A DNA stretch of 64,000 nt from Saccoglossus kowalevskii (lineage: Eukaryota > Hemichordata > Enteropneusta > Harrimaniidae): NCBI RefSeq assembly GCF_000003605.2, contig NW_003146267.1, forward strand, positions 1 through 64,000. The letters are read 5' to 3'. The position numbers were made by a program, and so were the translations under genes. Below the pieces are notes generated by a model, which saw only the letters and a list, made by a program, of their open reading frames with translations, made no database searches and was not told the origin of the DNA. Shown here piece by piece: positions 1 to 64,000 of the stretch (its first letter is position 1; every line of letters starts with the position of its first letter).

Positions 1-61
1 TATATTTCATGACATTTACGATAAACTGGACTATCATACAAGTTGCATTTTGCAGAATGTC

Positions 62-133
62 AGCAGCGTGGCGCAGCGGAAGCGTGCTGGGCCCATAACC
101 CAGAGGTCCCTGGATCGAAACCAGGCGCTGCTA
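62..133 (+). tRNA. tRNA-iMet-CAT: tRNA-iMet(CAT), unit 1
   Basis: Same 72 bases as the unit 5 reference. Upstream spacer lacks one T, and the flank reads GCATTTTGC as in unit 8. Confidence 0.95.
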
Positions 134-327
134 TGAAATTGAAGTTTTAAACCGTTAATTCTCGAACAACCTGTTGCTCCGAGTTATGTGCCTTAAAAGT
201 TTCCTTTATTAATCCGGAACATTCGTGATTCGCAATCTGCCAAGCGTAACAAATTATGAATGACGAGTAAGTAGGTTGGCAATAACAATAATTATTAACT
301 GGCGCAAAATTTGAGTTGCAAGTAACT

Positions 328-454
328 GTCAGGATGGCCGAGCGGTCTAAGGCGCCAGACTCAAGGATTTGACACCTTGCCCTTATTTCAGGGTTATTTA
401 TGGGATATTTCTGGTCCACGAATGTGGGCGTGGGTTCGAATCCCACTTCTGACA
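328..454 (+). tRNA. tRNA-Leu-CAA: tRNA-Leu(CAA) with intron, unit 1
   Basis: Reference exons. Intron 3' part reads GGGATAT, shared with units 7, 8 and 107. Confidence 0.95.
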
Positions 455-664
455 ATGTTATTTTACCTTTAGTAACTTAGCAAATTCTCGCCTAGTTTGT
501 GCTCGATATGACATTTAATTATCTTCGTGTTTAGTCGTGATTCAACATTGACAGTAGTTTCGTTTAGTTTCAATTTACAAATACTGAACCGAGATTACGC
601 GTTATATTTCATGACATTTACGATAAACTGGACTATTCATACAAGTTGCATATTGCAGAATGTC

Positions 665-735
665 AGCAGCGTGGCGCAGCGGAAGCGTGCTGGGCCCATA
701 ACCCAGAGGTCCCTGGATCGAAACAGGCGCTGCTA
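665..735 (+). pseudogene. tRNA-iMet-CAT: tRNA-iMet(CAT), 1-nt loss in T arm, unit 2
   Basis: 71 nt: one C is missing from the 3' strand of the T stem, so the stem is out of register and the B box is altered. Probably non-functional unless the loss is a sequencing error. Confidence 0.75.
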
Positions 736-929
736 TGAAATTGAAGTTTTAAACCGTTAATTCTCGAACAACCTGTTGCTCCGAGTTATGTGCCTTAAAA
801 GTTTGCTTTATTAATCCGGAACATTCGTGATTCGCAATCTGCCAAGCGTAACAAATTATGAATGACGAGTAAGTAGGTTGGCAATAACAATAATTATTAA
901 CTGGCGCAAAATTTGAGTTGCAAGTAACT

Positions 930-1042
930 GTCAGGATGGCCGAGCGGTCTAAGGATTTGACACCTTGCCCTTATTTCAGGGTTATTTATGGGAGATTTCT
1001 GGTCCACGAATGTGGGCGTGGGTTCGAATCCCACTTCTGACA
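930..1042 (+). pseudogene. tRNA-Leu lacking anticodon arm, unit 2
   Basis: 14 bp between two AAGG words are gone, removing the 5' anticodon stem and the CAA anticodon. The same deletion occurs in unit 42. Confidence 0.9.
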
Positions 1043-1252
1043 ATGTTATTTTACCTTTAGTAACTTAGCAAATTCTCGCCTAGTTTGTGCTCGATATGAC
1101 ATTTAATTATCTTCGTGTTTAGTCGTGATTCAACATTGACAGTAGTTTCGTTTAGTTTCAATTTACAAATACTGAACCGAGATTACGCATTATATTTCAT
1201 GACATTTACGATAAACTGGACTATTCATACAAGTTGCATATTGAAGAATGTC

Positions 1253-1303
1253 AGCAGCGTGGCGCAGCGGAATCGTGCTGGGCCCATAACCCAGAGGTCC
1301 CTG
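1253..1303 (+). pseudogene. tRNA-iMet truncated at 51 nt, unit 3
   Basis: Ends inside the 5' T stem; the rest of the gene and part of spacer A (about 104 bp) are deleted, so no B box. Carries T at base 21 (position 22), the mark of the degenerate initiator subfamily. Confidence 0.92.
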
Positions 1304-1414
1304 AAACATTAGTGATTCGCAATCTGCCAAGCGTAACAAATTATGAATGACTAGTAAGTAGGTTGGCAATAACAATAATTATTAACTGGCGCAAAATTTG
1401 AGTTGCAAGTAACT

Positions 1415-1541
1415 GTCAGGATGGCCGAGCGGTCTAAGGCGCCAGACTCAAGGATTTGACACCTTGCCCTTATTTCAGGGTTATTTATGGGAGATTTCTG
1501 GTCCACGAATGTGGGCGTGGGTTCGAATCCCACTTCTGACA
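1415..1541 (+). tRNA. tRNA-Leu-CAA: tRNA-Leu(CAA) with intron, unit 3
   Basis: Reference exons and intron. Now only 111 nt after the truncated initiator. Confidence 0.95.
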
Positions 1542-1751
1542 ATGTTATTTTACCTTTAGTAACTTAGCAAATTCTCGCCTAGTTTGTGCTCGATATGACA
1601 TTTAATTATCTTCGTGTTTAGTCGTGATTCAACATTGACAGTAGTTTCGTTTAGTTTCAATTTACAAATACTGAACCGAGATTACGCATTATATTTCATG
1701 ACATTTACGATAAACTGGACTATTCATACAAGTTGCATATTGCAGAATGTC

Positions 1752-1823
1752 AGCAGCGTGGCGCAGCGGAAGCGTGCTGGGCCCATAACCCAGAGGTCCG
1801 TGGATCGAAACCAGGCGCTGCTA
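1752..1823 (+). tRNA. tRNA-iMet-CAT: tRNA-iMet(CAT), T-stem mismatch, unit 4
   Basis: C50 to G gives a G:G mismatch in the T stem; otherwise the reference sequence. Confidence 0.88.
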
Positions 1824-2017
1824 TGAAATTGAAGTTTTAAACCGTTAATTCTCGAACAACCTGTTGCTCCGAGTTATGTGCCTTAAAAGTTTGCTTTATT
1901 AATCCGGAACATTCGTGATTCGCAATCTGCCAAGCGTAACAAATTATGAATGACGAGTAAGTAGGTTGGCAATAACAATAATTATTAACTGGCGCAAAAT
2001 TTGAGTTGCAAGTAACT

Positions 2018-2144
2018 GTCAGGATGGCCGAGCGGTCTAAGGCGCCAGACTCAAGGATTTGACACCTTGCCCTTATTTCAGGGTTATTTATGGGAGATTT
2101 CTGGTCCACGAATGTGGGCGTGGGTTCGAATCCCACTTCTGACA
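2018..2144 (+). tRNA. tRNA-Leu-CAA: tRNA-Leu(CAA) with intron, unit 4
   Basis: Reference exons and intron. Confidence 0.95.
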
Positions 2145-2361
2145 ATGTTATTTTACCTTTAGTAACTTAGCAAATTCTCACCTAGTTTGTGCTCGATATG
2201 ACATTTAATTATCTTCGTGTTTAGTCGTGATTCAACATTGACAGTAGTTTCGTTTAGTTTCAATTTACAAATACTGAACCGAGATTACGCATTATATTTC
2301 ATGACATTTACGATAAACTGGACTATTCATACAAGTTGCATATTGCAGAATGTCAGCAGCG

Positions 2362-2372
2362 TGGCGCAGCGG
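2362..2372 (+). promoter_or_regulatory. A box of tRNA-iMet (reference unit 5)
   Basis: TGGCGCAGCGG at gene bases 8-18 matches the Pol III internal A box (TRGCNNAGYNGG-like) and covers the D arm. Confidence 0.85.
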
Positions 2373-2404
2373 AAGCGTGCTGGGCCCATAACCCAGAGGT
2401 CCCT

Positions 2405-2415
2405 GGATCGAAACC
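2405..2415 (+). promoter_or_regulatory. B box of tRNA-iMet (reference unit 5)
   Basis: GGATCGAAACC at gene bases 51-61 is the initiator form of the Pol III B box, with A in place of the first T of GGTTCGANNCC. Confidence 0.85.
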
Positions 2416-2437
2416 AGGCGCTGCTATGAAATTGAAG

Positions 2438-2441
2438 TTTT
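2438..2441 (+). terminator. Pol III terminator of tRNA-iMet (reference unit 5)
   Basis: TTTT begins 12 nt after the gene end. Units with the other spacer form have five Ts at the same place, for example 11308-11312. Confidence 0.75.
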
Positions 2442-2579
2442 AAACCGTTAATTCTCGAACAACCTGTTGCTCCGAGTTATGTGCCTTAAAAGTTTGCTTT
2501 ATTAATCCGGAACATTCGTGATTCGCAATCTGCCAAGCGTAACAAATTATGAATGACGAGTAAGTAGGTTGGCAATAAC

Positions 2580-2589
2580 AATAATTATT
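2580..2589. promoter_or_regulatory. AT-rich palindrome upstream of tRNA-Leu (reference unit 5)
   Basis: AATAATTATT is a perfect 10-bp palindrome 32-41 nt before the Leu start and is present in nearly every unit. Its place suggests a TATA-like upstream aid to TFIIIB, but all spacer bases are equally conserved, so conservation gives no support by itself. Confidence 0.3.
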
Positions 2590-2627
2590 AACTGGCGCAA
2601 AATTTGAGTTGCAAGTAACTGTCAGGA

Positions 2628-2638
2628 TGGCCGAGCGG
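2628..2638 (+). promoter_or_regulatory. A box of tRNA-Leu (reference unit 5)
   Basis: TGGCCGAGCGG at gene bases 8-18 fits the Pol III A box. Confidence 0.85.
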
Positions 2639-2725
2639 TCTAAGGCGCCAGACTCAAGGATTTGACACCTTGCCCTTATTTCAGGGTTATTTATGGGAGA
2701 TTTCTGGTCCACGAATGTGGGCGTG

Positions 2726-2736
2726 GGTTCGAATCC
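2726..2736 (+). promoter_or_regulatory. B box of tRNA-Leu (reference unit 5)
   Basis: GGTTCGAATCC is a perfect Pol III B box over the T arm. Confidence 0.9.
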
Positions 2737-2747
2737 CACTTCTGACA

Positions 2748-2956
2748 ATGTTATTTTACCTTTAGTAACTTAGCAAATTCTCGCCTAGTTTGTGCTCGAT
2801 ATGACATTTAATTATCTTCGTGTTTAGTCGTGATTCAACATTGACAGTAGTTTCGTTTAGTTTCAATTTACAAATACTGAACCGAGATTACGCATTATAT
2901 TTCATGACATTTACGATAAACTGGACTATTCATACATTTGCATATTGCAGAATGTC
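2748..2956. other. Spacer B (Leu to next iMet), reference copy in unit 5
   Basis: About 210 nt from the Leu 3' end to the next initiator. It holds the Leu terminator T-run, then AT-rich sequence with a TTATATTT block about 60 nt before the next gene. An open frame starts at a GTG here and runs through the initiator gene in many units, but it has no recognisable protein features and is an artefact of the repeat. Confidence 0.8.
2754..2757 (+). terminator. Pol III terminator of tRNA-Leu (reference unit 5)
   Basis: TTTT begins 7 nt after the discriminator base and is kept in almost all units. Confidence 0.8.
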
Positions 2957-3028
2957 AGCAGCGTGGCGCAGCGGAATCGTGCTGGGCCTATAACCCAGAG
3001 GTCCCTGAATCGAAATCAGACCCTGCTA
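2957..3028 (+). tRNA. tRNA-iMet-like with anticodon TAT, degenerate subfamily, unit 6
   Basis: C34 to T (2989) changes the anticodon to TAT at 2989-2991. It belongs to the degenerate subfamily: position 22 is T, the T stem is CCTGA, and the 3' acceptor strand CCCTGCT leaves a C6:C67 mismatch. An extra T at position 61 restores one T-stem pair. Probably not a working tRNA. Confidence 0.7.
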
Positions 3029-3222
3029 TGAAATTCAAGTTTTTAACCGTTAATTCTCAAACAACCTGTTGCTGCGAGTTATGTGCCTTAAAAGTTTGCT
3101 TTATTCATCCGAAACATTCGTGATTCGCAATCTGCCAAGCGCAACAAATTAAGAATGACGAGTAAGTAGGTTGGCAATAACAATAATTATTAACTGGCGC
3201 AAAATTTGAGTTGTAAGTCGCT

Positions 3223-3349
3223 GTCAGGATGGCCGAGCGGTCTAAGGCGCCAGATTCAAGGATTTGACACCTTGCCCTTATTTCAGGGTTATTTGTGGGA
3301 GATTTCTGGTCCACGAATGTGGGCGTGGGTTCGAATCCCACTTCTGACA
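3223..3349 (+). tRNA. tRNA-Leu-CAA: tRNA-Leu(CAA) with intron, unit 6
   Basis: C32 to T in the anticodon loop, harmless by itself. Flank GTCGCT and intron TTTGTGGG mark a subtype shared with units 12, 34, 72, 73, 90 and 99. Confidence 0.93.
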
Positions 3350-3559
3350 ATGTTATTTTACCTTTAGTAACTTAGCAAATTCTCGCCTAGTTTGTGCTCG
3401 ATATGACATTTAATTATCTTAGTGTTTAGTCGTGATTCAACATTGACAGTAGTTTCGTTTAGTTTCAATTTACAAATACTGAACCGAGATTACGCATTAT
3501 ATTTCATGACATTTACGATAAACTGGACTATTCATACAAGTTGCATACTGCAGAATGTC

Positions 3560-3631
3560 AGCAGCGTGGCGCAGCGGAAGCGTGCTGGGCCCATAACCCA
3601 GAGGTTCCTGGATCGAAACCAGGCGCTGCTA
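3560..3631 (+). tRNA. tRNA-iMet-CAT: tRNA-iMet(CAT), unit 7
   Basis: C48 to T, weakening the G15:C48 tertiary pair; otherwise reference. Confidence 0.92.
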
Positions 3632-3825
3632 TGAAATTGAAGTTTTTAACCGTTAATTCTCAAACAACCTGTTGCTGCGAGTTATGTGCCTTAAAAGTTT
3701 GCTTTATTCATCCGGAACATTAGTGATTCGCAATCTGCCAAGCGTAACAAATTATGAATGACGAGTAAGTAGGTTGGCAATAACAATAATTATTAACTGG
3801 CGCAAAATTTGAGTTGCAAGTAACT

Positions 3826-3952
3826 GTCAGGATGGCCGAGCGGTCTAAGGCGCCAGACTCAAGGATTTGACACCTTGCCCTTATTTCAGGGTTATTTATG
3901 GGATATTTCTGGTCCACGAATGTGGGCGTGGGTTCGAATCCCACTTCTGACA
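3826..3952 (+). tRNA. tRNA-Leu-CAA: tRNA-Leu(CAA) with intron, unit 7
   Basis: Reference exons, GGGATAT intron form. Confidence 0.95.
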
Positions 3953-4162
3953 ATGTTATTTTACCTTTAGTAACTTAGCAAATTCTCGCCTAGTTTGTGC
4001 TCGATATGACATTTAATTATCTTCGTGTTTAGTCGTGATTCAACATTGACAGTAGTTTCGTTTAGTTTCAATTTACAAATACTGAACCGAGATTACGCAT
4101 TATATTTCATGACATTTACGATAAACTGGACTATTCATACAAGTTGCATTTTGCAGAATGTC

Positions 4163-4234
4163 AGCAGCGTGGCGCAGCGGAAGCGTGCTGGGCCCATAAC
4201 CCAGAGGTCCCTGGATCGAAACCAGGCGCTGCTA
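4163..4234 (+). tRNA. tRNA-iMet-CAT: tRNA-iMet(CAT), unit 8
   Basis: Same as reference. Flanks match unit 1. Confidence 0.95.
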
Positions 4235-4428
4235 TGAAATTGAAGTTTTAAACCGTTAATTCTCGAACAACCTGTTGCTCCGAGTTATGTGCCTTAAAAG
4301 TTTCCTTTATTAATCCGGAACATTCGTGATTCGCAATCTGCCAAGCGTAACAAATTATGAATGACAAGTAAGTAGGTTGGCAATAACAATAATTATTAAC
4401 TGGCGCAAAATTTGAGTTGCAAGTAACT

Positions 4429-4555
4429 GTCAGGATGGCCGAGCGGTCTAAGGCGCCAGACTCAAGGATTTGACACCTTGCCCTTATTTCAGGGTTATTT
4501 ATGGGATATTTCTGGTCCACGAATGTGGGCGTGGGTTCGAATCCCACTTCTGACA
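4429..4555 (+). tRNA. tRNA-Leu-CAA: tRNA-Leu(CAA) with intron, unit 8
   Basis: Reference exons, GGGATAT intron form as in unit 1. Confidence 0.95.
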
Positions 4556-4765
4556 ATGTTATTTTACCTTTAGTAACTTAGCAAATTCTCGCCTAGTTTG
4601 TGCTCGATATGACATTTAATTATCTTCGTGTTTAGTCGTGATTCAACATTGACAGTAGTTTCGTTTAGTTTCAATTTACAAATACTGAACCGAGATTACG
4701 CGTTATATTTCATGACATTTACGATAAACTGGACTATTCATACAAGTTGCATATTGCAGAATGTC

Positions 4766-4822
4766 AGCAGCGTGGCGCAGCCCATAACCCAGAGGTCCCT
4801 GGATCGAAACCAGGCGCTGCTA
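4766..4822 (+). pseudogene. tRNA-iMet with 15-nt internal loss, unit 9
   Basis: 15 bases from the D loop to the 5' anticodon stem are deleted, so the D arm and anticodon stem cannot form. The identical deletion is in unit 24. Confidence 0.92.
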
Positions 4823-5016
4823 TGAAATTGAAGTTTTAAACCGTTAATTCTCGAACAACCTGTTGCTCCGAGTTATGTGCCTTAAAAGTTTGCTTTATTA
4901 ATCCGGAACATTCGTGATTCGCAATCTGCCAAGCGTAACAAATTATTAATGACGAGTAAGTAGGTTGGCAATAACAATAATTATTAACTGGCGCAAAATT
5001 TGAGTTGCAAGTAACT

Positions 5017-5143
5017 GTCAGGATGGCCGAGCGGTCTAAGGCGCCAGACTCAAGGATTTGACACCTTGCCCTTATTTCAGGGTTATTTATGGGAGATTTC
5101 TGGTCCACGAATGTGGGCGTGGGTTCGAATCCCACTTCTGACA
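5017..5143 (+). tRNA. tRNA-Leu-CAA: tRNA-Leu(CAA) with intron, unit 9
   Basis: Reference sequence. Upstream ATTATTAATG variant is shared only with unit 24. Confidence 0.95.
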
Positions 5144-5353
5144 ATGTTATTTTACCTTTAGTAACTTAGCAAATTCTCGCCTAGTTTGTGCTCGATATGA
5201 CATTTAATTATCTTCGTGTTCAGTCGAGATTCAACATTGACAGTAGTTTCGTTTAGTTTCAATTTACAAATACTCAACTGAGATTACGCATTATATTTCA
5301 TGACATTTACGATAAACTGGACTATTCATACAAGTTGCATATTGCAGAATGTC

Positions 5354-5425
5354 AGCAGCGTGGCGCAGCGGAAGCGTGCTGGGACCATAACCCAGAGGTC
5401 CCTGGATCGAAACCAGGCGCTGCTA
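5354..5425 (+). tRNA. tRNA-iMet-CAT: tRNA-iMet(CAT), unit 10
   Basis: C32 to A at the start of the anticodon loop; anticodon kept. Same change and same upstream ACTCAACTGAG in unit 99. Confidence 0.92.
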
Positions 5426-5620
5426 TGAAATTGAAGTTTTTAAACCGTTAATTCTCAAACAACCTGTTGCTGCGAGTTATGTGCCTTAAAAGTTTGCTTT
5501 ATTCATCCGGAACATTAGTGATTCGCAATCTGCCAAGCGTAACAAATTATGAATGACGAGTAAGTAGGTTGGCAATAACAATAATTATTAACTGGCGCCA
5601 AATTTGAGTTGCAAGTAACT

Positions 5621-5747
5621 GTCAGGATGGCCGAGCGGTCTAAGGCGCCAGACTCAAGGATTTGACACCTTGCCCTTATTTCAGGGTTATTTATGGGAGA
5701 TTTCTGGTGCACGAATGTGGGCGTGGGTTCGAATCCCACTTCTGACA
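5621..5747 (+). tRNA. tRNA-Leu-CAA: tRNA-Leu(CAA) with intron, unit 10
   Basis: One C to G in the variable arm; otherwise reference. Confidence 0.94.
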
Positions 5748-5957
5748 ATGTTATTTTACCTTTAGTAACTTAGCAAATTCTCGCCTAGTTTGTGCTCGAT
5801 ATGACATTTAATTATCTTTGTGTTCAGTCGAGATTCAACATTGACAGTAGTTTCGTTTAGTTTCAATTTACAAATACTGAACCGAGATTACGCATTATAT
5901 TTCATGACATTTACGATAAACTGGACTATTCATACAAGTTGCATATTGCAGAATGTC

Positions 5958-6029
5958 AGCAGCGTGGCGCAGCGGAATCGTGCAGGGCCCATAACCCAGA
6001 GGTCCCTGAATCGAAACCAGACCCTGCTA
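5958..6029 (+). tRNA. tRNA-iMet-like(CAT), degenerate subfamily, unit 11
   Basis: Position 22 T, T stem CCTGA, acceptor 3' strand CCCTGCT, plus T28 to A in the anticodon stem (CAGGG). Several mispairs; likely a pseudogene. Confidence 0.7.
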
Positions 6030-6223
6030 TGAAATTCAAGTTTTTAACCGTTAATTCTCAAACAACCTGTTGCTGCGAGTTATGTGCCTTAAAAGTTTGC
6101 TTTATTAATCCGGAACATTCGTGATTCGCAATCTGCCTAGCGTAACAAATTATGAATGACGAGTAAGTAGGTTGGCAATAACAATAATTATTAACTGGCG
6201 CAAAATTTGAGTTGCAAGTAACT

Positions 6224-6350
6224 GTCAGGATGGCCGAGCGGTCTAAGGCGCCAGACTCAAGGATTTGACACCTTGCCCTTATTTCAGGGTTATTTATGGG
6301 AGATTTCTGGTCCACGAATGTGGGCTTGGGTTCGAATCCCACTTCTGACA
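6224..6350 (+). tRNA. tRNA-Leu-CAA: tRNA-Leu(CAA) with intron, unit 11
   Basis: G49 to T at the base of the T stem; rest reference. Confidence 0.92.
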
Positions 6351-6560
6351 ATGTTATTTTACCTTTAGTAACTTAGCAAATTCTCGCCTAGTTTGTGCTC
6401 GATATGACATTTAATTATCTTCGTGTTTAGTCGTGATTCAACATTGACAGTAGTTTCGTTTAGTTTCAATTTACAAATACTGAACCGAGATTACGCATTA
6501 TATTTCATGACATTTACGATAAACTGGACTATTCATACAAGTTGCATATTGCAGAATATC

Positions 6561-6632
6561 AGCAGCGTGGCGCAGCGGAATCGTGCTGGCCCCATAACCC
6601 AGAGGTCCCTGAATCGAAACCAGACCCTGCTA
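6561..6632 (+). tRNA. tRNA-iMet-like(CAT), degenerate subfamily, unit 12
   Basis: Subfamily marks as in unit 11, with G31 to C breaking the closing pair of the anticodon stem instead. Confidence 0.7.
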
Positions 6633-6826
6633 TGAAATTCAAGTTTTTAACCGTTAATTCTCAAACAACCTGTTGCTGCGAGTTATGTGCCTTAAAAGTT
6701 TGCTTTATTCATCCGAAACATTCGTTATTCGCAATCTGCCAAGCGCAACAAATTAAGAATGACGAGTAAGTAGGTTGGCAATAACAATAATTATTAACTG
6801 GCGCAAAATTTGAGTTGTAAGTCGCT

Positions 6827-6953
6827 GTCAGGATGGCCGAGCGGTCTAAGGCGCCAGATTCAAGGATTTGACACCTTGCCCTTATTTCAGGGTTATTTGT
6901 GGGAGATTTCTGGTCCACGAATGTGGGCATGGGTTCGAATCCCACTTCTGACA
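6827..6953 (+). tRNA. tRNA-Leu-CAA: tRNA-Leu(CAA) with intron, unit 12
   Basis: C32 to T and G49 to A (A:C at the base of the T stem). Confidence 0.9.
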
Positions 6954-7163
6954 ATGTTATTTTACCTTTAGTAACTTAGCAAATTCTCGCCTAGTTTGTG
7001 CTCGATATGACATTTAATTATCTTAGTGTTTAGTCGTGATTCAACATTGACAGTAGTTTCGTTTAGTTTCAATTTACAAATACTGAACCGAGATTACGCA
7101 TTATATTTCATGACATTTACGATAAACTGGACTATTCATACAAGTTGCATACTGCAGAATGTC

Positions 7164-7227
7164 AGCAGCGTGTCGCAGCGGAAGCGTGCTGGGCCCATAA
7201 CCCATGGATCGAAACCAGGCGCTGCTA
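7164..7227 (+). pseudogene. tRNA-iMet with 8-nt loss, unit 13
   Basis: Eight bases covering the variable region and 5' T stem are missing, and G10 is T. The unit also lacks its Leu gene, so it holds no intact tRNA gene. Confidence 0.9.
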
Positions 7228-7624
7228 TGAAATTGAAGTTTTTAACCGTTAATTCTCAAACAACCTGTTGCTGCGAGTTAAGTGCCTTAAAAGTTTGCTT
7301 TATTCATCCGGAACATTCGTGATTCGCAATCTGCCAAGCGTTAGAAATTATAAATGACGAGTAAGTAGGTTGGCAATAACAATAATTATTAACTGGCGCA
7401 AAATTTGAGTTGCAAGTAACTTAGTAACTTAGTAACTTAGCAAATTCTCGCCTAGTTTGTGCTCGATATGACATTTAATTATCTTGGTGTTCTGTCGAGA
7501 TTCAACATTGACAGTAGTTTCGTTTAGTTTCAATTTACAAATACTGAACCGAGATTACGCATTATATTTCATGACATTTACGATAAACTGAACTATTCAT
7601 ACAAGTTGCATATTGCAGAATGTC
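7228..7624. other. Gene-free interval in unit 13 (Leu gene lost)
   Basis: About 400 nt of joined spacer A and spacer B with no gene. At 7415-7440 TAACTTAG-type words repeat where the Leu gene should lie. GTAACT occurs on both sides of the Leu gene in other units, so a slip or crossover between those copies explains the loss of about 134 bp. Confidence 0.9.
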
Positions 7625-7696
7625 AGCAGCGTGGCGCAGCGGAAGCGTGCTGGGCCCATAACCCAGAGGTCCCTGGATCGAAACCAGGCGCTGCTA
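7625..7696 (+). tRNA. tRNA-iMet-CAT: tRNA-iMet(CAT), unit 14
   Basis: Same as reference. Confidence 0.95.
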
Positions 7697-7892
7697 TGAA
7701 ATTGAAGTTTTTAACCCGTTAATTCTCAAACAACCTGTTGCTGTGAGTTATGTGCCTTAAAAGTTTGCTTTATTCATCCCGGAACATTCGTGATTCGCAA
7801 TCTGCCAAGCGTAACAAATTATGAATGACGAGTAAGTAGGTTGGCAATAACAATAATTATTAACTGGCGCAAAATTTGTGTTGCAAGCAACT

Positions 7893-8019
7893 GTCAGGAT
7901 GGCCGAGCGGTCCAAGGCGCCAGAGTCAAGGATTTGACACCTTGCCCTTATTTCAGGGTTATTTATGGGAGATTTCTGGTCCACGAATGTGGGCGTGGGT
8001 TCGAATCCCACTTCTGACA
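7893..8019 (+). tRNA. tRNA-Leu-CAA: tRNA-Leu(CAA) with intron, unit 14
   Basis: C32 to G in the anticodon loop and one T to C in the D loop; anticodon intact. Confidence 0.92.
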
Positions 8020-8229
8020 ATGTTATTTTACCTTTAGTAACTTAGCAAATTCTCGCCCAGTTTGTTCTCGATATGACATTTAATTATCTTCGTGTTTAGT
8101 CGTGATTCAACATTGACAGCAGTTTCGTTTAGTTTCAATTTACAAATACTGAACCGAGATTACGCATTATATTTCATGACATTTACGATAAACTGGACTA
8201 TTCATACAAGTTGCATATTGCAGAATGTC

Positions 8230-8301
8230 AGCAGCGTGGCGCAGCGGAAGCGTGCTGGGCCCATAACCCAGAGGTCCCTGGAACGAAACCAGGCGCTGCT
8301 A
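8230..8301 (+). tRNA. tRNA-iMet-CAT: tRNA-iMet(CAT), T55 lost, unit 15
   Basis: T55 to A (8283) removes the near-universal pseudouridine site and alters the B box to GGAACGAAACC, so both transcription and folding should suffer. 16-odd bases of the spacer after it are deleted. Confidence 0.8.
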
Positions 8302-8476
8302 TGAAATTGAAGTTTTTAACCGTTGCTGCGAGTTATGTGCCTTAAAAGTTTGCTTTATTTATCCGGAACATTCGTGATTCGCAATCTGCCAAGCGTAACA
8401 AATTATGAATGACAAGTAAGTAGGTTGGCAATAACAATAATTATTAACTGGCGCAAAATTTGAGTTGCAAGTAACT

Positions 8477-8603
8477 GTCAGGATGGCCGAGCGGTCTAAG
8501 GCGCCAGACTCAAGGATTTGACATCTTGCTCTTATTTCAGGGTTATTTATGGGAGATTTCTGGTCCACGAATGTGGGCGTGGGTTCGAATCCCACTTCTG
8601 ACA
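8477..8603 (+). tRNA. tRNA-Leu-CAA: tRNA-Leu(CAA) with intron, unit 15
   Basis: Reference exons; two C to T changes in the intron, one in the segment that pairs with the anticodon (CATCTTG). Confidence 0.94.
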
Positions 8604-8813
8604 ATGTTATGTTACCTTTAGTAACTTAGCAAATTCTCGCCTAGTTTGTGCTCGATATGACATTTAATTATCTTCGTGTTTAGTCGTGATTCAACATTGA
8701 CAGTAGTTTCGTTTAGTTTCAATTTACAAATACTGAACCGAGATTACGCATTATGTTTCATGACATTTACGATAAACTGGACTATTCATACAAGTTGCAT
8801 ATTGCAGAATGTC

Positions 8814-8885
8814 AGCAGCGTGGCGCAGCGGAAGCGTGCTGGGCCCATAACCCAGAGGTCCCTGGATCGAAACCAGGCGCTGCTA
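8814..8885 (+). tRNA. tRNA-iMet-CAT: tRNA-iMet(CAT), unit 16
   Basis: Same as reference. Confidence 0.95.
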
Positions 8886-9079
8886 TGAAATTGACGTTTT
8901 AAACCGTTAATTCTCGAACAACCTGTTGCTCCGAGTTATGTGCCTTAAAAGTTTGCTTTATTAATCCGGAACATTCGTGATTCGCAATCTGCCAAGCGTA
9001 ACAAATTATGAATGACGAGTAAGTAGGTTGGCAATAACAATAATTATTAACTGGCGCAAAATTTGAGTTGCAAGTAACT

Positions 9080-9206
9080 GTCAGGATGGCCGAGCGGTCT
9101 AAGGCGCCAGATTCAAGGATTTGACATCTTGCCCTAATTTCAGGGTTATTTATGGGAGATTTCTGGTCCACGAATGTGGGCGTTGGTTCGAATCCCACTT
9201 CTGACA
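9080..9206 (+). tRNA. tRNA-Leu-CAA: tRNA-Leu(CAA) with intron, unit 16
   Basis: C32 to T; G51 to T gives a T:C mismatch in the T stem and weakens the B box; two intron changes. Confidence 0.88.
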
Positions 9207-9416
9207 ATGTTATTTTACCTTTAGTAACTTAGCAAATTCTCGCCTAGTTTGTGCTCGATATGACATTTAATTATCTTCGTGTTTAGTCGTGATTCAACAT
9301 TGACAGTAGTTTCGTTTAGTTTCAATTTACAAATACTGAACCGAGATTACGCATTATATTTCATGGCATTTACGATAAACTGGACTATTCATACAAGTTG
9401 CATACTGCAGAATGTC

Positions 9417-9488
9417 AGCAGCGTGGCGCAGCGGAACCGTGCTGGGCCCATAACCCAGAGGTCCCTGGATCGAAACCAGGCGCTGCTA
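9417..9488 (+). tRNA. tRNA-iMet-CAT: tRNA-iMet(CAT), unit 17
   Basis: G22 to C breaks one D-stem pair. Confidence 0.9.
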
Positions 9489-9682
9489 TGAAATTGAAGT
9501 TTTTAACCGTTAATTCTCAAACAACCTGTTGCTGCGAGTTATGTGCCTTAAAAGTTTGCTTTATTCATCCGCAACATCCGTGATTCGCAATCTGCCAAGC
9601 GTAACAAATTATAAATGACGAGTAAGTAGGTTGGCAATAACAATAATTATTAACTGGCGCAAAATTTGAGTTGCAAGTAACT

Positions 9683-9808
9683 GTCAGGATGGCCGAGCGG
9701 TCTAAGGCGCCAGACTCAAGGATTTGACACCTTGCCCTTATTTCAGGGTTATTTATGGGAGATTTCTGGTCCACGAATGTGGGCGTGGGTTCGAATCCAC
9801 TTCTGACA
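9683..9808 (+). pseudogene. tRNA-Leu-CAA: tRNA-Leu(CAA), 1-nt loss in T stem, unit 17
   Basis: One C is missing from the 3' T stem; anticodon and intron are intact. Broken, or a homopolymer sequencing error. Confidence 0.75.
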
Positions 9809-10018
9809 ATGTTATTTTACCTTTAGTAACTTAGCAAATTCTCGCCTAGTTTGTGCTCGATATGACATTTAATTATCTTCGTGTTTAGTCGTGATTCAAC
9901 ATTGACAGTAGTTTCGTTTAGTTTCAATTTACAAATACTGAACCGAGATTACGCATTATATTTCATGACATTTACGATAAACTGGACTATTCATACAAGT
10001 TGCATACTGCAGAATGTC

Positions 10019-10090
10019 AGCAGCGTGGCGCAGCGGAAGCGTGCTGGGCCCATAACCCAGATGTCCCTGAATCGAAACCAGGCGCTGCTA
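10019..10090 (+). tRNA. tRNA-iMet-CAT: tRNA-iMet(CAT), unit 18
   Basis: G45 to T and G53 to A, the same pair of changes as unit 84. Confidence 0.88.
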
Positions 10091-10284
10091 TGAAATTGAA
10101 GTTTTTAACCGTTAATTCTCAAACAACCTGTTGCTGCGAGTTATGTGCCTTAAAAGTTTGCTTTATTCATCCGGAACATCCGTGATTCGCAATCTGCCAA
10201 GCGTAACAAATTATAAATGACGAGTAAGTAGGTTGGCAATAACAATAATTATTAACTGGCGCAAAATTTGAGTTGCAAGTAACT

Positions 10285-10411
10285 GTCAGGATGGCCGAGC
10301 GGTCTAAGGCGCCAGACTCAAGGATTTGACACCTTGCACTTATTTCAGGGTTATTTATGGGAGATTTCTGGTCCACGAATGTGGGCGTGGGTTCGAATCC
10401 CACTTATGACA
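10285..10411 (+). tRNA. tRNA-Leu-CAA: tRNA-Leu(CAA) with intron, unit 18
   Basis: C68 to A breaks the G5:C68 acceptor pair, as in unit 84. Confidence 0.88.
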
Positions 10412-10621
10412 ATGTTATTTTACCTTTAGTAACTTAGCAAATTCTCGCCTAGTTTGTGCTCGATATGACATTTAATTATCTTCGTGTTTAGTCGTGATTC
10501 AACATTGACAGTAGTTTCGTTTAGTTTCAATTTACAAATACTGAACCGAGATTACGCATTATATTTCATGACATTTACGATAAACTGGACTATTCATACA
10601 AGTTGCATACTGCAGAATGTC

Positions 10622-10693
10622 AGCAGCGTGGCGCAGCGGAAGCGTGCTGGGCCCATAACCCAGAGGTCCCTGAATCGAAACCAGGCGCTGCTA
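10622..10693 (+). tRNA. tRNA-iMet-CAT: tRNA-iMet(CAT), unit 19
   Basis: G53 to A (A:C next to the T loop). Confidence 0.92.
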
Positions 10694-10887
10694 TGAAATT
10701 GAAGTTTTTAACCGTTAATTCTCAAACAACCTGTTGCTGCGAGTTATGTGCCTTAAAAGTTTGCTTTATTCATCCGGAACATCCGTGATTCGCAATCTGC
10801 CAAGCGTAACAAATTATAAATGACGAGTAAGTAGGTTGGCAATAACAATAATTATTAACTGGCGCAAAATTTGAGTTGCAAGTAACT

Positions 10888-11014
10888 GTCAGGATGGCCG
10901 AGCGGTCTAAGGCGCCAGACTCAAGGATTTGACACCTTGCCCTTATTTCAGGGTTATTTATGGGAGATTTCTGGTCCACGAATGTGGGCGTGGGTTCGAA
11001 TCCCACTTCTGACA
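10888..11014 (+). tRNA. tRNA-Leu-CAA: tRNA-Leu(CAA) with intron, unit 19
   Basis: Reference sequence. Confidence 0.95.
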
Positions 11015-11224
11015 ATGTTATTTTACCTTTAGTAACTTAGCAAATTCTCGCCTAGTTTGTGCTCGATATGACATTTAATTATCTTCGTGTTTAGTCGTGA
11101 TTCAACATTGACAGTAGTTTCGTTTAGTTTCAATTTACAAATACTGAACCGAGATTACGCATTATATTTCATGACATTTACGATAAACTGGACTATTCAT
11201 ACAAGTTGCATACTGCAGAATGTC

Positions 11225-11296
11225 AGCAGCGTGGCGCAGCGGAAGCGTGCTGGGCCCATAACCCAGAGGTCCCTGGATCGAAACCAGGCGCTGCTA
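11225..11296 (+). tRNA. tRNA-iMet-CAT: tRNA-iMet(CAT), unit 20
   Basis: Same as reference; typical copy of the spacer form with the five-T terminator. Confidence 0.95.
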
Positions 11297-11490
11297 TGAA
11301 ATTGAAGTTTTTAACCGTTAATTTTCAAACAACCTGTTGCTGCGAGTTATGTGCCTTAAAAGTTTGCTTTATTCATCCGGAACATTCGTGATTCGCAATC
11401 TGCCAAGCGTAACAAATTATGAATGACGAGTAAGTAGGTTGGCAATAACAATAATTATTAACTGGCGCAAAATTTGAGTTGCAAGTAACT

Positions 11491-11617
11491 GTCAGGATGG
11501 CCGAGCGGTCTAAGGCGCCAGACTCAAGGATTTGACACCTTGCCCTTATTTCAGGGTTATTTATGGGAGATTTCTGGTCCACGAATGTGGGCGTGGGTTC
11601 GAATCCCACTTCTAACA
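11491..11617 (+). tRNA. tRNA-Leu-CAA: tRNA-Leu(CAA) with intron, unit 20
   Basis: G70 to A gives C3:A70 in the acceptor stem. Confidence 0.9.
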
Positions 11618-11827
11618 ATGTTATTTTACCTTTAGTAACTTAGCAAATTCTCGCCTAGTTTGTGCTCGATATGACATTTAAATATCTTCGTGTTTAGTCG
11701 TGATTCAACATTGACAGTAGTTTCGTTTAGTTTCAATTTACAAATACTGAACCGAGATTACGCATTATATTTCATGACATTTACGATAAACTGGACTATT
11801 CATACAAGTTGCATACTGCAGAATGTC

Positions 11828-11899
11828 AGCAGCGTGGCGCAGCGGAAGCGTGCTGGGCCCATAACCCAGAGGTCCCTGGATCGAAACCAGGCGCTGCTA
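11828..11899 (+). tRNA. tRNA-iMet-CAT: tRNA-iMet(CAT), unit 21
   Basis: Same as reference. Confidence 0.95.
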
Positions 11900-12093
11900 T
11901 GAAATTGAAGTTTTTAACCGTTAATTTTCAAACAACCTGTTGCTGCGAGTTATGTGCCTTAAAAGTTTGCTTTATTCATCCGGAACATTCGTGATTCGCA
12001 ATCTGCCAAGCGTAACAAATTATGAATGAAGAGTAAGTAGGTTGGCAATAACAATAATTATTAACTGGCGCAAAATTTGAGTTGCAAGTAACT

Positions 12094-12220
12094 GTCAGGA
12101 TGGCCGAGCGGTCTAAGGCGCCAGACTCAAGGATTTGACACCTTGCCCTTATTTCAGGGTTATTTATGGGAGATTTCTGGTCCACGAATGTGGGCGTGGG
12201 TTCGAATCCCACTTCTGACA
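12094..12220 (+). tRNA. tRNA-Leu-CAA: tRNA-Leu(CAA) with intron, unit 21
   Basis: Reference sequence. Confidence 0.95.
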
Positions 12221-12430
12221 ATGTTATTTTACCTTTAGTAACTTAGCAAATTCTCGCCTAGTTTGTGCTCGATATGACATTTAATTATCTTCGTGTTTAG
12301 TCGTGATTCAACATTGACAGTAGTTTCGTTTAGTTTCAATTTACAAATACAGAACCGAGATTACGCATTATATTTCATGACATTTACGATAAACTGGACT
12401 ATTCATACAAGTTGCATATTGCAGAATGTC

Positions 12431-12502
12431 AGCAGCGTGGCGCAGCGGAAGCGTTCTGGGCCCATAACCCAGAGGTCCCTGGATCGAAACCAGGCGCTGA
12501 TA
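12431..12502 (+). tRNA. tRNA-iMet-CAT: tRNA-iMet(CAT), unit 22
   Basis: G26 to T and C71 to A; the latter breaks the G2:C71 acceptor pair. Confidence 0.85.
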
Positions 12503-12696
12503 TGAAATTGACGTTTTAAACCGTTAATTCTCGAACAACCTGTTGCTCCGAGTTATGTGCCTTAAAAGTTTGCTTTATTAATCCGGAACATTCGTGATTC
12601 GCAATCTGCCAAGCGTAACAAATTATGAATGACGAGTAAGTAGGTTGGCAATAACAATAATTATTAACTGGCGCAAAATTTGAGTTGCAAGTAACT

Positions 12697-12823
12697 GTCA
12701 GGATGGCCGAGCGGTCTAAGGCGCCAGACTCAAGGATTTGACACCTTGCCCTTATTTCTGGGTTATTTATGGGAGATTTCTTGTCCACGAATGTGGGCGT
12801 GGGTTCGAATCCCACTTCTGACA
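12697..12823 (+). tRNA. tRNA-Leu-CAA: tRNA-Leu(CAA) with intron, unit 22
   Basis: G42 to T breaks one anticodon-stem pair; one intron change. Confidence 0.88.
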
Positions 12824-13033
12824 ATGTTATTTTACCTTTAGTAACTTAGCAAATTCTCGCCTAGTTTGTGCTCGATATGACATTTAATTATCTTCGTGTT
12901 TAGTCGTGATTCAACATTGACAGTAGTTTCGTTTAGTTTCAATTTACAAATACTGAACCGAGATTACGCATTATATTTCATGACATTTACGATAAACTGG
13001 ACTATTCATACAAGTTGCATACTGCAGAATGTC

Positions 13034-13105
13034 AGCAGCGTAGCGCAGCGGAAGCGTGCTGGGCCCATAACCCAGAGGTCCCTGGATCGAAACCAGGCGC
13101 TGCTA
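13034..13105 (+). tRNA. tRNA-iMet-CAT: tRNA-iMet(CAT), unit 23
   Basis: G9 to A only. Flanks (ACATACGTG, CTCGGAG) match unit 59. Confidence 0.93.
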
Positions 13106-13299
13106 TGAAATTGAAGTTTTTAACCGTTAATTCTCAAACAACCTGTTGCTCGGAGTTATGTGCCTTAAAAGTTTGCTTTATTCATCCGGAACATACGTGA
13201 TTCGCAATCTGCCAAGCGTAACAAATTATAAATGACGAGTAAGTAGGTTGGCAATAACAATAATTATTAACTGGCGCAAAATTTGAGTTGCAAGTAACT

Positions 13300-13426
13300 G
13301 TCAGGATGGCCGAGCGGTCTAAGGCGCCAGACTCAAGGATTTGACACCTTGTCCTTATTTCAGGGTTATTTATGGGAGATTTCTGGTCCACGAACGTGGG
13401 CGTGGGTTCGAATCCCACTTCTGACA
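13300..13426 (+). tRNA. tRNA-Leu-CAA: tRNA-Leu(CAA) with intron, unit 23
   Basis: One T to C in the variable arm and an intron change (TTGTCC) shared with unit 59. Confidence 0.93.
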
Positions 13427-13636
13427 ATGTTATTTTACCTTTAGTAACTTAGCAAATTCTCGCCTAGTTTGTGCTCGATATGACATTTAATTATCTTCGT
13501 GTTTAGTCGTGATTCAACATTGACAGTAGTTTCGTTTAGTTTCAATTTACAAATACTGAACCGAGATTACGCGTTATATTTCATGACATTTACGATAAAC
13601 TGGACTATTCATACAAGTTGCATATTGCAGAATGTC

Positions 13637-13693
13637 AGCAGCGTGGCGCAGCCCATAACCCAGAGGTCCCTGGATCGAAACCAGGCGCTGCTA
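13637..13693 (+). pseudogene. tRNA-iMet with 15-nt internal loss, unit 24
   Basis: Identical deletion to unit 9, about 8.9 kb away; D and anticodon arms cannot form. Confidence 0.92.
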
Positions 13694-13887
13694 TGAAATT
13701 GAAGTTTTAAACCGTTAATTCTCGAACAACCTGTTGCTCCGAGTTATGTGCCTTAAAAGTTTGCTTTATTAATCCGGAACATTCGTGATTCGCAATCTGC
13801 CAAGCGTAACAAATTATTAATGACGAGTAAGTAGGTTGGCAATAACAATAATTATTAACTGGCGCAAAATTTGAGTTGCAAGTAACT

Positions 13888-14014
13888 GTCAGGATGGCCG
13901 AGCGGTCTAAGGCGCCAGACTCAAGGATTTGACACCTTGCCCTTATTTCAGGGTTATTTATGGGAGATTTCTGGTCCACGAATGTGGGCGTGGGTTCGAA
14001 TCCCACTTCTGACA
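13888..14014 (+). tRNA. tRNA-Leu-CAA: tRNA-Leu(CAA) with intron, unit 24
   Basis: Reference sequence; upstream variant as in unit 9. Confidence 0.95.
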
Positions 14015-14224
14015 ATGTTATTTTACCTTTAGTAACTTAGCAAATTCTCGCCTAGTTTGTGCTCGATATGACATTTAATTATCTTCGTGTTTAGTCGTGA
14101 TTCAACATTGACAGTAGTTTCGTTTAGTTTCAATTTACAAATACTGAACCGAGATTACGCGTTATATTTCATGACATTTACGATAAACTGGACTATTCAT
14201 ACAAGTTGCATACTGCAGAATGTC

Positions 14225-14296
14225 AGCAGCGTGGCGCAGCGGAAGCGTGCTGGGCCCATAACCCAGAGGTCCCTGGATCGAAACCAGGCGCTGCTA
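14225..14296 (+). tRNA. tRNA-iMet-CAT: tRNA-iMet(CAT), unit 25
   Basis: Same as reference. Confidence 0.95.
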
Positions 14297-14490
14297 TGAA
14301 ATTGAAGTTTTTAACCGTTAATTCTCAAACAACCTGTTGCTGCGAGTTATGTGCCTTAAAAGTTTGCTTTATTCATCCGGAACATCCGTGATTCGCAATC
14401 TGCCAAGCGTAACAAATTATAAATGACGAGTAAGTAGGTTGGCAATAACAATAATTATTAACTGGCGCAAAATTTGAGTTGCAAGTAACT

Positions 14491-14616
14491 GTCAGGATGG
14501 CCGAGCGGTCTAAGGCGCTTGACTCAAGGATTTGACACTTGCCCTTATTTCAGGGTTATTTATGGGAGATTTCTGGTCCACGAATGTGGGCGTGGGTTCG
14601 AATCCCACTTCTGACA
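14491..14616 (+). tRNA. tRNA-Leu-CAA: tRNA-Leu(CAA), weakened anticodon stem, unit 25
   Basis: CCAGA is changed to CTTGA (one G:U, one T:T mismatch) and the intron is one base shorter. Confidence 0.8.
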
Positions 14617-14826
14617 ATGTTATTTTACCTTTAGTAACTTAGCAAATTCTCGCCTAGTTTGTGCTCGATATGACATTTAATTATCTTCGTGTTTAGTCGT
14701 GATTCAACATTGACAGTAGTTTCGTTTAGTTTCAATTTACAAATACTGAACCGAGATTACGCATTATATTTCATGACATTTACGATAAACTGGACTATTC
14801 ATACAAGTTGCATATTGCAGAATGTC

Positions 14827-14877
14827 AGCAGCGTGGCGCAGCGGAATCGTGCTGGGCCCATAACCCAGAGGTCCCTG
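14827..14877 (+). pseudogene. tRNA-iMet truncated at 51 nt, unit 26
   Basis: Same breakpoints as unit 3; no T arm or 3' acceptor strand. Confidence 0.92.
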
Positions 14878-14988
14878 AAACATTAGTGATTCGCAATCTG
14901 CCAAGCGTAACAAATTATGAATGACTAGTAAGTAGGTTGGCAATAACAATAATTATTAACTGGCGCAAAATTTGAGTTGCAAGTAACT

Positions 14989-15115
14989 GTCAGGATGGCC
15001 GTGCGGTCTAAGGCGCCAGACCCAAGGATTTGACACCTTGCCCTTATTTCAGGGTTATTTATGGGAGATTTCTGGTCCACGAATGTGGGCGTGGGTTCGA
15101 ATCCCACTTCTGACA
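14989..15115 (+). tRNA. tRNA-Leu-CAA: tRNA-Leu(CAA) with C33, unit 26
   Basis: T33 to C removes the near-universal U-turn base before the anticodon, and one A-box base is changed (CCGTGCGG). Function doubtful. Confidence 0.82.
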
Positions 15116-15325
15116 ATGTTATTTTACCTTTAGTAACTTAGCAAATTCTCGCCTAGTTTGTGCTCGATATGACATTTAATTTTCTTCGTGTTTAGTCGTG
15201 GTTCAACATTGACAGTAGTTTCGTTTAGTTTCAATTTACAAATACTGAACCGGAATTACGCATTGTATTTCATGACATTTACGATAAACTGGACTATTCA
15301 TACAAGTTGCGGATTGCAGAATGTC

Positions 15326-15397
15326 AGCAGCGTTGCGCAGCGGAAGCGTGCTGGGCCCATAACCCAGAGGTCCCTGGATCGAAACCAGGCGCTGCTA
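15326..15397 (+). tRNA. tRNA-iMet-CAT: tRNA-iMet(CAT), unit 27
   Basis: G9 to T, shared with unit 30 along with a GCGGATTGC upstream flank. Confidence 0.92.
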
Positions 15398-15591
15398 TGA
15401 ATTTGAAGTTTTTAACCGTTAATTCTCAAACAACCTGTTGCTGCGAGTTATGTGCCTTAAAAGTTTGCTTTATTCATCCGGAACATTAGTGATTCGCAAT
15501 CTGCCAAGCGTAACAAATTATGAATGACGAGTAAGTAGGTTGGCAATAACAATAATTATTAACTGGCGCAAAATTTGAGTTGCAAGTAACT

Positions 15592-15718
15592 GTCAGGATG
15601 GCCGAGCGGTCTAAGGCGCCAGACCCAAGGATTTGACACCTTGCCCTTATTTCAGGGTTATTTATGGGAGATTTCTGGTCCACGAATGTGGGCGTGGGTT
15701 CGAATCCCACTTCTGACA
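15592..15718 (+). tRNA. tRNA-Leu-CAA: tRNA-Leu(CAA) with C33, unit 27
   Basis: T33 to C as in the neighbouring unit 26, here with a normal A box. Confidence 0.85.
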
Positions 15719-15928
15719 ATGTTATTTTACCTTTAGTAACTTAGCAAATTCTCGCCTAGTTTGTGCTCGATATGACATTTAATTATCTTCGTGTTCAGTC
15801 GAGATTCAACATTGACAGTTGTTTCGTTTAGTTTCAATTTACAAATACTGAACCGAGATTACGCATTATATTTCATGACATTTACGATAAACTGGACTAT
15901 TCATACAAGTTGCATATTGAAGAATGTC

Positions 15929-15979
15929 AGCAGCGTGGCGCAGCGGAATCGTGCTGGGCCCATAACCCAGAGGTCCCTG
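15929..15979 (+). pseudogene. tRNA-iMet truncated at 51 nt, unit 28
   Basis: Same breakpoints as units 3, 26 and 107. Confidence 0.92.
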
Positions 15980-16090
15980 AAACATTAGTAATTCGCAATC
16001 TGCCAAGCGTAACAAATTATGAATGACTAGTAAGTAGGTTGGCAATAACAATAATTATTAACTGGCGCAAAATTTGAGTTGCAAGTAACT

Positions 16091-16217
16091 GTCAGGATGG
16101 CCGAGCGGTCTAAGGCGCCAGACTCAAGGATTTGACACCTTGCCCTTATTTCAGGGTTATTTATGGGAGATTTCTGGTCCACGAATGTGGGCGGGGGTTC
16201 GAATCCCACTTCTGACA
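16091..16217 (+). tRNA. tRNA-Leu-CAA: tRNA-Leu(CAA) with intron, unit 28
   Basis: T50 to G gives a G:A mismatch in the T stem. Confidence 0.9.
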
Positions 16218-16428
16218 ATGTTATTTTACCTTTAGTAACTTAGCAAATTCTCGCCTAGTTTGTGCTCGGATATGACATTTAATTATCTTAGTGTTTAGTC
16301 GTGATTCAACATTGACAGTAGTTTCGATTAGTTTCAATTTACAAATACTGAACCGAGATTACGCATTATATTTCATGACATTTACGATAAACTGGACTAT
16401 TCATACAAGTTACATACTGCAGAATGTC

Positions 16429-16500
16429 AGCAGCGTGGCGCAGCGGAAGCGTGCTGGGCCCATCACCCAGAGGTCCCTGGATCGAAACCAGGCGCTGCTA
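16429..16500 (+). tRNA. tRNA-iMet-CAT: tRNA-iMet(CAT) with C37, unit 29
   Basis: A37 to C (16464) removes the base that carries t6A beside the anticodon in initiator tRNAs; decoding of AUG should be weakened. Rest reference. Confidence 0.87.
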
Positions 16501-16694
16501 TGAAATTGAAGTTTTTAACCGTTAATTCTCAAACAACCTGTTGCTGCGAGTTATGTGCCTTAAAAGTTTGCTTTATTAATCCGGAACATTCGTGATTCGC
16601 AATCTGCCAAGCGTAACAAATTATGAATGACTAGTAAGTAGGTTGGCAATAACAATAATTATTAACTGGCGCAAAATTTGAGTTGCAAGTAACT

Positions 16695-16821
16695 GTCAGG
16701 ATGGCCGAGCGGTCTAAGACGCCAGACTCAAGGATTTGACACCTTGCCCTTATTTCAGGGTTATTTACGGGAGATTTCTGGTCCACGAATGTGGGCGTGG
16801 GTTCGAATCCCACTTCTGACA
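16695..16821 (+). tRNA. tRNA-Leu-CAA: tRNA-Leu(CAA) with intron, unit 29
   Basis: One G to A in the D stem and one intron change. Confidence 0.9.
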
Positions 16822-17031
16822 ATGTTATTTTACCTTTAGTAACTTAGCAAATTCTCGCCTAGTTTGTGCTCGATATGACATTTAATTTTCTTCGTGTTTA
16901 GTCGTGGTTTCAACATTGACAGTAGTTTCGTTTAGTTTCCTTTACAAATACTGAACCGGGATTACTCATTGTATTTCATGACATTTACGATAAACTGGAC
17001 TATTCATACAAGTTGCGGATTGCAGAATGTC

Positions 17032-17103
17032 AGCAGCGTTGCGCAGCGGAAGCGTGCTGGGCCCATAACCCAGAGGTCCCTGGATCGAAACCAGCCGCTG
17101 CTA
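17032..17103 (+). tRNA. tRNA-iMet-CAT: tRNA-iMet(CAT), unit 30
   Basis: G9 to T and G65 to C (C49:C65 mismatch). Confidence 0.87.
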
Positions 17104-17297
17104 TGAAATTGAAGTTTTTAACCGTTAATTCTCAAACAACCTGTTGCTGCGAGTTATGTGCCTTAAAAGTTTGCTTTATTCATCCGGAACATTAGTGATT
17201 CGCAATCTGCCAAGCGTAACAAATTATGAATGACGAGTAAGTAGGTTGGCAATAACAATAATTATTAACTGGCGCAAAATTTGAGTTGCAAGTAACT

Positions 17298-17424
17298 GTC
17301 AGGATGGCCGAGCGGTCTAAGGCGCCAGACTCAAGGATTTGACACCTTTCCCTTATTTCAGGGTTATTTATGGGAGATTTCTGGTCCACGAATGTGGGCG
17401 TGGGTTCGAATCCCACTTCTGACA
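17298..17424 (+). tRNA. tRNA-Leu-CAA: tRNA-Leu(CAA) with intron, unit 30
   Basis: Reference exons. Intron CCTTG is CCTTT, weakening its pairing with the anticodon; shared with unit 40. Confidence 0.93.
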
Positions 17425-17634
17425 ATATTATTTTACCTTTAGTAACTTAGCAAATTCTCGCCTAGTTTGTGCTCGATATGACATTTAATTATCTTCGTGT
17501 TCAGTCGAGATTCAACATTGACAGTAGTTTCGTTTAGTTTCAATTTACAAATACTGAACCGAGATTACGCATTATATTTCATGACATTTACGATAAACTG
17601 GACTATTCATACAAGTTGCGTATTGCAGAATGTC

Positions 17635-17706
17635 AGCAGCGTGGCGCAGCGGAAGCGTGCTGGGCCCATAACCCAGAGGTCCCTGTATCGAAACCAGGCG
17701 CTGCTA
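17635..17706 (+). tRNA. tRNA-iMet-CAT: tRNA-iMet(CAT), unit 31
   Basis: G53 to T (T:C next to the T loop). This change recurs in units 49, 60, 66-68, 71, 72, 102 and 103. Confidence 0.9.
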
Positions 17707-17900
17707 TGAAATTGAAGTTCTTAACCGTTAATTCTCAAACAACCTGTTGCTGCGAGTTATGTGCCTTAAAAGTTTGCTTTATTCATTCGGAACATTCGTG
17801 ATTCGCAATCTGCCAAGCGTAACAAATTATGAATGACGAGTAAGTAGGTTGGCAATAACAATAATTATTAACTGGCGCAAAATTTGAGTTGCAAATAACT

Positions 17901-18027
17901 GTCAGGATGGCCGAGCGGTCTAAGGCGCCAGACTCAAGGATTTGACACCTTGCCCTTATTTCAGGGTTATTTATGGGAGATTTCTGGTCCACGAATGTGG
18001 GCGTGGGTTCGAATCCCACTTCTGACA
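17901..18027 (+). tRNA. tRNA-Leu-CAA: tRNA-Leu(CAA) with intron, unit 31
   Basis: Reference exons; 5' flank GCAAATAACT. Confidence 0.95.
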
Positions 18028-18238
18028 ATGTTATTTTACCTTTAGTAACTTAGCAAATTCTCGCCTAGTTTGTGCTCGGATATGACATTTAATTATCTTA
18101 GTGTTTCGTCGTGATTCAACATTGACAGTAGTTTCGATTAGTTTCAATTTACAAATACTGAACCGAGATTACGCATTATATTTCATGACATTTATGATAA
18201 ACTGGACTATTCATACAAGTTGCATACTGCAGAATGTC

Positions 18239-18310
18239 AGCAGCGTGGCTCAGCGGAATCGTGCTGGGCCCATAACCCAGAGGTCCCTGAATCGAAACCA
18301 GGCGCTGCTA
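18239..18310 (+). tRNA. tRNA-iMet-like(CAT), unit 32
   Basis: G12 to T, G22 to T and G53 to A: two D-stem pairs and one T-stem pair lost, but the acceptor stem is the normal one. Looks like a recombinant between the main and degenerate forms. Confidence 0.75.
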
Positions 18311-18504
18311 TGAAATTCAAGTTTTTAACCGTTAATTCTCAAACAACCTGTTGCTGCGAGTTATGTGCTTTAACAGTTTGCTTTATTCATCTGAAACATT
18401 CGTGATTCGCAATCTGCCAAGCGTAACAAATTAAGAATGACGAGTAAGTAGGTTGGCAATAACAATAATTATTAACTGGCGCAAAATTTGAGTTGTAAGT
18501 AACT

Positions 18505-18631
18505 GTCTGGATGGCCGAGCGGTATAAGGCGCCAGACTCAAGGACTTTTGACACCTTGCCTTATTTCAGGGTTATTTATGGGAGATTTCTGGTCCACGAA
18601 TCTTGGCGTGGGTTCGAATCCCCTTATGACA
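18505..18631 (+). pseudogene. tRNA-Leu, heavily altered, unit 32
   Basis: Full length, CAA anticodon kept, but with changes in the acceptor, D loop, intron, variable arm and T stem. The most eroded full-length Leu copy in the window. Confidence 0.75.
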
Positions 18632-18841
18632 ATGTTATTTTACCTTTAGTAACTTAGTAAATTCTCGCCAAGTTTGTGCTCGATATGACATTTAATTTTC
18701 GTCGTGTTTAGTCGTGATTCAACATTGACAGTAGTTTCGTTTAGTTTCAATTTACAAATACTGAACCGAGATTACGCATTATATTTCATGACATTTACGA
18801 TAAACTGGACTATTCATACAAGTTGCATATTGCAGAATGTC

Positions 18842-18913
18842 AGCAGCGTGGCGCAGCGGAATCGTGCTGGGCCCATAACCCAGAGGTCCCTGAATCGAAA
18901 CCAGACCCTGCTA
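18842..18913 (+). tRNA. tRNA-iMet-like(CAT), degenerate subfamily, unit 33
   Basis: Type copy of the subfamily: T22, G53 to A, T-stem 3' CCAGA and acceptor 3' CCCTGCT with C6:C67. Four marks relative to the reference and no others. Confidence 0.75.
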
Positions 18914-19107
18914 TGAAATTCAAGTTTTTAACCGTTAATTCTCAAACAACCTGTTGCTGCGAGTTATGTGCCTTAAAAGTTTGCTTTATTCATCCGAAAC
19001 ATTCGTGATTCGCAATCTGCCAAGCGCAACAAATTAAGAATGACGAGTAAGTAGGTTGGCAATAACAATAATTATTAACTGGCGCAAAATTTGAGTTGTA
19101 AGTCGCT

Positions 19108-19234
19108 GTCAGGATGGCCGAGCGGTCTAAGGCGCCAGATTCAAGGATTTGACACCTTGCCCTTATTTCAGGGTTATTTATGGGAGATTTCTGGTCCACG
19201 AATGTGGGCGTGGGTTCGAATCCCACTTCTGATA
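19108..19234 (+). tRNA. tRNA-Leu-CAA: tRNA-Leu(CAA) with intron, unit 33
   Basis: C32 to T; C72 to T makes the end pair G1:U72. Confidence 0.9.
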
Positions 19235-19444
19235 ATGTTATTTTACCTTTAGTAACTTAGCAAATTCTCGCCTAGTTTGTGCTCGATATGACAATTAATT
19301 TTCTTCGTGTTTAGTCGTGATTCAACATTGACAGTAGTTTCGGTTAGTTTCAATTTACAAATACTGAACCGAGATTACGCATTATATTTCATGACATTTA
19401 CGATAAACTGGACTATTCATACAAGTTGCATATTGTAGAATGTC

Positions 19445-19516
19445 AGCAGCGTGGCGCAGCGGAATCGTGCTGGGCCCATAACCCAGAAGTCCCTGAATCG
19501 AAACCAGACCCTGCTA
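19445..19516 (+). tRNA. tRNA-iMet-like(CAT), degenerate subfamily, unit 34
   Basis: As unit 33 plus G45 to A. Confidence 0.72.
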
Positions 19517-19710
19517 TGAAATTCAAGTTTTTAACCGTTAATTCTCAAACAACCTGTTGCTGCGAGTTATGTGCCTTAAAAGTTTGCTTTATTCATCCGA
19601 AACATTCGTGATTCGCAATCTGCCAAGCGCAACAACTTAAGAATGACGAGTAAGTAGGTTGGCAATAACAATAATTATTAACTGGCGCAAAATTTGAGTT
19701 GTAAGTCGCT

Positions 19711-19837
19711 GTCAGGATGGCTGAGCGGTCTAAGGCAACAGATTCAAGGATTTGACCCCTTGCCCTTATTTCAGGGTTATTTGTGGGAGATTTCTGGTCC
19801 ACGAATGTGGGCGTGGGTTCGAATCCTACTTCTGACA
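19711..19837 (+). tRNA. tRNA-Leu-CAA: tRNA-Leu(CAA), several changes, unit 34
   Basis: D-arm C to T, GCGCC to GCAAC at the D/anticodon stem border, C32 to T and C63 to T. Doubtful function. Confidence 0.78.
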
Positions 19838-20036
19838 ATGTTATTTTACCTTTAGTAACTTAGCAAATTCTCGCCTAGTTTGTGCTCGATATGACATTTA
19901 ATTATCTTCGTGTTTAGTCGTGATTCAACATTGACAGTAGTTTCGTTTAGTTTCAATTTACCGAGATTACGCATTATATTTCATGACATTTACGATAAAC
20001 TGGACTATTCATACAAGTTGCATACAGCAGAATGTC

Positions 20037-20108
20037 AGCAGCGTGGCGCAGCGGAAGCGTGCTGGGCCCATAACCCAGAGGTCCCTGGATCGAAACCAGG
20101 CGCTGCTA
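20037..20108 (+). tRNA. tRNA-iMet-CAT: tRNA-iMet(CAT), unit 35
   Basis: Same as reference; 11 bases are missing from the upstream spacer. Confidence 0.95.
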
Positions 20109-20302
20109 TGAAATTGAAGTTTTTAACCGTTAATTCTCAAACAACCTGTTGCTGCGAGTTATGTGCCTTAAAAGTTTGCTTTATTAATCCGGAACATTCG
20201 TGATTCGCAATCTGCCAAGCGTAACAAATTATGAATGACGAGTAAGTAGGTTGGCAATAACAATAATTATTAACTGGCGCAAAATTTCAGATGCAAGTAA
20301 CT

Positions 20303-20429
20303 GTCAGGATGGCCGAGCGGTCTAAGGCGCCAGACTTAAGGATTTGACACCTTGCCGTTATTTCAGGGTTATTTATGGGAGATTTCTGGTCCACGAATGT
20401 GGGCGTGGGTTCGAATCCCACTTCTGACA
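20303..20429 (+). tRNA. tRNA-Leu-TAA: tRNA-Leu with anticodon TAA, unit 35
   Basis: C34 to T at 20337 makes the anticodon TAA (20337-20339), which would read UUA (and UUG by wobble), still leucine. All stems are intact; one intron change lies outside the anticodon-pairing segment, which can still pair through G:U. Confidence 0.88.
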
Positions 20430-20639
20430 ATGTTATTTTACCTTTAGTAACTTAGCAAATTCTCGCCTAGTTTGTGCTCGATATGACATTTAATTATCTT
20501 CGTGTTTAGTCGTGATTCAACATTGACAGTAGTTTCGTTTAGTTTCAATTTACAAATACTGAACCGAGATTACGCATTATATTTCATGACATTTACGATA
20601 AACTGGACTATTCATACAAGTTGCATACTGCAGAATGTC

Positions 20640-20711
20640 AGCAGCGTGGCGCATCGGAAGCGTGCTGGGCCCATAACCCAGAGGTCCCTGGATCGAAACC
20701 AGGCGCTGCTA
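20640..20711 (+). tRNA. tRNA-iMet-CAT: tRNA-iMet(CAT), unit 36
   Basis: G15 to T in the D loop and A box (GCGCATCGG), shared with units 93 and 96. Confidence 0.88.
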
Positions 20712-20905
20712 TGAAATTGAAGTTTTTAACCGTTAATTCTCAAACAACCTGTTGCTGCGAGTTATGTGCCTTAAAAGTTTGCTTTATTAATCCGGAACAT
20801 TCGTGATTCGCAATCTGCCAAGCGTAACAAATTATGAATGACGAGTAAGTAGGTTGGCAATAACAATAATTATTAACTGGCGCAAAATTTGAGTTGCAAG
20901 TAACT

Positions 20906-21032
20906 GTCAGGATGGCCGAGCGGTCTAAGGCGCCAGACTCAAGGATTTGACACCTTGCCCTTATTTCAGGGTTATTTATGGGAGATTTCTGGTCCACGAA
21001 TGTGGGCGTGGGTTCGAATTCCACTTCTGACA
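20906..21032 (+). tRNA. tRNA-Leu-CAA: tRNA-Leu(CAA) with intron, unit 36
   Basis: C61 to T (G:U in the T stem, last B-box base pair affected), shared with unit 93. Confidence 0.92.
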
Positions 21033-21241
21033 ATGTTATTTTACCTTTAGTAACTTAGCAAATTCTCGCCTAGTTTGTGCTCGATATGACATTTAATTAT
21101 CTTCGTGTTTAGTCGTGATTCAACATTGACAGTAGTTTCGTTTAGTTTCAATTTACAAATACTGAACCGAGATTACGCATTATATTTCATGACATTTACG
21201 ATAAACTGGACTATCATACAAGTTGCATACTGCAGAATGTC

Positions 21242-21313
21242 AGCAGCGTGGCGCAGCGGAAGCGTGCTGGGCCCATAACCCAGAGGTCCCTGGATCGAAA
21301 CCAGGCGCTGCTA
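21242..21313 (+). tRNA. tRNA-iMet-CAT: tRNA-iMet(CAT), unit 37
   Basis: Same as reference. Confidence 0.95.
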
Positions 21314-21507
21314 TGAAATTGAAGTTTTTAACCGTTAATTTTCAAACAACCTGTTGCTGCGAGTTATGTGCCTTAAAAGTTTGCTTTATTCATCCGGAAC
21401 ATTCGTGATTCGCAAAATGCCAAGCGTAACAAATTATGAATGACGAGTAAGTAGGTTGGCAATAACAATAATTATTAACTGGCGCAAAATTTCAGTTGCA
21501 AGTAACT

Positions 21508-21634
21508 GTCAGCATGGCCGAGCGGTCTAAGGCGCCAGACTCAAGGATTTGACACCTTGCCCTTATTTCAGGGTTATTTATGGGAGATTTCTGGTCCACG
21601 AATGTGGGCGTGGGTTCGAATCCCACTTCTGACA
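21508..21634 (+). tRNA. tRNA-Leu-CAA: tRNA-Leu(CAA) with intron, unit 37
   Basis: G6 to C loses the G6:U67 acceptor pair; also in units 47 and 49. Confidence 0.9.
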
Positions 21635-21844
21635 ATGTTATTTTACCTTTAGTAACTTAGCAAATTCTCGCCTAGTTTGTGCTCGATATGACATTTAATT
21701 ATCTTCGTGTTTAGTCGTGATTCAACATTGACAGTAGTTTCGTTTAGTTTCAATTTACAAACACTGAACCGAGATTACGCATTATATTTCATGACATTTA
21801 CGATAAACTGGACTATTCATACAAGTTGCATACTGCAGAATGTC

Positions 21845-21916
21845 AGCAGCGTGGCGCAGCGGAAGCGTGCTGGGCCCATAACCCAGAGGTCCCTGGATCG
21901 AAACCAGGCGCTGCTA
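21845..21916 (+). tRNA. tRNA-iMet-CAT: tRNA-iMet(CAT), unit 38
   Basis: Same as reference. Confidence 0.95.
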
Positions 21917-22110
21917 TGAAATTGAAGTTTTTAACCGTTAATTTTCAAACAACCTGTTGCTGCGAGTTATGTGCCTTAAAAGTTTGCTTTATTCATCCGG
22001 AACATTCGTGATTCGCAATCTGCCAAGCGTAACAAATTATGAATGAAGAGTAAGTAGGTTGGCAATAACAATAATTATTAACTGGCGCAAAATTTGAGTT
22101 GCAAGTAACT

Positions 22111-22237
22111 GTCAGGATGGCCGAGCGGTCTCAGGCGCCAGACTCAAGGATTTGACACGTTGCCCTTAGTTCAGGGTTATTTTTGGGAGATTTCTGGTCC
22201 ACGAATGTGGGCGTGGGTTCGAATCCCACTTCTGACA
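22111..22237 (+). tRNA. tRNA-Leu-CAA: tRNA-Leu(CAA) with intron, unit 38
   Basis: D-loop A to C (GGTCTCAGG) and three intron changes, all shared with unit 64. Confidence 0.92.
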
Positions 22238-22447
22238 ATGTTATTTTACCTTTAGTAACTTAGCAAATTCTCGCCTAGTTTGTGCTCGATATGACATTTA
22301 ATTATCTTCGTGTTTAGTCGTGATTCAACATTGACAGTAGTTTCGTTTAGTTTCAATTTACAAATACTGAACCGAGATTACGCATTATATTTCATGACAT
22401 TTACGATAAACTGGACTATTCATACAAGTTGCATACTGCAGAATGTC

Positions 22448-22519
22448 AGCAGCGTGGCGCAGCGGAAGCGTGCTGGGCCCATAACCCAGAGGTCCCTGGA
22501 TCGAAACCAGGCGCTGCTA
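22448..22519 (+). tRNA. tRNA-iMet-CAT: tRNA-iMet(CAT), unit 39
   Basis: Same as reference. Confidence 0.95.
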
Positions 22520-22713
22520 TGAAATTGAAGTTTTTAACCGTTAATTCTCAAACAATCTGTTGCTGCGAGTTATGTGCCTTAAAAGTTTGCTTTATTCATC
22601 CGGAACATTCGTGATTCGCAATCTACCAAGCGTAACAAATTATGAATGACGAGTAAGTAGGTTGGCAATAACAATAATTATTAACTGGCGCAAAATTTGA
22701 GTTGCAAGTAACT

Positions 22714-22840
22714 GTCAGGATGGCCGAGCGGTCTAAGGCGCCAGACTCAAGGATTTGACACCTTGCTCTTATTTCAGGGTTATTTATGGGAGATTTCTGG
22801 TCCACGAATGTGGGCGTGGGTTCGAATCCCACTTCTGACA
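22714..22840 (+). tRNA. tRNA-Leu-CAA: tRNA-Leu(CAA) with intron, unit 39
   Basis: Reference exons; one intron change (TTGCTC). Confidence 0.95.
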
Positions 22841-23050
22841 ATGTTATTTTACCTTTAGTAACTTAGCAAATTCTCGCCTAGTTTGTGCTCGATATGACAT
22901 TTAATTATCTTAGTGTTTAGTCGTGATTCAACATTGACAGTAGTTTCGTTTAGTTTCAATTTACAAATACTGAACCGAGATTACGCATTATATTTCATGA
23001 CATTTACGATAAACTGGACTATTCATACAAGTTGCATACTGCAGAATGTC

Positions 23051-23122
23051 AGCAGCGTGGCGCAGCGGAAGCGTGCTGGGCCCATAACCCAGAGGTCCCT
23101 GGATTGAAACCAGGCGCTGCTA
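23051..23122 (+). tRNA. tRNA-iMet-CAT: tRNA-iMet(CAT), C56 lost, unit 40
   Basis: C56 to T at 23105. C56 is the most critical B-box base for TFIIIC and pairs with G19 in the elbow, so this copy is probably silent. Confidence 0.82.
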
Positions 23123-23316
23123 TGAAATTGAAGTTTTTAACCGTTAATTCTCAAACAACCTGTTGCTGCGAGTTATGTGCCTTAAAAGTTTGCTTTATTC
23201 ATCCGGAACATTAGTGATTCGCAATCTGCCAAGCGTAACAAATTATGAATGACGAGTAAGTAGGTTGGCAATAACAATAATTATTAACTGGCGCAAAATT
23301 TGAGTTGCAAGTAACT

Positions 23317-23443
23317 GTCAGGATGGCCGAGCGGTCTAAGGCGCCAGACTCAAGGATTTGACACCTTTCCCTTATTTCAGGGTTATTTATGGGAGATTTC
23401 TGGTCCACGAATGTGGGCGTGGGTTCGAATCCCACTTCTGACA
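23317..23443 (+). tRNA. tRNA-Leu-CAA: tRNA-Leu(CAA) with intron, unit 40
   Basis: Reference exons; intron CCTTT form as in unit 30. Confidence 0.93.
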
Positions 23444-23653
23444 ATGTTATTTTACCTTTAGTAACTTAGCAAATTCTCGCCTAGTTTGTGCTCGATATGA
23501 CATTTAATTATCTTCGTGTTCAGTCGAGATTCAACATTGACAGTTGTTTCGTTTAGTTTCAATTTACAAATACTGAACCGAGATTACGCATTATATTTCA
23601 TGACATTTACGATAAACTGGACTATTCATACAAGTTGCATATTGCGGAATGTC

Positions 23654-23725
23654 AGCAGCGTGGCGCAGCGGAAGCGTGCTGGGCCCATAACCCAGAGGTC
23701 CCTGGATCGAAACCAGGCGCTGCTA
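23654..23725 (+). tRNA. tRNA-iMet-CAT: tRNA-iMet(CAT), unit 41
   Basis: Same as reference. Confidence 0.95.
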
Positions 23726-23919
23726 TGAAATTGAAGTTTTTAACCGTTAATTCTCAAACAACCTGTTGCTGCGAGTTATGTGCCTTAAAAGTTTGTTTTA
23801 TTCATCCGGAACATTCGTGATTCGCAATCTGCCAAGCGTAACAAATTATGAATGACGAGTAAGTAGGTTGGCAATAACAATAATTATTAACTGGCGCAAA
23901 ATTTGAGTTGCAAATAACT

Positions 23920-24046
23920 GTCAGGATGGCCGAGCGGTCTAAGGCGCCAGACTCAAGGATTTGACACCTTGCCCTTATTTCAGGGTTATTTATGGGAGAT
24001 TTCTGGTCCACGAATGTGGGCGTGGGTTCGAATCCCACTTCTGACA
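23920..24046 (+). tRNA. tRNA-Leu-CAA: tRNA-Leu(CAA) with intron, unit 41
   Basis: Reference sequence; 5' flank GCAAATAACT. Confidence 0.95.
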
Positions 24047-24257
24047 ATGTTATTTTACCTTTAGTAACTTAGCAAATTCTCGCCTAGTTTGTGCTCGGAT
24101 ATGACATTTAATTATCTTAGTGTTTAGTCGTGATTCAACATTGACAGTAGTTTCGTTTAGTTTCAATTTACAAATACTGAACCGAGATTACGCATTATAT
24201 TTCATGACATTTACGATAAACTGGACTATTCATACAAGTTACATACTGCAGAATGTC

Positions 24258-24329
24258 AGCAGCGTGGCGCAGCGGAAGCGTGCTGGGCCCATAACCCAGA
24301 GGTCCCTGGATCGAAACCAGGCGCTGCTA
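24258..24329 (+). tRNA. tRNA-iMet-CAT: tRNA-iMet(CAT), unit 42
   Basis: Same as reference. Confidence 0.95.
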
Positions 24330-24523
24330 TGAAATTGAAGTTTTTAACCGTTAATTCTCAAACAACCTGTTGCTGCGAGTTATGTGCCTTAAAAGTTTGC
24401 TTTATTCATCCGGAACATCCGTGATTCGCAATCTGCCAAGCGTAACAAATTATGAATGACGAGTAAGTAGGTTGGCAATAACAATAATTATTAACTGGCG
24501 CAAAATTTGAGTTGCAAGTAACT

Positions 24524-24636
24524 GTCAGGATGGCCGAGCGGTCTAAGGATTTGACACCTTGCCCTTATTTCAGGGTTATTTATGGGAGATTTCTGGTCCA
24601 CGAATGTGGGCGTGGGTTCGAATCCCACTTCTGACA
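24524..24636 (+). pseudogene. tRNA-Leu lacking anticodon arm, unit 42
   Basis: Same 14-bp deletion as unit 2, 23.6 kb away. Confidence 0.9.
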
Positions 24637-24720
24637 ATGTTATTTTACCTTTAGTAACTTAGCAAATTCTCGCCTAGTTTGTGCTCGATATGACATTTAA
24701 TTATCTTCGTGTTTAGTCGT

Positions 24721-24800
24721 GATCAACATTGACAGTAGTTTCGTTAGTTTCAATTTACAAATACTGAACCGAGATTACGCATTATATTCATGACATTACG
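24721..24800. other. Cluster of single-base losses
   Basis: Four single bases are missing within 80 nt of spacer relative to all other units, mostly in short T runs. This looks like consensus error rather than real change. Confidence 0.5.
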
Positions 24801-24842
24801 ATAAACTGGACTATTCATACAAGTTGCATATTGCAGAATGTC

Positions 24843-24914
24843 AGCAGCGTGGCGCAGCGGAAGCGTGCTGGGCCCATAACCCAGAGGTCCCTGGATCGAA
24901 ACCAGGCGCTGCTA
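24843..24914 (+). tRNA. tRNA-iMet-CAT: tRNA-iMet(CAT), unit 43
   Basis: Same as reference, just after a stretch of single-base losses in the spacer. Confidence 0.94.
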
Positions 24915-25108
24915 TGAAATTGAAGTTTTAAACCGTTAATTCTCGAACAACCTGTTGCTCCGAGTTATGTGCCTTAAAAGTTTGCTTTATTAATCCGGAA
25001 CATTCGTGATTCGCAATCTGCCAAGCGTAACAAATTATGAATGACGAGTAAGTAGGTTGGCAATAACAATAATTATTAACTGGCGCAAAATTTGAGTTGC
25101 AAGTAACT

Positions 25109-25235
25109 GTCAGGATGGCCGAGCGGTCTAAGGCGCCAGACTCAAGGATTTGACACCTTGCCCTTATTTCAGGGTTATTTATGGGAGATTTCTGGTCCAC
25201 GAATGTGGGCGTGGGTTCGAATCCCACTTCTGACA
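25109..25235 (+). tRNA. tRNA-Leu-CAA: tRNA-Leu(CAA) with intron, unit 43
   Basis: Reference sequence. Confidence 0.95.
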
Positions 25236-25446
25236 ATGTTATTTTACCTTTAGTAACTTAGCAAATTCTCGCCTAGTTTGTGCTCGGATATGACATTTAA
25301 TTATCTTAGTGTTTAGTCGTGATTCAACATTGACAGTAGTTTCGTTTAGTTTCAATTTACAAATACTGAACCGAGATTACGCATTATATTTCATGACATT
25401 TACGATAAACTGGACTATTCATACAAGTTACATACTGCAGAATGTC

Positions 25447-25518
25447 AGCAGCGTGGCGCAGCGGAAGCGTGCTGGGCCCATAACCCAGAGGTCCCTGGAT
25501 CGAAACCAGGCGCTGCTA
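25447..25518 (+). tRNA. tRNA-iMet-CAT: tRNA-iMet(CAT), unit 44
   Basis: Same as reference. Confidence 0.95.
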
Positions 25519-25712
25519 TGAAATTGAAGTTTTTAACCGTTAATTCTCAAACAACCTGTTGCTGCGAGTTATGTGCCTTAAAAGTTTGTTTTATTCATCC
25601 GGAACATTCGTGATTCGCAATCTGCCAAGCGTAACAAATTATGAATGACGAGTAAGTAGGTTGGCAATAACAATAATTATTAACTGGCGCAAAATTTGAG
25701 TTGCAAATAACT

Positions 25713-25839
25713 GTCAGGATGGCCGAGCGGTCTAAGGCGCCAGACTCAAGGATTTGACACCTTGCCCTTATTTCAGGGTTATTTATGGGAGATTTCTGGT
25801 CCACGAATGTGGGCGTGGGTTCGAATCCCACTTCTGACA
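25713..25839 (+). tRNA. tRNA-Leu-CAA: tRNA-Leu(CAA) with intron, unit 44
   Basis: Reference sequence; 5' flank GCAAATAACT. Confidence 0.95.
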
Positions 25840-26050
25840 ATGTTATTTTACCTTTAGTAACTTAGCAAATTCTCGCCTAGTTTGTGCTCGGATATGACAT
25901 TTAATTATCTTAGTGTTTAGTCGTGATTCAACATTGACAGTAGTTTCGTTTAGTTTCAATTTACAAATACTGAACCGAGATTACGCATTATATTTCATGA
26001 CATTTACGATAAACTGGACTATTCATACAAGTTACATACTGCAGAATGTC

Positions 26051-26122
26051 AGCAGCGTGGCGCAGCGGAAGCGTGCTGGGCCCATAACCCAGAGGTCCCT
26101 GGATCGAAACCAGGCGCTGCTA
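26051..26122 (+). tRNA. tRNA-iMet-CAT: tRNA-iMet(CAT), unit 45
   Basis: Same as reference. Confidence 0.95.
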
Positions 26123-26316
26123 TGAAATTGAAGTTTTTAACCGTTAATTCTCAAACAACCTGTTGCTGCGAGTTATGTGCCTTAAAAGTTTGCTTTATTC
26201 ATCCGGAACATCCGTGATTCGCAATCTGCCAAGCGTAACAAATTATGAATGACGAGTAAGTAGGTTGGCAATAACAATAATTATTAACTGGCGCAAAATT
26301 TGAGTTGCAAGTAACT

Positions 26317-26443
26317 GTCAGGATGGCCGAGCGGTCTAAGGCGCCAGACTCAAGGATTTGACACCTTGCCCTTATTTCAGGGTTATTTATGGGAGATTTC
26401 TGGTCCACGAATGTGGGCGTGGGTTCGAATCCCACTTCTGACA
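26317..26443 (+). tRNA. tRNA-Leu-CAA: tRNA-Leu(CAA) with intron, unit 45
   Basis: Reference sequence. Confidence 0.95.
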
Positions 26444-26653
26444 ATGTTATTTTACCTTTAGTAACTTAGCAAATTCTCGCCTAGTTTGTGCTCGATATGA
26501 CATTTAATTATCTTCGTGTTTAGTCGTGATTCAACATTGACAGTAGTTTCGTTTAGTTTCAATTTACAAATACTGAACCGAGATTACGCATTATATTTCA
26601 TGACATTTACGATAAACTGGACTATTCATACAAGTTGCATATTGCAGAATGTC

Positions 26654-26725
26654 AGCAGCGTGGCGCAGCGGAAGCGTGCTGGGCCCAAAACCCAGAGGTC
26701 CCTGGGTCGAAACCAGGCGCCGCTA
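26654..26725 (+). tRNA. tRNA-iMet-like with anticodon CAA, unit 46
   Basis: T36 to A at 26688 turns the anticodon into CAA (26686-26688), matching UUG. Also A54 to G in the T loop and T69 to C (A4:C69). Initiator body otherwise. The extra changes suggest decay. Confidence 0.78.
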
Positions 26726-26919
26726 TGAAATTGAAGTTTTAAACCGTTAATTCTCGAACAACCTGTTGCTCCGAGTTATGTGCCTTAAAAGTTTGCTTTA
26801 TTAATCCGGAGCATTCGTGATTCGCAATCTGCCAAGCGTAACAAATTATGAATGACGAGTAAGTAGGTTGGCAATAACAATAATTATTAACTGGCGCAAA
26901 ATTTGAGTTGCAAGTAACT

Positions 26920-27046
26920 GTCAGGATGGCCGAGCGGTCTAAGGCGCCAGACTCAAGGATTTGATACCTTGCCCTTATTTCAGGGTTATTTATGGGAGAT
27001 TTCTGGTCCACGAATGTGGGCGTGGGTTCGAATCCCACTTCTGACA
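26920..27046 (+). tRNA. tRNA-Leu-CAA: tRNA-Leu(CAA) with intron, unit 46
   Basis: Reference exons; one intron change (TGATACC). Confidence 0.95.
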
Positions 27047-27256
27047 ATGTTATTTTACCTTTAGTAACTTAGCAAATTCTCGCCTAGTTTGTGCTCGATA
27101 TGACATTTAATTATCTTCGTGTTTAGTCGTGATTCAACATTGACAGTAGTTTCGTTTAGTTTCAATTTACAAATACTGAACCGAGATTACGCATTATATT
27201 TCATGACATTTACGATAAACTGGACTATTCATACAAGTTGCATACTGCAGAATGTC

Positions 27257-27328
27257 AGCAGCGTGGCGCAGCGGAAGCGTGCTGGGCCCATAACCCAGAG
27301 GTCCCTGGATCGAAACCAGGCGCTGCTA
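27257..27328 (+). tRNA. tRNA-iMet-CAT: tRNA-iMet(CAT), unit 47
   Basis: Same as reference. Confidence 0.95.
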
Positions 27329-27522
27329 TGAAATTGAAGTTTTTAACCGTTAATTTTCAAACAACCTGTTGCTGCGAGTTATGTGCCTTAAAAGTTTGCT
27401 TTATTCATCCGGAACATTCGTGATTCGCAATCTGCCAAGCGTAACAAATTATGAATGAAGAGTAAGTAGGTTGGCAATAACAATAATTATTAACTGGCGC
27501 AAAATTTGAGTTGCAAGTAACT

Positions 27523-27649
27523 CTCAGCATGGCCGAGCGGTCTAAGGCGCCAGACTCAAGGATTTGACACCTTGCCCTTATTTCAGGGTTATTTATGGGA
27601 GATTTCTGGTCCACGAATGTAGGCGTGGGTTCGAATCCCACTTCTGACA
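27523..27649 (+). tRNA. tRNA-Leu-CAA: tRNA-Leu(CAA), acceptor damaged, unit 47
   Basis: G1 to C and G6 to C break two acceptor pairs, including the end pair; one G to A in the variable arm. Confidence 0.82.
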
Positions 27650-27859
27650 ATGTTATTTTACCTTTAGTAACTTAGCAAATTCTCGCCTAGTTTGTGCTCG
27701 ATATGACATTTAATTATCTTCGTGTTTAGTCGTGATTCAACATTGACAGTAGTTTCGTTTAGTTTCAATTTACAAATACTGAACCGAGATTACGCATTAT
27801 ATTTCATGACATTTACGATAAACTGGACTATTCATACAAGTTGCATATTGCAGAATGTC

Positions 27860-27931
27860 AGCAGCGTGGCGCAGCGGAAGCGTGCTGGGCCCATAACCCA
27901 GAGGTCCCTGGATCAAAACCAGGCGCTGCTA
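27860..27931 (+). tRNA. tRNA-iMet-CAT: tRNA-iMet(CAT), unit 48
   Basis: G57 to A, a purine swap tolerated in many tRNAs. Shared by units 65, 75, 80-82, 88 and 101. Confidence 0.93.
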
Positions 27932-28125
27932 TGAAATTGAAGTTTTTAACCGTTAATTCTCAAACAACCTGTTGCTGCGAGTTATGTGCCTTAAAAGTTT
28001 GCTTTATTCATCCGGAACATCCGTGATTCGCAAAATGCCAAGCGTAACAAATTATAAATGACGAGTAAGTAGGTTGGCAATAACAATAATTATTAACTGG
28101 CGCAAAATTTGAGTTGCAAGTAACT

Positions 28126-28253
28126 GTCAGGATGGCCGAGCGGTCTAAGGCGCCAGACTCAATGATTTGACACCTTGCCCTTATTTCAGGTTTATTTATG
28201 GGAGATTTCTGGTCCACGAATGTGGGCGTGGGTTCGAATCCCCACTTCTGACA
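28126..28253 (+). pseudogene. tRNA-Leu-CAA: tRNA-Leu(CAA), extra base in T stem, unit 48
   Basis: One extra C in the 3' T stem and G37 to T next to the anticodon; one intron change. Broken, or the extra C is an error in a C run. Confidence 0.75.
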
Positions 28254-28462
28254 ATGTTATTTTACCTTTAGTACTTAGCAAATTCTCGCCTAGTTTGTGC
28301 TCGATATGACATTTAAATATCTTAGTGTTTAGTCGTGATTCAACATTGACAGTAGTTTCGTTTAGTTTCAATTTACAAATACTGAACCGAGATTACGCAT
28401 TATATTTCATGACATTTACGATAAACTGGACTATTCATACAAGTTACATATTGCAGAATATC

Positions 28463-28534
28463 AGCAGCGTGGCGCAGCGGAAGCGTGCTGGGCCCGTAAC
28501 CCAGAGGTCCCTGTATCGAAACCAGGCGCTGCTA
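28463..28534 (+). tRNA. tRNA-iMet-like with anticodon CGT, unit 49
   Basis: A35 to G at 28496 gives anticodon CGT (28495-28497), complementary to ACG. The only other change is G53 to T, which is common in the array. Stems otherwise intact. Confidence 0.83.
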
Positions 28535-28728
28535 TGAAATTGAAGTTTTTAACCGTTAATTTTCAAACAACCTGTTGCTGCGAGTTATGTGCCTTAAAAG
28601 TTTGCTTTATTCATCCGGAACATTCGTGATTCGCAATCTGCCAAGCGTAACAAATTATGAATGACGAGTAAGTAGGTTGGCAATAACAATAATTATTAAC
28701 TGGCGCAAAATTTCAGTTGCAAGTAACT

Positions 28729-28855
28729 GTCAGCATGGCCGAGCGGTCTAAGGCGCCAGACTCAAGGATTTGACACCTTGCCCTTATTTCAGGGTTATTT
28801 ATGGGAGATTTCTGGTCCACGAATGTGGGCGTGGGTTCGAATCCCACTTCTGACA
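28729..28855 (+). tRNA. tRNA-Leu-CAA: tRNA-Leu(CAA) with intron, unit 49
   Basis: G6 to C as in unit 37. Confidence 0.9.
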
Positions 28856-29065
28856 ATGTTATTTTACCTTTAGTAACTTAGCAAATTCTCGCCTAGTTTG
28901 TGCTCGATATGACATTTAATTATCTTCGTGTTTAGTCGTGATTCAACATTGACAGTAGTTTCGTTTAGTTTCAATTTACAAATACTGAACCGAGATTACG
29001 CATTATATTTCATGACATTTACGATAAACTGGACTATTCATACAAGTTGCATACTGCAAAATGTC

Positions 29066-29137
29066 AGCAGCGTGGCGCAGCGGAAGCGTGCTGGGCCCAT
29101 AACCCAGAGGTCCATGGATCGAAACCAGGCGCTGCTA
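29066..29137 (+). tRNA. tRNA-iMet-CAT: tRNA-iMet(CAT), unit 50
   Basis: C50 to A breaks one T-stem pair. Confidence 0.9.
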
Positions 29138-29331
29138 TGAAATTGAAGTTTTTAACCGTTAATTCTCAAACAACCTGTTGCTGCGAGTTATGTGCCTTAA
29201 AAGTTTGCTTTATTCATCCGGAACATTAGTGATTCGCAATCTGCCAAGCGTAACAAATTATGAATGACGAGTAAGTAGGTTGGCAATAACAATAATTATT
29301 AACTGGCGCAAAATTTGAGTTGCAAGTAACT

Positions 29332-29458
29332 GTCAGGATGGCCGAGCGGTCTAAGGCGCCAGACTCAAGGATTTGACACCTTGCCCTTATTTCAGAGTTA
29401 TTGATGGGAGATTTCTGGTCCACGAATGTGGGCGTGGGTTCGAATCCCACTTCTGACA
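29332..29458 (+). tRNA. tRNA-Leu-CAA: tRNA-Leu(CAA) with intron, unit 50
   Basis: Reference exons; two intron changes. Confidence 0.95.
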
Positions 29459-29668
29459 ATGTTATTTTACCTTTAGTAACTTAGCAAATTCTCGCCTAGT
29501 TTGTGCTCGATATGACATTTAATTATCTTCGTGTTTAGTCGTGATTCAACATTGACAGTAGTTTCGTTTAGTTTCAATTTACAAATACTGAACCGAGATT
29601 ACGCATTATATTTCATGACATTTACGATAAACTGGACTATTCATACAAGTTGCATACTGCAGAATATC

Positions 29669-29740
29669 TGCAGCGTGGCGCAGCGGAAGCGTGCTGGGCC
29701 CATAACCCAGAGGTCCCTGGATCGAAACCAGGCGCTGCTA
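29669..29740 (+). tRNA. tRNA-iMet-CAT: tRNA-iMet(CAT) with T1, unit 51
   Basis: A1 to T at 29669 loses the A1:U72 pair that marks eukaryotic initiators and helps eIF2 binding. Confidence 0.87.
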
Positions 29741-29934
29741 TGAAATTGAAGTTTTTAACCGTTAATTCTCAAACAACCTGTTGCTGCGAGTTATGTGCCT
29801 TAAAAGTTTGCTTTATTCATCCGGAACATCCGTGATTCGCAATCTGCCAAGCGTAACAAATTATAAATGACGAGTAAGTAGGTTGGCAATAACAATAATT
29901 ATTAACTGGCGCAAAATTTGAGTTGCAAGTACCT

Positions 29935-30061
29935 GTCAGGATGGCCGAGCGGTCTAAGGCGCCAGACTCAAGGATTTGACACCTTGCCCTTAATTCAGGG
30001 TTATTTATGGGAGATTTCTGGTCCACGAATGTGGGCGTGGGTTCGAATCCCACTTCTGACA
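29935..30061 (+). tRNA. tRNA-Leu-CAA: tRNA-Leu(CAA) with intron, unit 51
   Basis: Reference exons; one intron change (TTAATTCAG) at the site also altered in unit 85. Confidence 0.95.
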
Positions 30062-30271
30062 ATGTTATTTTACCTTTAGTAACTTAGCAAATTCTCGCCT
30101 AGTTTGTGCTCGATATGACATTTAATTATCTTCGTGTTTAGTCGTGATTCAACATTGACAGTAGTTTCGTTTAGTTTCAATTTACAAATACTGAACCGAG
30201 ATTACGCATTATATTTCATGACATTTACGATAAACTGGACTATTCATACAAGTTGCATATTGCAGAATGTC

Positions 30272-30343
30272 AGCAGCGTGGCGCAGCGGAAGCGTGCTGG
30301 GCCCATAACCCAGAGGTCCCTGGATCGAAACCAGCCGCTGCTA
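30272..30343 (+). tRNA. tRNA-iMet-CAT: tRNA-iMet(CAT), unit 52
   Basis: G65 to C (C49:C65 mismatch), as in unit 86. Followed by a hybrid spacer A. Confidence 0.9.
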
Positions 30344-30537
30344 TGAAATTGAAGTTTTAAACCGTTAATTCTCGAACAACCTGTTGCTGCGAGTTATGTG
30401 CCTTAAAAGTTTGCTTTATTCATCCGGAACATTCGTGATTCGCAATCTGCCAAGCGTAACAAATTATGAATGACGAGTAAGTAGGTTGGCAATAACAATA
30501 ATTATTAACTGGCGCAAAATTTGAGTTGCAAGTAACT

Positions 30538-30664
30538 GTCAGGATGGCCGAGCGGTCTAAGGCGCCAGACTCAAGGATTTGACACCTTGCCCTTATTTCA
30601 GGGTTATTTATGGGAGATTTCTGGTCCACGAATGTGGGCGTGGGTTCGAATCCCACTTCTGACA
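30538..30664 (+). tRNA. tRNA-Leu-CAA: tRNA-Leu(CAA) with intron, unit 52
   Basis: Reference sequence. Confidence 0.95.
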
Positions 30665-30874
30665 ATGTTATTTTACCTTTAGTAACTTAGCAAATTCTCG
30701 CCTAGTTTGTGCTCGATATGACATTTAATTATCTTCGTGTTTAGTCGTGATTCAACATTGACAGTAGTTTCGTTTAGTTTCAATTTACAAATACTGAACC
30801 GAGATTACGCATTATATTTCATGACATTTACGATAAACTGGACTATTCATACAAGTTGCATACTGCAGAATGTC

Positions 30875-30946
30875 AGCAGCGTGGCGCAGCGGAAGCGTAC
30901 TGGGCCCATAACCCAGAGGTACCTGGATCGAAACCAGGCGCTGCTA
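30875..30946 (+). tRNA. tRNA-iMet-CAT: tRNA-iMet(CAT), unit 53
   Basis: G26 to A and C48 to A, both also in unit 87. Confidence 0.9.
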
Positions 30947-31140
30947 TGAAATGGAAGTTTTTAACCGTTAATTCTCAATAAACCTGTTGCTGCGAGTTAT
31001 GTGCCTTAAAAGTTTGCTTTATTAATCCGGAACATTCGAGATTTGCAATCTGCCAAGCGTAACAAATTATGAATGACAACTAAGTAGGTTGGCAATAACA
31101 ATAATTATTAACTGGCGCAAAATTTGAGTTGCAAGTAACT

Positions 31141-31267
31141 GTCAGGATGGCCGAGCGGTCTAAGGCGCCAGACTCAAGGATTTGACACCTTGCCCTTATT
31201 TCAGGGTTATTTATGGGAGATTTCTGGTCCACGAATGTGGGCGTGGGTTCGAATCCCACTTCTGACA
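31141..31267 (+). tRNA. tRNA-Leu-CAA: tRNA-Leu(CAA) with intron, unit 53
   Basis: Reference sequence. Confidence 0.95.
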
Positions 31268-31477
31268 ATGTTATTTTACCTTTAGTAACTTAGCAAATTC
31301 TCGCCTAGTTTGTGCTCGATATGACATTTAATTATCTTCGTGTTTAGTCGTGATTCAACATTGACAGTAGTTTCGTTTAGTTTCAATTTACAAATACTGA
31401 ACCAAGATTACGCATTATATTTCATGACATTTACGATAAACTGGACTATTCATACAAGATGCATATTGCAGAATGTC

Positions 31478-31549
31478 AGCAGCGTGGCGCAGCGGAAGCG
31501 TGCTGGGCCCATAACCCAGAGGTCCCTGGATCGAAACCAGGCGCTGCTA
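31478..31549 (+). tRNA. tRNA-iMet-CAT: tRNA-iMet(CAT), unit 54
   Basis: Same as reference. Confidence 0.95.
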
Positions 31550-31743
31550 TGAAATTGAAGTTTTAAACCGTTAATTCTCGAACAACCTGTTGCTCCGAGT
31601 TATGTGCCTGAAAAGTTTGCTTTATTAATCCGGAACATTCGTGATTCGCAATCTGCCAAGCGTAACAAATTATGAATGACGAGTAAGTAGGTTGGCAATA
31701 ACAATAATTATTAACTGGCGCAAAATTTGAGTTGCAAGTAACT

Positions 31744-31870
31744 GTCAGGATGGCCGAGCGGTCTAAGGCGCCAGACTCAAGGATTTGACACCTTGCCCTT
31801 ATTTCAGGGTTATTTATGGGAGATTTCTGGTCCACGAATGTGGGCGTGGGTTCGAATCCCACTTCTGACA
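31744..31870 (+). tRNA. tRNA-Leu-CAA: tRNA-Leu(CAA) with intron, unit 54
   Basis: Reference sequence. Confidence 0.95.
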
Positions 31871-32080
31871 ATGTTATTTTACCTTTAGTAACTTAGCAAA
31901 TTCTCGCCTAGTTTGTGCTCGATATGACATTTAATTATCTTCGTGTTTAGTCGTGATTCAACATTGACAGTAGTTTCGTTTAGTTTCAATTTACAAATAC
32001 TGAACCGACATTACGCATTATATTTCATGACATTTACGATAAACTGGACTATTCATACAAGTTGCATACAGCAGAATTTC

Positions 32081-32152
32081 AGCAGCGTGGCGCAGCGGAA
32101 GCGTGCTGGGCCCATAACCCAGAGGTCCCTGGATCGAAACCAGGCGCTGCTA
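32081..32152 (+). tRNA. tRNA-iMet-CAT: tRNA-iMet(CAT), unit 55
   Basis: Same as reference; flank reads GAATTTC. Confidence 0.95.
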
Positions 32153-32346
32153 TGAAATTGAAGTTTTTAACTGTTAATTCTCAAACAACCTGTTGCTGCG
32201 AGTTATGTGCCTTAAAAGTTTGCTTTATTCATCCGGAACATCCGTGATTCGCAATCTGCCAAGCGTAACAAATTATGAATGACGAGTAAGTAGGTTGGCA
32301 ATAACAATAATTATTAACTGGCGCAAAATTTGAGTTGCAAGTAACT

Positions 32347-32473
32347 GTCAGGATGGCCGAGCGGTCTAAGGCGCCAGATTCAAGGATTTGACACCTTGCC
32401 CTTATTTCAGGGTTATTTATGGGAGATTTCTGGTCCACGAATGTGGGCGTGGGTTTGAATCCCACTTCTGGCA
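32347..32473 (+). tRNA. tRNA-Leu-CAA: tRNA-Leu(CAA), C56 lost, unit 55
   Basis: C56 to T at 32456 breaks the B box (GGTTTGAATCC); A71 to G gives U2:G71, and C32 to T. Probably poorly transcribed. Confidence 0.82.
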
Positions 32474-32683
32474 ATGTTATTTTACCTTTAGTAACTTAGC
32501 AAATTCTCGCCTAGTTTGTGCTCGATATGACATTTAATTATCTTCGTGTTCAGTCGAGATTCAACATTGACAGTAGTTTCGTTTAGTTTCAATTTACAAA
32601 TACTGAACCTAGATTACGCATTATATTTCATGACATTTACGATAAACTGGACTATTCATACTAGTTGCATATTGCAGAATGTC

Positions 32684-32755
32684 AGCAGCGTGGCGCAGCG
32701 GAAGCGTGCTGGGCCCATAACCCAGAGGTCCCTGGTTCGAAACCAGGCGCTGCTA
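32684..32755 (+). tRNA. tRNA-iMet-CAT: tRNA-iMet(CAT) with T54, unit 56
   Basis: A54 to T at 32736 gives T loop TTCGAAA and a perfect GGTTCGAAACC B box. Eukaryotic initiators keep A54; T54 is the elongator state. All else is reference. Confidence 0.9.
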
Positions 32756-32949
32756 TGAAATTGACGTTTTTAACCGTTAATTCTCAAACAACCTGTTGCT
32801 GCGAGTTATGTGCCTTAAAAGTTTGCTTTATTCATCCGGAACATTCGTGATTCGCAATCTGCCAAGCGTAACAAATTATGAATGACGAGTAAGTAGGTTG
32901 GCAATAACAATAATTATTAACTGGCGCAAAATTTGAGTTGCAAGTAACT

Positions 32950-33077
32950 GTCAGGATGGCCGAGCGGTCTAAGGCGCCAGACTCAAGGATTTGACACCTT
33001 GCCCCTTATTTCAGGGTTATTTATGGGAGATTTCTGGTCCACGAATGTGGGCGTGGGTTCGAATCCCACTTCTGACA
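32950..33077 (+). tRNA. tRNA-Leu-CAA: tRNA-Leu(CAA) with intron, unit 56
   Basis: Reference exons; intron 44 nt (one extra C), as in unit 91. Confidence 0.93.
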
Positions 33078-33287
33078 ATGTTATTTTACCTTTAGTAACT
33101 TAGCAAATTCTCGCCTAGTTTGTGCTCGATATGACATTTAATTATCTTCGTGTTTAGTCGTGATTCAACATTGACAGTAGTTTCGTTTAGTTTCAATTTA
33201 CAAATACTGAACCGAGATTACGCATTATATTTCATGACATTTACGATAAACTGGACTATTCATACAATTTGCATACTGCAGAATGTC

Positions 33288-33359
33288 AGCAGCGTGGCGC
33301 AGCTGAAGCGTGCTGGGCCCATAACCCAGAGGTCCCTGGATCGAAACCAGGCGCTGCTA
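33288..33359 (+). tRNA. tRNA-iMet-CAT: tRNA-iMet(CAT), G18 lost, unit 57
   Basis: G18 to T at 33304 removes the base that pairs with pseudouridine 55 and alters the A box. Confidence 0.83.
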
Positions 33360-33553
33360 TGAAATTGAAGTTTTTAACCGTTAATTCTCAAACAACCTGT
33401 TGCTGCGAGTTATATGCCTTAAAAGTTTGCTTTATTAATCCGGAATATTCGTGATTCGCAATCTGCCAAGCGTAACAAATTAAGAATGACGAGTAAGTAG
33501 GTTGGCAATAACAATAATTATTAACTGGCGCAAAATTTGAGTTGCAAGTAACT

Positions 33554-33680
33554 GTCAGGATGGCCGAGCGGTCTAAGGCGCCAGACTCAAGGATTTGACA
33601 CCTTGCCCTTATTTCAGGGTTATTTATGGGAGATTTCTGGTCCACGAATGTGGGCATGGGTTCGAATCCCACTTCTGACA
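33554..33680 (+). tRNA. tRNA-Leu-CAA: tRNA-Leu(CAA) with intron, unit 57
   Basis: G49 to A, as in units 12 and 97. Confidence 0.92.
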
Positions 33681-33890
33681 ATGTTATTTTACCTTTAGTA
33701 ACTTAGCAAATTCTCGCCTAGTTTGTGCTCGATATGACATTTAATTATCTTAGTGTTTAGTCGTGATTCAACATTGACAGTAGTTTCGTTTAGTTTCAAT
33801 TTACAAATACTGAACCGAGATTACGCATTATATTTCATGACATTTACGATAAACTGGACTATTCATACAAGTTGCATACTGCAGAATGTC

Positions 33891-33962
33891 AGCAGCGTGG
33901 CGCAGCGGAAGCGTGCTGGGCCCATAACCCAGAGGTCCCTGGATCGAAACCAGGCGCTGCTA
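33891..33962 (+). tRNA. tRNA-iMet-CAT: tRNA-iMet(CAT), unit 58
   Basis: Same as reference. Confidence 0.95.
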
Positions 33963-34156
33963 TGAAATTGAAGTTTTTAACCGTTAATTCTCAAACAACC
34001 TGTTGCTGCGAGTTATGTGCCTTAAAAGTTTGCTTTATTCATCCGGAACATTCGTGATTCGCAATCTGCCAAGCGTTAGAAATTATAAATGACGAGTAAG
34101 TTGGTTGGCAATAACAATAATTATTAACTGGCGCAAAATTTGAGTTGCAAGTAACT

Positions 34157-34283
34157 GTCAGGATGGCCGAGCGGTCTAAGGCGCCAGACTCAAGGATTTG
34201 ACACCTTGCCCTTATTTCAGGGTTATTTATGGGAGATTTCTGGTCCACGAATGTGGGCGTGGGTTCGAATCCCACATCTGACA
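34157..34283 (+). tRNA. tRNA-Leu-CAA: tRNA-Leu(CAA) with intron, unit 58
   Basis: T66 to A loses the A7:U66 pair. Confidence 0.9.
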
Positions 34284-34493
34284 ATGTTATTTTACCTTTA
34301 GTAACTTAGCAAATTCTCGCCTAGTTTGTGCTCGATGTGACATTTGTTTATCTTAGTGTTTAGTCGTGATTCAACATTGACAGTAGTTTCGTTTAGTTTC
34401 AATTTACAAATACTGAACCGAGATTACGCATTATATTTCATGACATTTACGATAAACTGGACTATTCATACAAGTTGCATACTGCAGAATGTC

Positions 34494-34565
34494 AGCAGCG
34501 TGGCGCAGCGGAAGCGTGCTGGGCCCATAACCCAGAGGTCCCTGGATCGAAACCAGGCGCTGCTA
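34494..34565 (+). tRNA. tRNA-iMet-CAT: tRNA-iMet(CAT), unit 59
   Basis: Same as reference. Confidence 0.95.
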
Positions 34566-34759
34566 TGAAATTGAAGTTTTTAACCGTTAATTCTCAAACA
34601 ACCTGTTGCTCGGAGTTATGTGCCTTAAAAGTTTGCTTTATTCATCCGGAACATACGTGATTCGCAATCTGCCAAGCGTAACAAATTATAAATGACGAGT
34701 AAGTAGGTTGGCAATAACAATAATTATTAACTGGCGCAAAATTTGAGTTGCAAGTAACT

Positions 34760-34886
34760 GTCAGGATGGCCGAGCGGTCTAAGGCGCCAGACTCAAGGAT
34801 TTGACACCTTGTCCTTATTTCAGGGTTATTTATGGGAGATTTCTGGTCCACGAATGTGGGCGTGGGTTCGAATCCCACTTCTGACA
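34760..34886 (+). tRNA. tRNA-Leu-CAA: tRNA-Leu(CAA) with intron, unit 59
   Basis: Reference exons; intron TTGTCC form as in unit 23. Confidence 0.95.
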
Positions 34887-35096
34887 ATGTTATTTTACCT
34901 TTAGTAACTTAGCAAATTCTCGCCTAGTTTGTGCTCGATATGACATTTAATTATCTTCGTGTTTAGTCGTGATTCAACATTGACAGTAGTTTCGTTTAGT
35001 TTCAATTTACAAATACTGAACCGAGATTACGCATTATATTTCATGACATTTACGATAAACTGGACTATTCATACAAGTTGCGTATTGCAGAATGTC

Positions 35097-35168
35097 AGCA
35101 GCGTGGCGCAGCGGAAGCGTGCTGGGCCCATAACCCAGAGGTCCCTGTATCGAAACCAGGCGCTGCTA
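35097..35168 (+). tRNA. tRNA-iMet-CAT: tRNA-iMet(CAT), unit 60
   Basis: G53 to T; whole unit closely matches unit 31. Confidence 0.9.
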
Positions 35169-35362
35169 TGAAATTGAAGTTCTTAACCGTTAATTCTCAA
35201 ACAACCTGTTGCTGCGAGTTATGTTCCTTAAAAGTTTGCTTTATTCATTCGGAACATTCGTGATTCGCAATCTGCCAAGCGTAACAAATTATGAATGACG
35301 AGTAAGTAGGTTGGCAATAACAATAATTATTAACTGGCGCATAATTTGAGTTGCAAATAACT

Positions 35363-35489
35363 GTCAGGATGGCCGAGCGGTCTAAGGCGCCAGACTCAAG
35401 GATTTGACACCTTGCCCTTATTTCAGGGTTATTTATGGGAGATTTCTGGTCCACGAATGTGGGCGTGGGTTCGAATCCCACTTCTGACA
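35363..35489 (+). tRNA. tRNA-Leu-CAA: tRNA-Leu(CAA) with intron, unit 60
   Basis: Reference sequence; flank GCATAATTTG shared with unit 61. Confidence 0.95.
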
Positions 35490-35700
35490 ATGTTATTTTA
35501 CCTTTAGTAACTTAGCAAATTCTCGCCTAGTTTGTGCTCGGATATGACATTTAATTATCTTAGTGTTTAGTCGTGATTCAACATTGACAGTAGTTTCGTT
35601 TAGTTTCAATTTACAAATACTGAACCGAGATTACGCATTATATTTCATGACATTTACGATAAACTGGACTATTCATACAAGTTACATACTGCAGAATGTC

Positions 35701-35772
35701 AGCAGCGTGGCGCAGCGGAAGCGTGCTGGGCCCATAACCCAGAGGTCCCTGGATCGAAACCAGGCGCTGCTA
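35701..35772 (+). tRNA. tRNA-iMet-CAT: tRNA-iMet(CAT), unit 61
   Basis: Same as reference. Confidence 0.95.
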
Positions 35773-35966
35773 TGAAATTGAAGTTTTTAACCGTTAATTC
35801 TCAAACAACCTGTTGCTGCGAGTTATGTGCCTTAAAAGTTTGCTTTATTCATCCGGAACATCCGTGATTCGCAATCTGCCAAGCGTAACAAATTATAAAT
35901 GACGAGTAAGTAGGTTGGCAATAACAATAATTATTAACTGGCGCATAATTTGAGTTGCAAATAACT

Positions 35967-36093
35967 GTCAGGATGGCCGAGCGGTCTAAGGCGCCAGACT
36001 CAAGGATTTGACACCTTGCCCTTATTTCAGGGTTATTTATGGGAGATTTCTGGTCCACGAATGTGGGCGTGGGTTCGAATCCTACTTCTGACA
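35967..36093 (+). tRNA. tRNA-Leu-CAA: tRNA-Leu(CAA) with intron, unit 61
   Basis: C63 to T (G:U in the T stem). Confidence 0.93.
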
Positions 36094-36304
36094 ATGTTAT
36101 TTTACCTTTAGTAACTTACCAAATTCTCGCCTAGTTTGTGCTCGGATATGACATTTAATTATCTTAGTGTTTAGTCGTGATTCAACATTGACAGTAGTTT
36201 CGTTTAGTTTCAATTTACAAATAGTGAACCGAGATTACGCATTATATTTCATGACATTTACGATAAACTGGACTATTCATACAAGTTGCATATTGCAGAA
36301 TGTC

Positions 36305-36376
36305 AGCAGCGTGGCGCAGCGGAAGCGTGCTGGGCCCATAACCCAGAGGTCCCTGGATCGAAACCAGGCGCTGCTA
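36305..36376 (+). tRNA. tRNA-iMet-CAT: tRNA-iMet(CAT), unit 62
   Basis: Same as reference. Confidence 0.95.
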
Positions 36377-36570
36377 TGAAATTGAAGTTTTTAACCGTTA
36401 ATTCTCAAACAACCTGTTGCTGCGAGATATGCGCCTTAAAAGTTTGCTTTATTCATCCGGAACATTCGTGATTCGCAATCTGCCAAGCGTAACAAATTAT
36501 GAATGACGAGTAAGTAGGTTGGCAATAACAATAATTATTAACTGGCGCAAAATTTGAGTTGCAAGTAACT

Positions 36571-36697
36571 GTCAGGATGGCCGAGCGGTCTAAGGCGCCA
36601 GACTCAAGGTTTTGACACCTTGCCCTTATTTCAGGGTTATTTATGGGAGATTTCTGGTCCACGAATGTGGGCGTGGGTTCGAATCCCACTTCTGACA
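36571..36697 (+). tRNA. tRNA-Leu-CAA: tRNA-Leu(CAA) with intron, unit 62
   Basis: Reference exons; A to T at the second intron base. Confidence 0.94.
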
Positions 36698-36907
36698 ATG
36701 TTATTTTACCTTTAGTAACTTAGCAAATTCTCGCCTAGTTTGTGCTCGATATGACATTTAATTATCTTCGTGTTTAGTCGTGATTCAACATTGACAGTAG
36801 TTTCGTTTAGTTTCAATTTACAAATACTGAACCGAGATTACGCATTATATTTCATGACATTTACGATAAACTGGACTATTCATACAAGTTGCATATTGCA
36901 GAATGTC

Positions 36908-36979
36908 AGCAGCGTGGCGCAGCGGAAGCGTGCTGGGCCCATAACCCAGAGGTCCCTGGATCGAAACCAAGCGCTGCTA
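36908..36979 (+). tRNA. tRNA-iMet-CAT: tRNA-iMet(CAT), unit 63
   Basis: G64 to A breaks one T-stem pair. Confidence 0.9.
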
Positions 36980-37173
36980 TGAAATTGAAGTTTTTAACCG
37001 TTAATTCTCAAACAACCTGTTGCTGCGAGTTATGTGCCTTAAAAGTTTGCTTTATTCATCCGGAACATCCGTGATTCGCAATCTGCCAAGCGTAACAAAT
37101 TATAAATGACGAGTAAGTAGGTTGGCAATAACAATAATTATTAACTGGCGCAAAATTTGAGTTGCAAGTAACT

Positions 37174-37298
37174 GTCAGGATGGCCGAGCGGTCTAAGGCG
37201 CCTACTCAAGGATTTGACACCTTGCCCTTATTTCAGGGTTATTTATGGGTATTTCTGGTCCACGAATGTGGGCGTGAGTTCGAATCCTACTTCTGACA
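37174..37298 (+). pseudogene. tRNA-Leu with anticodon-stem loss, unit 63
   Basis: CAGAC is reduced to CTAC in the 5' anticodon stem, the intron is one base short, and two T-arm bases are changed. Probably inactive. Confidence 0.8.
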
Positions 37299-37508
37299 AT
37301 GTTATTTTACCTTTAGTAACTTACCAAATTCTCGCCTAGTTTGTGCTCGATATGACATTTAATTATCTTCGTGTTTAGTCGTGATTCAACATTGACAGTA
37401 GTTTCGTTTAGTTTCAATTTACAAATAGTGAACCGAGATTACGCATTATATTTCATGACATTTACGATAAACTGGACTATTCATACAAGTTGCATATTGC
37501 AGAATGTC

Positions 37509-37580
37509 AGCAGCGTGGCGCAGCGGAAGCGTGCTGGGCCCATAACCCAGAGGTCCCTGGATCGAAACCAGGCGCTGCTA
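37509..37580 (+). tRNA. tRNA-iMet-CAT: tRNA-iMet(CAT), unit 64
   Basis: Same as reference. Confidence 0.95.
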
Positions 37581-37774
37581 TGAAATTGAAGTTTTTAACC
37601 GTTAATTTTCAAACAACCTGTTGCTGCGAGTTATGTGCCTTAAAAGTTTGCTTTATTCATCCGGAACATTCGTGATTCGCAATCTGCCAAGCGTAACAAA
37701 TTATGAATGAAGAGTAAGTAGGTTGGCAATAACAATAATTATTAACTGGCGCAAAATTTGAGTTGCAAGTAACT

Positions 37775-37901
37775 GTCAGGATGGCCGAGCGGTCTCAGGC
37801 GCCAGACTCAAGGATTTGACACGTTGCCCTTAGTTCAGGGTTATTTTTGGGAGATTTCTGGTCCACGAATGTGGGCGTGGGTTCGAATCCCACTTCTGAC
37901 A
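37775..37901 (+). tRNA. tRNA-Leu-CAA: tRNA-Leu(CAA) with intron, unit 64
   Basis: D-loop and intron changes identical to unit 38. Confidence 0.92.
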
Positions 37902-38111
37902 ATGTTATTTTACCTTTAGTAACTTAGCAAATTCTCGCCTAGTTTGTGCTCGATATGACATTTAATTATCTTCGTGTTTAGTCGTGATTCAACATTGACA
38001 GTAGTTTCGTTTAGTTTCAATTTACAAATACTGAACCGAGATTACGCATTATATTTCATGACATTTACGATAAACTGGACTATTCATACAAGTTGCATAT
38101 TGCAGAATGTC

Positions 38112-38183
38112 AGCAGCGTGGCGCAGCGGAAGCGTGCTGGGCCCATAACCCAGAGGTCCCTGGATCAAAACCAGGCGCTGCTA
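38112..38183 (+). tRNA. tRNA-iMet-CAT: tRNA-iMet(CAT), unit 65
   Basis: G57 to A. Confidence 0.93.
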
Positions 38184-38377
38184 TGAAATTGAAGTTTTTA
38201 ACCGTTAATTCTCAAACAACCTGTTGCTGCGAGTTATGTGCCTTAAAAGTTTGCTTTATTCATCCGGAACATCCGTGATTCGCAAAATGCCAAGCGTAAC
38301 AAATTATAAATGACGAGTAAGTAGGTTGGCAATAACAATAATTATTAACTGGCGCAAAATTTGAGTTGCAAGTAACT

Positions 38378-38504
38378 GTCAGGATGGCCGAGCGGTCTAA
38401 GGCGCCAGACTCAAGGATTTGACACCTTGCCCTTATTTCAGGGTTATTTATGGGAGATTTCTGGTCCACGAATGTGGGCGTGGGTTCGAATCCCACTTCT
38501 GACA
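38378..38504 (+). tRNA. tRNA-Leu-CAA: tRNA-Leu(CAA) with intron, unit 65
   Basis: Reference sequence; preceded by the GCAAAATGCC spacer form. Confidence 0.95.
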
Positions 38505-38714
38505 ATGTTATTTTACCTTTAGTAACTTAGCAAATTCTCGCCTAGTTTGTGCTCGATATGACATTTAATTATCTTCGTGTTTAGTCGTGATTCAACATTG
38601 ACAGTAGTTTCGTTTAGTTTCAATTTACAAATACTGAACCGAGATTACGCATTATATTTCATGACATTTACGATAAACTGGACTATTCATACAAGTTGCA
38701 TACTGCAGAATGTC

Positions 38715-38786
38715 AGCAGCGTGGCGCAGCGGGAGCGTTCTGGGCCCATAACCCAGAGGTCCCTGTATCGAAACCAGGCGCTGCTA
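38715..38786 (+). tRNA. tRNA-iMet-CAT: tRNA-iMet(CAT), unit 66
   Basis: A20 to G, G26 to T and G53 to T; the same triple is in the next unit. Confidence 0.88.
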
Positions 38787-38980
38787 TGAAATTGAAGTTT
38801 TTAACCGTTAATTCTCAAACAACCTGTTGCTGCGAGTTATGTGCCTTAAAAGTTTGCTTTATTCATCCGGAACATCCGTGATTCGCAAAATGCCAAGCGT
38901 AACAAATTATAAATGACGAGTAAGTAGGTTGGCAATAACAATAATTATTAACTGGCGCAAAATTTGAGTTGCAAGTAACT

Positions 38981-39107
38981 GTCAGGATGGCCGAGTGGTC
39001 TAAGGCGCCAGACTCAAGGATTTGACACCTTGCCCTTATTTCAGGGTTATTTATGGGAGATTTCTGGTCCACGAATGTGGGCGTGGGTTCGAATCCCACT
39101 TCTGACA
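38981..39107 (+). tRNA. tRNA-Leu-CAA: tRNA-Leu(CAA) with intron, unit 66
   Basis: D-loop C to T (GAGTGG), the form found in human tRNA-Leu(CAA); harmless. Confidence 0.94.
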
Positions 39108-39317
39108 ATGTTATTTTACCTTTAGTAACTTAGCAAATTCTCGCCTAGTTTGTGCTCGATATGACATTTAATTATCTTCGTGTTTAGTCGTGATTCAACA
39201 TTGACAGTAGTTTCGTTTACTTTCAATTTACAAATACTGAACCGAGATTACGCATTATATTTCATGACATTTACGATAAACTGGACTATTCATACAAGTT
39301 GCATACTGCAGAATGTC

Positions 39318-39389
39318 AGCAGCGTGGCGCAGCGGGAGCGTTCTGGGCCCATAACCCAGAGGTCCCTGTATCGAAACCAGGCGCTGCTA
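39318..39389 (+). tRNA. tRNA-iMet-CAT: tRNA-iMet(CAT), unit 67
   Basis: Same three changes as unit 66: a fresh local duplication. Confidence 0.88.
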
Positions 39390-39583
39390 TGAAATTGAAG
39401 TTTTTAACCGTTAATTCTCAAACAACCTGTTGCTGCGAGTTATGTGCCTTAAAAGTTTGCTTTATTCATCCGGAACATCCGTGATTCGCAAAATGCCAAG
39501 CGTAACAAATTATAAATGACGAGTAAGTAGGTTGGCAATAACAATAATTATTAACTGGCGCAAAATTTGATTTGCAAGTAACT

Positions 39584-39710
39584 GTCAGGATGGCCGAGTG
39601 GTCTAAGGCGCCAGACTCAAGGATTTGACACCTTGCCCTTATTTCAGGGTTATTTATGGGAGATTTCTGGTCCACGAATGTGGGCGTGGGTTCGAATCCC
39701 ACTTCTGACA
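39584..39710 (+). tRNA. tRNA-Leu-CAA: tRNA-Leu(CAA) with intron, unit 67
   Basis: GAGTGG form as in unit 66; 5' flank GATTTGCAAG. Confidence 0.94.
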
Positions 39711-39920
39711 ATGTTATTTTACCTTTAGTAACTTAGCAAATTCTCGCCTTGTTTGTGCTCGATATGACATTTAATTATCTTCGTGTTTAGTCGTGATTCA
39801 ACATTGACAGTAGTTTCGTTTAGTTTCAATTTACAAATACTGAACCGAGATTACGTATTATATTTCATGACATTTACGATAAACTGGACTATTCATACAA
39901 GTTGCATACTGCAGAATGTC

Positions 39921-39991
39921 AGCAGCGTGGCGCAGCGGAAGCGTGCTGGCCCATAACCCAGAGGTCCCTGTATCGAAACCAGGCGCTGCTA
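39921..39991 (+). pseudogene. tRNA-iMet-CAT: tRNA-iMet(CAT), 1-nt loss in anticodon stem, unit 68
   Basis: One base of the GGGCCC run is missing, and G53 is T. Broken, or a homopolymer error. Confidence 0.72.
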
Positions 39992-40185
39992 TGAAATTGA
40001 AGTTTTTAACCGTTAATTCTCAAACAACCTGTTGCTGCGAGTTATGTGCCTTAAAAGTTTGCTTTATTCATCCGGAACATCCGTGATTCGCAAAATGCCA
40101 AGCGTAACAAATTATAAATGACGAGTAAGTAGGTTGGCAATAACAATAATTATTAACTGGCGCAAAATTTGAGTTGCAAGTAACT

Positions 40186-40312
40186 GTCAGGATGGCCGAG
40201 CGGTGTAAGGCGCCAGACTCAAGGATTTGACACCTTGCCCTTATTTCAGGGTTATTTATGGGAGATTTCTGGTCCACGAATGTGGGCGTTGGTTCGAATC
40301 CCACTTCTGACA
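40186..40312 (+). tRNA. tRNA-Leu-CAA: tRNA-Leu(CAA) with intron, unit 68
   Basis: D-loop C to G and G51 to T in the T stem. Confidence 0.87.
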
Positions 40313-40522
40313 ATGTTATTTTACCTTTAGTAACTTAGCAAATTCTCGCCTAGTTTGTGCTCGATATGACATTTAATTATCTTCGTGTTTAGTCGTGATT
40401 CAACATTGACAGTAGTTTCGTTTAGTTTCAATTTACAAATACTGAACCGAGATTACGCATTATATTTCATGACATTTACGATAAACTGGACTATTCATAC
40501 AAGTTGCATACTGCAGAATGTC

Positions 40523-40594
40523 AGCAGCGTGGCGCAGCGGAAGCGTGCTGGGCCCATAACCCAGAGGTCCCTGGATCGAAACCAGGCGCTGCTA
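40523..40594 (+). tRNA. tRNA-iMet-CAT: tRNA-iMet(CAT), unit 69
   Basis: Same as reference. Confidence 0.95.
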
Positions 40595-40780
40595 TGAAAT
40601 TGAAGTTTTTAACCGTTAATTCTCAAACAACCTGTTGCTGCGAGTTATGTGCCTTAAAAGTTTGCTTTATTCATCCGCAACATCCGTGATTCGCAAAATG
40701 CCAAGCGTAACAAATTATAAATGACGAGTAAGTAGGTTGGCAATAACAATAATTATTAACTGGCGCAAAATTTGAGTTGC

Positions 40781-40854
40781 CCTTATTTCAGGGTTATTTA
40801 TGGGAGATTTCTGGTCCACGAATGTGGGCGTGGGTTCGAATCCCACTGCTGACA
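40781..40854 (+). pseudogene. tRNA-Leu 3' remnant, unit 69
   Basis: About 61 bp between two TTGC words are deleted, removing the flank, all of exon 1 and the first part of the intron. Exon 2 remains with one acceptor change (CTGCTGAC). Confidence 0.92.
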
Positions 40855-41064
40855 CTGTTATTTTACCTTTAGTAACTTAGCAAATTCTCGCCTAGTTTGT
40901 GCTCGATATGACATTTAATTATCTTCGTGTTTAGTCGTGATTCAACATTGACAGTAGTTTCGTTTAGTTTCAATTTACAAATACTGAACCGAGATTACGC
41001 ATTATATTTCATGACATTTACGATAAACTGGACTATTCATACAAGTTGCATATTGCAGAATGTC

Positions 41065-41136
41065 AGCAGCGTGGCGCAGCGGAAGCGTGCTGGGCCCATA
41101 ACCCAGAGGTCCCTGGATCGAAACCAGGCGCTGCTA
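41065..41136 (+). tRNA. tRNA-iMet-CAT: tRNA-iMet(CAT), unit 70
   Basis: Same as reference; followed by a hybrid spacer A. Confidence 0.95.
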
Positions 41137-41329
41137 TGAAATTGAAGTTTTAAACCGTTAATTCTCAAACAACCTGTTGCTCCGAGTTATGTGCCTTAAA
41201 AGTTTGCTTTATTCATCCGGAATTTCGTGATTCGCAATCTGCCAAGCGTAACAAATTATGAATGACGAGTAAGTAGGTTGGCAATAACAATAATTATTAA
41301 CTGGCGCAAAATTTGAGTTGCAAGTAACT

Positions 41330-41456
41330 GTCAGGATGGCCGAGCGGTCTAAGGCGCCAGACTCAAGGATTTGACACCTTGCCCTTATTTCAGGGTTATT
41401 TATGGGAGATTTCTGGTCCACGAATGTGGGCGTGGGTTCGAATCCCACTTCTGACA
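41330..41456 (+). tRNA. tRNA-Leu-CAA: tRNA-Leu(CAA) with intron, unit 70
   Basis: Reference sequence. Confidence 0.95.
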
Positions 41457-41666
41457 ATGTTATTTTACCTTTAGTAACTTAGCAAATTCTCGCCTAGTTT
41501 GTGCTCGATATGACATTTAATTATCTTCGTGTTTAGTCGTGATTCAACATTGACAGTAGTTTCGTTTAGTTTCAATTTACAAATACTGAACCGAGATTAC
41601 GCATTATATTTCATGACATTTACGATAAACTGGACTATTCATACAAGTTGCATACTGCAGAATGTC

Positions 41667-41738
41667 AGCAGCGTGGCGCAGCGGAAGCGTGCTGGGCCCA
41701 TAACCCAGAGGTCCCTGTATCGAAACCAGGCGCTGCTA
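41667..41738 (+). tRNA. tRNA-iMet-CAT: tRNA-iMet(CAT), unit 71
   Basis: G53 to T. Confidence 0.9.
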
Positions 41739-41932
41739 TGAAATTGAAGTTTTTAACCGTTAATTCTCAAACAACCTGTTGCTGCGAGTTATGTGCCTTA
41801 AAAGTTTGCTTTATTCATCCGGAACATCCGTGATTCGCAAAATGCCAAGCGTAACAAATTATAAATGACGAGTAAGTAGGTTGGCAATAACAATAATTAT
41901 TAACTGGCGCAAAATTTGAGTTGCAAGTAACT

Positions 41933-42059
41933 GTCAGGATGGCCGAGCGGTCTAAGGCGCCAGACTCAAGGATTTGACACCTTGCCCTTATTTCAGGGTT
42001 ATTTATGGGAGATTTCTGGTCCACGAATGTGGGCGTGGGTTCGAATCCCACTTCTGACA
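41933..42059 (+). tRNA. tRNA-Leu-CAA: tRNA-Leu(CAA) with intron, unit 71
   Basis: Reference sequence. Confidence 0.95.
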
Positions 42060-42269
42060 ATGTTATTTTACCTTTAGTAACTTAGCAAATTCTCGCCTAG
42101 TTTGTGCTCGATATGACATTTAATTATCTTCGTGTTTAGTCGTGATTCAACATTGACAGTAGTTTCGTTTAGTTTCAATTTACAAATACTGAACCGAGAT
42201 TACGTATTATATTTCATGACATTTACGATAAACTGGACTATTCATACAAGTTGCATACTGCAGAATGTC

Positions 42270-42339
42270 AGCAGCGTGGCGCAGCGGAAGCGTGCTGGGC
42301 CCATAACCCAGAGGTCCCTGTATCGAAACAGCGCTGCTA
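42270..42339 (+). pseudogene. tRNA-iMet-CAT: tRNA-iMet(CAT), 2-nt loss in T arm, unit 72
   Basis: Two bases of the 3' T stem are missing and G53 is T. The losses open the error-like stretch 42326-42412, so this copy may be intact in the real genome. Confidence 0.65.
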
Positions 42340-42412
42340 GAATGAAGTTTAAACCGTAATCTCGACACTGTGCTGCGAGTATGTGCTTAAAAGTCGCTTT
42401 ATCATCCGGAAC
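42326..42412. other. Dense single-base losses, likely low-quality consensus
   Basis: About 16 bases are missing as scattered single-base losses from the 3' end of the unit 72 initiator through spacer A, while the sequence on both sides is normal. The pattern fits an unpolished long-read segment or a junction of reads. Confidence 0.6.
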
Positions 42413-42519
42413 ATTAGTGATTCGCAATCTGCCAAGCGCAACAAATTAAGAATGACGAGTAAGTAGGTTGGCAATAACAATAATTATTAACTGGCGCAAA
42501 ATTTGAGTTGTAAGTCGCT

Positions 42520-42646
42520 GTCAGGATGGCCGAGCGGTCTAAGGCGCCAGATTCAAGGATTTGACACCTTGCCCTTATTTCAGGGTTATTTGTGGGAGAT
42601 TTCTGGTCCACGAATGTGGGCGTGGGTTCGAATCCCACTTCTGACA
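42520..42646 (+). tRNA. tRNA-Leu-CAA: tRNA-Leu(CAA) with intron, unit 72
   Basis: C32 to T with the GTCGCT flank subtype. Confidence 0.93.
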
Positions 42647-42856
42647 ATGTTATTTTACCTTTAGTAACTTAGCAAATTCTCGCCTAGTTTGTGCTCGATA
42701 TGACATTTAATTATCTTCGTGTTTAGTCGTGATTCAACATTGACAGTAGTTTCGTTTAGTTTCAATTTACAAATACTGAACCGAGATTACGCATTATATT
42801 TCATGACATTTACGATAAACTGGACTATTCATACAAGTTGCATACAGCAGAATGTC

Positions 42857-42928
42857 AGCAGCGTGGCGCAGCGGAAGCGTGCTGGGCCCATAACCCAGAG
42901 GTCCCTGGATCGAAACCAGGCGCTGCTA
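42857..42928 (+). tRNA. tRNA-iMet-CAT: tRNA-iMet(CAT), unit 73
   Basis: Same as reference. Confidence 0.95.
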
Positions 42929-43122
42929 TGAAATTGAAGTTTTTAACCGTTAATTCTCAAACAACCTGTTGCTGCGAGTTATGTGCCTTAAAAGTTTGCT
43001 TTATTCATCCGAAACATTCGTGATTCGCAATCTGCCAAGCGCAACAAATTAAGAATGACGAGTAAGTAGGTTGGCAATAACAATAATTATTAACTGGCGC
43101 AAAATATGAGTTGTAAGTCGCT

Positions 43123-43246
43123 GTCAGATGGCCGAGCGGTCTAAGCGCCAGATTCAAGGATTTGATACCTTGCTCTTATTTCAGGTTATTTGTGGGAGAT
43201 TTCTGGTCCACGAATGCGGGCGTGGGTTCGAATCCCACTTCTGACA
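43123..43246 (+). pseudogene. tRNA-Leu-CAA: tRNA-Leu(CAA) with three 1-nt losses, unit 73
   Basis: Single G losses in the acceptor (GGATGG), D stem (AAGGCG) and intron (CAGGG), plus C32 to T. All are in G runs, so consensus error is possible. Confidence 0.7.
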
Positions 43247-43455
43247 TGTTATTTTACCTTTAGTAACTTAGCAAATTCTCGCCTAGTTTGTGCTCGATAT
43301 GACATTTAATTATCTTCGCGTTTAGTCGTGATTCAACATTGACAGTAGTTTCGTTTAGTTTCAATTTACAAATACTGAACCGAGATTACGCATTATATTT
43401 CATGACATTTACGATAAACTGGACTATTCATACAAGTTGCATATTGCAGAATGTC

Positions 43456-43527
43456 AGCAGCGTGGCGCAGCGGAAGAGTGCTGGGCCAATAACCCAGAGG
43501 TCCCTGGATCGAAACCAGGCGCTGCTA
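43456..43527 (+). tRNA. tRNA-iMet-like with anticodon AAT, unit 74
   Basis: C34 to A at 43488 gives anticodon AAT (43488-43490). C23 to A also breaks one D-stem pair. Confidence 0.82.
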
Positions 43528-43721
43528 TGAAATTGGAGTTTTAAACCGTTAATTTTCGAACAACCTGTTGCTCCGAGTTATGTGCCTTAAAACTTTGCTT
43601 TATTAATCCGGAGCATTCGTGATTCGCAATCTGCCAAGCGTAACAAATTATGAATGACGAGTAAGTAGGTTGGCAATAACAATAATTATTAACTGGCGCA
43701 AAATTTGAGTTGCAAGTAACT

Positions 43722-43848
43722 GTTAGGATGGCCGAGCGGTCTAAGGCGCCAGACTCAAGGATTTGACACCTTGCCCTTATTTCAGGGTTATTTATGGGAG
43801 ATTTCTGGTCCACGAATGTGGGCGTGGGTTCGAATCCCACTTCTGACA
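43722..43848 (+). tRNA. tRNA-Leu-CAA: tRNA-Leu(CAA) with intron, unit 74
   Basis: C3 to T makes a U3:G70 wobble in the acceptor stem. Confidence 0.93.
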
Positions 43849-44058
43849 ATGTTATTTTACCTTTAGTAACTTAGCAAATTCTCGCCTAGTTTGTGCTCGA
43901 TATGACATTTAATTATCTTCGTGTTTAGTCGTGATTCAACATTGACAGTAGTTTCGTTTAGTTTCAATTTACAAATACTGAACCGAGATTACGCATTATA
44001 TTTCATGACATTTACGATAAACTGGACTATTCATACAAGTTGCATATTGCAGAATGTC

Positions 44059-44130
44059 AGCAGCGTGGCGCAGCGGAAGCGTGCTGGGCCCATAACCCAG
44101 AGGTCCCTGGATCAAAACCAGGCGCTGCTA
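44059..44130 (+). tRNA. tRNA-iMet-CAT: tRNA-iMet(CAT), unit 75
   Basis: G57 to A. Confidence 0.93.
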
Positions 44131-44324
44131 TGAAATTGAAGTTTTTAACCGTTAATTCTCAAACAACCTGTTGCTGCGAGTTATGTGCCTTAAAAGTTTG
44201 CTTTATTCATCCGGAACATCCGTGATTCGCAAAATGCGAAGCGTAACAAATTATAAATGACGAGTAAGTAGGTTGGCAATAACAATAATTATTAACTGGC
44301 GCAAAATTTGAGTTGCAAGTAACT

Positions 44325-44451
44325 GTCAGGATGGCCGAGCGGTCTAAGGCGCCAGACTCAAGGATTTGACACCTTGCCCTTATTTCAGGGTTATTTATGG
44401 GAGATTTCTGGTCCACGAATGTGGGCGTGGGTTCGAATCCCACTTCTGACA
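44325..44451 (+). tRNA. tRNA-Leu-CAA: tRNA-Leu(CAA) with intron, unit 75
   Basis: Reference sequence; the terminator flank reads GTTGTTTTACC, as in units 79, 80 and 87. Confidence 0.95.
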
Positions 44452-44661
44452 ATGTTGTTTTACCTTTAGTAACTTAGCAAATTCTCGCCTAGTTTGTGCT
44501 CGATATGACATTTAATTATCTTCGTGTTTAGTCGTGATTCAACATCGACAGTAGTTTTGTTTAGTTTCAATTTACAAATACTGAACCGAGATTACGCATT
44601 ATATTTCATGACATTTACGATAAACTGGACTATTCATACAAGTTGCATATAGCAGAATGTC

Positions 44662-44733
44662 AGCAGCGTGGCGCAGCGGAAGCGTGCTGGGCCCATAACC
44701 CAGAGGTCCCTGGATCGAAACCAGGCGCTGCTA
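44662..44733 (+). tRNA. tRNA-iMet-CAT: tRNA-iMet(CAT), unit 76
   Basis: Same as reference. Confidence 0.95.
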
Positions 44734-44927
44734 TGAAATTGAAGTTTTTAACCGTTAATTCTCAAACAACCTGTTGCTGCGAGTTATGTGCCTTAAAAGT
44801 TTGCTTTATTCATCCGGAACATCCGTGATTCGCAAAATGCCAAGCGTAACAAATTATAAATGATGAGTAAGTAGGTTGGCAATAACAATAATTATTAACT
44901 GGCGCAAAATTTGATTTGCAAGTAACT

Positions 44928-45054
44928 GTCAGGATGGCCGAGCGGTCTAAGGCGCCAGACTCAAGGATTTGACACCTTGCCCTTATTTCAGGGTTATTTA
45001 TGGGAGATTTCTGGTCCACGAATGTGGGCGTGGGTTCGAATCCCACTTCTGACA
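44928..45054 (+). tRNA. tRNA-Leu-CAA: tRNA-Leu(CAA) with intron, unit 76
   Basis: Reference sequence. Confidence 0.95.
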
Positions 45055-45264
45055 ATGTTATTTTACCTTTAGTAACTTAGCAAATTCTCGCCTAGTTTGT
45101 GCTCGATATGACATTTAATTATCTTCGTGTTTAGTCGTGATTCAACATTGACAGTAGTTTCGTTTAGTTTCAATTTACAAATACTGAACCGAGATTACGC
45201 ATTATATTTCATGACATTTACGATAAACTGGACTATTCATACAAGTTGCATATTGCAGAATGTC

Positions 45265-45336
45265 AGCAGCGTGGCGCAGCGGAAGCGTGCTGGGCCCATA
45301 ACCCAGAGGTCCCTGGATCGAAACCAGGCGCTGCTA
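45265..45336 (+). tRNA. tRNA-iMet-CAT: tRNA-iMet(CAT), unit 77
   Basis: Same as reference. Confidence 0.95.
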
Positions 45337-45530
45337 TGAAATTGAAGTTTTTAACCATTAATTCTCAAACAACCTTTTGCTGCGAGTTATGTGCCTTAAA
45401 AGTTTGCTTTATTCATCCGGAACATTAGTGATTCGCAATCTGCCAAGCGTAACAAATTATGAATGACGAGTAAGTAGGTTGGCAATAACAATAATTATTA
45501 ACTGGCGCAAAATTTGAGTTGCAAGTAACT

Positions 45531-45655
45531 GTCAGGATGGCCGAGCGGTCTAAGAGCAGACTCAAGGATTTGACACCTTGCCCTTATTTCAGGGTTATTT
45601 ATGGGAGATTTCTGGTCCACGAATGTGGGCGTGGGTTCGAATCCCACTTCTGACA
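45531..45655 (+). pseudogene. tRNA-Leu-CAA: tRNA-Leu(CAA) with 2-nt loss, unit 77
   Basis: GGCGCC at the D/anticodon stem border is reduced to GAGC, so the D stem and the first anticodon pair fail. Confidence 0.8.
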
Positions 45656-45865
45656 ATGTTATTTTACCTTTAGTAACTTAGCAAATTCTCGCCTAGTTTG
45701 TGCTCGATATGACATTTAATTATCTTCGTGTTTAGTCGTGATTCAACATTGACAGTAGTTTCGTTTAGTTTCAATTTACAAATACTGAACCGAGATTACG
45801 CATTATATTTCATGACATTTACGATAAACTGGACTATTCATACAAGTTGCATACTGCAGAATGTC

Positions 45866-45937
45866 AGCAGCGTGGTGCAGCGGAAGCGTGCTGGGCCCAT
45901 AACCCAGAGGTCCCTGGATCGAAACCAGGCGCTGCTA
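45866..45937 (+). tRNA. tRNA-iMet-CAT: tRNA-iMet(CAT), unit 78
   Basis: C11 to T (U:G in the D stem), also in unit 92. Confidence 0.93.
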
Positions 45938-46131
45938 TGAAATTGAAGTTTTTAACCGTTAATTCTCAAACAACCTGTTGCTGCGAGTTATGTGCCTTAA
46001 AAGTTTGCTTTATTCATCCGGAACATTCGTGATTCGCAATCTGCCAAGCGTAACAAATTATGAATGACGAGTAAGTAGGTTGGCAATAACAATAATTATT
46101 AACTGGCGCAAAATTTGAGTTGCAAGTAACT

Positions 46132-46258
46132 GTCAGGATGGCCGAGCGGTCTAAGGCGCCAGACTCAAGGATTTGACACCTTGCCCTTATTTCAGGGTTA
46201 TTTATGGGAGATTTCTGGTCCACGAATGTGGGCGTGGTTTCGAATCCCACTTCTGACA
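46132..46258 (+). tRNA. tRNA-Leu-CAA: tRNA-Leu(CAA) with intron, unit 78
   Basis: G53 to T breaks the last T-stem pair and shifts the B box from consensus. Confidence 0.88.
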
Positions 46259-46468
46259 ATGTTATTTTACCTTTAGTAACTTAGCAAATTCTCGCCTAGT
46301 TTGTGCTCGATATGACATTTAAATATCTTCGTGTTTAGTCGTGATTCAACATTGACAGTAGTTTCGTTTAGTTTCAATTTACAAATACTGAACCGAGATT
46401 ACGCATTATATTTCATGACATTTACGATAAACTGGACTATTCATACAAGTTGCATATTGCAGAATGTC

Positions 46469-46540
46469 AGCAGCGTGGCGCAGCGGAAGCGTGCTGGGCC
46501 CATAACCCAGAGGTCCCTGGATCGAAACCAGGCGCTGCTA
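46469..46540 (+). tRNA. tRNA-iMet-CAT: tRNA-iMet(CAT), unit 79
   Basis: Same as reference. Confidence 0.95.
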
Positions 46541-46734
46541 TGAAATTGAAGTTTTTAACCGTTAATTCTCAAACAACCTGTTACTGCGAGTTATGTGCCT
46601 TAAAAGTTTGCTTTATTCATCCGGAACATCCGTGATTCGCAAAATGCGAAGCGTAACAAATTATAAATGACGAGTAAGTAGGTTGGCAATAACAATAATT
46701 ATTAACTGGCGCAAAATTTGAGTTGCAAGTAACT

Positions 46735-46861
46735 GTCAGGATGGCCGAGCGGTCTAAGGCGCCAGACTCAAGGATTTGACACCTTGCCCTTATTTCAGGG
46801 TTATTTATGGGAGATTTCTGGTCCACGAATGTGGGCGTGGGTTCGAATCCCACTTCTGACA
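46735..46861 (+). tRNA. tRNA-Leu-CAA: tRNA-Leu(CAA) with intron, unit 79
   Basis: Reference sequence. Confidence 0.95.
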
Positions 46862-47071
46862 ATGTTGTTTTACCTTTAGTAACTTAGCAAATTCTCGCCT
46901 AGTTTGTGCTCGATATGACATTTAATTATCTTCGTGTTTAGTCGTGATTCAACATTGACAGTAGTTTCGTTTAGTTTCAATTTACAAATACTGAACCGAG
47001 ATTACGCATTATATTTCATGACATTTACGATAAACTGGACTATTCATACAAGTTGCATATTGCAGAATGTC

Positions 47072-47143
47072 AGCAGCGTGGCGCAGCGGAAGCGTGCTGG
47101 GCCCATAACCCAGAGGTCCCTGGATCAAAACCAGGCGCTGCTA
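47072..47143 (+). tRNA. tRNA-iMet-CAT: tRNA-iMet(CAT), unit 80
   Basis: G57 to A; units 80-82 form a run of near-identical copies. Confidence 0.93.
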
Positions 47144-47337
47144 TGAAATTGAAGTTTTTAACCGTTAATTCTCAAACAACCTGTTGCTGCGAGTTATGTG
47201 CCTTAAAAGTTTGCTTTATTCATCCGGAACATCCGTGATTCGCAAAATGCCAAGCGTAACAAATTATAAATGACGAGTAAGTAGGTTGGCAATAACAATA
47301 ATTATTAACTGGCGCAAAATTTGAGTTGCAAGTAACT

Positions 47338-47464
47338 GTCAGGATGGCCGAGCGGTCTAAGGCGCCAGACTCAAGGATTTGACACCTTGCCCTTATTTCA
47401 GGGTTATTTATGGGAGATTTCTGGTCCACGAATGTGGGCGTGGGTTCGAATCCCACTTCTGACA
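47338..47464 (+). tRNA. tRNA-Leu-CAA: tRNA-Leu(CAA) with intron, unit 80
   Basis: Reference sequence. Confidence 0.95.
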
Positions 47465-47674
47465 ATGTTGTTTTACCTTTAGTAACTTAGCAAATTCTCG
47501 CCTAGTTTGTGCTCGATATGACATTTAATTATCTTCGTGTTTAGTCGTGATTCAACATTGACAGTAGTTTCGTTTAGTTTCAATTTACAAATACTGAACC
47601 GAGATTACGCATTATATTTCATGACATTTACGATAAACTGGACTATTCATACAAGTTGCATATTGCAGAATGTC

Positions 47675-47746
47675 AGCAGCGTGGCGCAGCGGAAGCGTGC
47701 TGGGCCCATAACCCAGAGGTCCCTGGATCAAAACCAGGCGCTGCTA
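47675..47746 (+). tRNA. tRNA-iMet-CAT: tRNA-iMet(CAT), unit 81
   Basis: G57 to A. Confidence 0.93.
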
Positions 47747-47940
47747 TGAAATTGAAGTTTTTAACCGTTAATTCTCAAACAACCTGTTGCTGCGAGTTAT
47801 GTGCCTTAAAAGTTTGCTTTATTCATCCGGAACATCCGTGATTCGCAAAATGCCAAGCGTAACAAATTATAAATGACGAGTAAGTAGGTTGGCAATAACA
47901 ATAATTATTAACTGGCGCAAAATTTGAGTTGCAAGTAACT

Positions 47941-48067
47941 GTTAGGATGGCCGAGCGGTCTAAGGCGCCAGACTCAAGGATTTGACACCTTGCCCTTATT
48001 TCAGGGTTATTTATGGGAGATTTCTGGTCCACGAATGTGGGCGTTGGTTCGAATCCCACTTCTGACA
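47941..48067 (+). tRNA. tRNA-Leu-CAA: tRNA-Leu(CAA) with intron, unit 81
   Basis: C3 to T (wobble) and G51 to T (T-stem mismatch). Confidence 0.87.
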
Positions 48068-48277
48068 ATGTTATTTTACCTTTAGTAACTTAGCAAATTC
48101 TCGCCTAGTTTGTGCTCGATATGACATTTAATTATCTTCGTGTTTAGTCGTGATTCAACATTGACAGTAGTTTCGTTTAGTTTCAATTTACAAATACTGA
48201 ACCGAGATTACGCATTATATTTCATGACATTTACGATAAACTGGACTATTCATACAAGTTGCATATTGCAGAATGTC

Positions 48278-48349
48278 AGCAGCGTGGCGCAGCGGAAGCG
48301 TGCTGGGCCCATAACCCAGAGGTCCCTGGATCAAAACCAGGCGCTGCTA
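48278..48349 (+). tRNA. tRNA-iMet-CAT: tRNA-iMet(CAT), unit 82
   Basis: G57 to A. Confidence 0.93.
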
Positions 48350-48543
48350 TGAAATTGAAGTTTTTAACCGTTAATTCTCAAACAACCTGTTGCTGCGAGT
48401 TATGTGCCTTAAAAGTTTGCTTTATTCATCCGGAACATCCGTGATTCGCAAAATGCCAAGCGTAACAAATTATAAATGACGAGTAAGTAGGTTGGCAATA
48501 ACAATAATTATTAACTGGCGCAAAATTTGAGTTGCAAGAAACT

Positions 48544-48670
48544 GTCAGGATGGCCGAGCGGTCTAAGGCGCCAGACTCAAGGATTTTACACCTTGCCCTT
48601 ATTTCAGGGTTATTTATGGGAGATTTCTGGTCCACGAATGTGGGCGTGGGTTCGAATCCCACTTCTGGCA
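48544..48670 (+). tRNA. tRNA-Leu-CAA: tRNA-Leu(CAA) with intron, unit 82
   Basis: A71 to G (U2:G71 wobble); one intron change. Confidence 0.92.
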
Positions 48671-48880
48671 ATGTTATTTTACCTTTAGTAACTTAGCAAA
48701 TTCTCGCCTAGTTTGTGCTCGATATGACATTTAATTATCTTCGTGTTCAGTCGAGATTCAACATTGACAGTAGTTTCGTTTAGTTTCAATTTACAAATAC
48801 TGAACCGAGATTACGCATTATATTTCATGACATTTACGATAAACTGGACTATTCATACAAGTTGCATATTGCAGAATGTC

Positions 48881-48952
48881 AGCAGCGTGGCGCAGCGGAA
48901 GCGTGCTGGGCCCATAACCCAGAGGTCCCTGGATCGAAACCAGGCGCTGCTA
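48881..48952 (+). tRNA. tRNA-iMet-CAT: tRNA-iMet(CAT), unit 83
   Basis: Same as reference. Confidence 0.95.
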
Positions 48953-49146
48953 TGAAATTGAAGTTTTTAACCGTTAATTCTCAAACAACCGGTTGCTGCG
49001 AGTTATGTGCCTTAAAAGTTTGCTTTATTCATCCGGAACATTCGTGATTCGCAATCTGCCAAGCGTAACAAATTATGAATGACCAGTAAGTAGGTTGGCA
49101 ATAACAATAATTATTAACTGGCGCAAAATTTGAGTTGCAAGTAACT

Positions 49147-49273
49147 GTCAGGATGGCCGAGCGGTCTAAGGCGCCAGACTCAAGGATTTGACACCTTGCC
49201 CTTATTTCAGGGTTATTTATGGGAGATTTCTGGTCCACGAATGTGGGCGTGGGTTCGAATCCCACTTCTGACA
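49147..49273 (+). tRNA. tRNA-Leu-CAA: tRNA-Leu(CAA) with intron, unit 83
   Basis: Reference sequence. Confidence 0.95.
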
Positions 49274-49483
49274 ATGTTATTTTACCTTTAGTAACTTAGC
49301 AAATTCTCGCCTAGTTTGTGCTCGATATGACATTTAATTATCTTCGTGTTTAGTCGTGATTCAACATTGACAGTAGTTTCGTTTAGTTTCAATTTACAAA
49401 TACTGAACCGAGATTACGCATTATATTTCATGACATTTACGATAAACTGGACTATTCATACAAGTTGCATACTGCAGAATGTC

Positions 49484-49555
49484 AGCAGCGTGGCGCAGCG
49501 GAAGCGTGCTGGGCCCATAACCCAGATGTCCCTGAATCGAAACCAGGCGCTGCTA
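49484..49555 (+). tRNA. tRNA-iMet-CAT: tRNA-iMet(CAT), unit 84
   Basis: G45 to T and G53 to A, a match to unit 18. Confidence 0.88.
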
Positions 49556-49749
49556 TGAAATTGAAGTTTTTAACCGTTAATTCTCAAACAACCTGTTGCT
49601 GCGAGTTATGTGCCTTAAAAGTTTGCTTTATTCATCCGGAACATCCGTGATTCGCAATCTGCCAAGCGTAACAAATTATAAATGACGAGTAAGTAGGTTG
49701 GCAATAACAATAATTATTAACTGGCGCAAAATTTGAGTTGCAAGTAACT

Positions 49750-49876
49750 GTCAGGATGGCCGAGCGGTCTAAGGCGCCAGACTCAAGGATTTGACACCTT
49801 GCCCTTATTTCAGGGTTATTTATGGGAGATTTCTGGTCCACGAATGTGGGCGTGGGTTCGAATCCCACTTATGACA
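49750..49876 (+). tRNA. tRNA-Leu-CAA: tRNA-Leu(CAA) with intron, unit 84
   Basis: C68 to A in the acceptor stem, as in unit 18 but without that unit's intron change. Confidence 0.88.
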
Positions 49877-50086
49877 ATGTTATTTTACCTTTAGTAACTT
49901 AGCAAATTCTCGCCTAGTTTGTGCTCGATATGACATTTAATTATCTTCGTGTTTAGTCGTGATTCAACATTGACAGTAGTTTCGTTTAGTTTCAATTTAC
50001 AAATACTGAACCGAGATTACGCATTATATTTCATGACATTTACGATAAACTGGACTATTCATACAAGTTGCATACTGCAGAATGTC

Positions 50087-50158
50087 AGCAGCGTGGCGCA
50101 GCGGAAGCGTGCTGGGCCCATAACCCAGAGGTCCCTGGATCGAAACCAGGCGCTGCTA
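50087..50158 (+). tRNA. tRNA-iMet-CAT: tRNA-iMet(CAT), unit 85
   Basis: Same as reference. Confidence 0.95.
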
Positions 50159-50352
50159 TGAAATTGAAGTTTTTAACCGTTAATTCTCAAACAACCTGTT
50201 GCTGCGAGTTATGTGCCTTAAAAGTTTGCTTTATTCATCCGGAACATTAGTGATTCGCAATCTGCCAAGCGTAACAAATTATGAATGACGAGTAAGTAGG
50301 TTGGCAATAACAATAATTATTAACTGGCGCAAAATTTGAGTTAGAAGTAACT

Positions 50353-50479
50353 GTCAGGATGGCCGAGCGGTCTAAGGCGCCAGACTCAAGGATTTGACAC
50401 CTTGCCCTTAGTTCAGGGTTATTTATGGGAGATTTCTGGTCCACGAATGTGGCCGTGGGTTCGAATCCCACTTCTGGCA
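50353..50479 (+). tRNA. tRNA-Leu-CAA: tRNA-Leu(CAA) with intron, unit 85
   Basis: A71 to G (wobble), one variable-arm G to C, and one intron change. Confidence 0.9.
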
Positions 50480-50689
50480 ATGTTATTTTACCTTTAGTAA
50501 CTTAGCAAATTCTCGCCTAGTTTGTGCTCGATATGACATTTAATTATCTTCGTGTTCAGTCGAGATTCAACATTGACAGTAGTTTCGTTTAGTTTCAGTT
50601 TACAAATACTGAACCGAGATTACGCATTATATTTCATGACATTTACGATAAACTGGACTATTCATACAAGTTGCATATTGCAGAATGTC

Positions 50690-50761
50690 AGCAGCGTGGC
50701 GCAGCGGAAGCGTGCTGGGCCCATAACCCAGAGGTCCCTGGATCGAAACCAGCCGCTGCTA
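50690..50761 (+). tRNA. tRNA-iMet-CAT: tRNA-iMet(CAT), unit 86
   Basis: G65 to C and hybrid spacer A, both as in unit 52. Confidence 0.9.
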
Positions 50762-50955
50762 TGAAATTGAAGTTTTAAACCGTTAATTCTCGAACAACCT
50801 GTTGCTGCGAGTTATGTGCCTTAAAAGTTTGCTTTATTCATCCGGAACATTCGTGATTCGCAATCTGCCAAGCGTAACAAATTATGAATGACGAGTAAGT
50901 AGGTTGGCAATAACAATAATTATTAACTGGCGCAAAATTTGAGTTGCAAGTAACT

Positions 50956-51082
50956 GTCAGGATGGCCGAGCGGTCTAAGGCGCCAGACTCAAGGATTTGA
51001 CACCTTGCCCTTATTTCAGGGTTATTTATGGGAGATTTCTGGTCCACGAATGTGGGCGTGGGTTCGAATCCCACTTCTGACA
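50956..51082 (+). tRNA. tRNA-Leu-CAA: tRNA-Leu(CAA) with intron, unit 86
   Basis: Reference sequence. Confidence 0.95.
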
Positions 51083-51294
51083 ATGTTATTTTACCTTTAG
51101 TAACTTAGCAAATTCTCGCCTAGTTTGTGCTCGATATGACATTTAATTATCTTCGTGTTTAGTCGTGATTCAACATTGACAGTAGTTTCGTTTAGTTTCA
51201 ATTTACAAATACTGAACCGAGATTACGCATTTTATATTTCATGACATTTACGATAAACTGGACTATTCATACAAGTTGCATACTGCAGAATGTC

Positions 51295-51366
51295 AGCAGC
51301 GTGGCGCAGCGGAAGCGTACTGGGCCCATAACCCAGAGGTACCTGGATCGAAACCAGGCGCTGCTA
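51295..51366 (+). tRNA. tRNA-iMet-CAT: tRNA-iMet(CAT), unit 87
   Basis: G26 to A and C48 to A, as in unit 53. Confidence 0.9.
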
Positions 51367-51560
51367 TGAAATGGAAGTTTTTAACCGTTAATTCTCAATA
51401 AACCTGTTGCTGCGAGTTATGTGCCTTAAAAGTTTGCTTTATTAATCCGGAACATTCGAGATTTGCAATCTGCCAAGCGTAACAAATTATGAATGACAAG
51501 TAAGTAGGTTGGCAATAACAATAATTATTAACTGGCGCAAAATTTGAGTTGCAAGTAACT

Positions 51561-51687
51561 GTCAGGATGGCCGAGCGGTCTAAGGCGCCAGACTCAAGGA
51601 TTTGACACCTTGCCCTTATTTCAGGGTTATTTATGGGAGATTTCTGGTCCACGAATGTGGGCGTGGGTTCGAATCCCACTTCTGACA
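51561..51687 (+). tRNA. tRNA-Leu-CAA: tRNA-Leu(CAA) with intron, unit 87
   Basis: Reference sequence. Confidence 0.95.
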
Positions 51688-51897
51688 ATGTTGTTTTACC
51701 TTTAGTAACTTAGCAAATTCTCGCCTAGTTTGTGCTCGATATGACATTTAATTATCTTCGTGTTTAGTCGTGATTCAACATTGACAGTAGTTTCGTTTAG
51801 TTTCAATTTACAAATACTGAACCGAGATTACGCATTATATTTCATGACATTTACGATAAACTGGACTATTCATACAAGTTGCATATTGCAGAATGTC

Positions 51898-51969
51898 AGC
51901 AGCGTGGCGCAGCGGAAGCGTGCTGGGCCCATAACCCAGAGGTCCCTGGATCAAAACCAGGCGCTGCTA
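51898..51969 (+). tRNA. tRNA-iMet-CAT: tRNA-iMet(CAT), unit 88
   Basis: G57 to A. Confidence 0.93.
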
Positions 51970-52163
51970 TGAAATTGAAGTTTTTAACCGTTAATTCTCA
52001 AACAACCTGTTGCTGCGAGTTATGTGCCTTAAAAGTTTGCTTTATTCATCCGGAACATCCGTGATTCGCAAAATGCCAAGCGTAACAAATTATAAATGAC
52101 GAGTAAGTAGGTTGGCAATAACAATAATTATTAACTGGCGCAAAATTTGAGTTGCAAGTAACT

Positions 52164-52290
52164 GTCAGGATGGCCGAGCGGTCTAAGGCGCCAGACTCAA
52201 GGATTTGACACCTTGCCCTTATTTCAGGGTTATTTATGGGAGATTTCTGGTCCACGAATGTGGGCGTGGGTTCGAATCCCACTTCTGACA
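52164..52290 (+). tRNA. tRNA-Leu-CAA: tRNA-Leu(CAA) with intron, unit 88
   Basis: Reference sequence. Confidence 0.95.
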
Positions 52291-52500
52291 ATGTTATTTT
52301 ACCTTTAGTAACTTAGCAAATTCTCGCCTAGTTTGTGCTCGATATGACATTTAATTATCTTCGTGTTTAGTCGTGATTCAACATTGACAGTAGTTTCGTT
52401 TAGTTTCAATTTACAAATACTGAACCGAGATTACGCATTATATTTCATGACATTTACGATAAACTGGACTATTCATACAAGTTGCATACTGCTGAATGTC

Positions 52501-52572
52501 AGCAGCGTGGCGCAGCGGAAGCGTGCTGGGCCCATAACCCAGAGGTCCCTGGATCGAAACCAGGCGCTGCTA
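52501..52572 (+). tRNA. tRNA-iMet-CAT: tRNA-iMet(CAT), unit 89
   Basis: Same as reference. Confidence 0.95.
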
Positions 52573-52766
52573 TGAAATTGAAGTTTTTAACCGTTAATTC
52601 TCAAACAACCTGTTGCTGCGAGTTATGTGCCTTAAAAGTTTGCTTTATTCATCCGAAACATTCGTGATTCGCAATCTGCCAAGCGCAACAAATTAAGAAT
52701 GACGAGTAAGTAGGTTGGCAATAACAATAATTATTAACTGGCGCAAAATTTGAGTTGCAAGTAACT

Positions 52767-52893
52767 GTCAGGATGGCCGAGCGGTCTAAGGCGCCAGACT
52801 CAAGGATTTGACACCTTGCCCTTATTTCAGGGTTATTTATGGGAGATTTCTGGTCCACGAATGTGGGCGTGGGTTCGAATCCCACTTCTGACA
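52767..52893 (+). tRNA. tRNA-Leu-CAA: tRNA-Leu(CAA) with intron, unit 89
   Basis: Reference sequence, although the spacer before it carries the ATCCGAAACATT marks of the degenerate subtype: a recombinant. Confidence 0.95.
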
Positions 52894-53103
52894 ATGTTAT
52901 TTTACCTTTAGTAACTTAGCAAATTCTCGCCTAGTTTGTGCTCGATATGACATTTAATTATCTTAGTGTTTAGTCGTGATTCAACATTGACAGTAGTTTC
53001 GTTTAGTTTCAATTTACAAATACTGAACCGAGATTACGCATTATATTTCATGACATTTACGATAAACTGGACAATTCATACAAGTTGCATATTGCAGAAT
53101 GTC

Positions 53104-53175
53104 AGCAGCGTGGCGCAGCGGAAGCGTGCTGGGCCCATAACCCAGAGGTCTCTGGATCGAAACCAGGCGCTGCTA
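53104..53175 (+). tRNA. tRNA-iMet-CAT: tRNA-iMet(CAT), unit 90
   Basis: C49 to T (U:G in the T stem). Confidence 0.93.
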
Positions 53176-53369
53176 TGAAATTGAAGTTTTTAACCGTTAA
53201 TTCTCAAACAACCTGTTGCTGCGAGTTATGTGCCTTAAAAGTTTGCTTTATTCATCCGAAACATTCGTGATTCGCAATCTGCCAAGCGCAACAAATTAAG
53301 AATGACGAGTAAGTAGGTTGGCAATAACAATAATTATTAACTGGCGCAAAATTTGAGTTGTAAGTCGCT

Positions 53370-53496
53370 GTCAGGATTGCCGAGCGGTCTAAGGCGCCAG
53401 ATTCAAGGATTTGACACCTTGCCCTTATTTCAGGGTTATTTGTGGGAGATTTCTGGTCCACGAATGTGGGCGTGGGTTCGAATCCCACTTCTGACA
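53370..53496 (+). tRNA. tRNA-Leu-CAA: tRNA-Leu(CAA) with intron, unit 90
   Basis: G9 to T changes the A box to TTGCCGAGCGG; C32 to T. Confidence 0.9.
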
Positions 53497-53706
53497 ATGT
53501 TATTTTACCTTTAGTAACTTAGCAAATTCTCGCCTAGTTTGTGCTCGATATGACATTTAATTATCTTCGTGTTTAGTCGTGATTCAACATTGACAGTAGT
53601 TTCGTTTAGTTTCAATTTACAAATACTGAACCGAGATTACGCATTATATTTCATGACATTTACGATAAACTGGACTATTCATACAAGTTGCATACTGCAG
53701 AATGTC

Positions 53707-53778
53707 AGCAGCGTGGCGCAGCGGAAGCGTGCTGGGCCCATAACCCAGAGGTCCCTGGATCGAAACCAGGCGCTGCTA
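53707..53778 (+). tRNA. tRNA-iMet-CAT: tRNA-iMet(CAT), unit 91
   Basis: Same as reference. Confidence 0.95.
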
Positions 53779-53972
53779 TGAAATTGAAGTTTTTAACCGT
53801 TAATTCTCAAACAACCTGTTGCTGCGAGTTATGTGCCTTAAAAGTTTGCTTTATTCATGCGGAACATTCGTGATTCGCAATCTACCAAGCGTAACAAATT
53901 ATGAATGACGAGTAAGTAGGTTGGCAATAACAATAATTATTAACTGGCGCAAAATTTGAGTTGCAAGTAACT

Positions 53973-54100
53973 GTCAGGATGGCCGAGCGGTCTAAGGCGC
54001 CACACTCAAGGATTTGACACCTTGCCCCTTATTTCAGGGTTATTTATGGGAGATTTCTGGTCCACGAATGTGGGCGTGGGTTCGAATCCCACTTCTGACA
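53973..54100 (+). tRNA. tRNA-Leu-CAA: tRNA-Leu(CAA) with intron, unit 91
   Basis: G30 to C breaks one anticodon-stem pair; intron 44 nt. Confidence 0.87.
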
Positions 54101-54310
54101 ATGTTATTTTACCTTTAGTAACTTAGCAAATTCTCGCCTAGTTTGTGCTCGATATGACATTTAATTATCTTCGTGTTTAGTCGTGATTCAACATTGACAG
54201 AAGTTTCGTTTAGTTTCAATTTACAAATACTGAACCGAGATTACGCATTATATTTCATGACATTTACGATAAACTGGACTATTCATACAAGTTGCATACT
54301 GCAGAATGTC

Positions 54311-54382
54311 AGCAGCGTGGTGCAGCGGAAGCGTGCTGGGCCCATAACCCAGAGGTCCCTGGATCGAAACCAGGCGCTGCTA
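54311..54382 (+). tRNA. tRNA-iMet-CAT: tRNA-iMet(CAT), unit 92
   Basis: C11 to T as in unit 78. Confidence 0.93.
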
Positions 54383-54576
54383 TGAAATTGAAGTTTTTAA
54401 CCGTTAATTCTCAAACAACCTGTTGCTGCGAGTTATGTGCCTTAAAAGTTTGCTTTATTCATCCGGAACATCCGTGATTCGCAAAATGCCAAGCGTAACA
54501 AATTATAAATGACGAGTAAGTAGGTTGGCAATAACAATAATTATTAACTGGCGCAAAATTTGATTTGCAAGTAACT

Positions 54577-54703
54577 GTCAGGATGGCCGAGTGGTCTAAG
54601 GCGCCAGACTCAAGGATTTGACACCTTGCCCTTATTTCAGGGTTATTTATGGGAGATTTCTGGTCCACGAATGTGGGCGTGGGTTCGAATCCCACTTCTG
54701 ACA
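54577..54703 (+). tRNA. tRNA-Leu-CAA: tRNA-Leu(CAA) with intron, unit 92
   Basis: GAGTGG D-loop form and GATTTGCAAG flank, as in unit 67. Confidence 0.94.
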
Positions 54704-54913
54704 ATGTTATTTTACCTTTAGTAACTTAGCAAATTCTCGCCTAGTTTGTGCTCGATATGACATTTAATTATCTTCGTGTTTAGTCGTGATTCAACATTGA
54801 CAGTAGTTTCGTTTAGTTTCAATTTTCAAATACTGAACAGAGATTACGCATTATATTTCATGACATTTACGATAAACTGGACTATTCATACAAGTTGCTT
54901 ATTGCAGAATGGC

Positions 54914-54985
54914 AGCAGCGTGGCGCATCGGAAGCGTGCTGGGCCCATAACCCAGAGGTCCCTGGATCGAAACCAGGCGCTGCTA
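54914..54985 (+). tRNA. tRNA-iMet-CAT: tRNA-iMet(CAT), unit 93
   Basis: G15 to T; flank reads GAATGGC. Confidence 0.88.
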
Positions 54986-55179
54986 TGAAATTGAAGTTTT
55001 TAACCGTTAATTCTCAAACAACCTGTTGCTGCGAGTTATGTGCCTTAAAAGTTTGCTTTATTCATCCGGAACATTCGTGATTCGCAATCCGCCAAACGTA
55101 ACAAATTATGAATGACGAGTAAGTAGGTTGGCAATAACAATAATTATTAACTGGCGCAAAATTTGAGTTGCAAGTAACT

Positions 55180-55306
55180 GTCAGGATGGCCGAGCGGTCT
55201 AAGGCGCCAGACTCAAGGATTTGACACCTTGCCCTTATTTCAGGGTTATTTATGGGAGATTTCTGGTCCACGAATGTGGGCGTGGGTTCGAATTCCACTT
55301 CTGACA
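55180..55306 (+). tRNA. tRNA-Leu-CAA: tRNA-Leu(CAA) with intron, unit 93
   Basis: C61 to T as in unit 36. Confidence 0.92.
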
Positions 55307-55516
55307 ATGTTATTTTACCTTTAGTAACTTAGCAAATTCTCGCCTAGTTTGTGCTCGATATGACATTTAATTATCTTCGTGTTTAGTCGTGATTCAACAT
55401 TGACAGTAGTTTCGTTTAGTTTCAATTTACAAATACTGAACCGAGATTACGCATTATATTTCATGACATTTACGATAAACTGGACTATTCATACAAGTTG
55501 CATACTGCAGAATGTC

Positions 55517-55588
55517 AGCAGCGTGGCGCAGCGGAAGCGTGCTGGGCCCATAACCCAGAGGTCCCTGGATCGAAACCAGGCGCTGCTA
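55517..55588 (+). tRNA. tRNA-iMet-CAT: tRNA-iMet(CAT), unit 94
   Basis: Same as reference. Confidence 0.95.
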
Positions 55589-55782
55589 TGAAATTGAAGT
55601 TTTTAACCGTTAATTCTCAAACAACCTGTTGCTGCGAGTTATGTGCCTTAAAAGTTTGCTTTATTCATCCGGAACATCCGTGATTCGCAAAATGCCAAGC
55701 GTAACAAATTATAAATGACGAGTAAGTAGGTTGGCAATAACAATAATTATTAACTGGCGCAAAATTTGAGTTGCAAGTAACT

Positions 55783-55909
55783 GTCAGGATGGCCGAGCGG
55801 TCTAAGGCGCCAGACTCAAGGATTTGACACCTTGCCCTTATTTCAGGGTTATTTATGGGAGATTTCTGGTCCACGAATGTGGGCGTGGGTTCGAATCCCA
55901 CTTCTGACA
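55783..55909 (+). tRNA. tRNA-Leu-CAA: tRNA-Leu(CAA) with intron, unit 94
   Basis: Reference sequence. Confidence 0.95.
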
Positions 55910-56119
55910 ATGTTATTTTACCTTTAGTAACTTAGCAAATTCTCGCCTAGTTTGTGCTCGATATGACATTTAATTATCTTCGTGTTTAGTCGTGATTCAA
56001 CATTGACAGTAGTTTCGTTTAGTTTCAATTTACAAATACTGAACCGAGATTACGCATTATATTTCATCACATTTACGATAAACTGGACTATTCATACAAG
56101 TTGCATATTGCAGAATGTC

Positions 56120-56182
56120 AGCAGCGTGGCGCAGCGGAAGCGTGCTGGGCCCATAACCCTGGATCGAAACCAGGCGCTGCTA
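56120..56182 (+). pseudogene. tRNA-iMet with 9-nt loss, unit 95
   Basis: Nine bases from the 3' anticodon stem through the variable region are deleted between two CCC words, so the anticodon stem cannot close. Confidence 0.9.
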
Positions 56183-56376
56183 TGAAATTGACGTTTTAAA
56201 CCGTTAATTCTCAAACAACCTGTTGCTGCGAGTTATGTGCCTTAAAAGTTTGCTTTATTAATCCGGAACATTCGTGATTCGCAATCTGCCAAGCGTAACA
56301 AATTAAGAATGACGAGTAAGTAGGTTGGCAATAACAATAATTATTAACTGGCGCAAAATTTGAGTTGCAAGTAACT

Positions 56377-56503
56377 GTCAGGATGGCCGAGCGGTCTAAG
56401 GCGCCAGACTCAAGGATTTGACACCTTGCCCTTATTTCAGGGTTATTTATGGGAGATTTCTGGTCCACGAATGTGGGCGTGGGTTCGAATCCCACTTCTG
56501 ACA
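56377..56503 (+). tRNA. tRNA-Leu-CAA: tRNA-Leu(CAA) with intron, unit 95
   Basis: Reference sequence. Confidence 0.95.
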
Positions 56504-56713
56504 ATGTTATTTTACCTTTAGTAACTTAGCAAATTCTCGCCTAGTTTGTGCTCGATATGACATTTAATTATCTTCGTGTTTAGTCGTGATTCAACATTGA
56601 CAGTAGTTTCGTTTAGTTTCAATTTACAAATACTGAACCGAGATTACGCATTATATTTCATGACATTTACGATAAACTGGACTATTCATACAAGTTGCAT
56701 ACTGCAGAATGTC

Positions 56714-56785
56714 AGCAGCGTGGCGCATCGGAAGCGTGCTGGGCCCATAACCCAGAGGTCCCTGGATCGAAACCAGGCGCTGCTA
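56714..56785 (+). tRNA. tRNA-iMet-CAT: tRNA-iMet(CAT), unit 96
   Basis: G15 to T as in unit 36. Confidence 0.88.
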
Positions 56786-56979
56786 TGAAATTGAAGTTTT
56801 TAACCGTTAATTCTCAAACAACCTGTTGCTGCGAGTTATGTGCCTTAAAAGTTTGCTTTATTCATCCGGAACATCCGTGATTCGCAAAATGCCAAGCGTA
56901 ACAAATTATAAATGACGAGTAAGTAGGTTGGCAATAACAATAATTATTAACTGGCGCAAAATTTGAGTTGCAAGTAACT

Positions 56980-57106
56980 GTCAGGATGGCCGAGCGGTCT
57001 AAGGCGCCAGACTCAAGGATTTGTCACCTTGCCCTTATTTCAGGGTTATTTATGGGAGATTTCTGGTCCACGAATGTGGGCGTGGGTTCGAATCCCACTT
57101 CTGACA
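56980..57106 (+). tRNA. tRNA-Leu-CAA: tRNA-Leu(CAA) with intron, unit 96
   Basis: Reference exons; one intron change (TTTGTC). Confidence 0.95.
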
Positions 57107-57316
57107 ATGTTATTTTACCTTTAGTAACTTAGCAAATTCTCGCCTAGTTTTGTGCTCGATATGACATTTAATTATCTTCGTGTTTAGTCGTGATTCACAT
57201 TGACAGTAGTTTCGTTTAGTTTCAATTTACAAATACTGAACCGAGATTACGCATTATATTTCATGACATTTACGATAAACTGGACTATTCATACAAGTTG
57301 CATACTGTAGAATGTC

Positions 57317-57388
57317 AGCAGCGTGGCGCAGCGGAAGCGTGCTGGGCCCATAACCCAGAGGTCCCTGGATCGAAACCATGCGCTGCTA
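57317..57388 (+). tRNA. tRNA-iMet-CAT: tRNA-iMet(CAT), unit 97
   Basis: G64 to T breaks one T-stem pair. Confidence 0.9.
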
Positions 57389-57582
57389 TGAAATTGAAGT
57401 TTTTAACCGTTAATTCTCAAACAACCTGTTGCTGCGAGTTATGTGCCTTAAAAGTTTGCTTTATTCATCCGGAACATTCGTGATTCGCAATCTGCCAAGC
57501 GTAACAAATTATAAATGACGAGTAAGTAGGTTGGCAATAACAATAATTATTAACTGGCGCAAAATTTGAGTTGCAAGTAACT

Positions 57583-57709
57583 GTCAGGATGGCCGAGCGG
57601 TCTAAGGCGCCAGACTCAAGGATTTGACACCTTGCCCTTATTTCAGGGTTATTTATGGGAGATTTCTGGTCCACGAATGTGGGCATGGGTTCGAATCCCA
57701 CTTCTGACA
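57583..57709 (+). tRNA. tRNA-Leu-CAA: tRNA-Leu(CAA) with intron, unit 97
   Basis: G49 to A. Confidence 0.92.
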
Positions 57710-57919
57710 ATGTTATTTTACCTTTAGTAACTTAGCAAATTCTCGCCTAGTTTGTGCTCGATATGACATTTAATTATCTTAGTGTTTAGTCGTGATTCAA
57801 CATTGACAGTAGTTTCGTTTAGTTTCAATTTACAAATACTGAACCGAGATTACGCATTATATTTCATGACATTTACGATAAACTGGACTATTCATACAAG
57901 TTGCATACTGCAGAATGTC

Positions 57920-57991
57920 AGCAGCGTGGCGCAGCGGAAGCGTGCTGGGCCCATAACCCAGAGGTCCCTGGATCGAAACCAGGCGCTGCTA
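57920..57991 (+). tRNA. tRNA-iMet-CAT: tRNA-iMet(CAT), unit 98
   Basis: Same as reference. Confidence 0.95.
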
Positions 57992-58185
57992 TGAAATTGA
58001 AGTTTTTAACCGTTAATTCTCAAACAACCTGTTGCTGCGAGTTATGTGCCTTAAAAGTTTGCTTTATTCATCCGGAACATGAGTGATTCGCAATCTGCCA
58101 AGCGTAACAAATTATGAATGACGAGTAAGTAGGTTGGCAATAACAATAATTATTAACTGGCGCAAAATTTGAGTTGCAAGTAACT

Positions 58186-58312
58186 GTCAGGATGGCCGAG
58201 CGGTCTAAGGCGCCAGACTCAAGGATTTGACACCTTGCCCTTATTTCAGGGTCATTTATGGGAGATTTCTGGTCCACGAATGTGGGCGTGGGTTCGAATC
58301 CCACTTCTGACA
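58186..58312 (+). tRNA. tRNA-Leu-CAA: tRNA-Leu(CAA) with intron, unit 98
   Basis: Reference exons; one intron change. Confidence 0.95.
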
Positions 58313-58522
58313 ATGTTATTTTACCTTTAGTAACTTAGCAAATTCTCGCCTAGTTTGTGCTCGATATGACATTTAATTATCTTCGTGTTCAGTCGAGATT
58401 CAACATTGACAGTAGTTTCGTTTAGTTTCAATTTACAAATACTCAACTGAGATTACGCATTATATTTCATGACATTTACGATAAACTGGACTATTCATAC
58501 AAGTTGCATATTGCAGAATGTC

Positions 58523-58594
58523 AGCAGCGTGGCGCAGCGGAAGCGTGCTGGGACCATAACCCAGAGGTCCCTGGATCGAAACCAGGCGCTGCTA
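58523..58594 (+). tRNA. tRNA-iMet-CAT: tRNA-iMet(CAT), unit 99
   Basis: C32 to A, as in unit 10, 53 kb away. Confidence 0.92.
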
Positions 58595-58788
58595 TGAAAT
58601 TGAAGTTTTTAACCGTTAATTCTCAAACAACCTGTTGCTGCGAGTTATGTGCCTTAAAAGTTTGCTTTATTCATCCGGAACATTCGTGATTCGCAATCTG
58701 CCAAGCGTAACAAATTATGAATGACGAGTAAGTAGGTTGGCAATAACAATAATTATTAACTGGCGCAAAATTTGAGTTGTAAGTCGCT

Positions 58789-58915
58789 GTCAGGATGGCC
58801 GAGCGGTCTAAGGCGCCAGATTCAAGGATTTGACACCTTGCCCTTATTTCAGGGTTATTTGTGGGAGATTTCTGGTCCACGAATGTGGGCGTGGGTTCGA
58901 ATCCCACTTCTGACA
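58789..58915 (+). tRNA. tRNA-Leu-CAA: tRNA-Leu(CAA) with intron, unit 99
   Basis: C32 to T, GTCGCT flank subtype. Confidence 0.93.
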
Positions 58916-59125
58916 ATGTTATTTTACCTTTAGTAACTTAGCAAATTCTCGCCTAGTTTGTGCTCGATATGACATTTAATTATCTTAGTGTTTAGTCGTG
59001 ATTCAACATTGACAGTAGTTTCGTTTAGTTTCAATTTACAAATACTGAACCGAGATTACGCATTATATTTCATGACATTTACGATAAACTGGACTATTCA
59101 TACAAGTTGCATACAGCAGAATGTC

Positions 59126-59197
59126 AGCAGCGTGGCGCAGCGGAAGCGTGCTGGGCCCATAACCCAGAGGTCCCTGGATCGAAACCAGGCGCTGCTA
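59126..59197 (+). tRNA. tRNA-iMet-CAT: tRNA-iMet(CAT), unit 100
   Basis: Same as reference; flank ACAGCAG as in units 35, 55, 73 and 101. Confidence 0.95.
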
Positions 59198-59391
59198 TGA
59201 AATTGAAGTTTTTAACCGTTAATTCTCAAACAACCTGTTGCTGCGAGTTATGTGCCTTAAAAGTTTGCTTTATTAATCCGGAACATTCCTGATTCGCAAT
59301 CTGCCAAGCGTAACAAATTATGAATGACGAGTAAGTAGGTTGGCAATAACAATAATTATTAACTGGCGCAAAATTTGAGTTGCAAGTAACT

Positions 59392-59518
59392 GTCAGGATG
59401 GCCGAGCGGTCTAAGGCGCCAGACTCAAGGATTTGACACCTTGCCCTTATTTCAGGGTTATTTATGGGAGATTTCTGGTCCACGAATGTGGGCGTGGGTT
59501 CGAATCCCACTTCTGACA
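59392..59518 (+). tRNA. tRNA-Leu-CAA: tRNA-Leu(CAA) with intron, unit 100
   Basis: Reference sequence. Confidence 0.95.
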
Positions 59519-59728
59519 ATGTTATTTTACCTTTAGTAACTTAGCAAATTCTCGCCTAGTTTGTGCTCGATATGACATTTAATTATCTTCGTGTTTAGTC
59601 GTGATTCAACATTGACAGTAGTTTCGTTTAGTTTCAATTTACAAATACTGAACCGAGATTACGCATTATATTTCATGACATTTACGATAAACTGGACTAT
59701 TCATACAAGTTGCATACAGCAGAATGTC

Positions 59729-59800
59729 AGCAGCGTGGCGCAGCGGAAGCGTGCTGGGCCCATAACCCAGAGGTCCCTGGATCAAAACCAGGCGCTGCTA
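59729..59800 (+). tRNA. tRNA-iMet-CAT: tRNA-iMet(CAT), unit 101
   Basis: G57 to A. Confidence 0.93.
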
Positions 59801-59993
59801 TGAAATTGAAGTTTTTAACTGTTAATTCTCAAACAACCTGTTGCTGCGTGTTATGTGCCTTAAAAGTTTGCTTTATTAATCCGGAACATTCGTGATTCGC
59901 AATCTGCAAGCGTAACAAATTATGAATGACGAGTAAGTATGTTGGCAATAACAATAATTATTAACTGGCGCAAAATTTGAGTTTCAAGTAACT

Positions 59994-60120
59994 GTCAGGA
60001 TGGCCGAGCGGTCTAAGGCGCCAGACTCAAGGATTTGACACCTTGCCCTTATTTCAGGGTTATTTATGGGAGATTTCTGGTCCACGAATGTGGGCGTGGG
60101 TTCGAATCCCACTTCTGACA
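59994..60120 (+). tRNA. tRNA-Leu-CAA: tRNA-Leu(CAA) with intron, unit 101
   Basis: Reference sequence; spacer before it lacks one C. Confidence 0.95.
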
Positions 60121-60330
60121 ATGTTATTTTACCTTTAGTAACTTAGCAAATTCTCGCCTAGTTTGTGCTCGATATGACATTTAATTATCTTCGTGTTTAG
60201 TCGTGATTCAACATTGACAGTAATTTCGTTTAGTTTCAATTTACAAATACTGAACCGAGATTACGCATTATATTTCATAACATTTACGATAAACTGGACT
60301 ATTCATACAAGTTGCATACTGCAGAATGTC

Positions 60331-60402
60331 AGCAGCGTGGCGCAGCGGAAGCGTGCTGGGCCCATAACCCAGAGGTCCCTGTATCGAAACCAGGCGCTGC
60401 TA
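60331..60402 (+). tRNA. tRNA-iMet-CAT: tRNA-iMet(CAT), unit 102
   Basis: G53 to T. Confidence 0.9.
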
Positions 60403-60596
60403 TGAAATTGAAGTTTTTAACCGTTAATTCTCAAACAACCTGTTGCTGCGAGTTATGTGCCTTAAAAGTTTGCTTTATTCATCCGGAACATCCGTGATTC
60501 GCAAAATGCCAAGCGTAACAAATTATAAATGACGAGTAAGTAGGTTGGCAATAACAATAATTATTAACTGGCGCAAAATTTGAGTTGCAAGTAACT

Positions 60597-60723
60597 GTCA
60601 GGATGGCCGAGCGGTCTAAGGCGCTAGACTCAAGGATTTGACACCTTGCCCTTATTTCAGGGTTATTTATGGGAGATTTCTGGTCCACGAATGTGGGCGT
60701 GGGTTCGAATCCCACTTCTGACA
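60597..60723 (+). tRNA. tRNA-Leu-CAA: tRNA-Leu(CAA) with intron, unit 102
   Basis: C28 to T (U:G in the anticodon stem). Confidence 0.93.
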
Positions 60724-60933
60724 ATGTTATTTTACCTTTAGTAACTTAGCAAATTCTCGCCTAGTTTGTGCTCGATATGACATTTAATTATCTTCGTGTT
60801 TAGTCGTGATTCAACATTGACAGTAGTTTCGTTTAGTTTCAATTTACAAATACTGAACCGAGATTACGCATTATATTTCATGACATTTACGATAAACTGG
60901 ACTATTCATACAAGTTGCATACTGCAGAATGTC

Positions 60934-61005
60934 AGCAGCGTGGCGCAGCGGAAGCGTGCTGGGCCCATAACCCAGAGGTCCCTGTATCGAAACCAGGCGC
61001 TGCTA
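60934..61005 (+). tRNA. tRNA-iMet-CAT: tRNA-iMet(CAT), unit 103
   Basis: G53 to T. Confidence 0.9.
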
Positions 61006-61199
61006 TGAAATTGAAGTTTTTAACCGTTAATTCTCAAACAACCTGTTGCTGCGAGTTATGTGCCTTAAAAGTTTGCTTTATTCATCCGGAACATCCGTGA
61101 TTCGCAAAATGCCAAGCGTAACAAATTATAAATGACGAGTAAGTAGGTTGGCAATAACAATAATTATTAACTGGCGCAAAATTTGAGTTGCAAGTAACT

Positions 61200-61325
61200 G
61201 CCAGGATGGCCGAGCGGACTAAGGCGCCAGACTCAAGGATTTGACACTTGCCCTTATTTCAGGGTTATTTATGGGAGATTTCTGGTCCACGAATGTGGGC
61301 GTGGGTTCGAATCCCACTTCTGACA
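61200..61325 (+). tRNA. tRNA-Leu-CAA: tRNA-Leu(CAA) with intron, unit 103
   Basis: T2 to C (C2:A71 mismatch), one D-loop T to A, intron one base shorter. Confidence 0.87.
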
Positions 61326-61535
61326 ATGTTATTTTACCTTTAGTAATTTAGCAAATTCTCGCCTAGTTTGTGCTCGATATGACATTTAATTATCTTCGTG
61401 TTTAGTCGTGATTCAACATTGACAGTAGTTTCGTTTAGTTTCAATTTACAAATACTGAACCGAGATTACGCATTATATTTCATGACATTTACGATAAACA
61501 GGACTATTCATACAAGTTGCATATTGCAGAATGTC

Positions 61536-61607
61536 AGCAGCGTGGCGCAGCGGAAGCGTGCTGGGCCAATAACCCAGAGGTCCCTGGATCGAAACCAGGC
61601 GCTGCTA
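61536..61607 (+). tRNA. tRNA-iMet-like with anticodon AAT, unit 104
   Basis: C34 to A at 61568 is the only change from the reference, giving anticodon AAT (61568-61570) in an otherwise perfect initiator with A1:U72, GGG/CCC, A54 and both Pol III boxes. It would read AUU, or AUU/AUC/AUA if A34 is edited to inosine. Which synthetase would charge it is unknown; MetRS depends strongly on CAU. Confidence 0.9.
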
Positions 61608-61801
61608 TGAAATTGAAGTTTTAAACCGTTAATTCTCGAACAACCTGTTGCTCCGAGTTATGTCCCTTAAAAGTTTGCTTTATTAATCCGGAACATTCGT
61701 GATTCGCAATCTGCCAAGCGTAACAAATTATGAATGACGAGTAAGTAGGTTGGCAATAACAATAATTATTAACTGGCGCAAAATTTGAGTTGCAAGTAAC
61801 T

Positions 61802-61928
61802 GTCAGGATGGCCGAGCGGTCTAAGGCGCCAGACTCAAGGATTTGACACCTTGCCCTTATTTCAGGGTTATTTATGGGAGATTTCTGGTCCACGAATGTG
61901 GGCGTGGGTTCGAATCCCACTTCTGACA
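61802..61928 (+). tRNA. tRNA-Leu-CAA: tRNA-Leu(CAA) with intron, unit 104
   Basis: Reference sequence. Confidence 0.95.
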
Positions 61929-62138
61929 ATGTTATTTTACCTTTAGTAACTTAGCAAATTCTCGCCTAGTTTGTGCTCGATATGACATTTAATTATCTTC
62001 GTGTTTAGTCGTGATTCAACATTGACAGTAGTTTCGTTTAGTTTCAATTTACAAATACTGAACCGAGATTACGCGTTATATTTCATGACATTTACGATAA
62101 ACTGGACTATTCATACAAGTTGCATATTGCAGAATGTC

Positions 62139-62210
62139 AGCAGCGTGGCGCAGCGGAAGCGTGCTGGGCCCATAACCCAGAGGTCCCTGGATCGAAACCA
62201 GGCGCTGCTA
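62139..62210 (+). tRNA. tRNA-iMet-CAT: tRNA-iMet(CAT), unit 105
   Basis: Same as reference. Confidence 0.95.
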
Positions 62211-62404
62211 TGAAATTGAAGTTTTAAACCGTTAATTCTCGAACAACCTGTTGCTCCGAGTTATGTGCCTTAAAAGTTTGCTTTATTAATCCGGAACATT
62301 CGTGATTCGCAATCTGCCAAGCGTAACAAATTATGAATGACGAGTAAGTAGGTTGGCAATAACAATAATTATTAACTGGCGCAAAATTTAAGTTGCAAGT
62401 AACA

Positions 62405-62531
62405 GTCAGGATGGCCGAGCGGTCTAAGGCGCCAGACTCAAGGATTTGACACCTTGCCCTTATTTCAGGGTTATTTATGGGAGATTTCTGGTCCACGAAT
62501 GTGGGCGTGGGTTCGAATCCCACTTCTGACA
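62405..62531 (+). tRNA. tRNA-Leu-CAA: tRNA-Leu(CAA) with intron, unit 105
   Basis: Reference sequence; flank reads AACAGTC. Confidence 0.95.
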
Positions 62532-62741
62532 ATGTTATTTTACCTTTAGTAACTTAGCAAATTCTCGCCTAGTTTGTGCTCGATATGACATTTAATTATC
62601 TTCGTGTTTAGTCGTGATTCAACATTGACAGTAGTTTCGTTTAGTTTCAATTTACAAATACTGAACCGAGATTACGCATTATATTTCATGACATTTACGA
62701 TAAACTGGACTATTCATACAAGTTGCATATTGCAGAATGTC

Positions 62742-62813
62742 AGCAGCGTGGCGCAGCGGAATCGTGCTGGGCCTACAACCCAGAGGTCCCTGAATCGAAA
62801 CCAGACCCTGCTA
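62742..62813 (+). tRNA. tRNA-iMet-like with anticodon TAC, degenerate subfamily, unit 106
   Basis: C34 to T and T36 to C give anticodon TAC (62774-62776), complementary to GUA. Carries all marks of the degenerate subfamily (compare unit 33). Shares T34 with unit 6, so one probably derives from the other. Likely inactive. Confidence 0.72.
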
Positions 62814-63007
62814 TGAAATTCAAGTTTTTAACCGTTAATTCTCAAACAACCTGTTGCTGCGAGTTATGTGCCTTAAAAGTTTGCTTTATTCATCCGAAAC
62901 ATTCGTGATTCGCAATCTGCCAAGCGCAACAAATTAAGAATGACGAGTAAGTAGGTTGGCAATAACAATAATTATTAACTGGCGCAAAATTTGAGTTGTA
63001 AGTCGCT

Positions 63008-63134
63008 GTCAGGATGGCCGAGCGGTCTAAGGCGCCAGATTCAAGGATTTGACACCTTGCCCTTATTTCAGGGTTATTTATGGGAGATTTCTGGTCCACG
63101 AATGTGGGCGTGGGTTCGAATCCCACTTCTGACA
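63008..63134 (+). tRNA. tRNA-Leu-CAA: tRNA-Leu(CAA) with intron, unit 106
   Basis: C32 to T. Confidence 0.93.
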
Positions 63135-63344
63135 ATGTTATTTTACCTTTAGTAACTTAGCAAATTCTCGCCTAGTTTGTGCTCGATATGACATTTAATT
63201 ATCTTCGTGTTTAGTCGTGATTCAACATTGACAGTAGTTTCGTTTAGTTTCAATTTACAAATACTGAACCGAGATTACGCATTATATTTCATGACATTTA
63301 CGATAAACTGGACTATTCATACAAGTTGCATACTGCAGAATGTC

Positions 63345-63395
63345 AGCAGCGTGGCGCAGCGGAAGCGTGCTGGGCCCATAACCCAGAGGTCCCTG
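63345..63395 (+). pseudogene. tRNA-iMet truncated at 51 nt, unit 107
   Basis: Same breakpoints as units 3, 26 and 28, but with G22 of the main form upstream of the break: recombination has swapped the 5' part. Confidence 0.92.
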
Positions 63396-63506
63396 AAACA
63401 TTAGTGATTCGCAATCTGCCAAGCATAACAAATTATGAATGACTAGTAAGTAGGTTGGCAATAACAATAATTATTAACTGGCGCAAAATTTGAGTTGCAT
63501 GTAACT

Positions 63507-63633
63507 GTCAGGATGGCCGAGCGGTCTAAGGCGCCAGACTCAAGGATTTGACACCTTGCCCTTATTTCAGGGTTATTTATGGGATATTTCTGGTCCACGA
63601 ATGTGGGCGTGGGTTCGAATCCCACTTCTGACA
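63507..63633 (+). tRNA. tRNA-Leu-CAA: tRNA-Leu(CAA) with intron, unit 107
   Basis: Reference exons, GGGATAT intron form. Confidence 0.95.
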
Positions 63634-63843
63634 ATGTTATTTTACCTTTAGTAACTTAGCAAATTCTCGCCTAGTTTGTGCTCGATATGACATTTAATTA
63701 TCTTCGTGTTCAGTCGAGATTCAACATTGACAGTAGTTTCGTTTAGTTTCAATTTACAAATACTGAACCGAGATTACGCATTATATTTCATGACATTTAC
63801 GATAAACTGGACTATTCATACAAGTTGCATATTGCAGAATGTC

Positions 63844-63915
63844 AGCAGCGTGGCGCAGCGGAAGCGTGCTGGGCCCATAACCCAGAGGTCCCTGGATCGA
63901 AACCAGGCGCTGCTA
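63844..63915 (+). tRNA. tRNA-iMet-CAT: tRNA-iMet(CAT), unit 108
   Basis: Same as reference. The window ends inside the spacer that follows, so its Leu partner is not seen. Confidence 0.95.
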
Positions 63916-64000
63916 TGAAATTGAAGTTTTTAACCGTTAATTCTCAAACAACCTGTTGCTGCGAGTAATGTGCCTTAAAAGTTTGCTTTATTCATCCGGA

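What the first reader, a model, noticed from the sequence alone, without database searches (positions are those of the whole stretch)
1..64000. Two-gene tRNA satellite: over 100 head-to-tail iMet + Leu(CAA) units
Seen: 108 initiator and 106 Leu loci with nothing else in 64 kb, and no array edge. Known: tandem tDNA repeats exist (Xenopus 3.18-kb unit, Entamoeba arrays), but a compact unit pairing only the initiator with one leucine tRNA at this scale is not one I recognise. Inference: it may boost start-tRNA supply at some stage, or be a satellite that captured two genes.
Basis: partly seen in the sequence, partly recalled or inferred. Interest (0 to 1): 0.85.

Follow-up and report, generated by a model that had tools for sequence, protein, structure and literature searches.

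The report
Tandem start-tRNA and leucine-tRNA gene array
This stretch of a eukaryotic genome is one 603-letter unit repeated head to tail, each copy carrying a start tRNA gene and a leucine tRNA gene; it is a large, real member of a known kind of tRNA gene array.

Summary
The window is 107 units of about 603 bp plus two cut ends, on one strand: initiator tRNA-Met(CAT) and intron-bearing tRNA-Leu(CAA), nothing else. It is the start of an 80.9-kb contig that is all array; a second contig (61.2 kb) is also all array. A third carries the 3' edge, with decayed units passing into unique DNA.

Best reading: a tandem tRNA gene array homogenised by unequal crossing-over, with many broken copies but a functional consensus. 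The array iMet equals, over 72 nt, genes elsewhere in the genome with unrelated flanks. Against two dispersed paralogues, 4 of 4 iMet and 4 of 6 Leu differences form compensated stem pairs. Stems are intact in 139 of 239 iMet and 163 of 237 Leu copies.

Transcription was not tested. Selection within the array shows weakly for Leu, not for iMet. Dispersed copies of both tRNAs and a second, different tRNA array lie in the same genome. Published precedents (Arabidopsis, Nematostella, zebrafish, Entamoeba) make it a new member of a known kind. A low-variation AT-rich block upstream of Leu is unexplained.

The parts
1..64000 (+). tandem array: 61-bp cut head, 107 units of about 603 bp, 157-bp cut tail
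   Evidence: wrap-around alignment; contig continues as array to its end at 80,859
26051..26653 (+). representative unit (unit 46; one difference from the consensus)
26051..26122 (+). initiator tRNA-Met(CAT), unit positions 1-72; A1:U71 end pair, GGG/CCC in the anticodon stem and ATCGAAA T loop, read as eukaryotic initiator hallmarks (recalled)
26134..26138 (+). Pol III-type T run after iMet (unit 84-88)
   Evidence: GTTTTTA in 82 and GTTTTAA in 19 of 109 pieces
26264..26294 (+). 31-bp low-variation AT-rich block (unit 214-244), -53 to -23 of Leu
   Evidence: identical in 107 of 107 window copies; weaker outside the window, 9 distinct variants against about 20 expected
26286..26309 (+). AACTGG-N11-AGTTGCA upstream of Leu (unit 236-259)
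   Evidence: post hoc motif
26317..26443 (+). tRNA-Leu(CAA) with intron (unit 267-393)
26355..26397 (+). 43-bp intron of tRNA-Leu, one base 3' of the anticodon (unit 305-347)
26450..26453 (+). Pol III-type TTTT after Leu (unit 400-403)
   Evidence: ATTTTA in 101 and GTTTTA in 4 of 109 pieces
26615..26639 (+). AACTGG-N12-AGTTGCA upstream of the next unit's iMet (unit 565-589)
   Evidence: post hoc motif
1253..1751 (+). 499-500-bp unit type lacking unit 51-154 (iMet 3' end and terminator lost); also 14827-15325, 15929-16428, 63345-63843
2957..3559 (+). member of a diverged unit lineage with iMet stem changes at 21, 52, 64 and 66 (unit 7 also has C60T, which re-pairs with 52); also 5958-6560, 6561-7163, 18842-19444, 19445-20036, 62742-63344
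7164..7624 (+). unit that has lost the Leu gene

Best explanation
It is a tandem array of tRNA genes in a eukaryotic nuclear genome. Each 603-bp unit holds two independent Pol III genes in the same direction: initiator tRNA-Met and intron-bearing tRNA-Leu(CAA). Each has internal A and B boxes and a T-run terminator; upstream of Leu lies an AT-rich, TATA-like block. Unequal crossing-over and gene conversion multiply and homogenise the units, so copies stay about 2.3% apart, carry a shared pool of variants, and decay at the edge. With so many copies, selection on any one copy is weak and many break, but selection keeps the common sequence functional (sign within the array in Leu only). Shown: anatomy, homogenisation, edge, compensated stems. 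Inferred: that the genes are transcribed and that the tRNAs are used. Not shown: that this pair, rather than others, is amplified because start or leucine tRNA is in demand.
For: Regular 603-bp units on one strand. Two all-array contigs share 190 distinct variants (C3681 has 337, C341 has 362) but no unit order beyond shuffled controls. Linkage between variants falls with distance, and neighbouring units are more alike. Edge units on C183 are 2.8%, 10.8% and 10.1% diverged before unique DNA. Boxes A and B and T runs are exact in most of the 109 pieces, lowest for iMet box B at 71. Array consensus iMet is 72/72 identical to genes on C848, C3574 and two copies on C2143; blastn at E 0.01 found no match of the unit's spacers there. 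Array versus two dispersed paralogues: iMet differs from the C285 gene at 4 sites forming 2 compensated pairs; Leu differs from the C4505 gene at 6 sites, 4 of them forming 2 compensated pairs. Leu exon variants reach 5 or more copies in 4 of 89, against 48 of 287 in spacer without the block, P=0.0025. More distinct variants lie in the transcribed parts, 1.06 against 0.75 per site with the block left out, P=1e-4, compatible with transcription-associated mutation (idea recalled; one search found no paper).
Against: No expression data. iMet shows no frequency effect (12 of 87 variants at 5 or more copies, P=0.62); the Leu exon effect is not significant against the Leu intron alone (5 of 39, P=0.13). 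Stem-breaking changes are not rarer than expected from the spacer (iMet 41 seen, 28.5 expected; Leu 45 and 31.4). The excess of variants in transcribed parts is P=0.06 for singletons alone. 39 of 241 pieces have neither gene with all stems, cut pieces counted as failing. Each paralogue comparison rests on one gene. The comparable Arabidopsis array is silent in most tissues (PMC12308677 abstract).
Confidence: 0.7

Rival explanations
1. A largely silent satellite: the tRNA genes were captured and amplified by recombination, and the array gives no useful tRNA; intact genes simply reflect recent amplification.
For: New mutations in the genes are not removed. iMet variants spread as freely as spacer variants. 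Dispersed intact copies of both tRNAs exist. The Arabidopsis array is silent in most tissues (PMC12308677 abstract).
Against: Compensated stem changes against dispersed genes. Leu exon variants spread less than spacer variants. CpG observed/expected in the unit is 1.09, and transitions were seen at 22 of 56 CpG positions against 56 of 193 other C or G positions, so no strong CpG decay. The transcribed part carries more distinct variants.
Confidence: 0.22
2. Assembly artefact: few real units expanded by the assembler.
For: The array contigs C3681 and C341 have no anchored flank themselves. One patch (about 42270-43455) is full of one- and two-base deletions like uncorrected reads. Two neighbouring unit pairs (42-43 and 45-46) show no substitution differences.
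Against: 302 distinct substitution variants in the window. Two contigs with the same variant pool but no shared unit order. An edge into unique sequence on C183. Repeated use of few reads should give long duplicated blocks; the longest found were five two-unit blocks, and 4 non-adjacent ones against a permuted mean of 1.2 and maximum of 7.
Confidence: 0.05
3. The array is kept for DNA or chromatin reasons (fork barrier, insulator, or a protein-bound block upstream of Leu), and tRNA output is secondary.
For: The 214-244 block varies less than the genes themselves. Its core ATAACAATAATTATTAAC is unchanged in an edge unit that is 10.8% diverged. Pausing of forks at yeast tRNA genes needs the assembled pre-initiation complex (PMC8194067, passages).
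Against: The strict invariance seen in the window did not hold outside it (9 distinct variants). In that same edge unit the block as a whole has 6 of 31 changes, more than the unit average, and a 4-base insertion lies beside it. Its position also fits an ordinary TBP/TFIIIB site. No chromatin data.
Confidence: 0.08

Closest known systems
Arabidopsis SYY cluster (tandem tRNA-Ser/Tyr/Tyr; PMC12308677 abstract, section 7 and passages; PMC11700998 passages)
   Same: Short unit carrying different tRNA isotypes, in tandem, with intron-bearing tRNA, broken copies (13 of 54 Tyr genes), variable flanking regions, and dispersed relatives
   Different: 27 repeats of Tyr-Tyr-Ser; plant; silenced with DNA methylation and expressed in root-tip cells, none of which was tested here
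Large tDNA clusters of Nematostella and teleost fishes (PMC2888827, sections 6 and 8, passages)
   Same: Clusters with 50 or more members in Nematostella and teleosts; mixed-isotype pairs prevail in Nematostella and zebrafish; nearly all zebrafish pairs run in parallel
   Different: No iMet-Leu(CAA) unit in the parts I read ('initiator' occurs 0 times in its main text); its supplements were not read
Entamoeba histolytica tRNA arrays (PMC6175992 passages)
   Same: 25 types of long tandem arrays with 1 to 5 tRNA types per unit
   Different: Entamoeba units contain short tandem repeats and tRNA genes make about 10% of the genome; in this window only one 26-bp short-period stretch was found (7415-7440)
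Xenopus laevis 3.18-kb tDNA repeat
   Same: Tandem repeat with several tRNA genes including iMet (recalled)
   Different: Much longer unit with more genes (recalled)
Second array in the same genome: contig C2143, 1,907-bp unit
   Same: Tandem; includes iMet, two copies identical to the array consensus
   Different: Also carries tRNA-Asn and genes called Pro(TGG) and Ser(ACT), on mixed strands; no match to the array Leu

Membership tests
Tandem eukaryotic tRNA gene array | head-to-tail units each carrying one or more tRNA genes | tested here: met
Tandem eukaryotic tRNA gene array | homogenised (concerted) units with decayed edge | tested here: met
   one edge only
Tandem eukaryotic tRNA gene array | genes with Pol III signals (A and B boxes, T run) | tested here: met
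   by sequence only
Tandem eukaryotic tRNA gene array | genes actually transcribed and used | not testable with these tools
   no RNA data
Non-genic satellite DNA | no sign of conserved gene function in the unit | tested here: not met
   compensated stems, identity with dispersed iMet, fewer spreading Leu variants; iMet alone shows no constraint within the array, and use is not shown
SINE-derived tandem repeat | tRNA-derived head joined to a retroposon body or tail, with dispersed copies | tested here: inconclusive
   both tRNAs are complete with own T runs and the spacers do not match the other iMet loci fetched; of 238 genome-wide matches to a spacer 31-mer, 237 are in the three array contigs and one is unplaced; no systematic search for dispersed copies

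The most novel reading that the evidence does not exclude
The array is a specialised, stage-regulated tRNA source in an animal-like genome (animal-like by recalled tRNA features), with its own initiator/Leu(CAA) pair and an array-specific Leu variant, comparable to the Arabidopsis SYY cluster but longer (135 units in one contig against 27); and the low-variation block upstream of Leu is a regulatory or amplification element more tightly kept than the tRNA genes.
Probability: 0.12. Interest if true: 0.65.

Novelty: new member of a known kind. Interest (0 to 1): 0.38.

Why it matters
Initiator tRNA level can limit translation (recalled). The two array contigs hold 176 of the 193 exact matches to the 21-base iMet anticodon arm in this assembly, so this is a natural place to ask whether tRNA satellites are expressed or only tolerated. 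The array Leu consensus differs from the one dispersed Leu(CAA) gene found at six positions, so ordinary tRNA-seq can separate them.

Tried and rejected
Pattern scans of viral contigs and genome contigs gave no related array. The one hit, L001, is a contig of the viral collection with 19 ARAGORN tRNAs of many kinds, read as phage, and was dropped. blastn of one unit against plasmid and phage records (81 and 217 records matched) found no record covering 80% of the unit; the 20 rows listed for each are short matches to the tRNA parts, the rest were not seen.

Local alignment of the two upstream regions was not significant (P=0.62). The spaced pair AACTGG/AGTTGCA was then tested separately: 8 of 1000 shuffles as good, and among 693 background window pairs only the 4 that contain these same two sites. 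It was chosen after looking at the sequence, so it is weak. In the diverged edge unit AACTGG before Leu reads AACAAG, and the dispersed Leu gene has no such pair in the upstream sequence fetched (read by eye). Whether the motif lies upstream of other tRNA genes genome-wide could not be searched.

The first claim, an invariant 31-bp block, is weakened by the independent sequence: outside the window (132 pieces) it has 9 distinct variants against about 20 expected, P=0.0013 at that fixed place but 0.25 if any place is allowed; over all 241 pieces P=0.005 for any place.

The pattern with a non-C base before iMet (0 matches) was badly designed: the other iMet genes seen also have C there. It is not evidence that the array is the only source. 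The organism was not identified. No clear higher-order repeat was seen. Papers seen but not used: cat flea genome (passages), Arabidopsis tRNA-Cys clusters (outline with abstract), frog genomes (passages).
Full report
WHAT IS THERE. The window divides into a 61-bp cut unit, 107 units and a 157-bp cut unit, all on the + strand, of a 603-bp consensus. Unit positions 1-72 are initiator tRNA-Met(CAT). Positions 267-393 are tRNA-Leu(CAA) with a 43-bp intron at 305-347. Of 108 iMet loci 102 read CAT; of 107 Leu positions 102 read CAA. iMet without indel or broken stem pair: 67 of 108; Leu: 74 of 107; both in the same unit: 49. Approximate patterns found no reverse-strand copies.

BEYOND THE WINDOW. 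The genome has 572,110,611 bases in 4,830 contigs and the window is the start of contig C3681. C3681 (80,859 bp) and C341 (61,167 bp) are array from end to end, 137 and 104 pieces, of which 135 and 102 are not cut by a contig end. A 31-base piece of the unit, with up to 3 mismatches, occurs 238 times in the genome, all in one orientation; 136 are on C3681, 100 on C341 and 1 on C183, so one is unplaced. C183 holds array units up to position 2469, preceded by unread letters, at 2.8%, 10.8% and 10.1% divergence, then unique DNA with reverse-transcriptase fragments. This is the 3' edge; the 5' edge was not found. The two array contigs share 190 variants, the frequent ones at similar frequencies, but no unit order beyond shuffled controls. 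They look like different parts of one long array (then at least 142 kb) or strongly rearranged haplotypes (then at least 81 kb).

HOW IT EVOLVES. Mean pairwise difference of window units is 2.33%. Adjacent units are slightly but clearly more alike (2.13%; 0 of 2000 permutations as low). Linkage between variants falls with distance, and 269 of 594 variant pairs show all four combinations. This is the pattern of unequal crossing-over with conversion.

ARE THE GENES USED? For: the array consensus iMet equals, over all 72 bases, genes on C848, C3574 and two copies on C2143, while the unit's spacers match nothing there (blastn, E 0.01). The iMet on C285 differs at 4 sites that form 2 compensated pairs. 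The stand-alone Leu(CAA) on C4505 differs at 6 sites, 4 of which form 2 compensated pairs in the variable arm. A and B boxes and T runs are exact in most pieces. Leu exon variants reach 5 or more copies in 4 of 89, against 48 of 287 spacer variants (P=0.0025), but against the intron alone (5 of 39) P=0.13. The transcribed parts carry more distinct variants (P=1e-4), though singletons alone give P=0.06. In the two diverged edge units genes have 15 changes in 227 sites and spacers, without the block, 56 in 466 (counts summed, not tested). Against: stem-breaking variants are not depleted, iMet shows no frequency effect (12 of 87, P=0.62), and over both contigs only 139 of 239 iMet and 163 of 237 Leu copies have no indel or broken pair, with 100 of 241 pieces keeping both. 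I read this as weak selection per copy and effective selection on the common form. Expression remains untested.

THE LOW-VARIATION BLOCK. Unit 214-244, 53 to 23 bases before Leu, has no variant in 107 window copies (0 of 5000 class-preserving permutations gave so long a run). Outside the window it has 9 distinct variants, against about 20 expected (P=0.0013 at the fixed place, 0.25 for any place). In one edge unit its core is unchanged, but the block as a whole has 6 of 31 changes. The position and the AT-rich core fit a TBP/TFIIIB site (from general knowledge). Why it should be kept better than the genes is unexplained.

OTHER COPIES. The 21-base iMet anticodon arm occurs 193 times in the genome, 176 of them in C3681 and C341. 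Of the other 17, ten are placed: C2143 six, C848 two, C285 one, C3574 one; seven were not listed. C2143 is itself a tandem array with a 1,907-bp unit that carries iMet, tRNA-Asn and genes called Pro(TGG) and Ser(ACT). A strict Leu(CAA) pattern that excludes the array's usual intron start matched two places, one a variant array unit and one outside the arrays, C4505; less similar Leu(CAA) genes would be missed.

KNOWN OR NEW. The Arabidopsis Ser-Tyr-Tyr cluster is the closest described system (PMC12308677, abstract, section 7 and passages; PMC11700998, passages). Large clusters are known in Nematostella and teleosts (PMC2888827, sections 6 and 8 and passages), and Entamoeba has 25 types of tRNA array (PMC6175992, passages). 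In my ten literature searches I saw no iMet-Leu(CAA) array among the listings and passages; the library lacks most subscription papers. I rate it a new member of a known kind.

Noticed in passing
window 42270-43455: Units 73 and 74 carry many small deletions (12 one- or two-base deletions between unit positions 61 and 148 in unit 73), like uncorrected long-read sequence.
   Followed up: partly
L032 and L033 (contig C2143, 1-13861): A second tandem tRNA array in the same genome, unit 1,907 bp, with iMet, tRNA-Asn and genes called Pro(TGG) and Ser(ACT) on mixed strands.
   Followed up: partly
L019, L023-L029 (contig C183): The flank beyond the array edge holds reverse-transcriptase fragments and a stop-to-stop open frame of 1,144 aa; the 1,052 aa of it that were scanned had no Pfam match above cut-off.
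   Followed up: partly
L031 (C848) 1573-1621: An iMet-like copy on C848 matches the array gene exactly for its first 49 bases and then departs; a 23-base, 91% match to the iMet 3' end lies at 3048-3070, relation unknown.
   Followed up: no
L031-L034: iMet genes outside the array on C848, C3574 and C2143 share their own upstream sequence, TTGCATCAG about 50 bases and TGCAYGT about 25 bases before the gene, unlike the array's; the C285 gene (L030) does not share it.
   Followed up: partly
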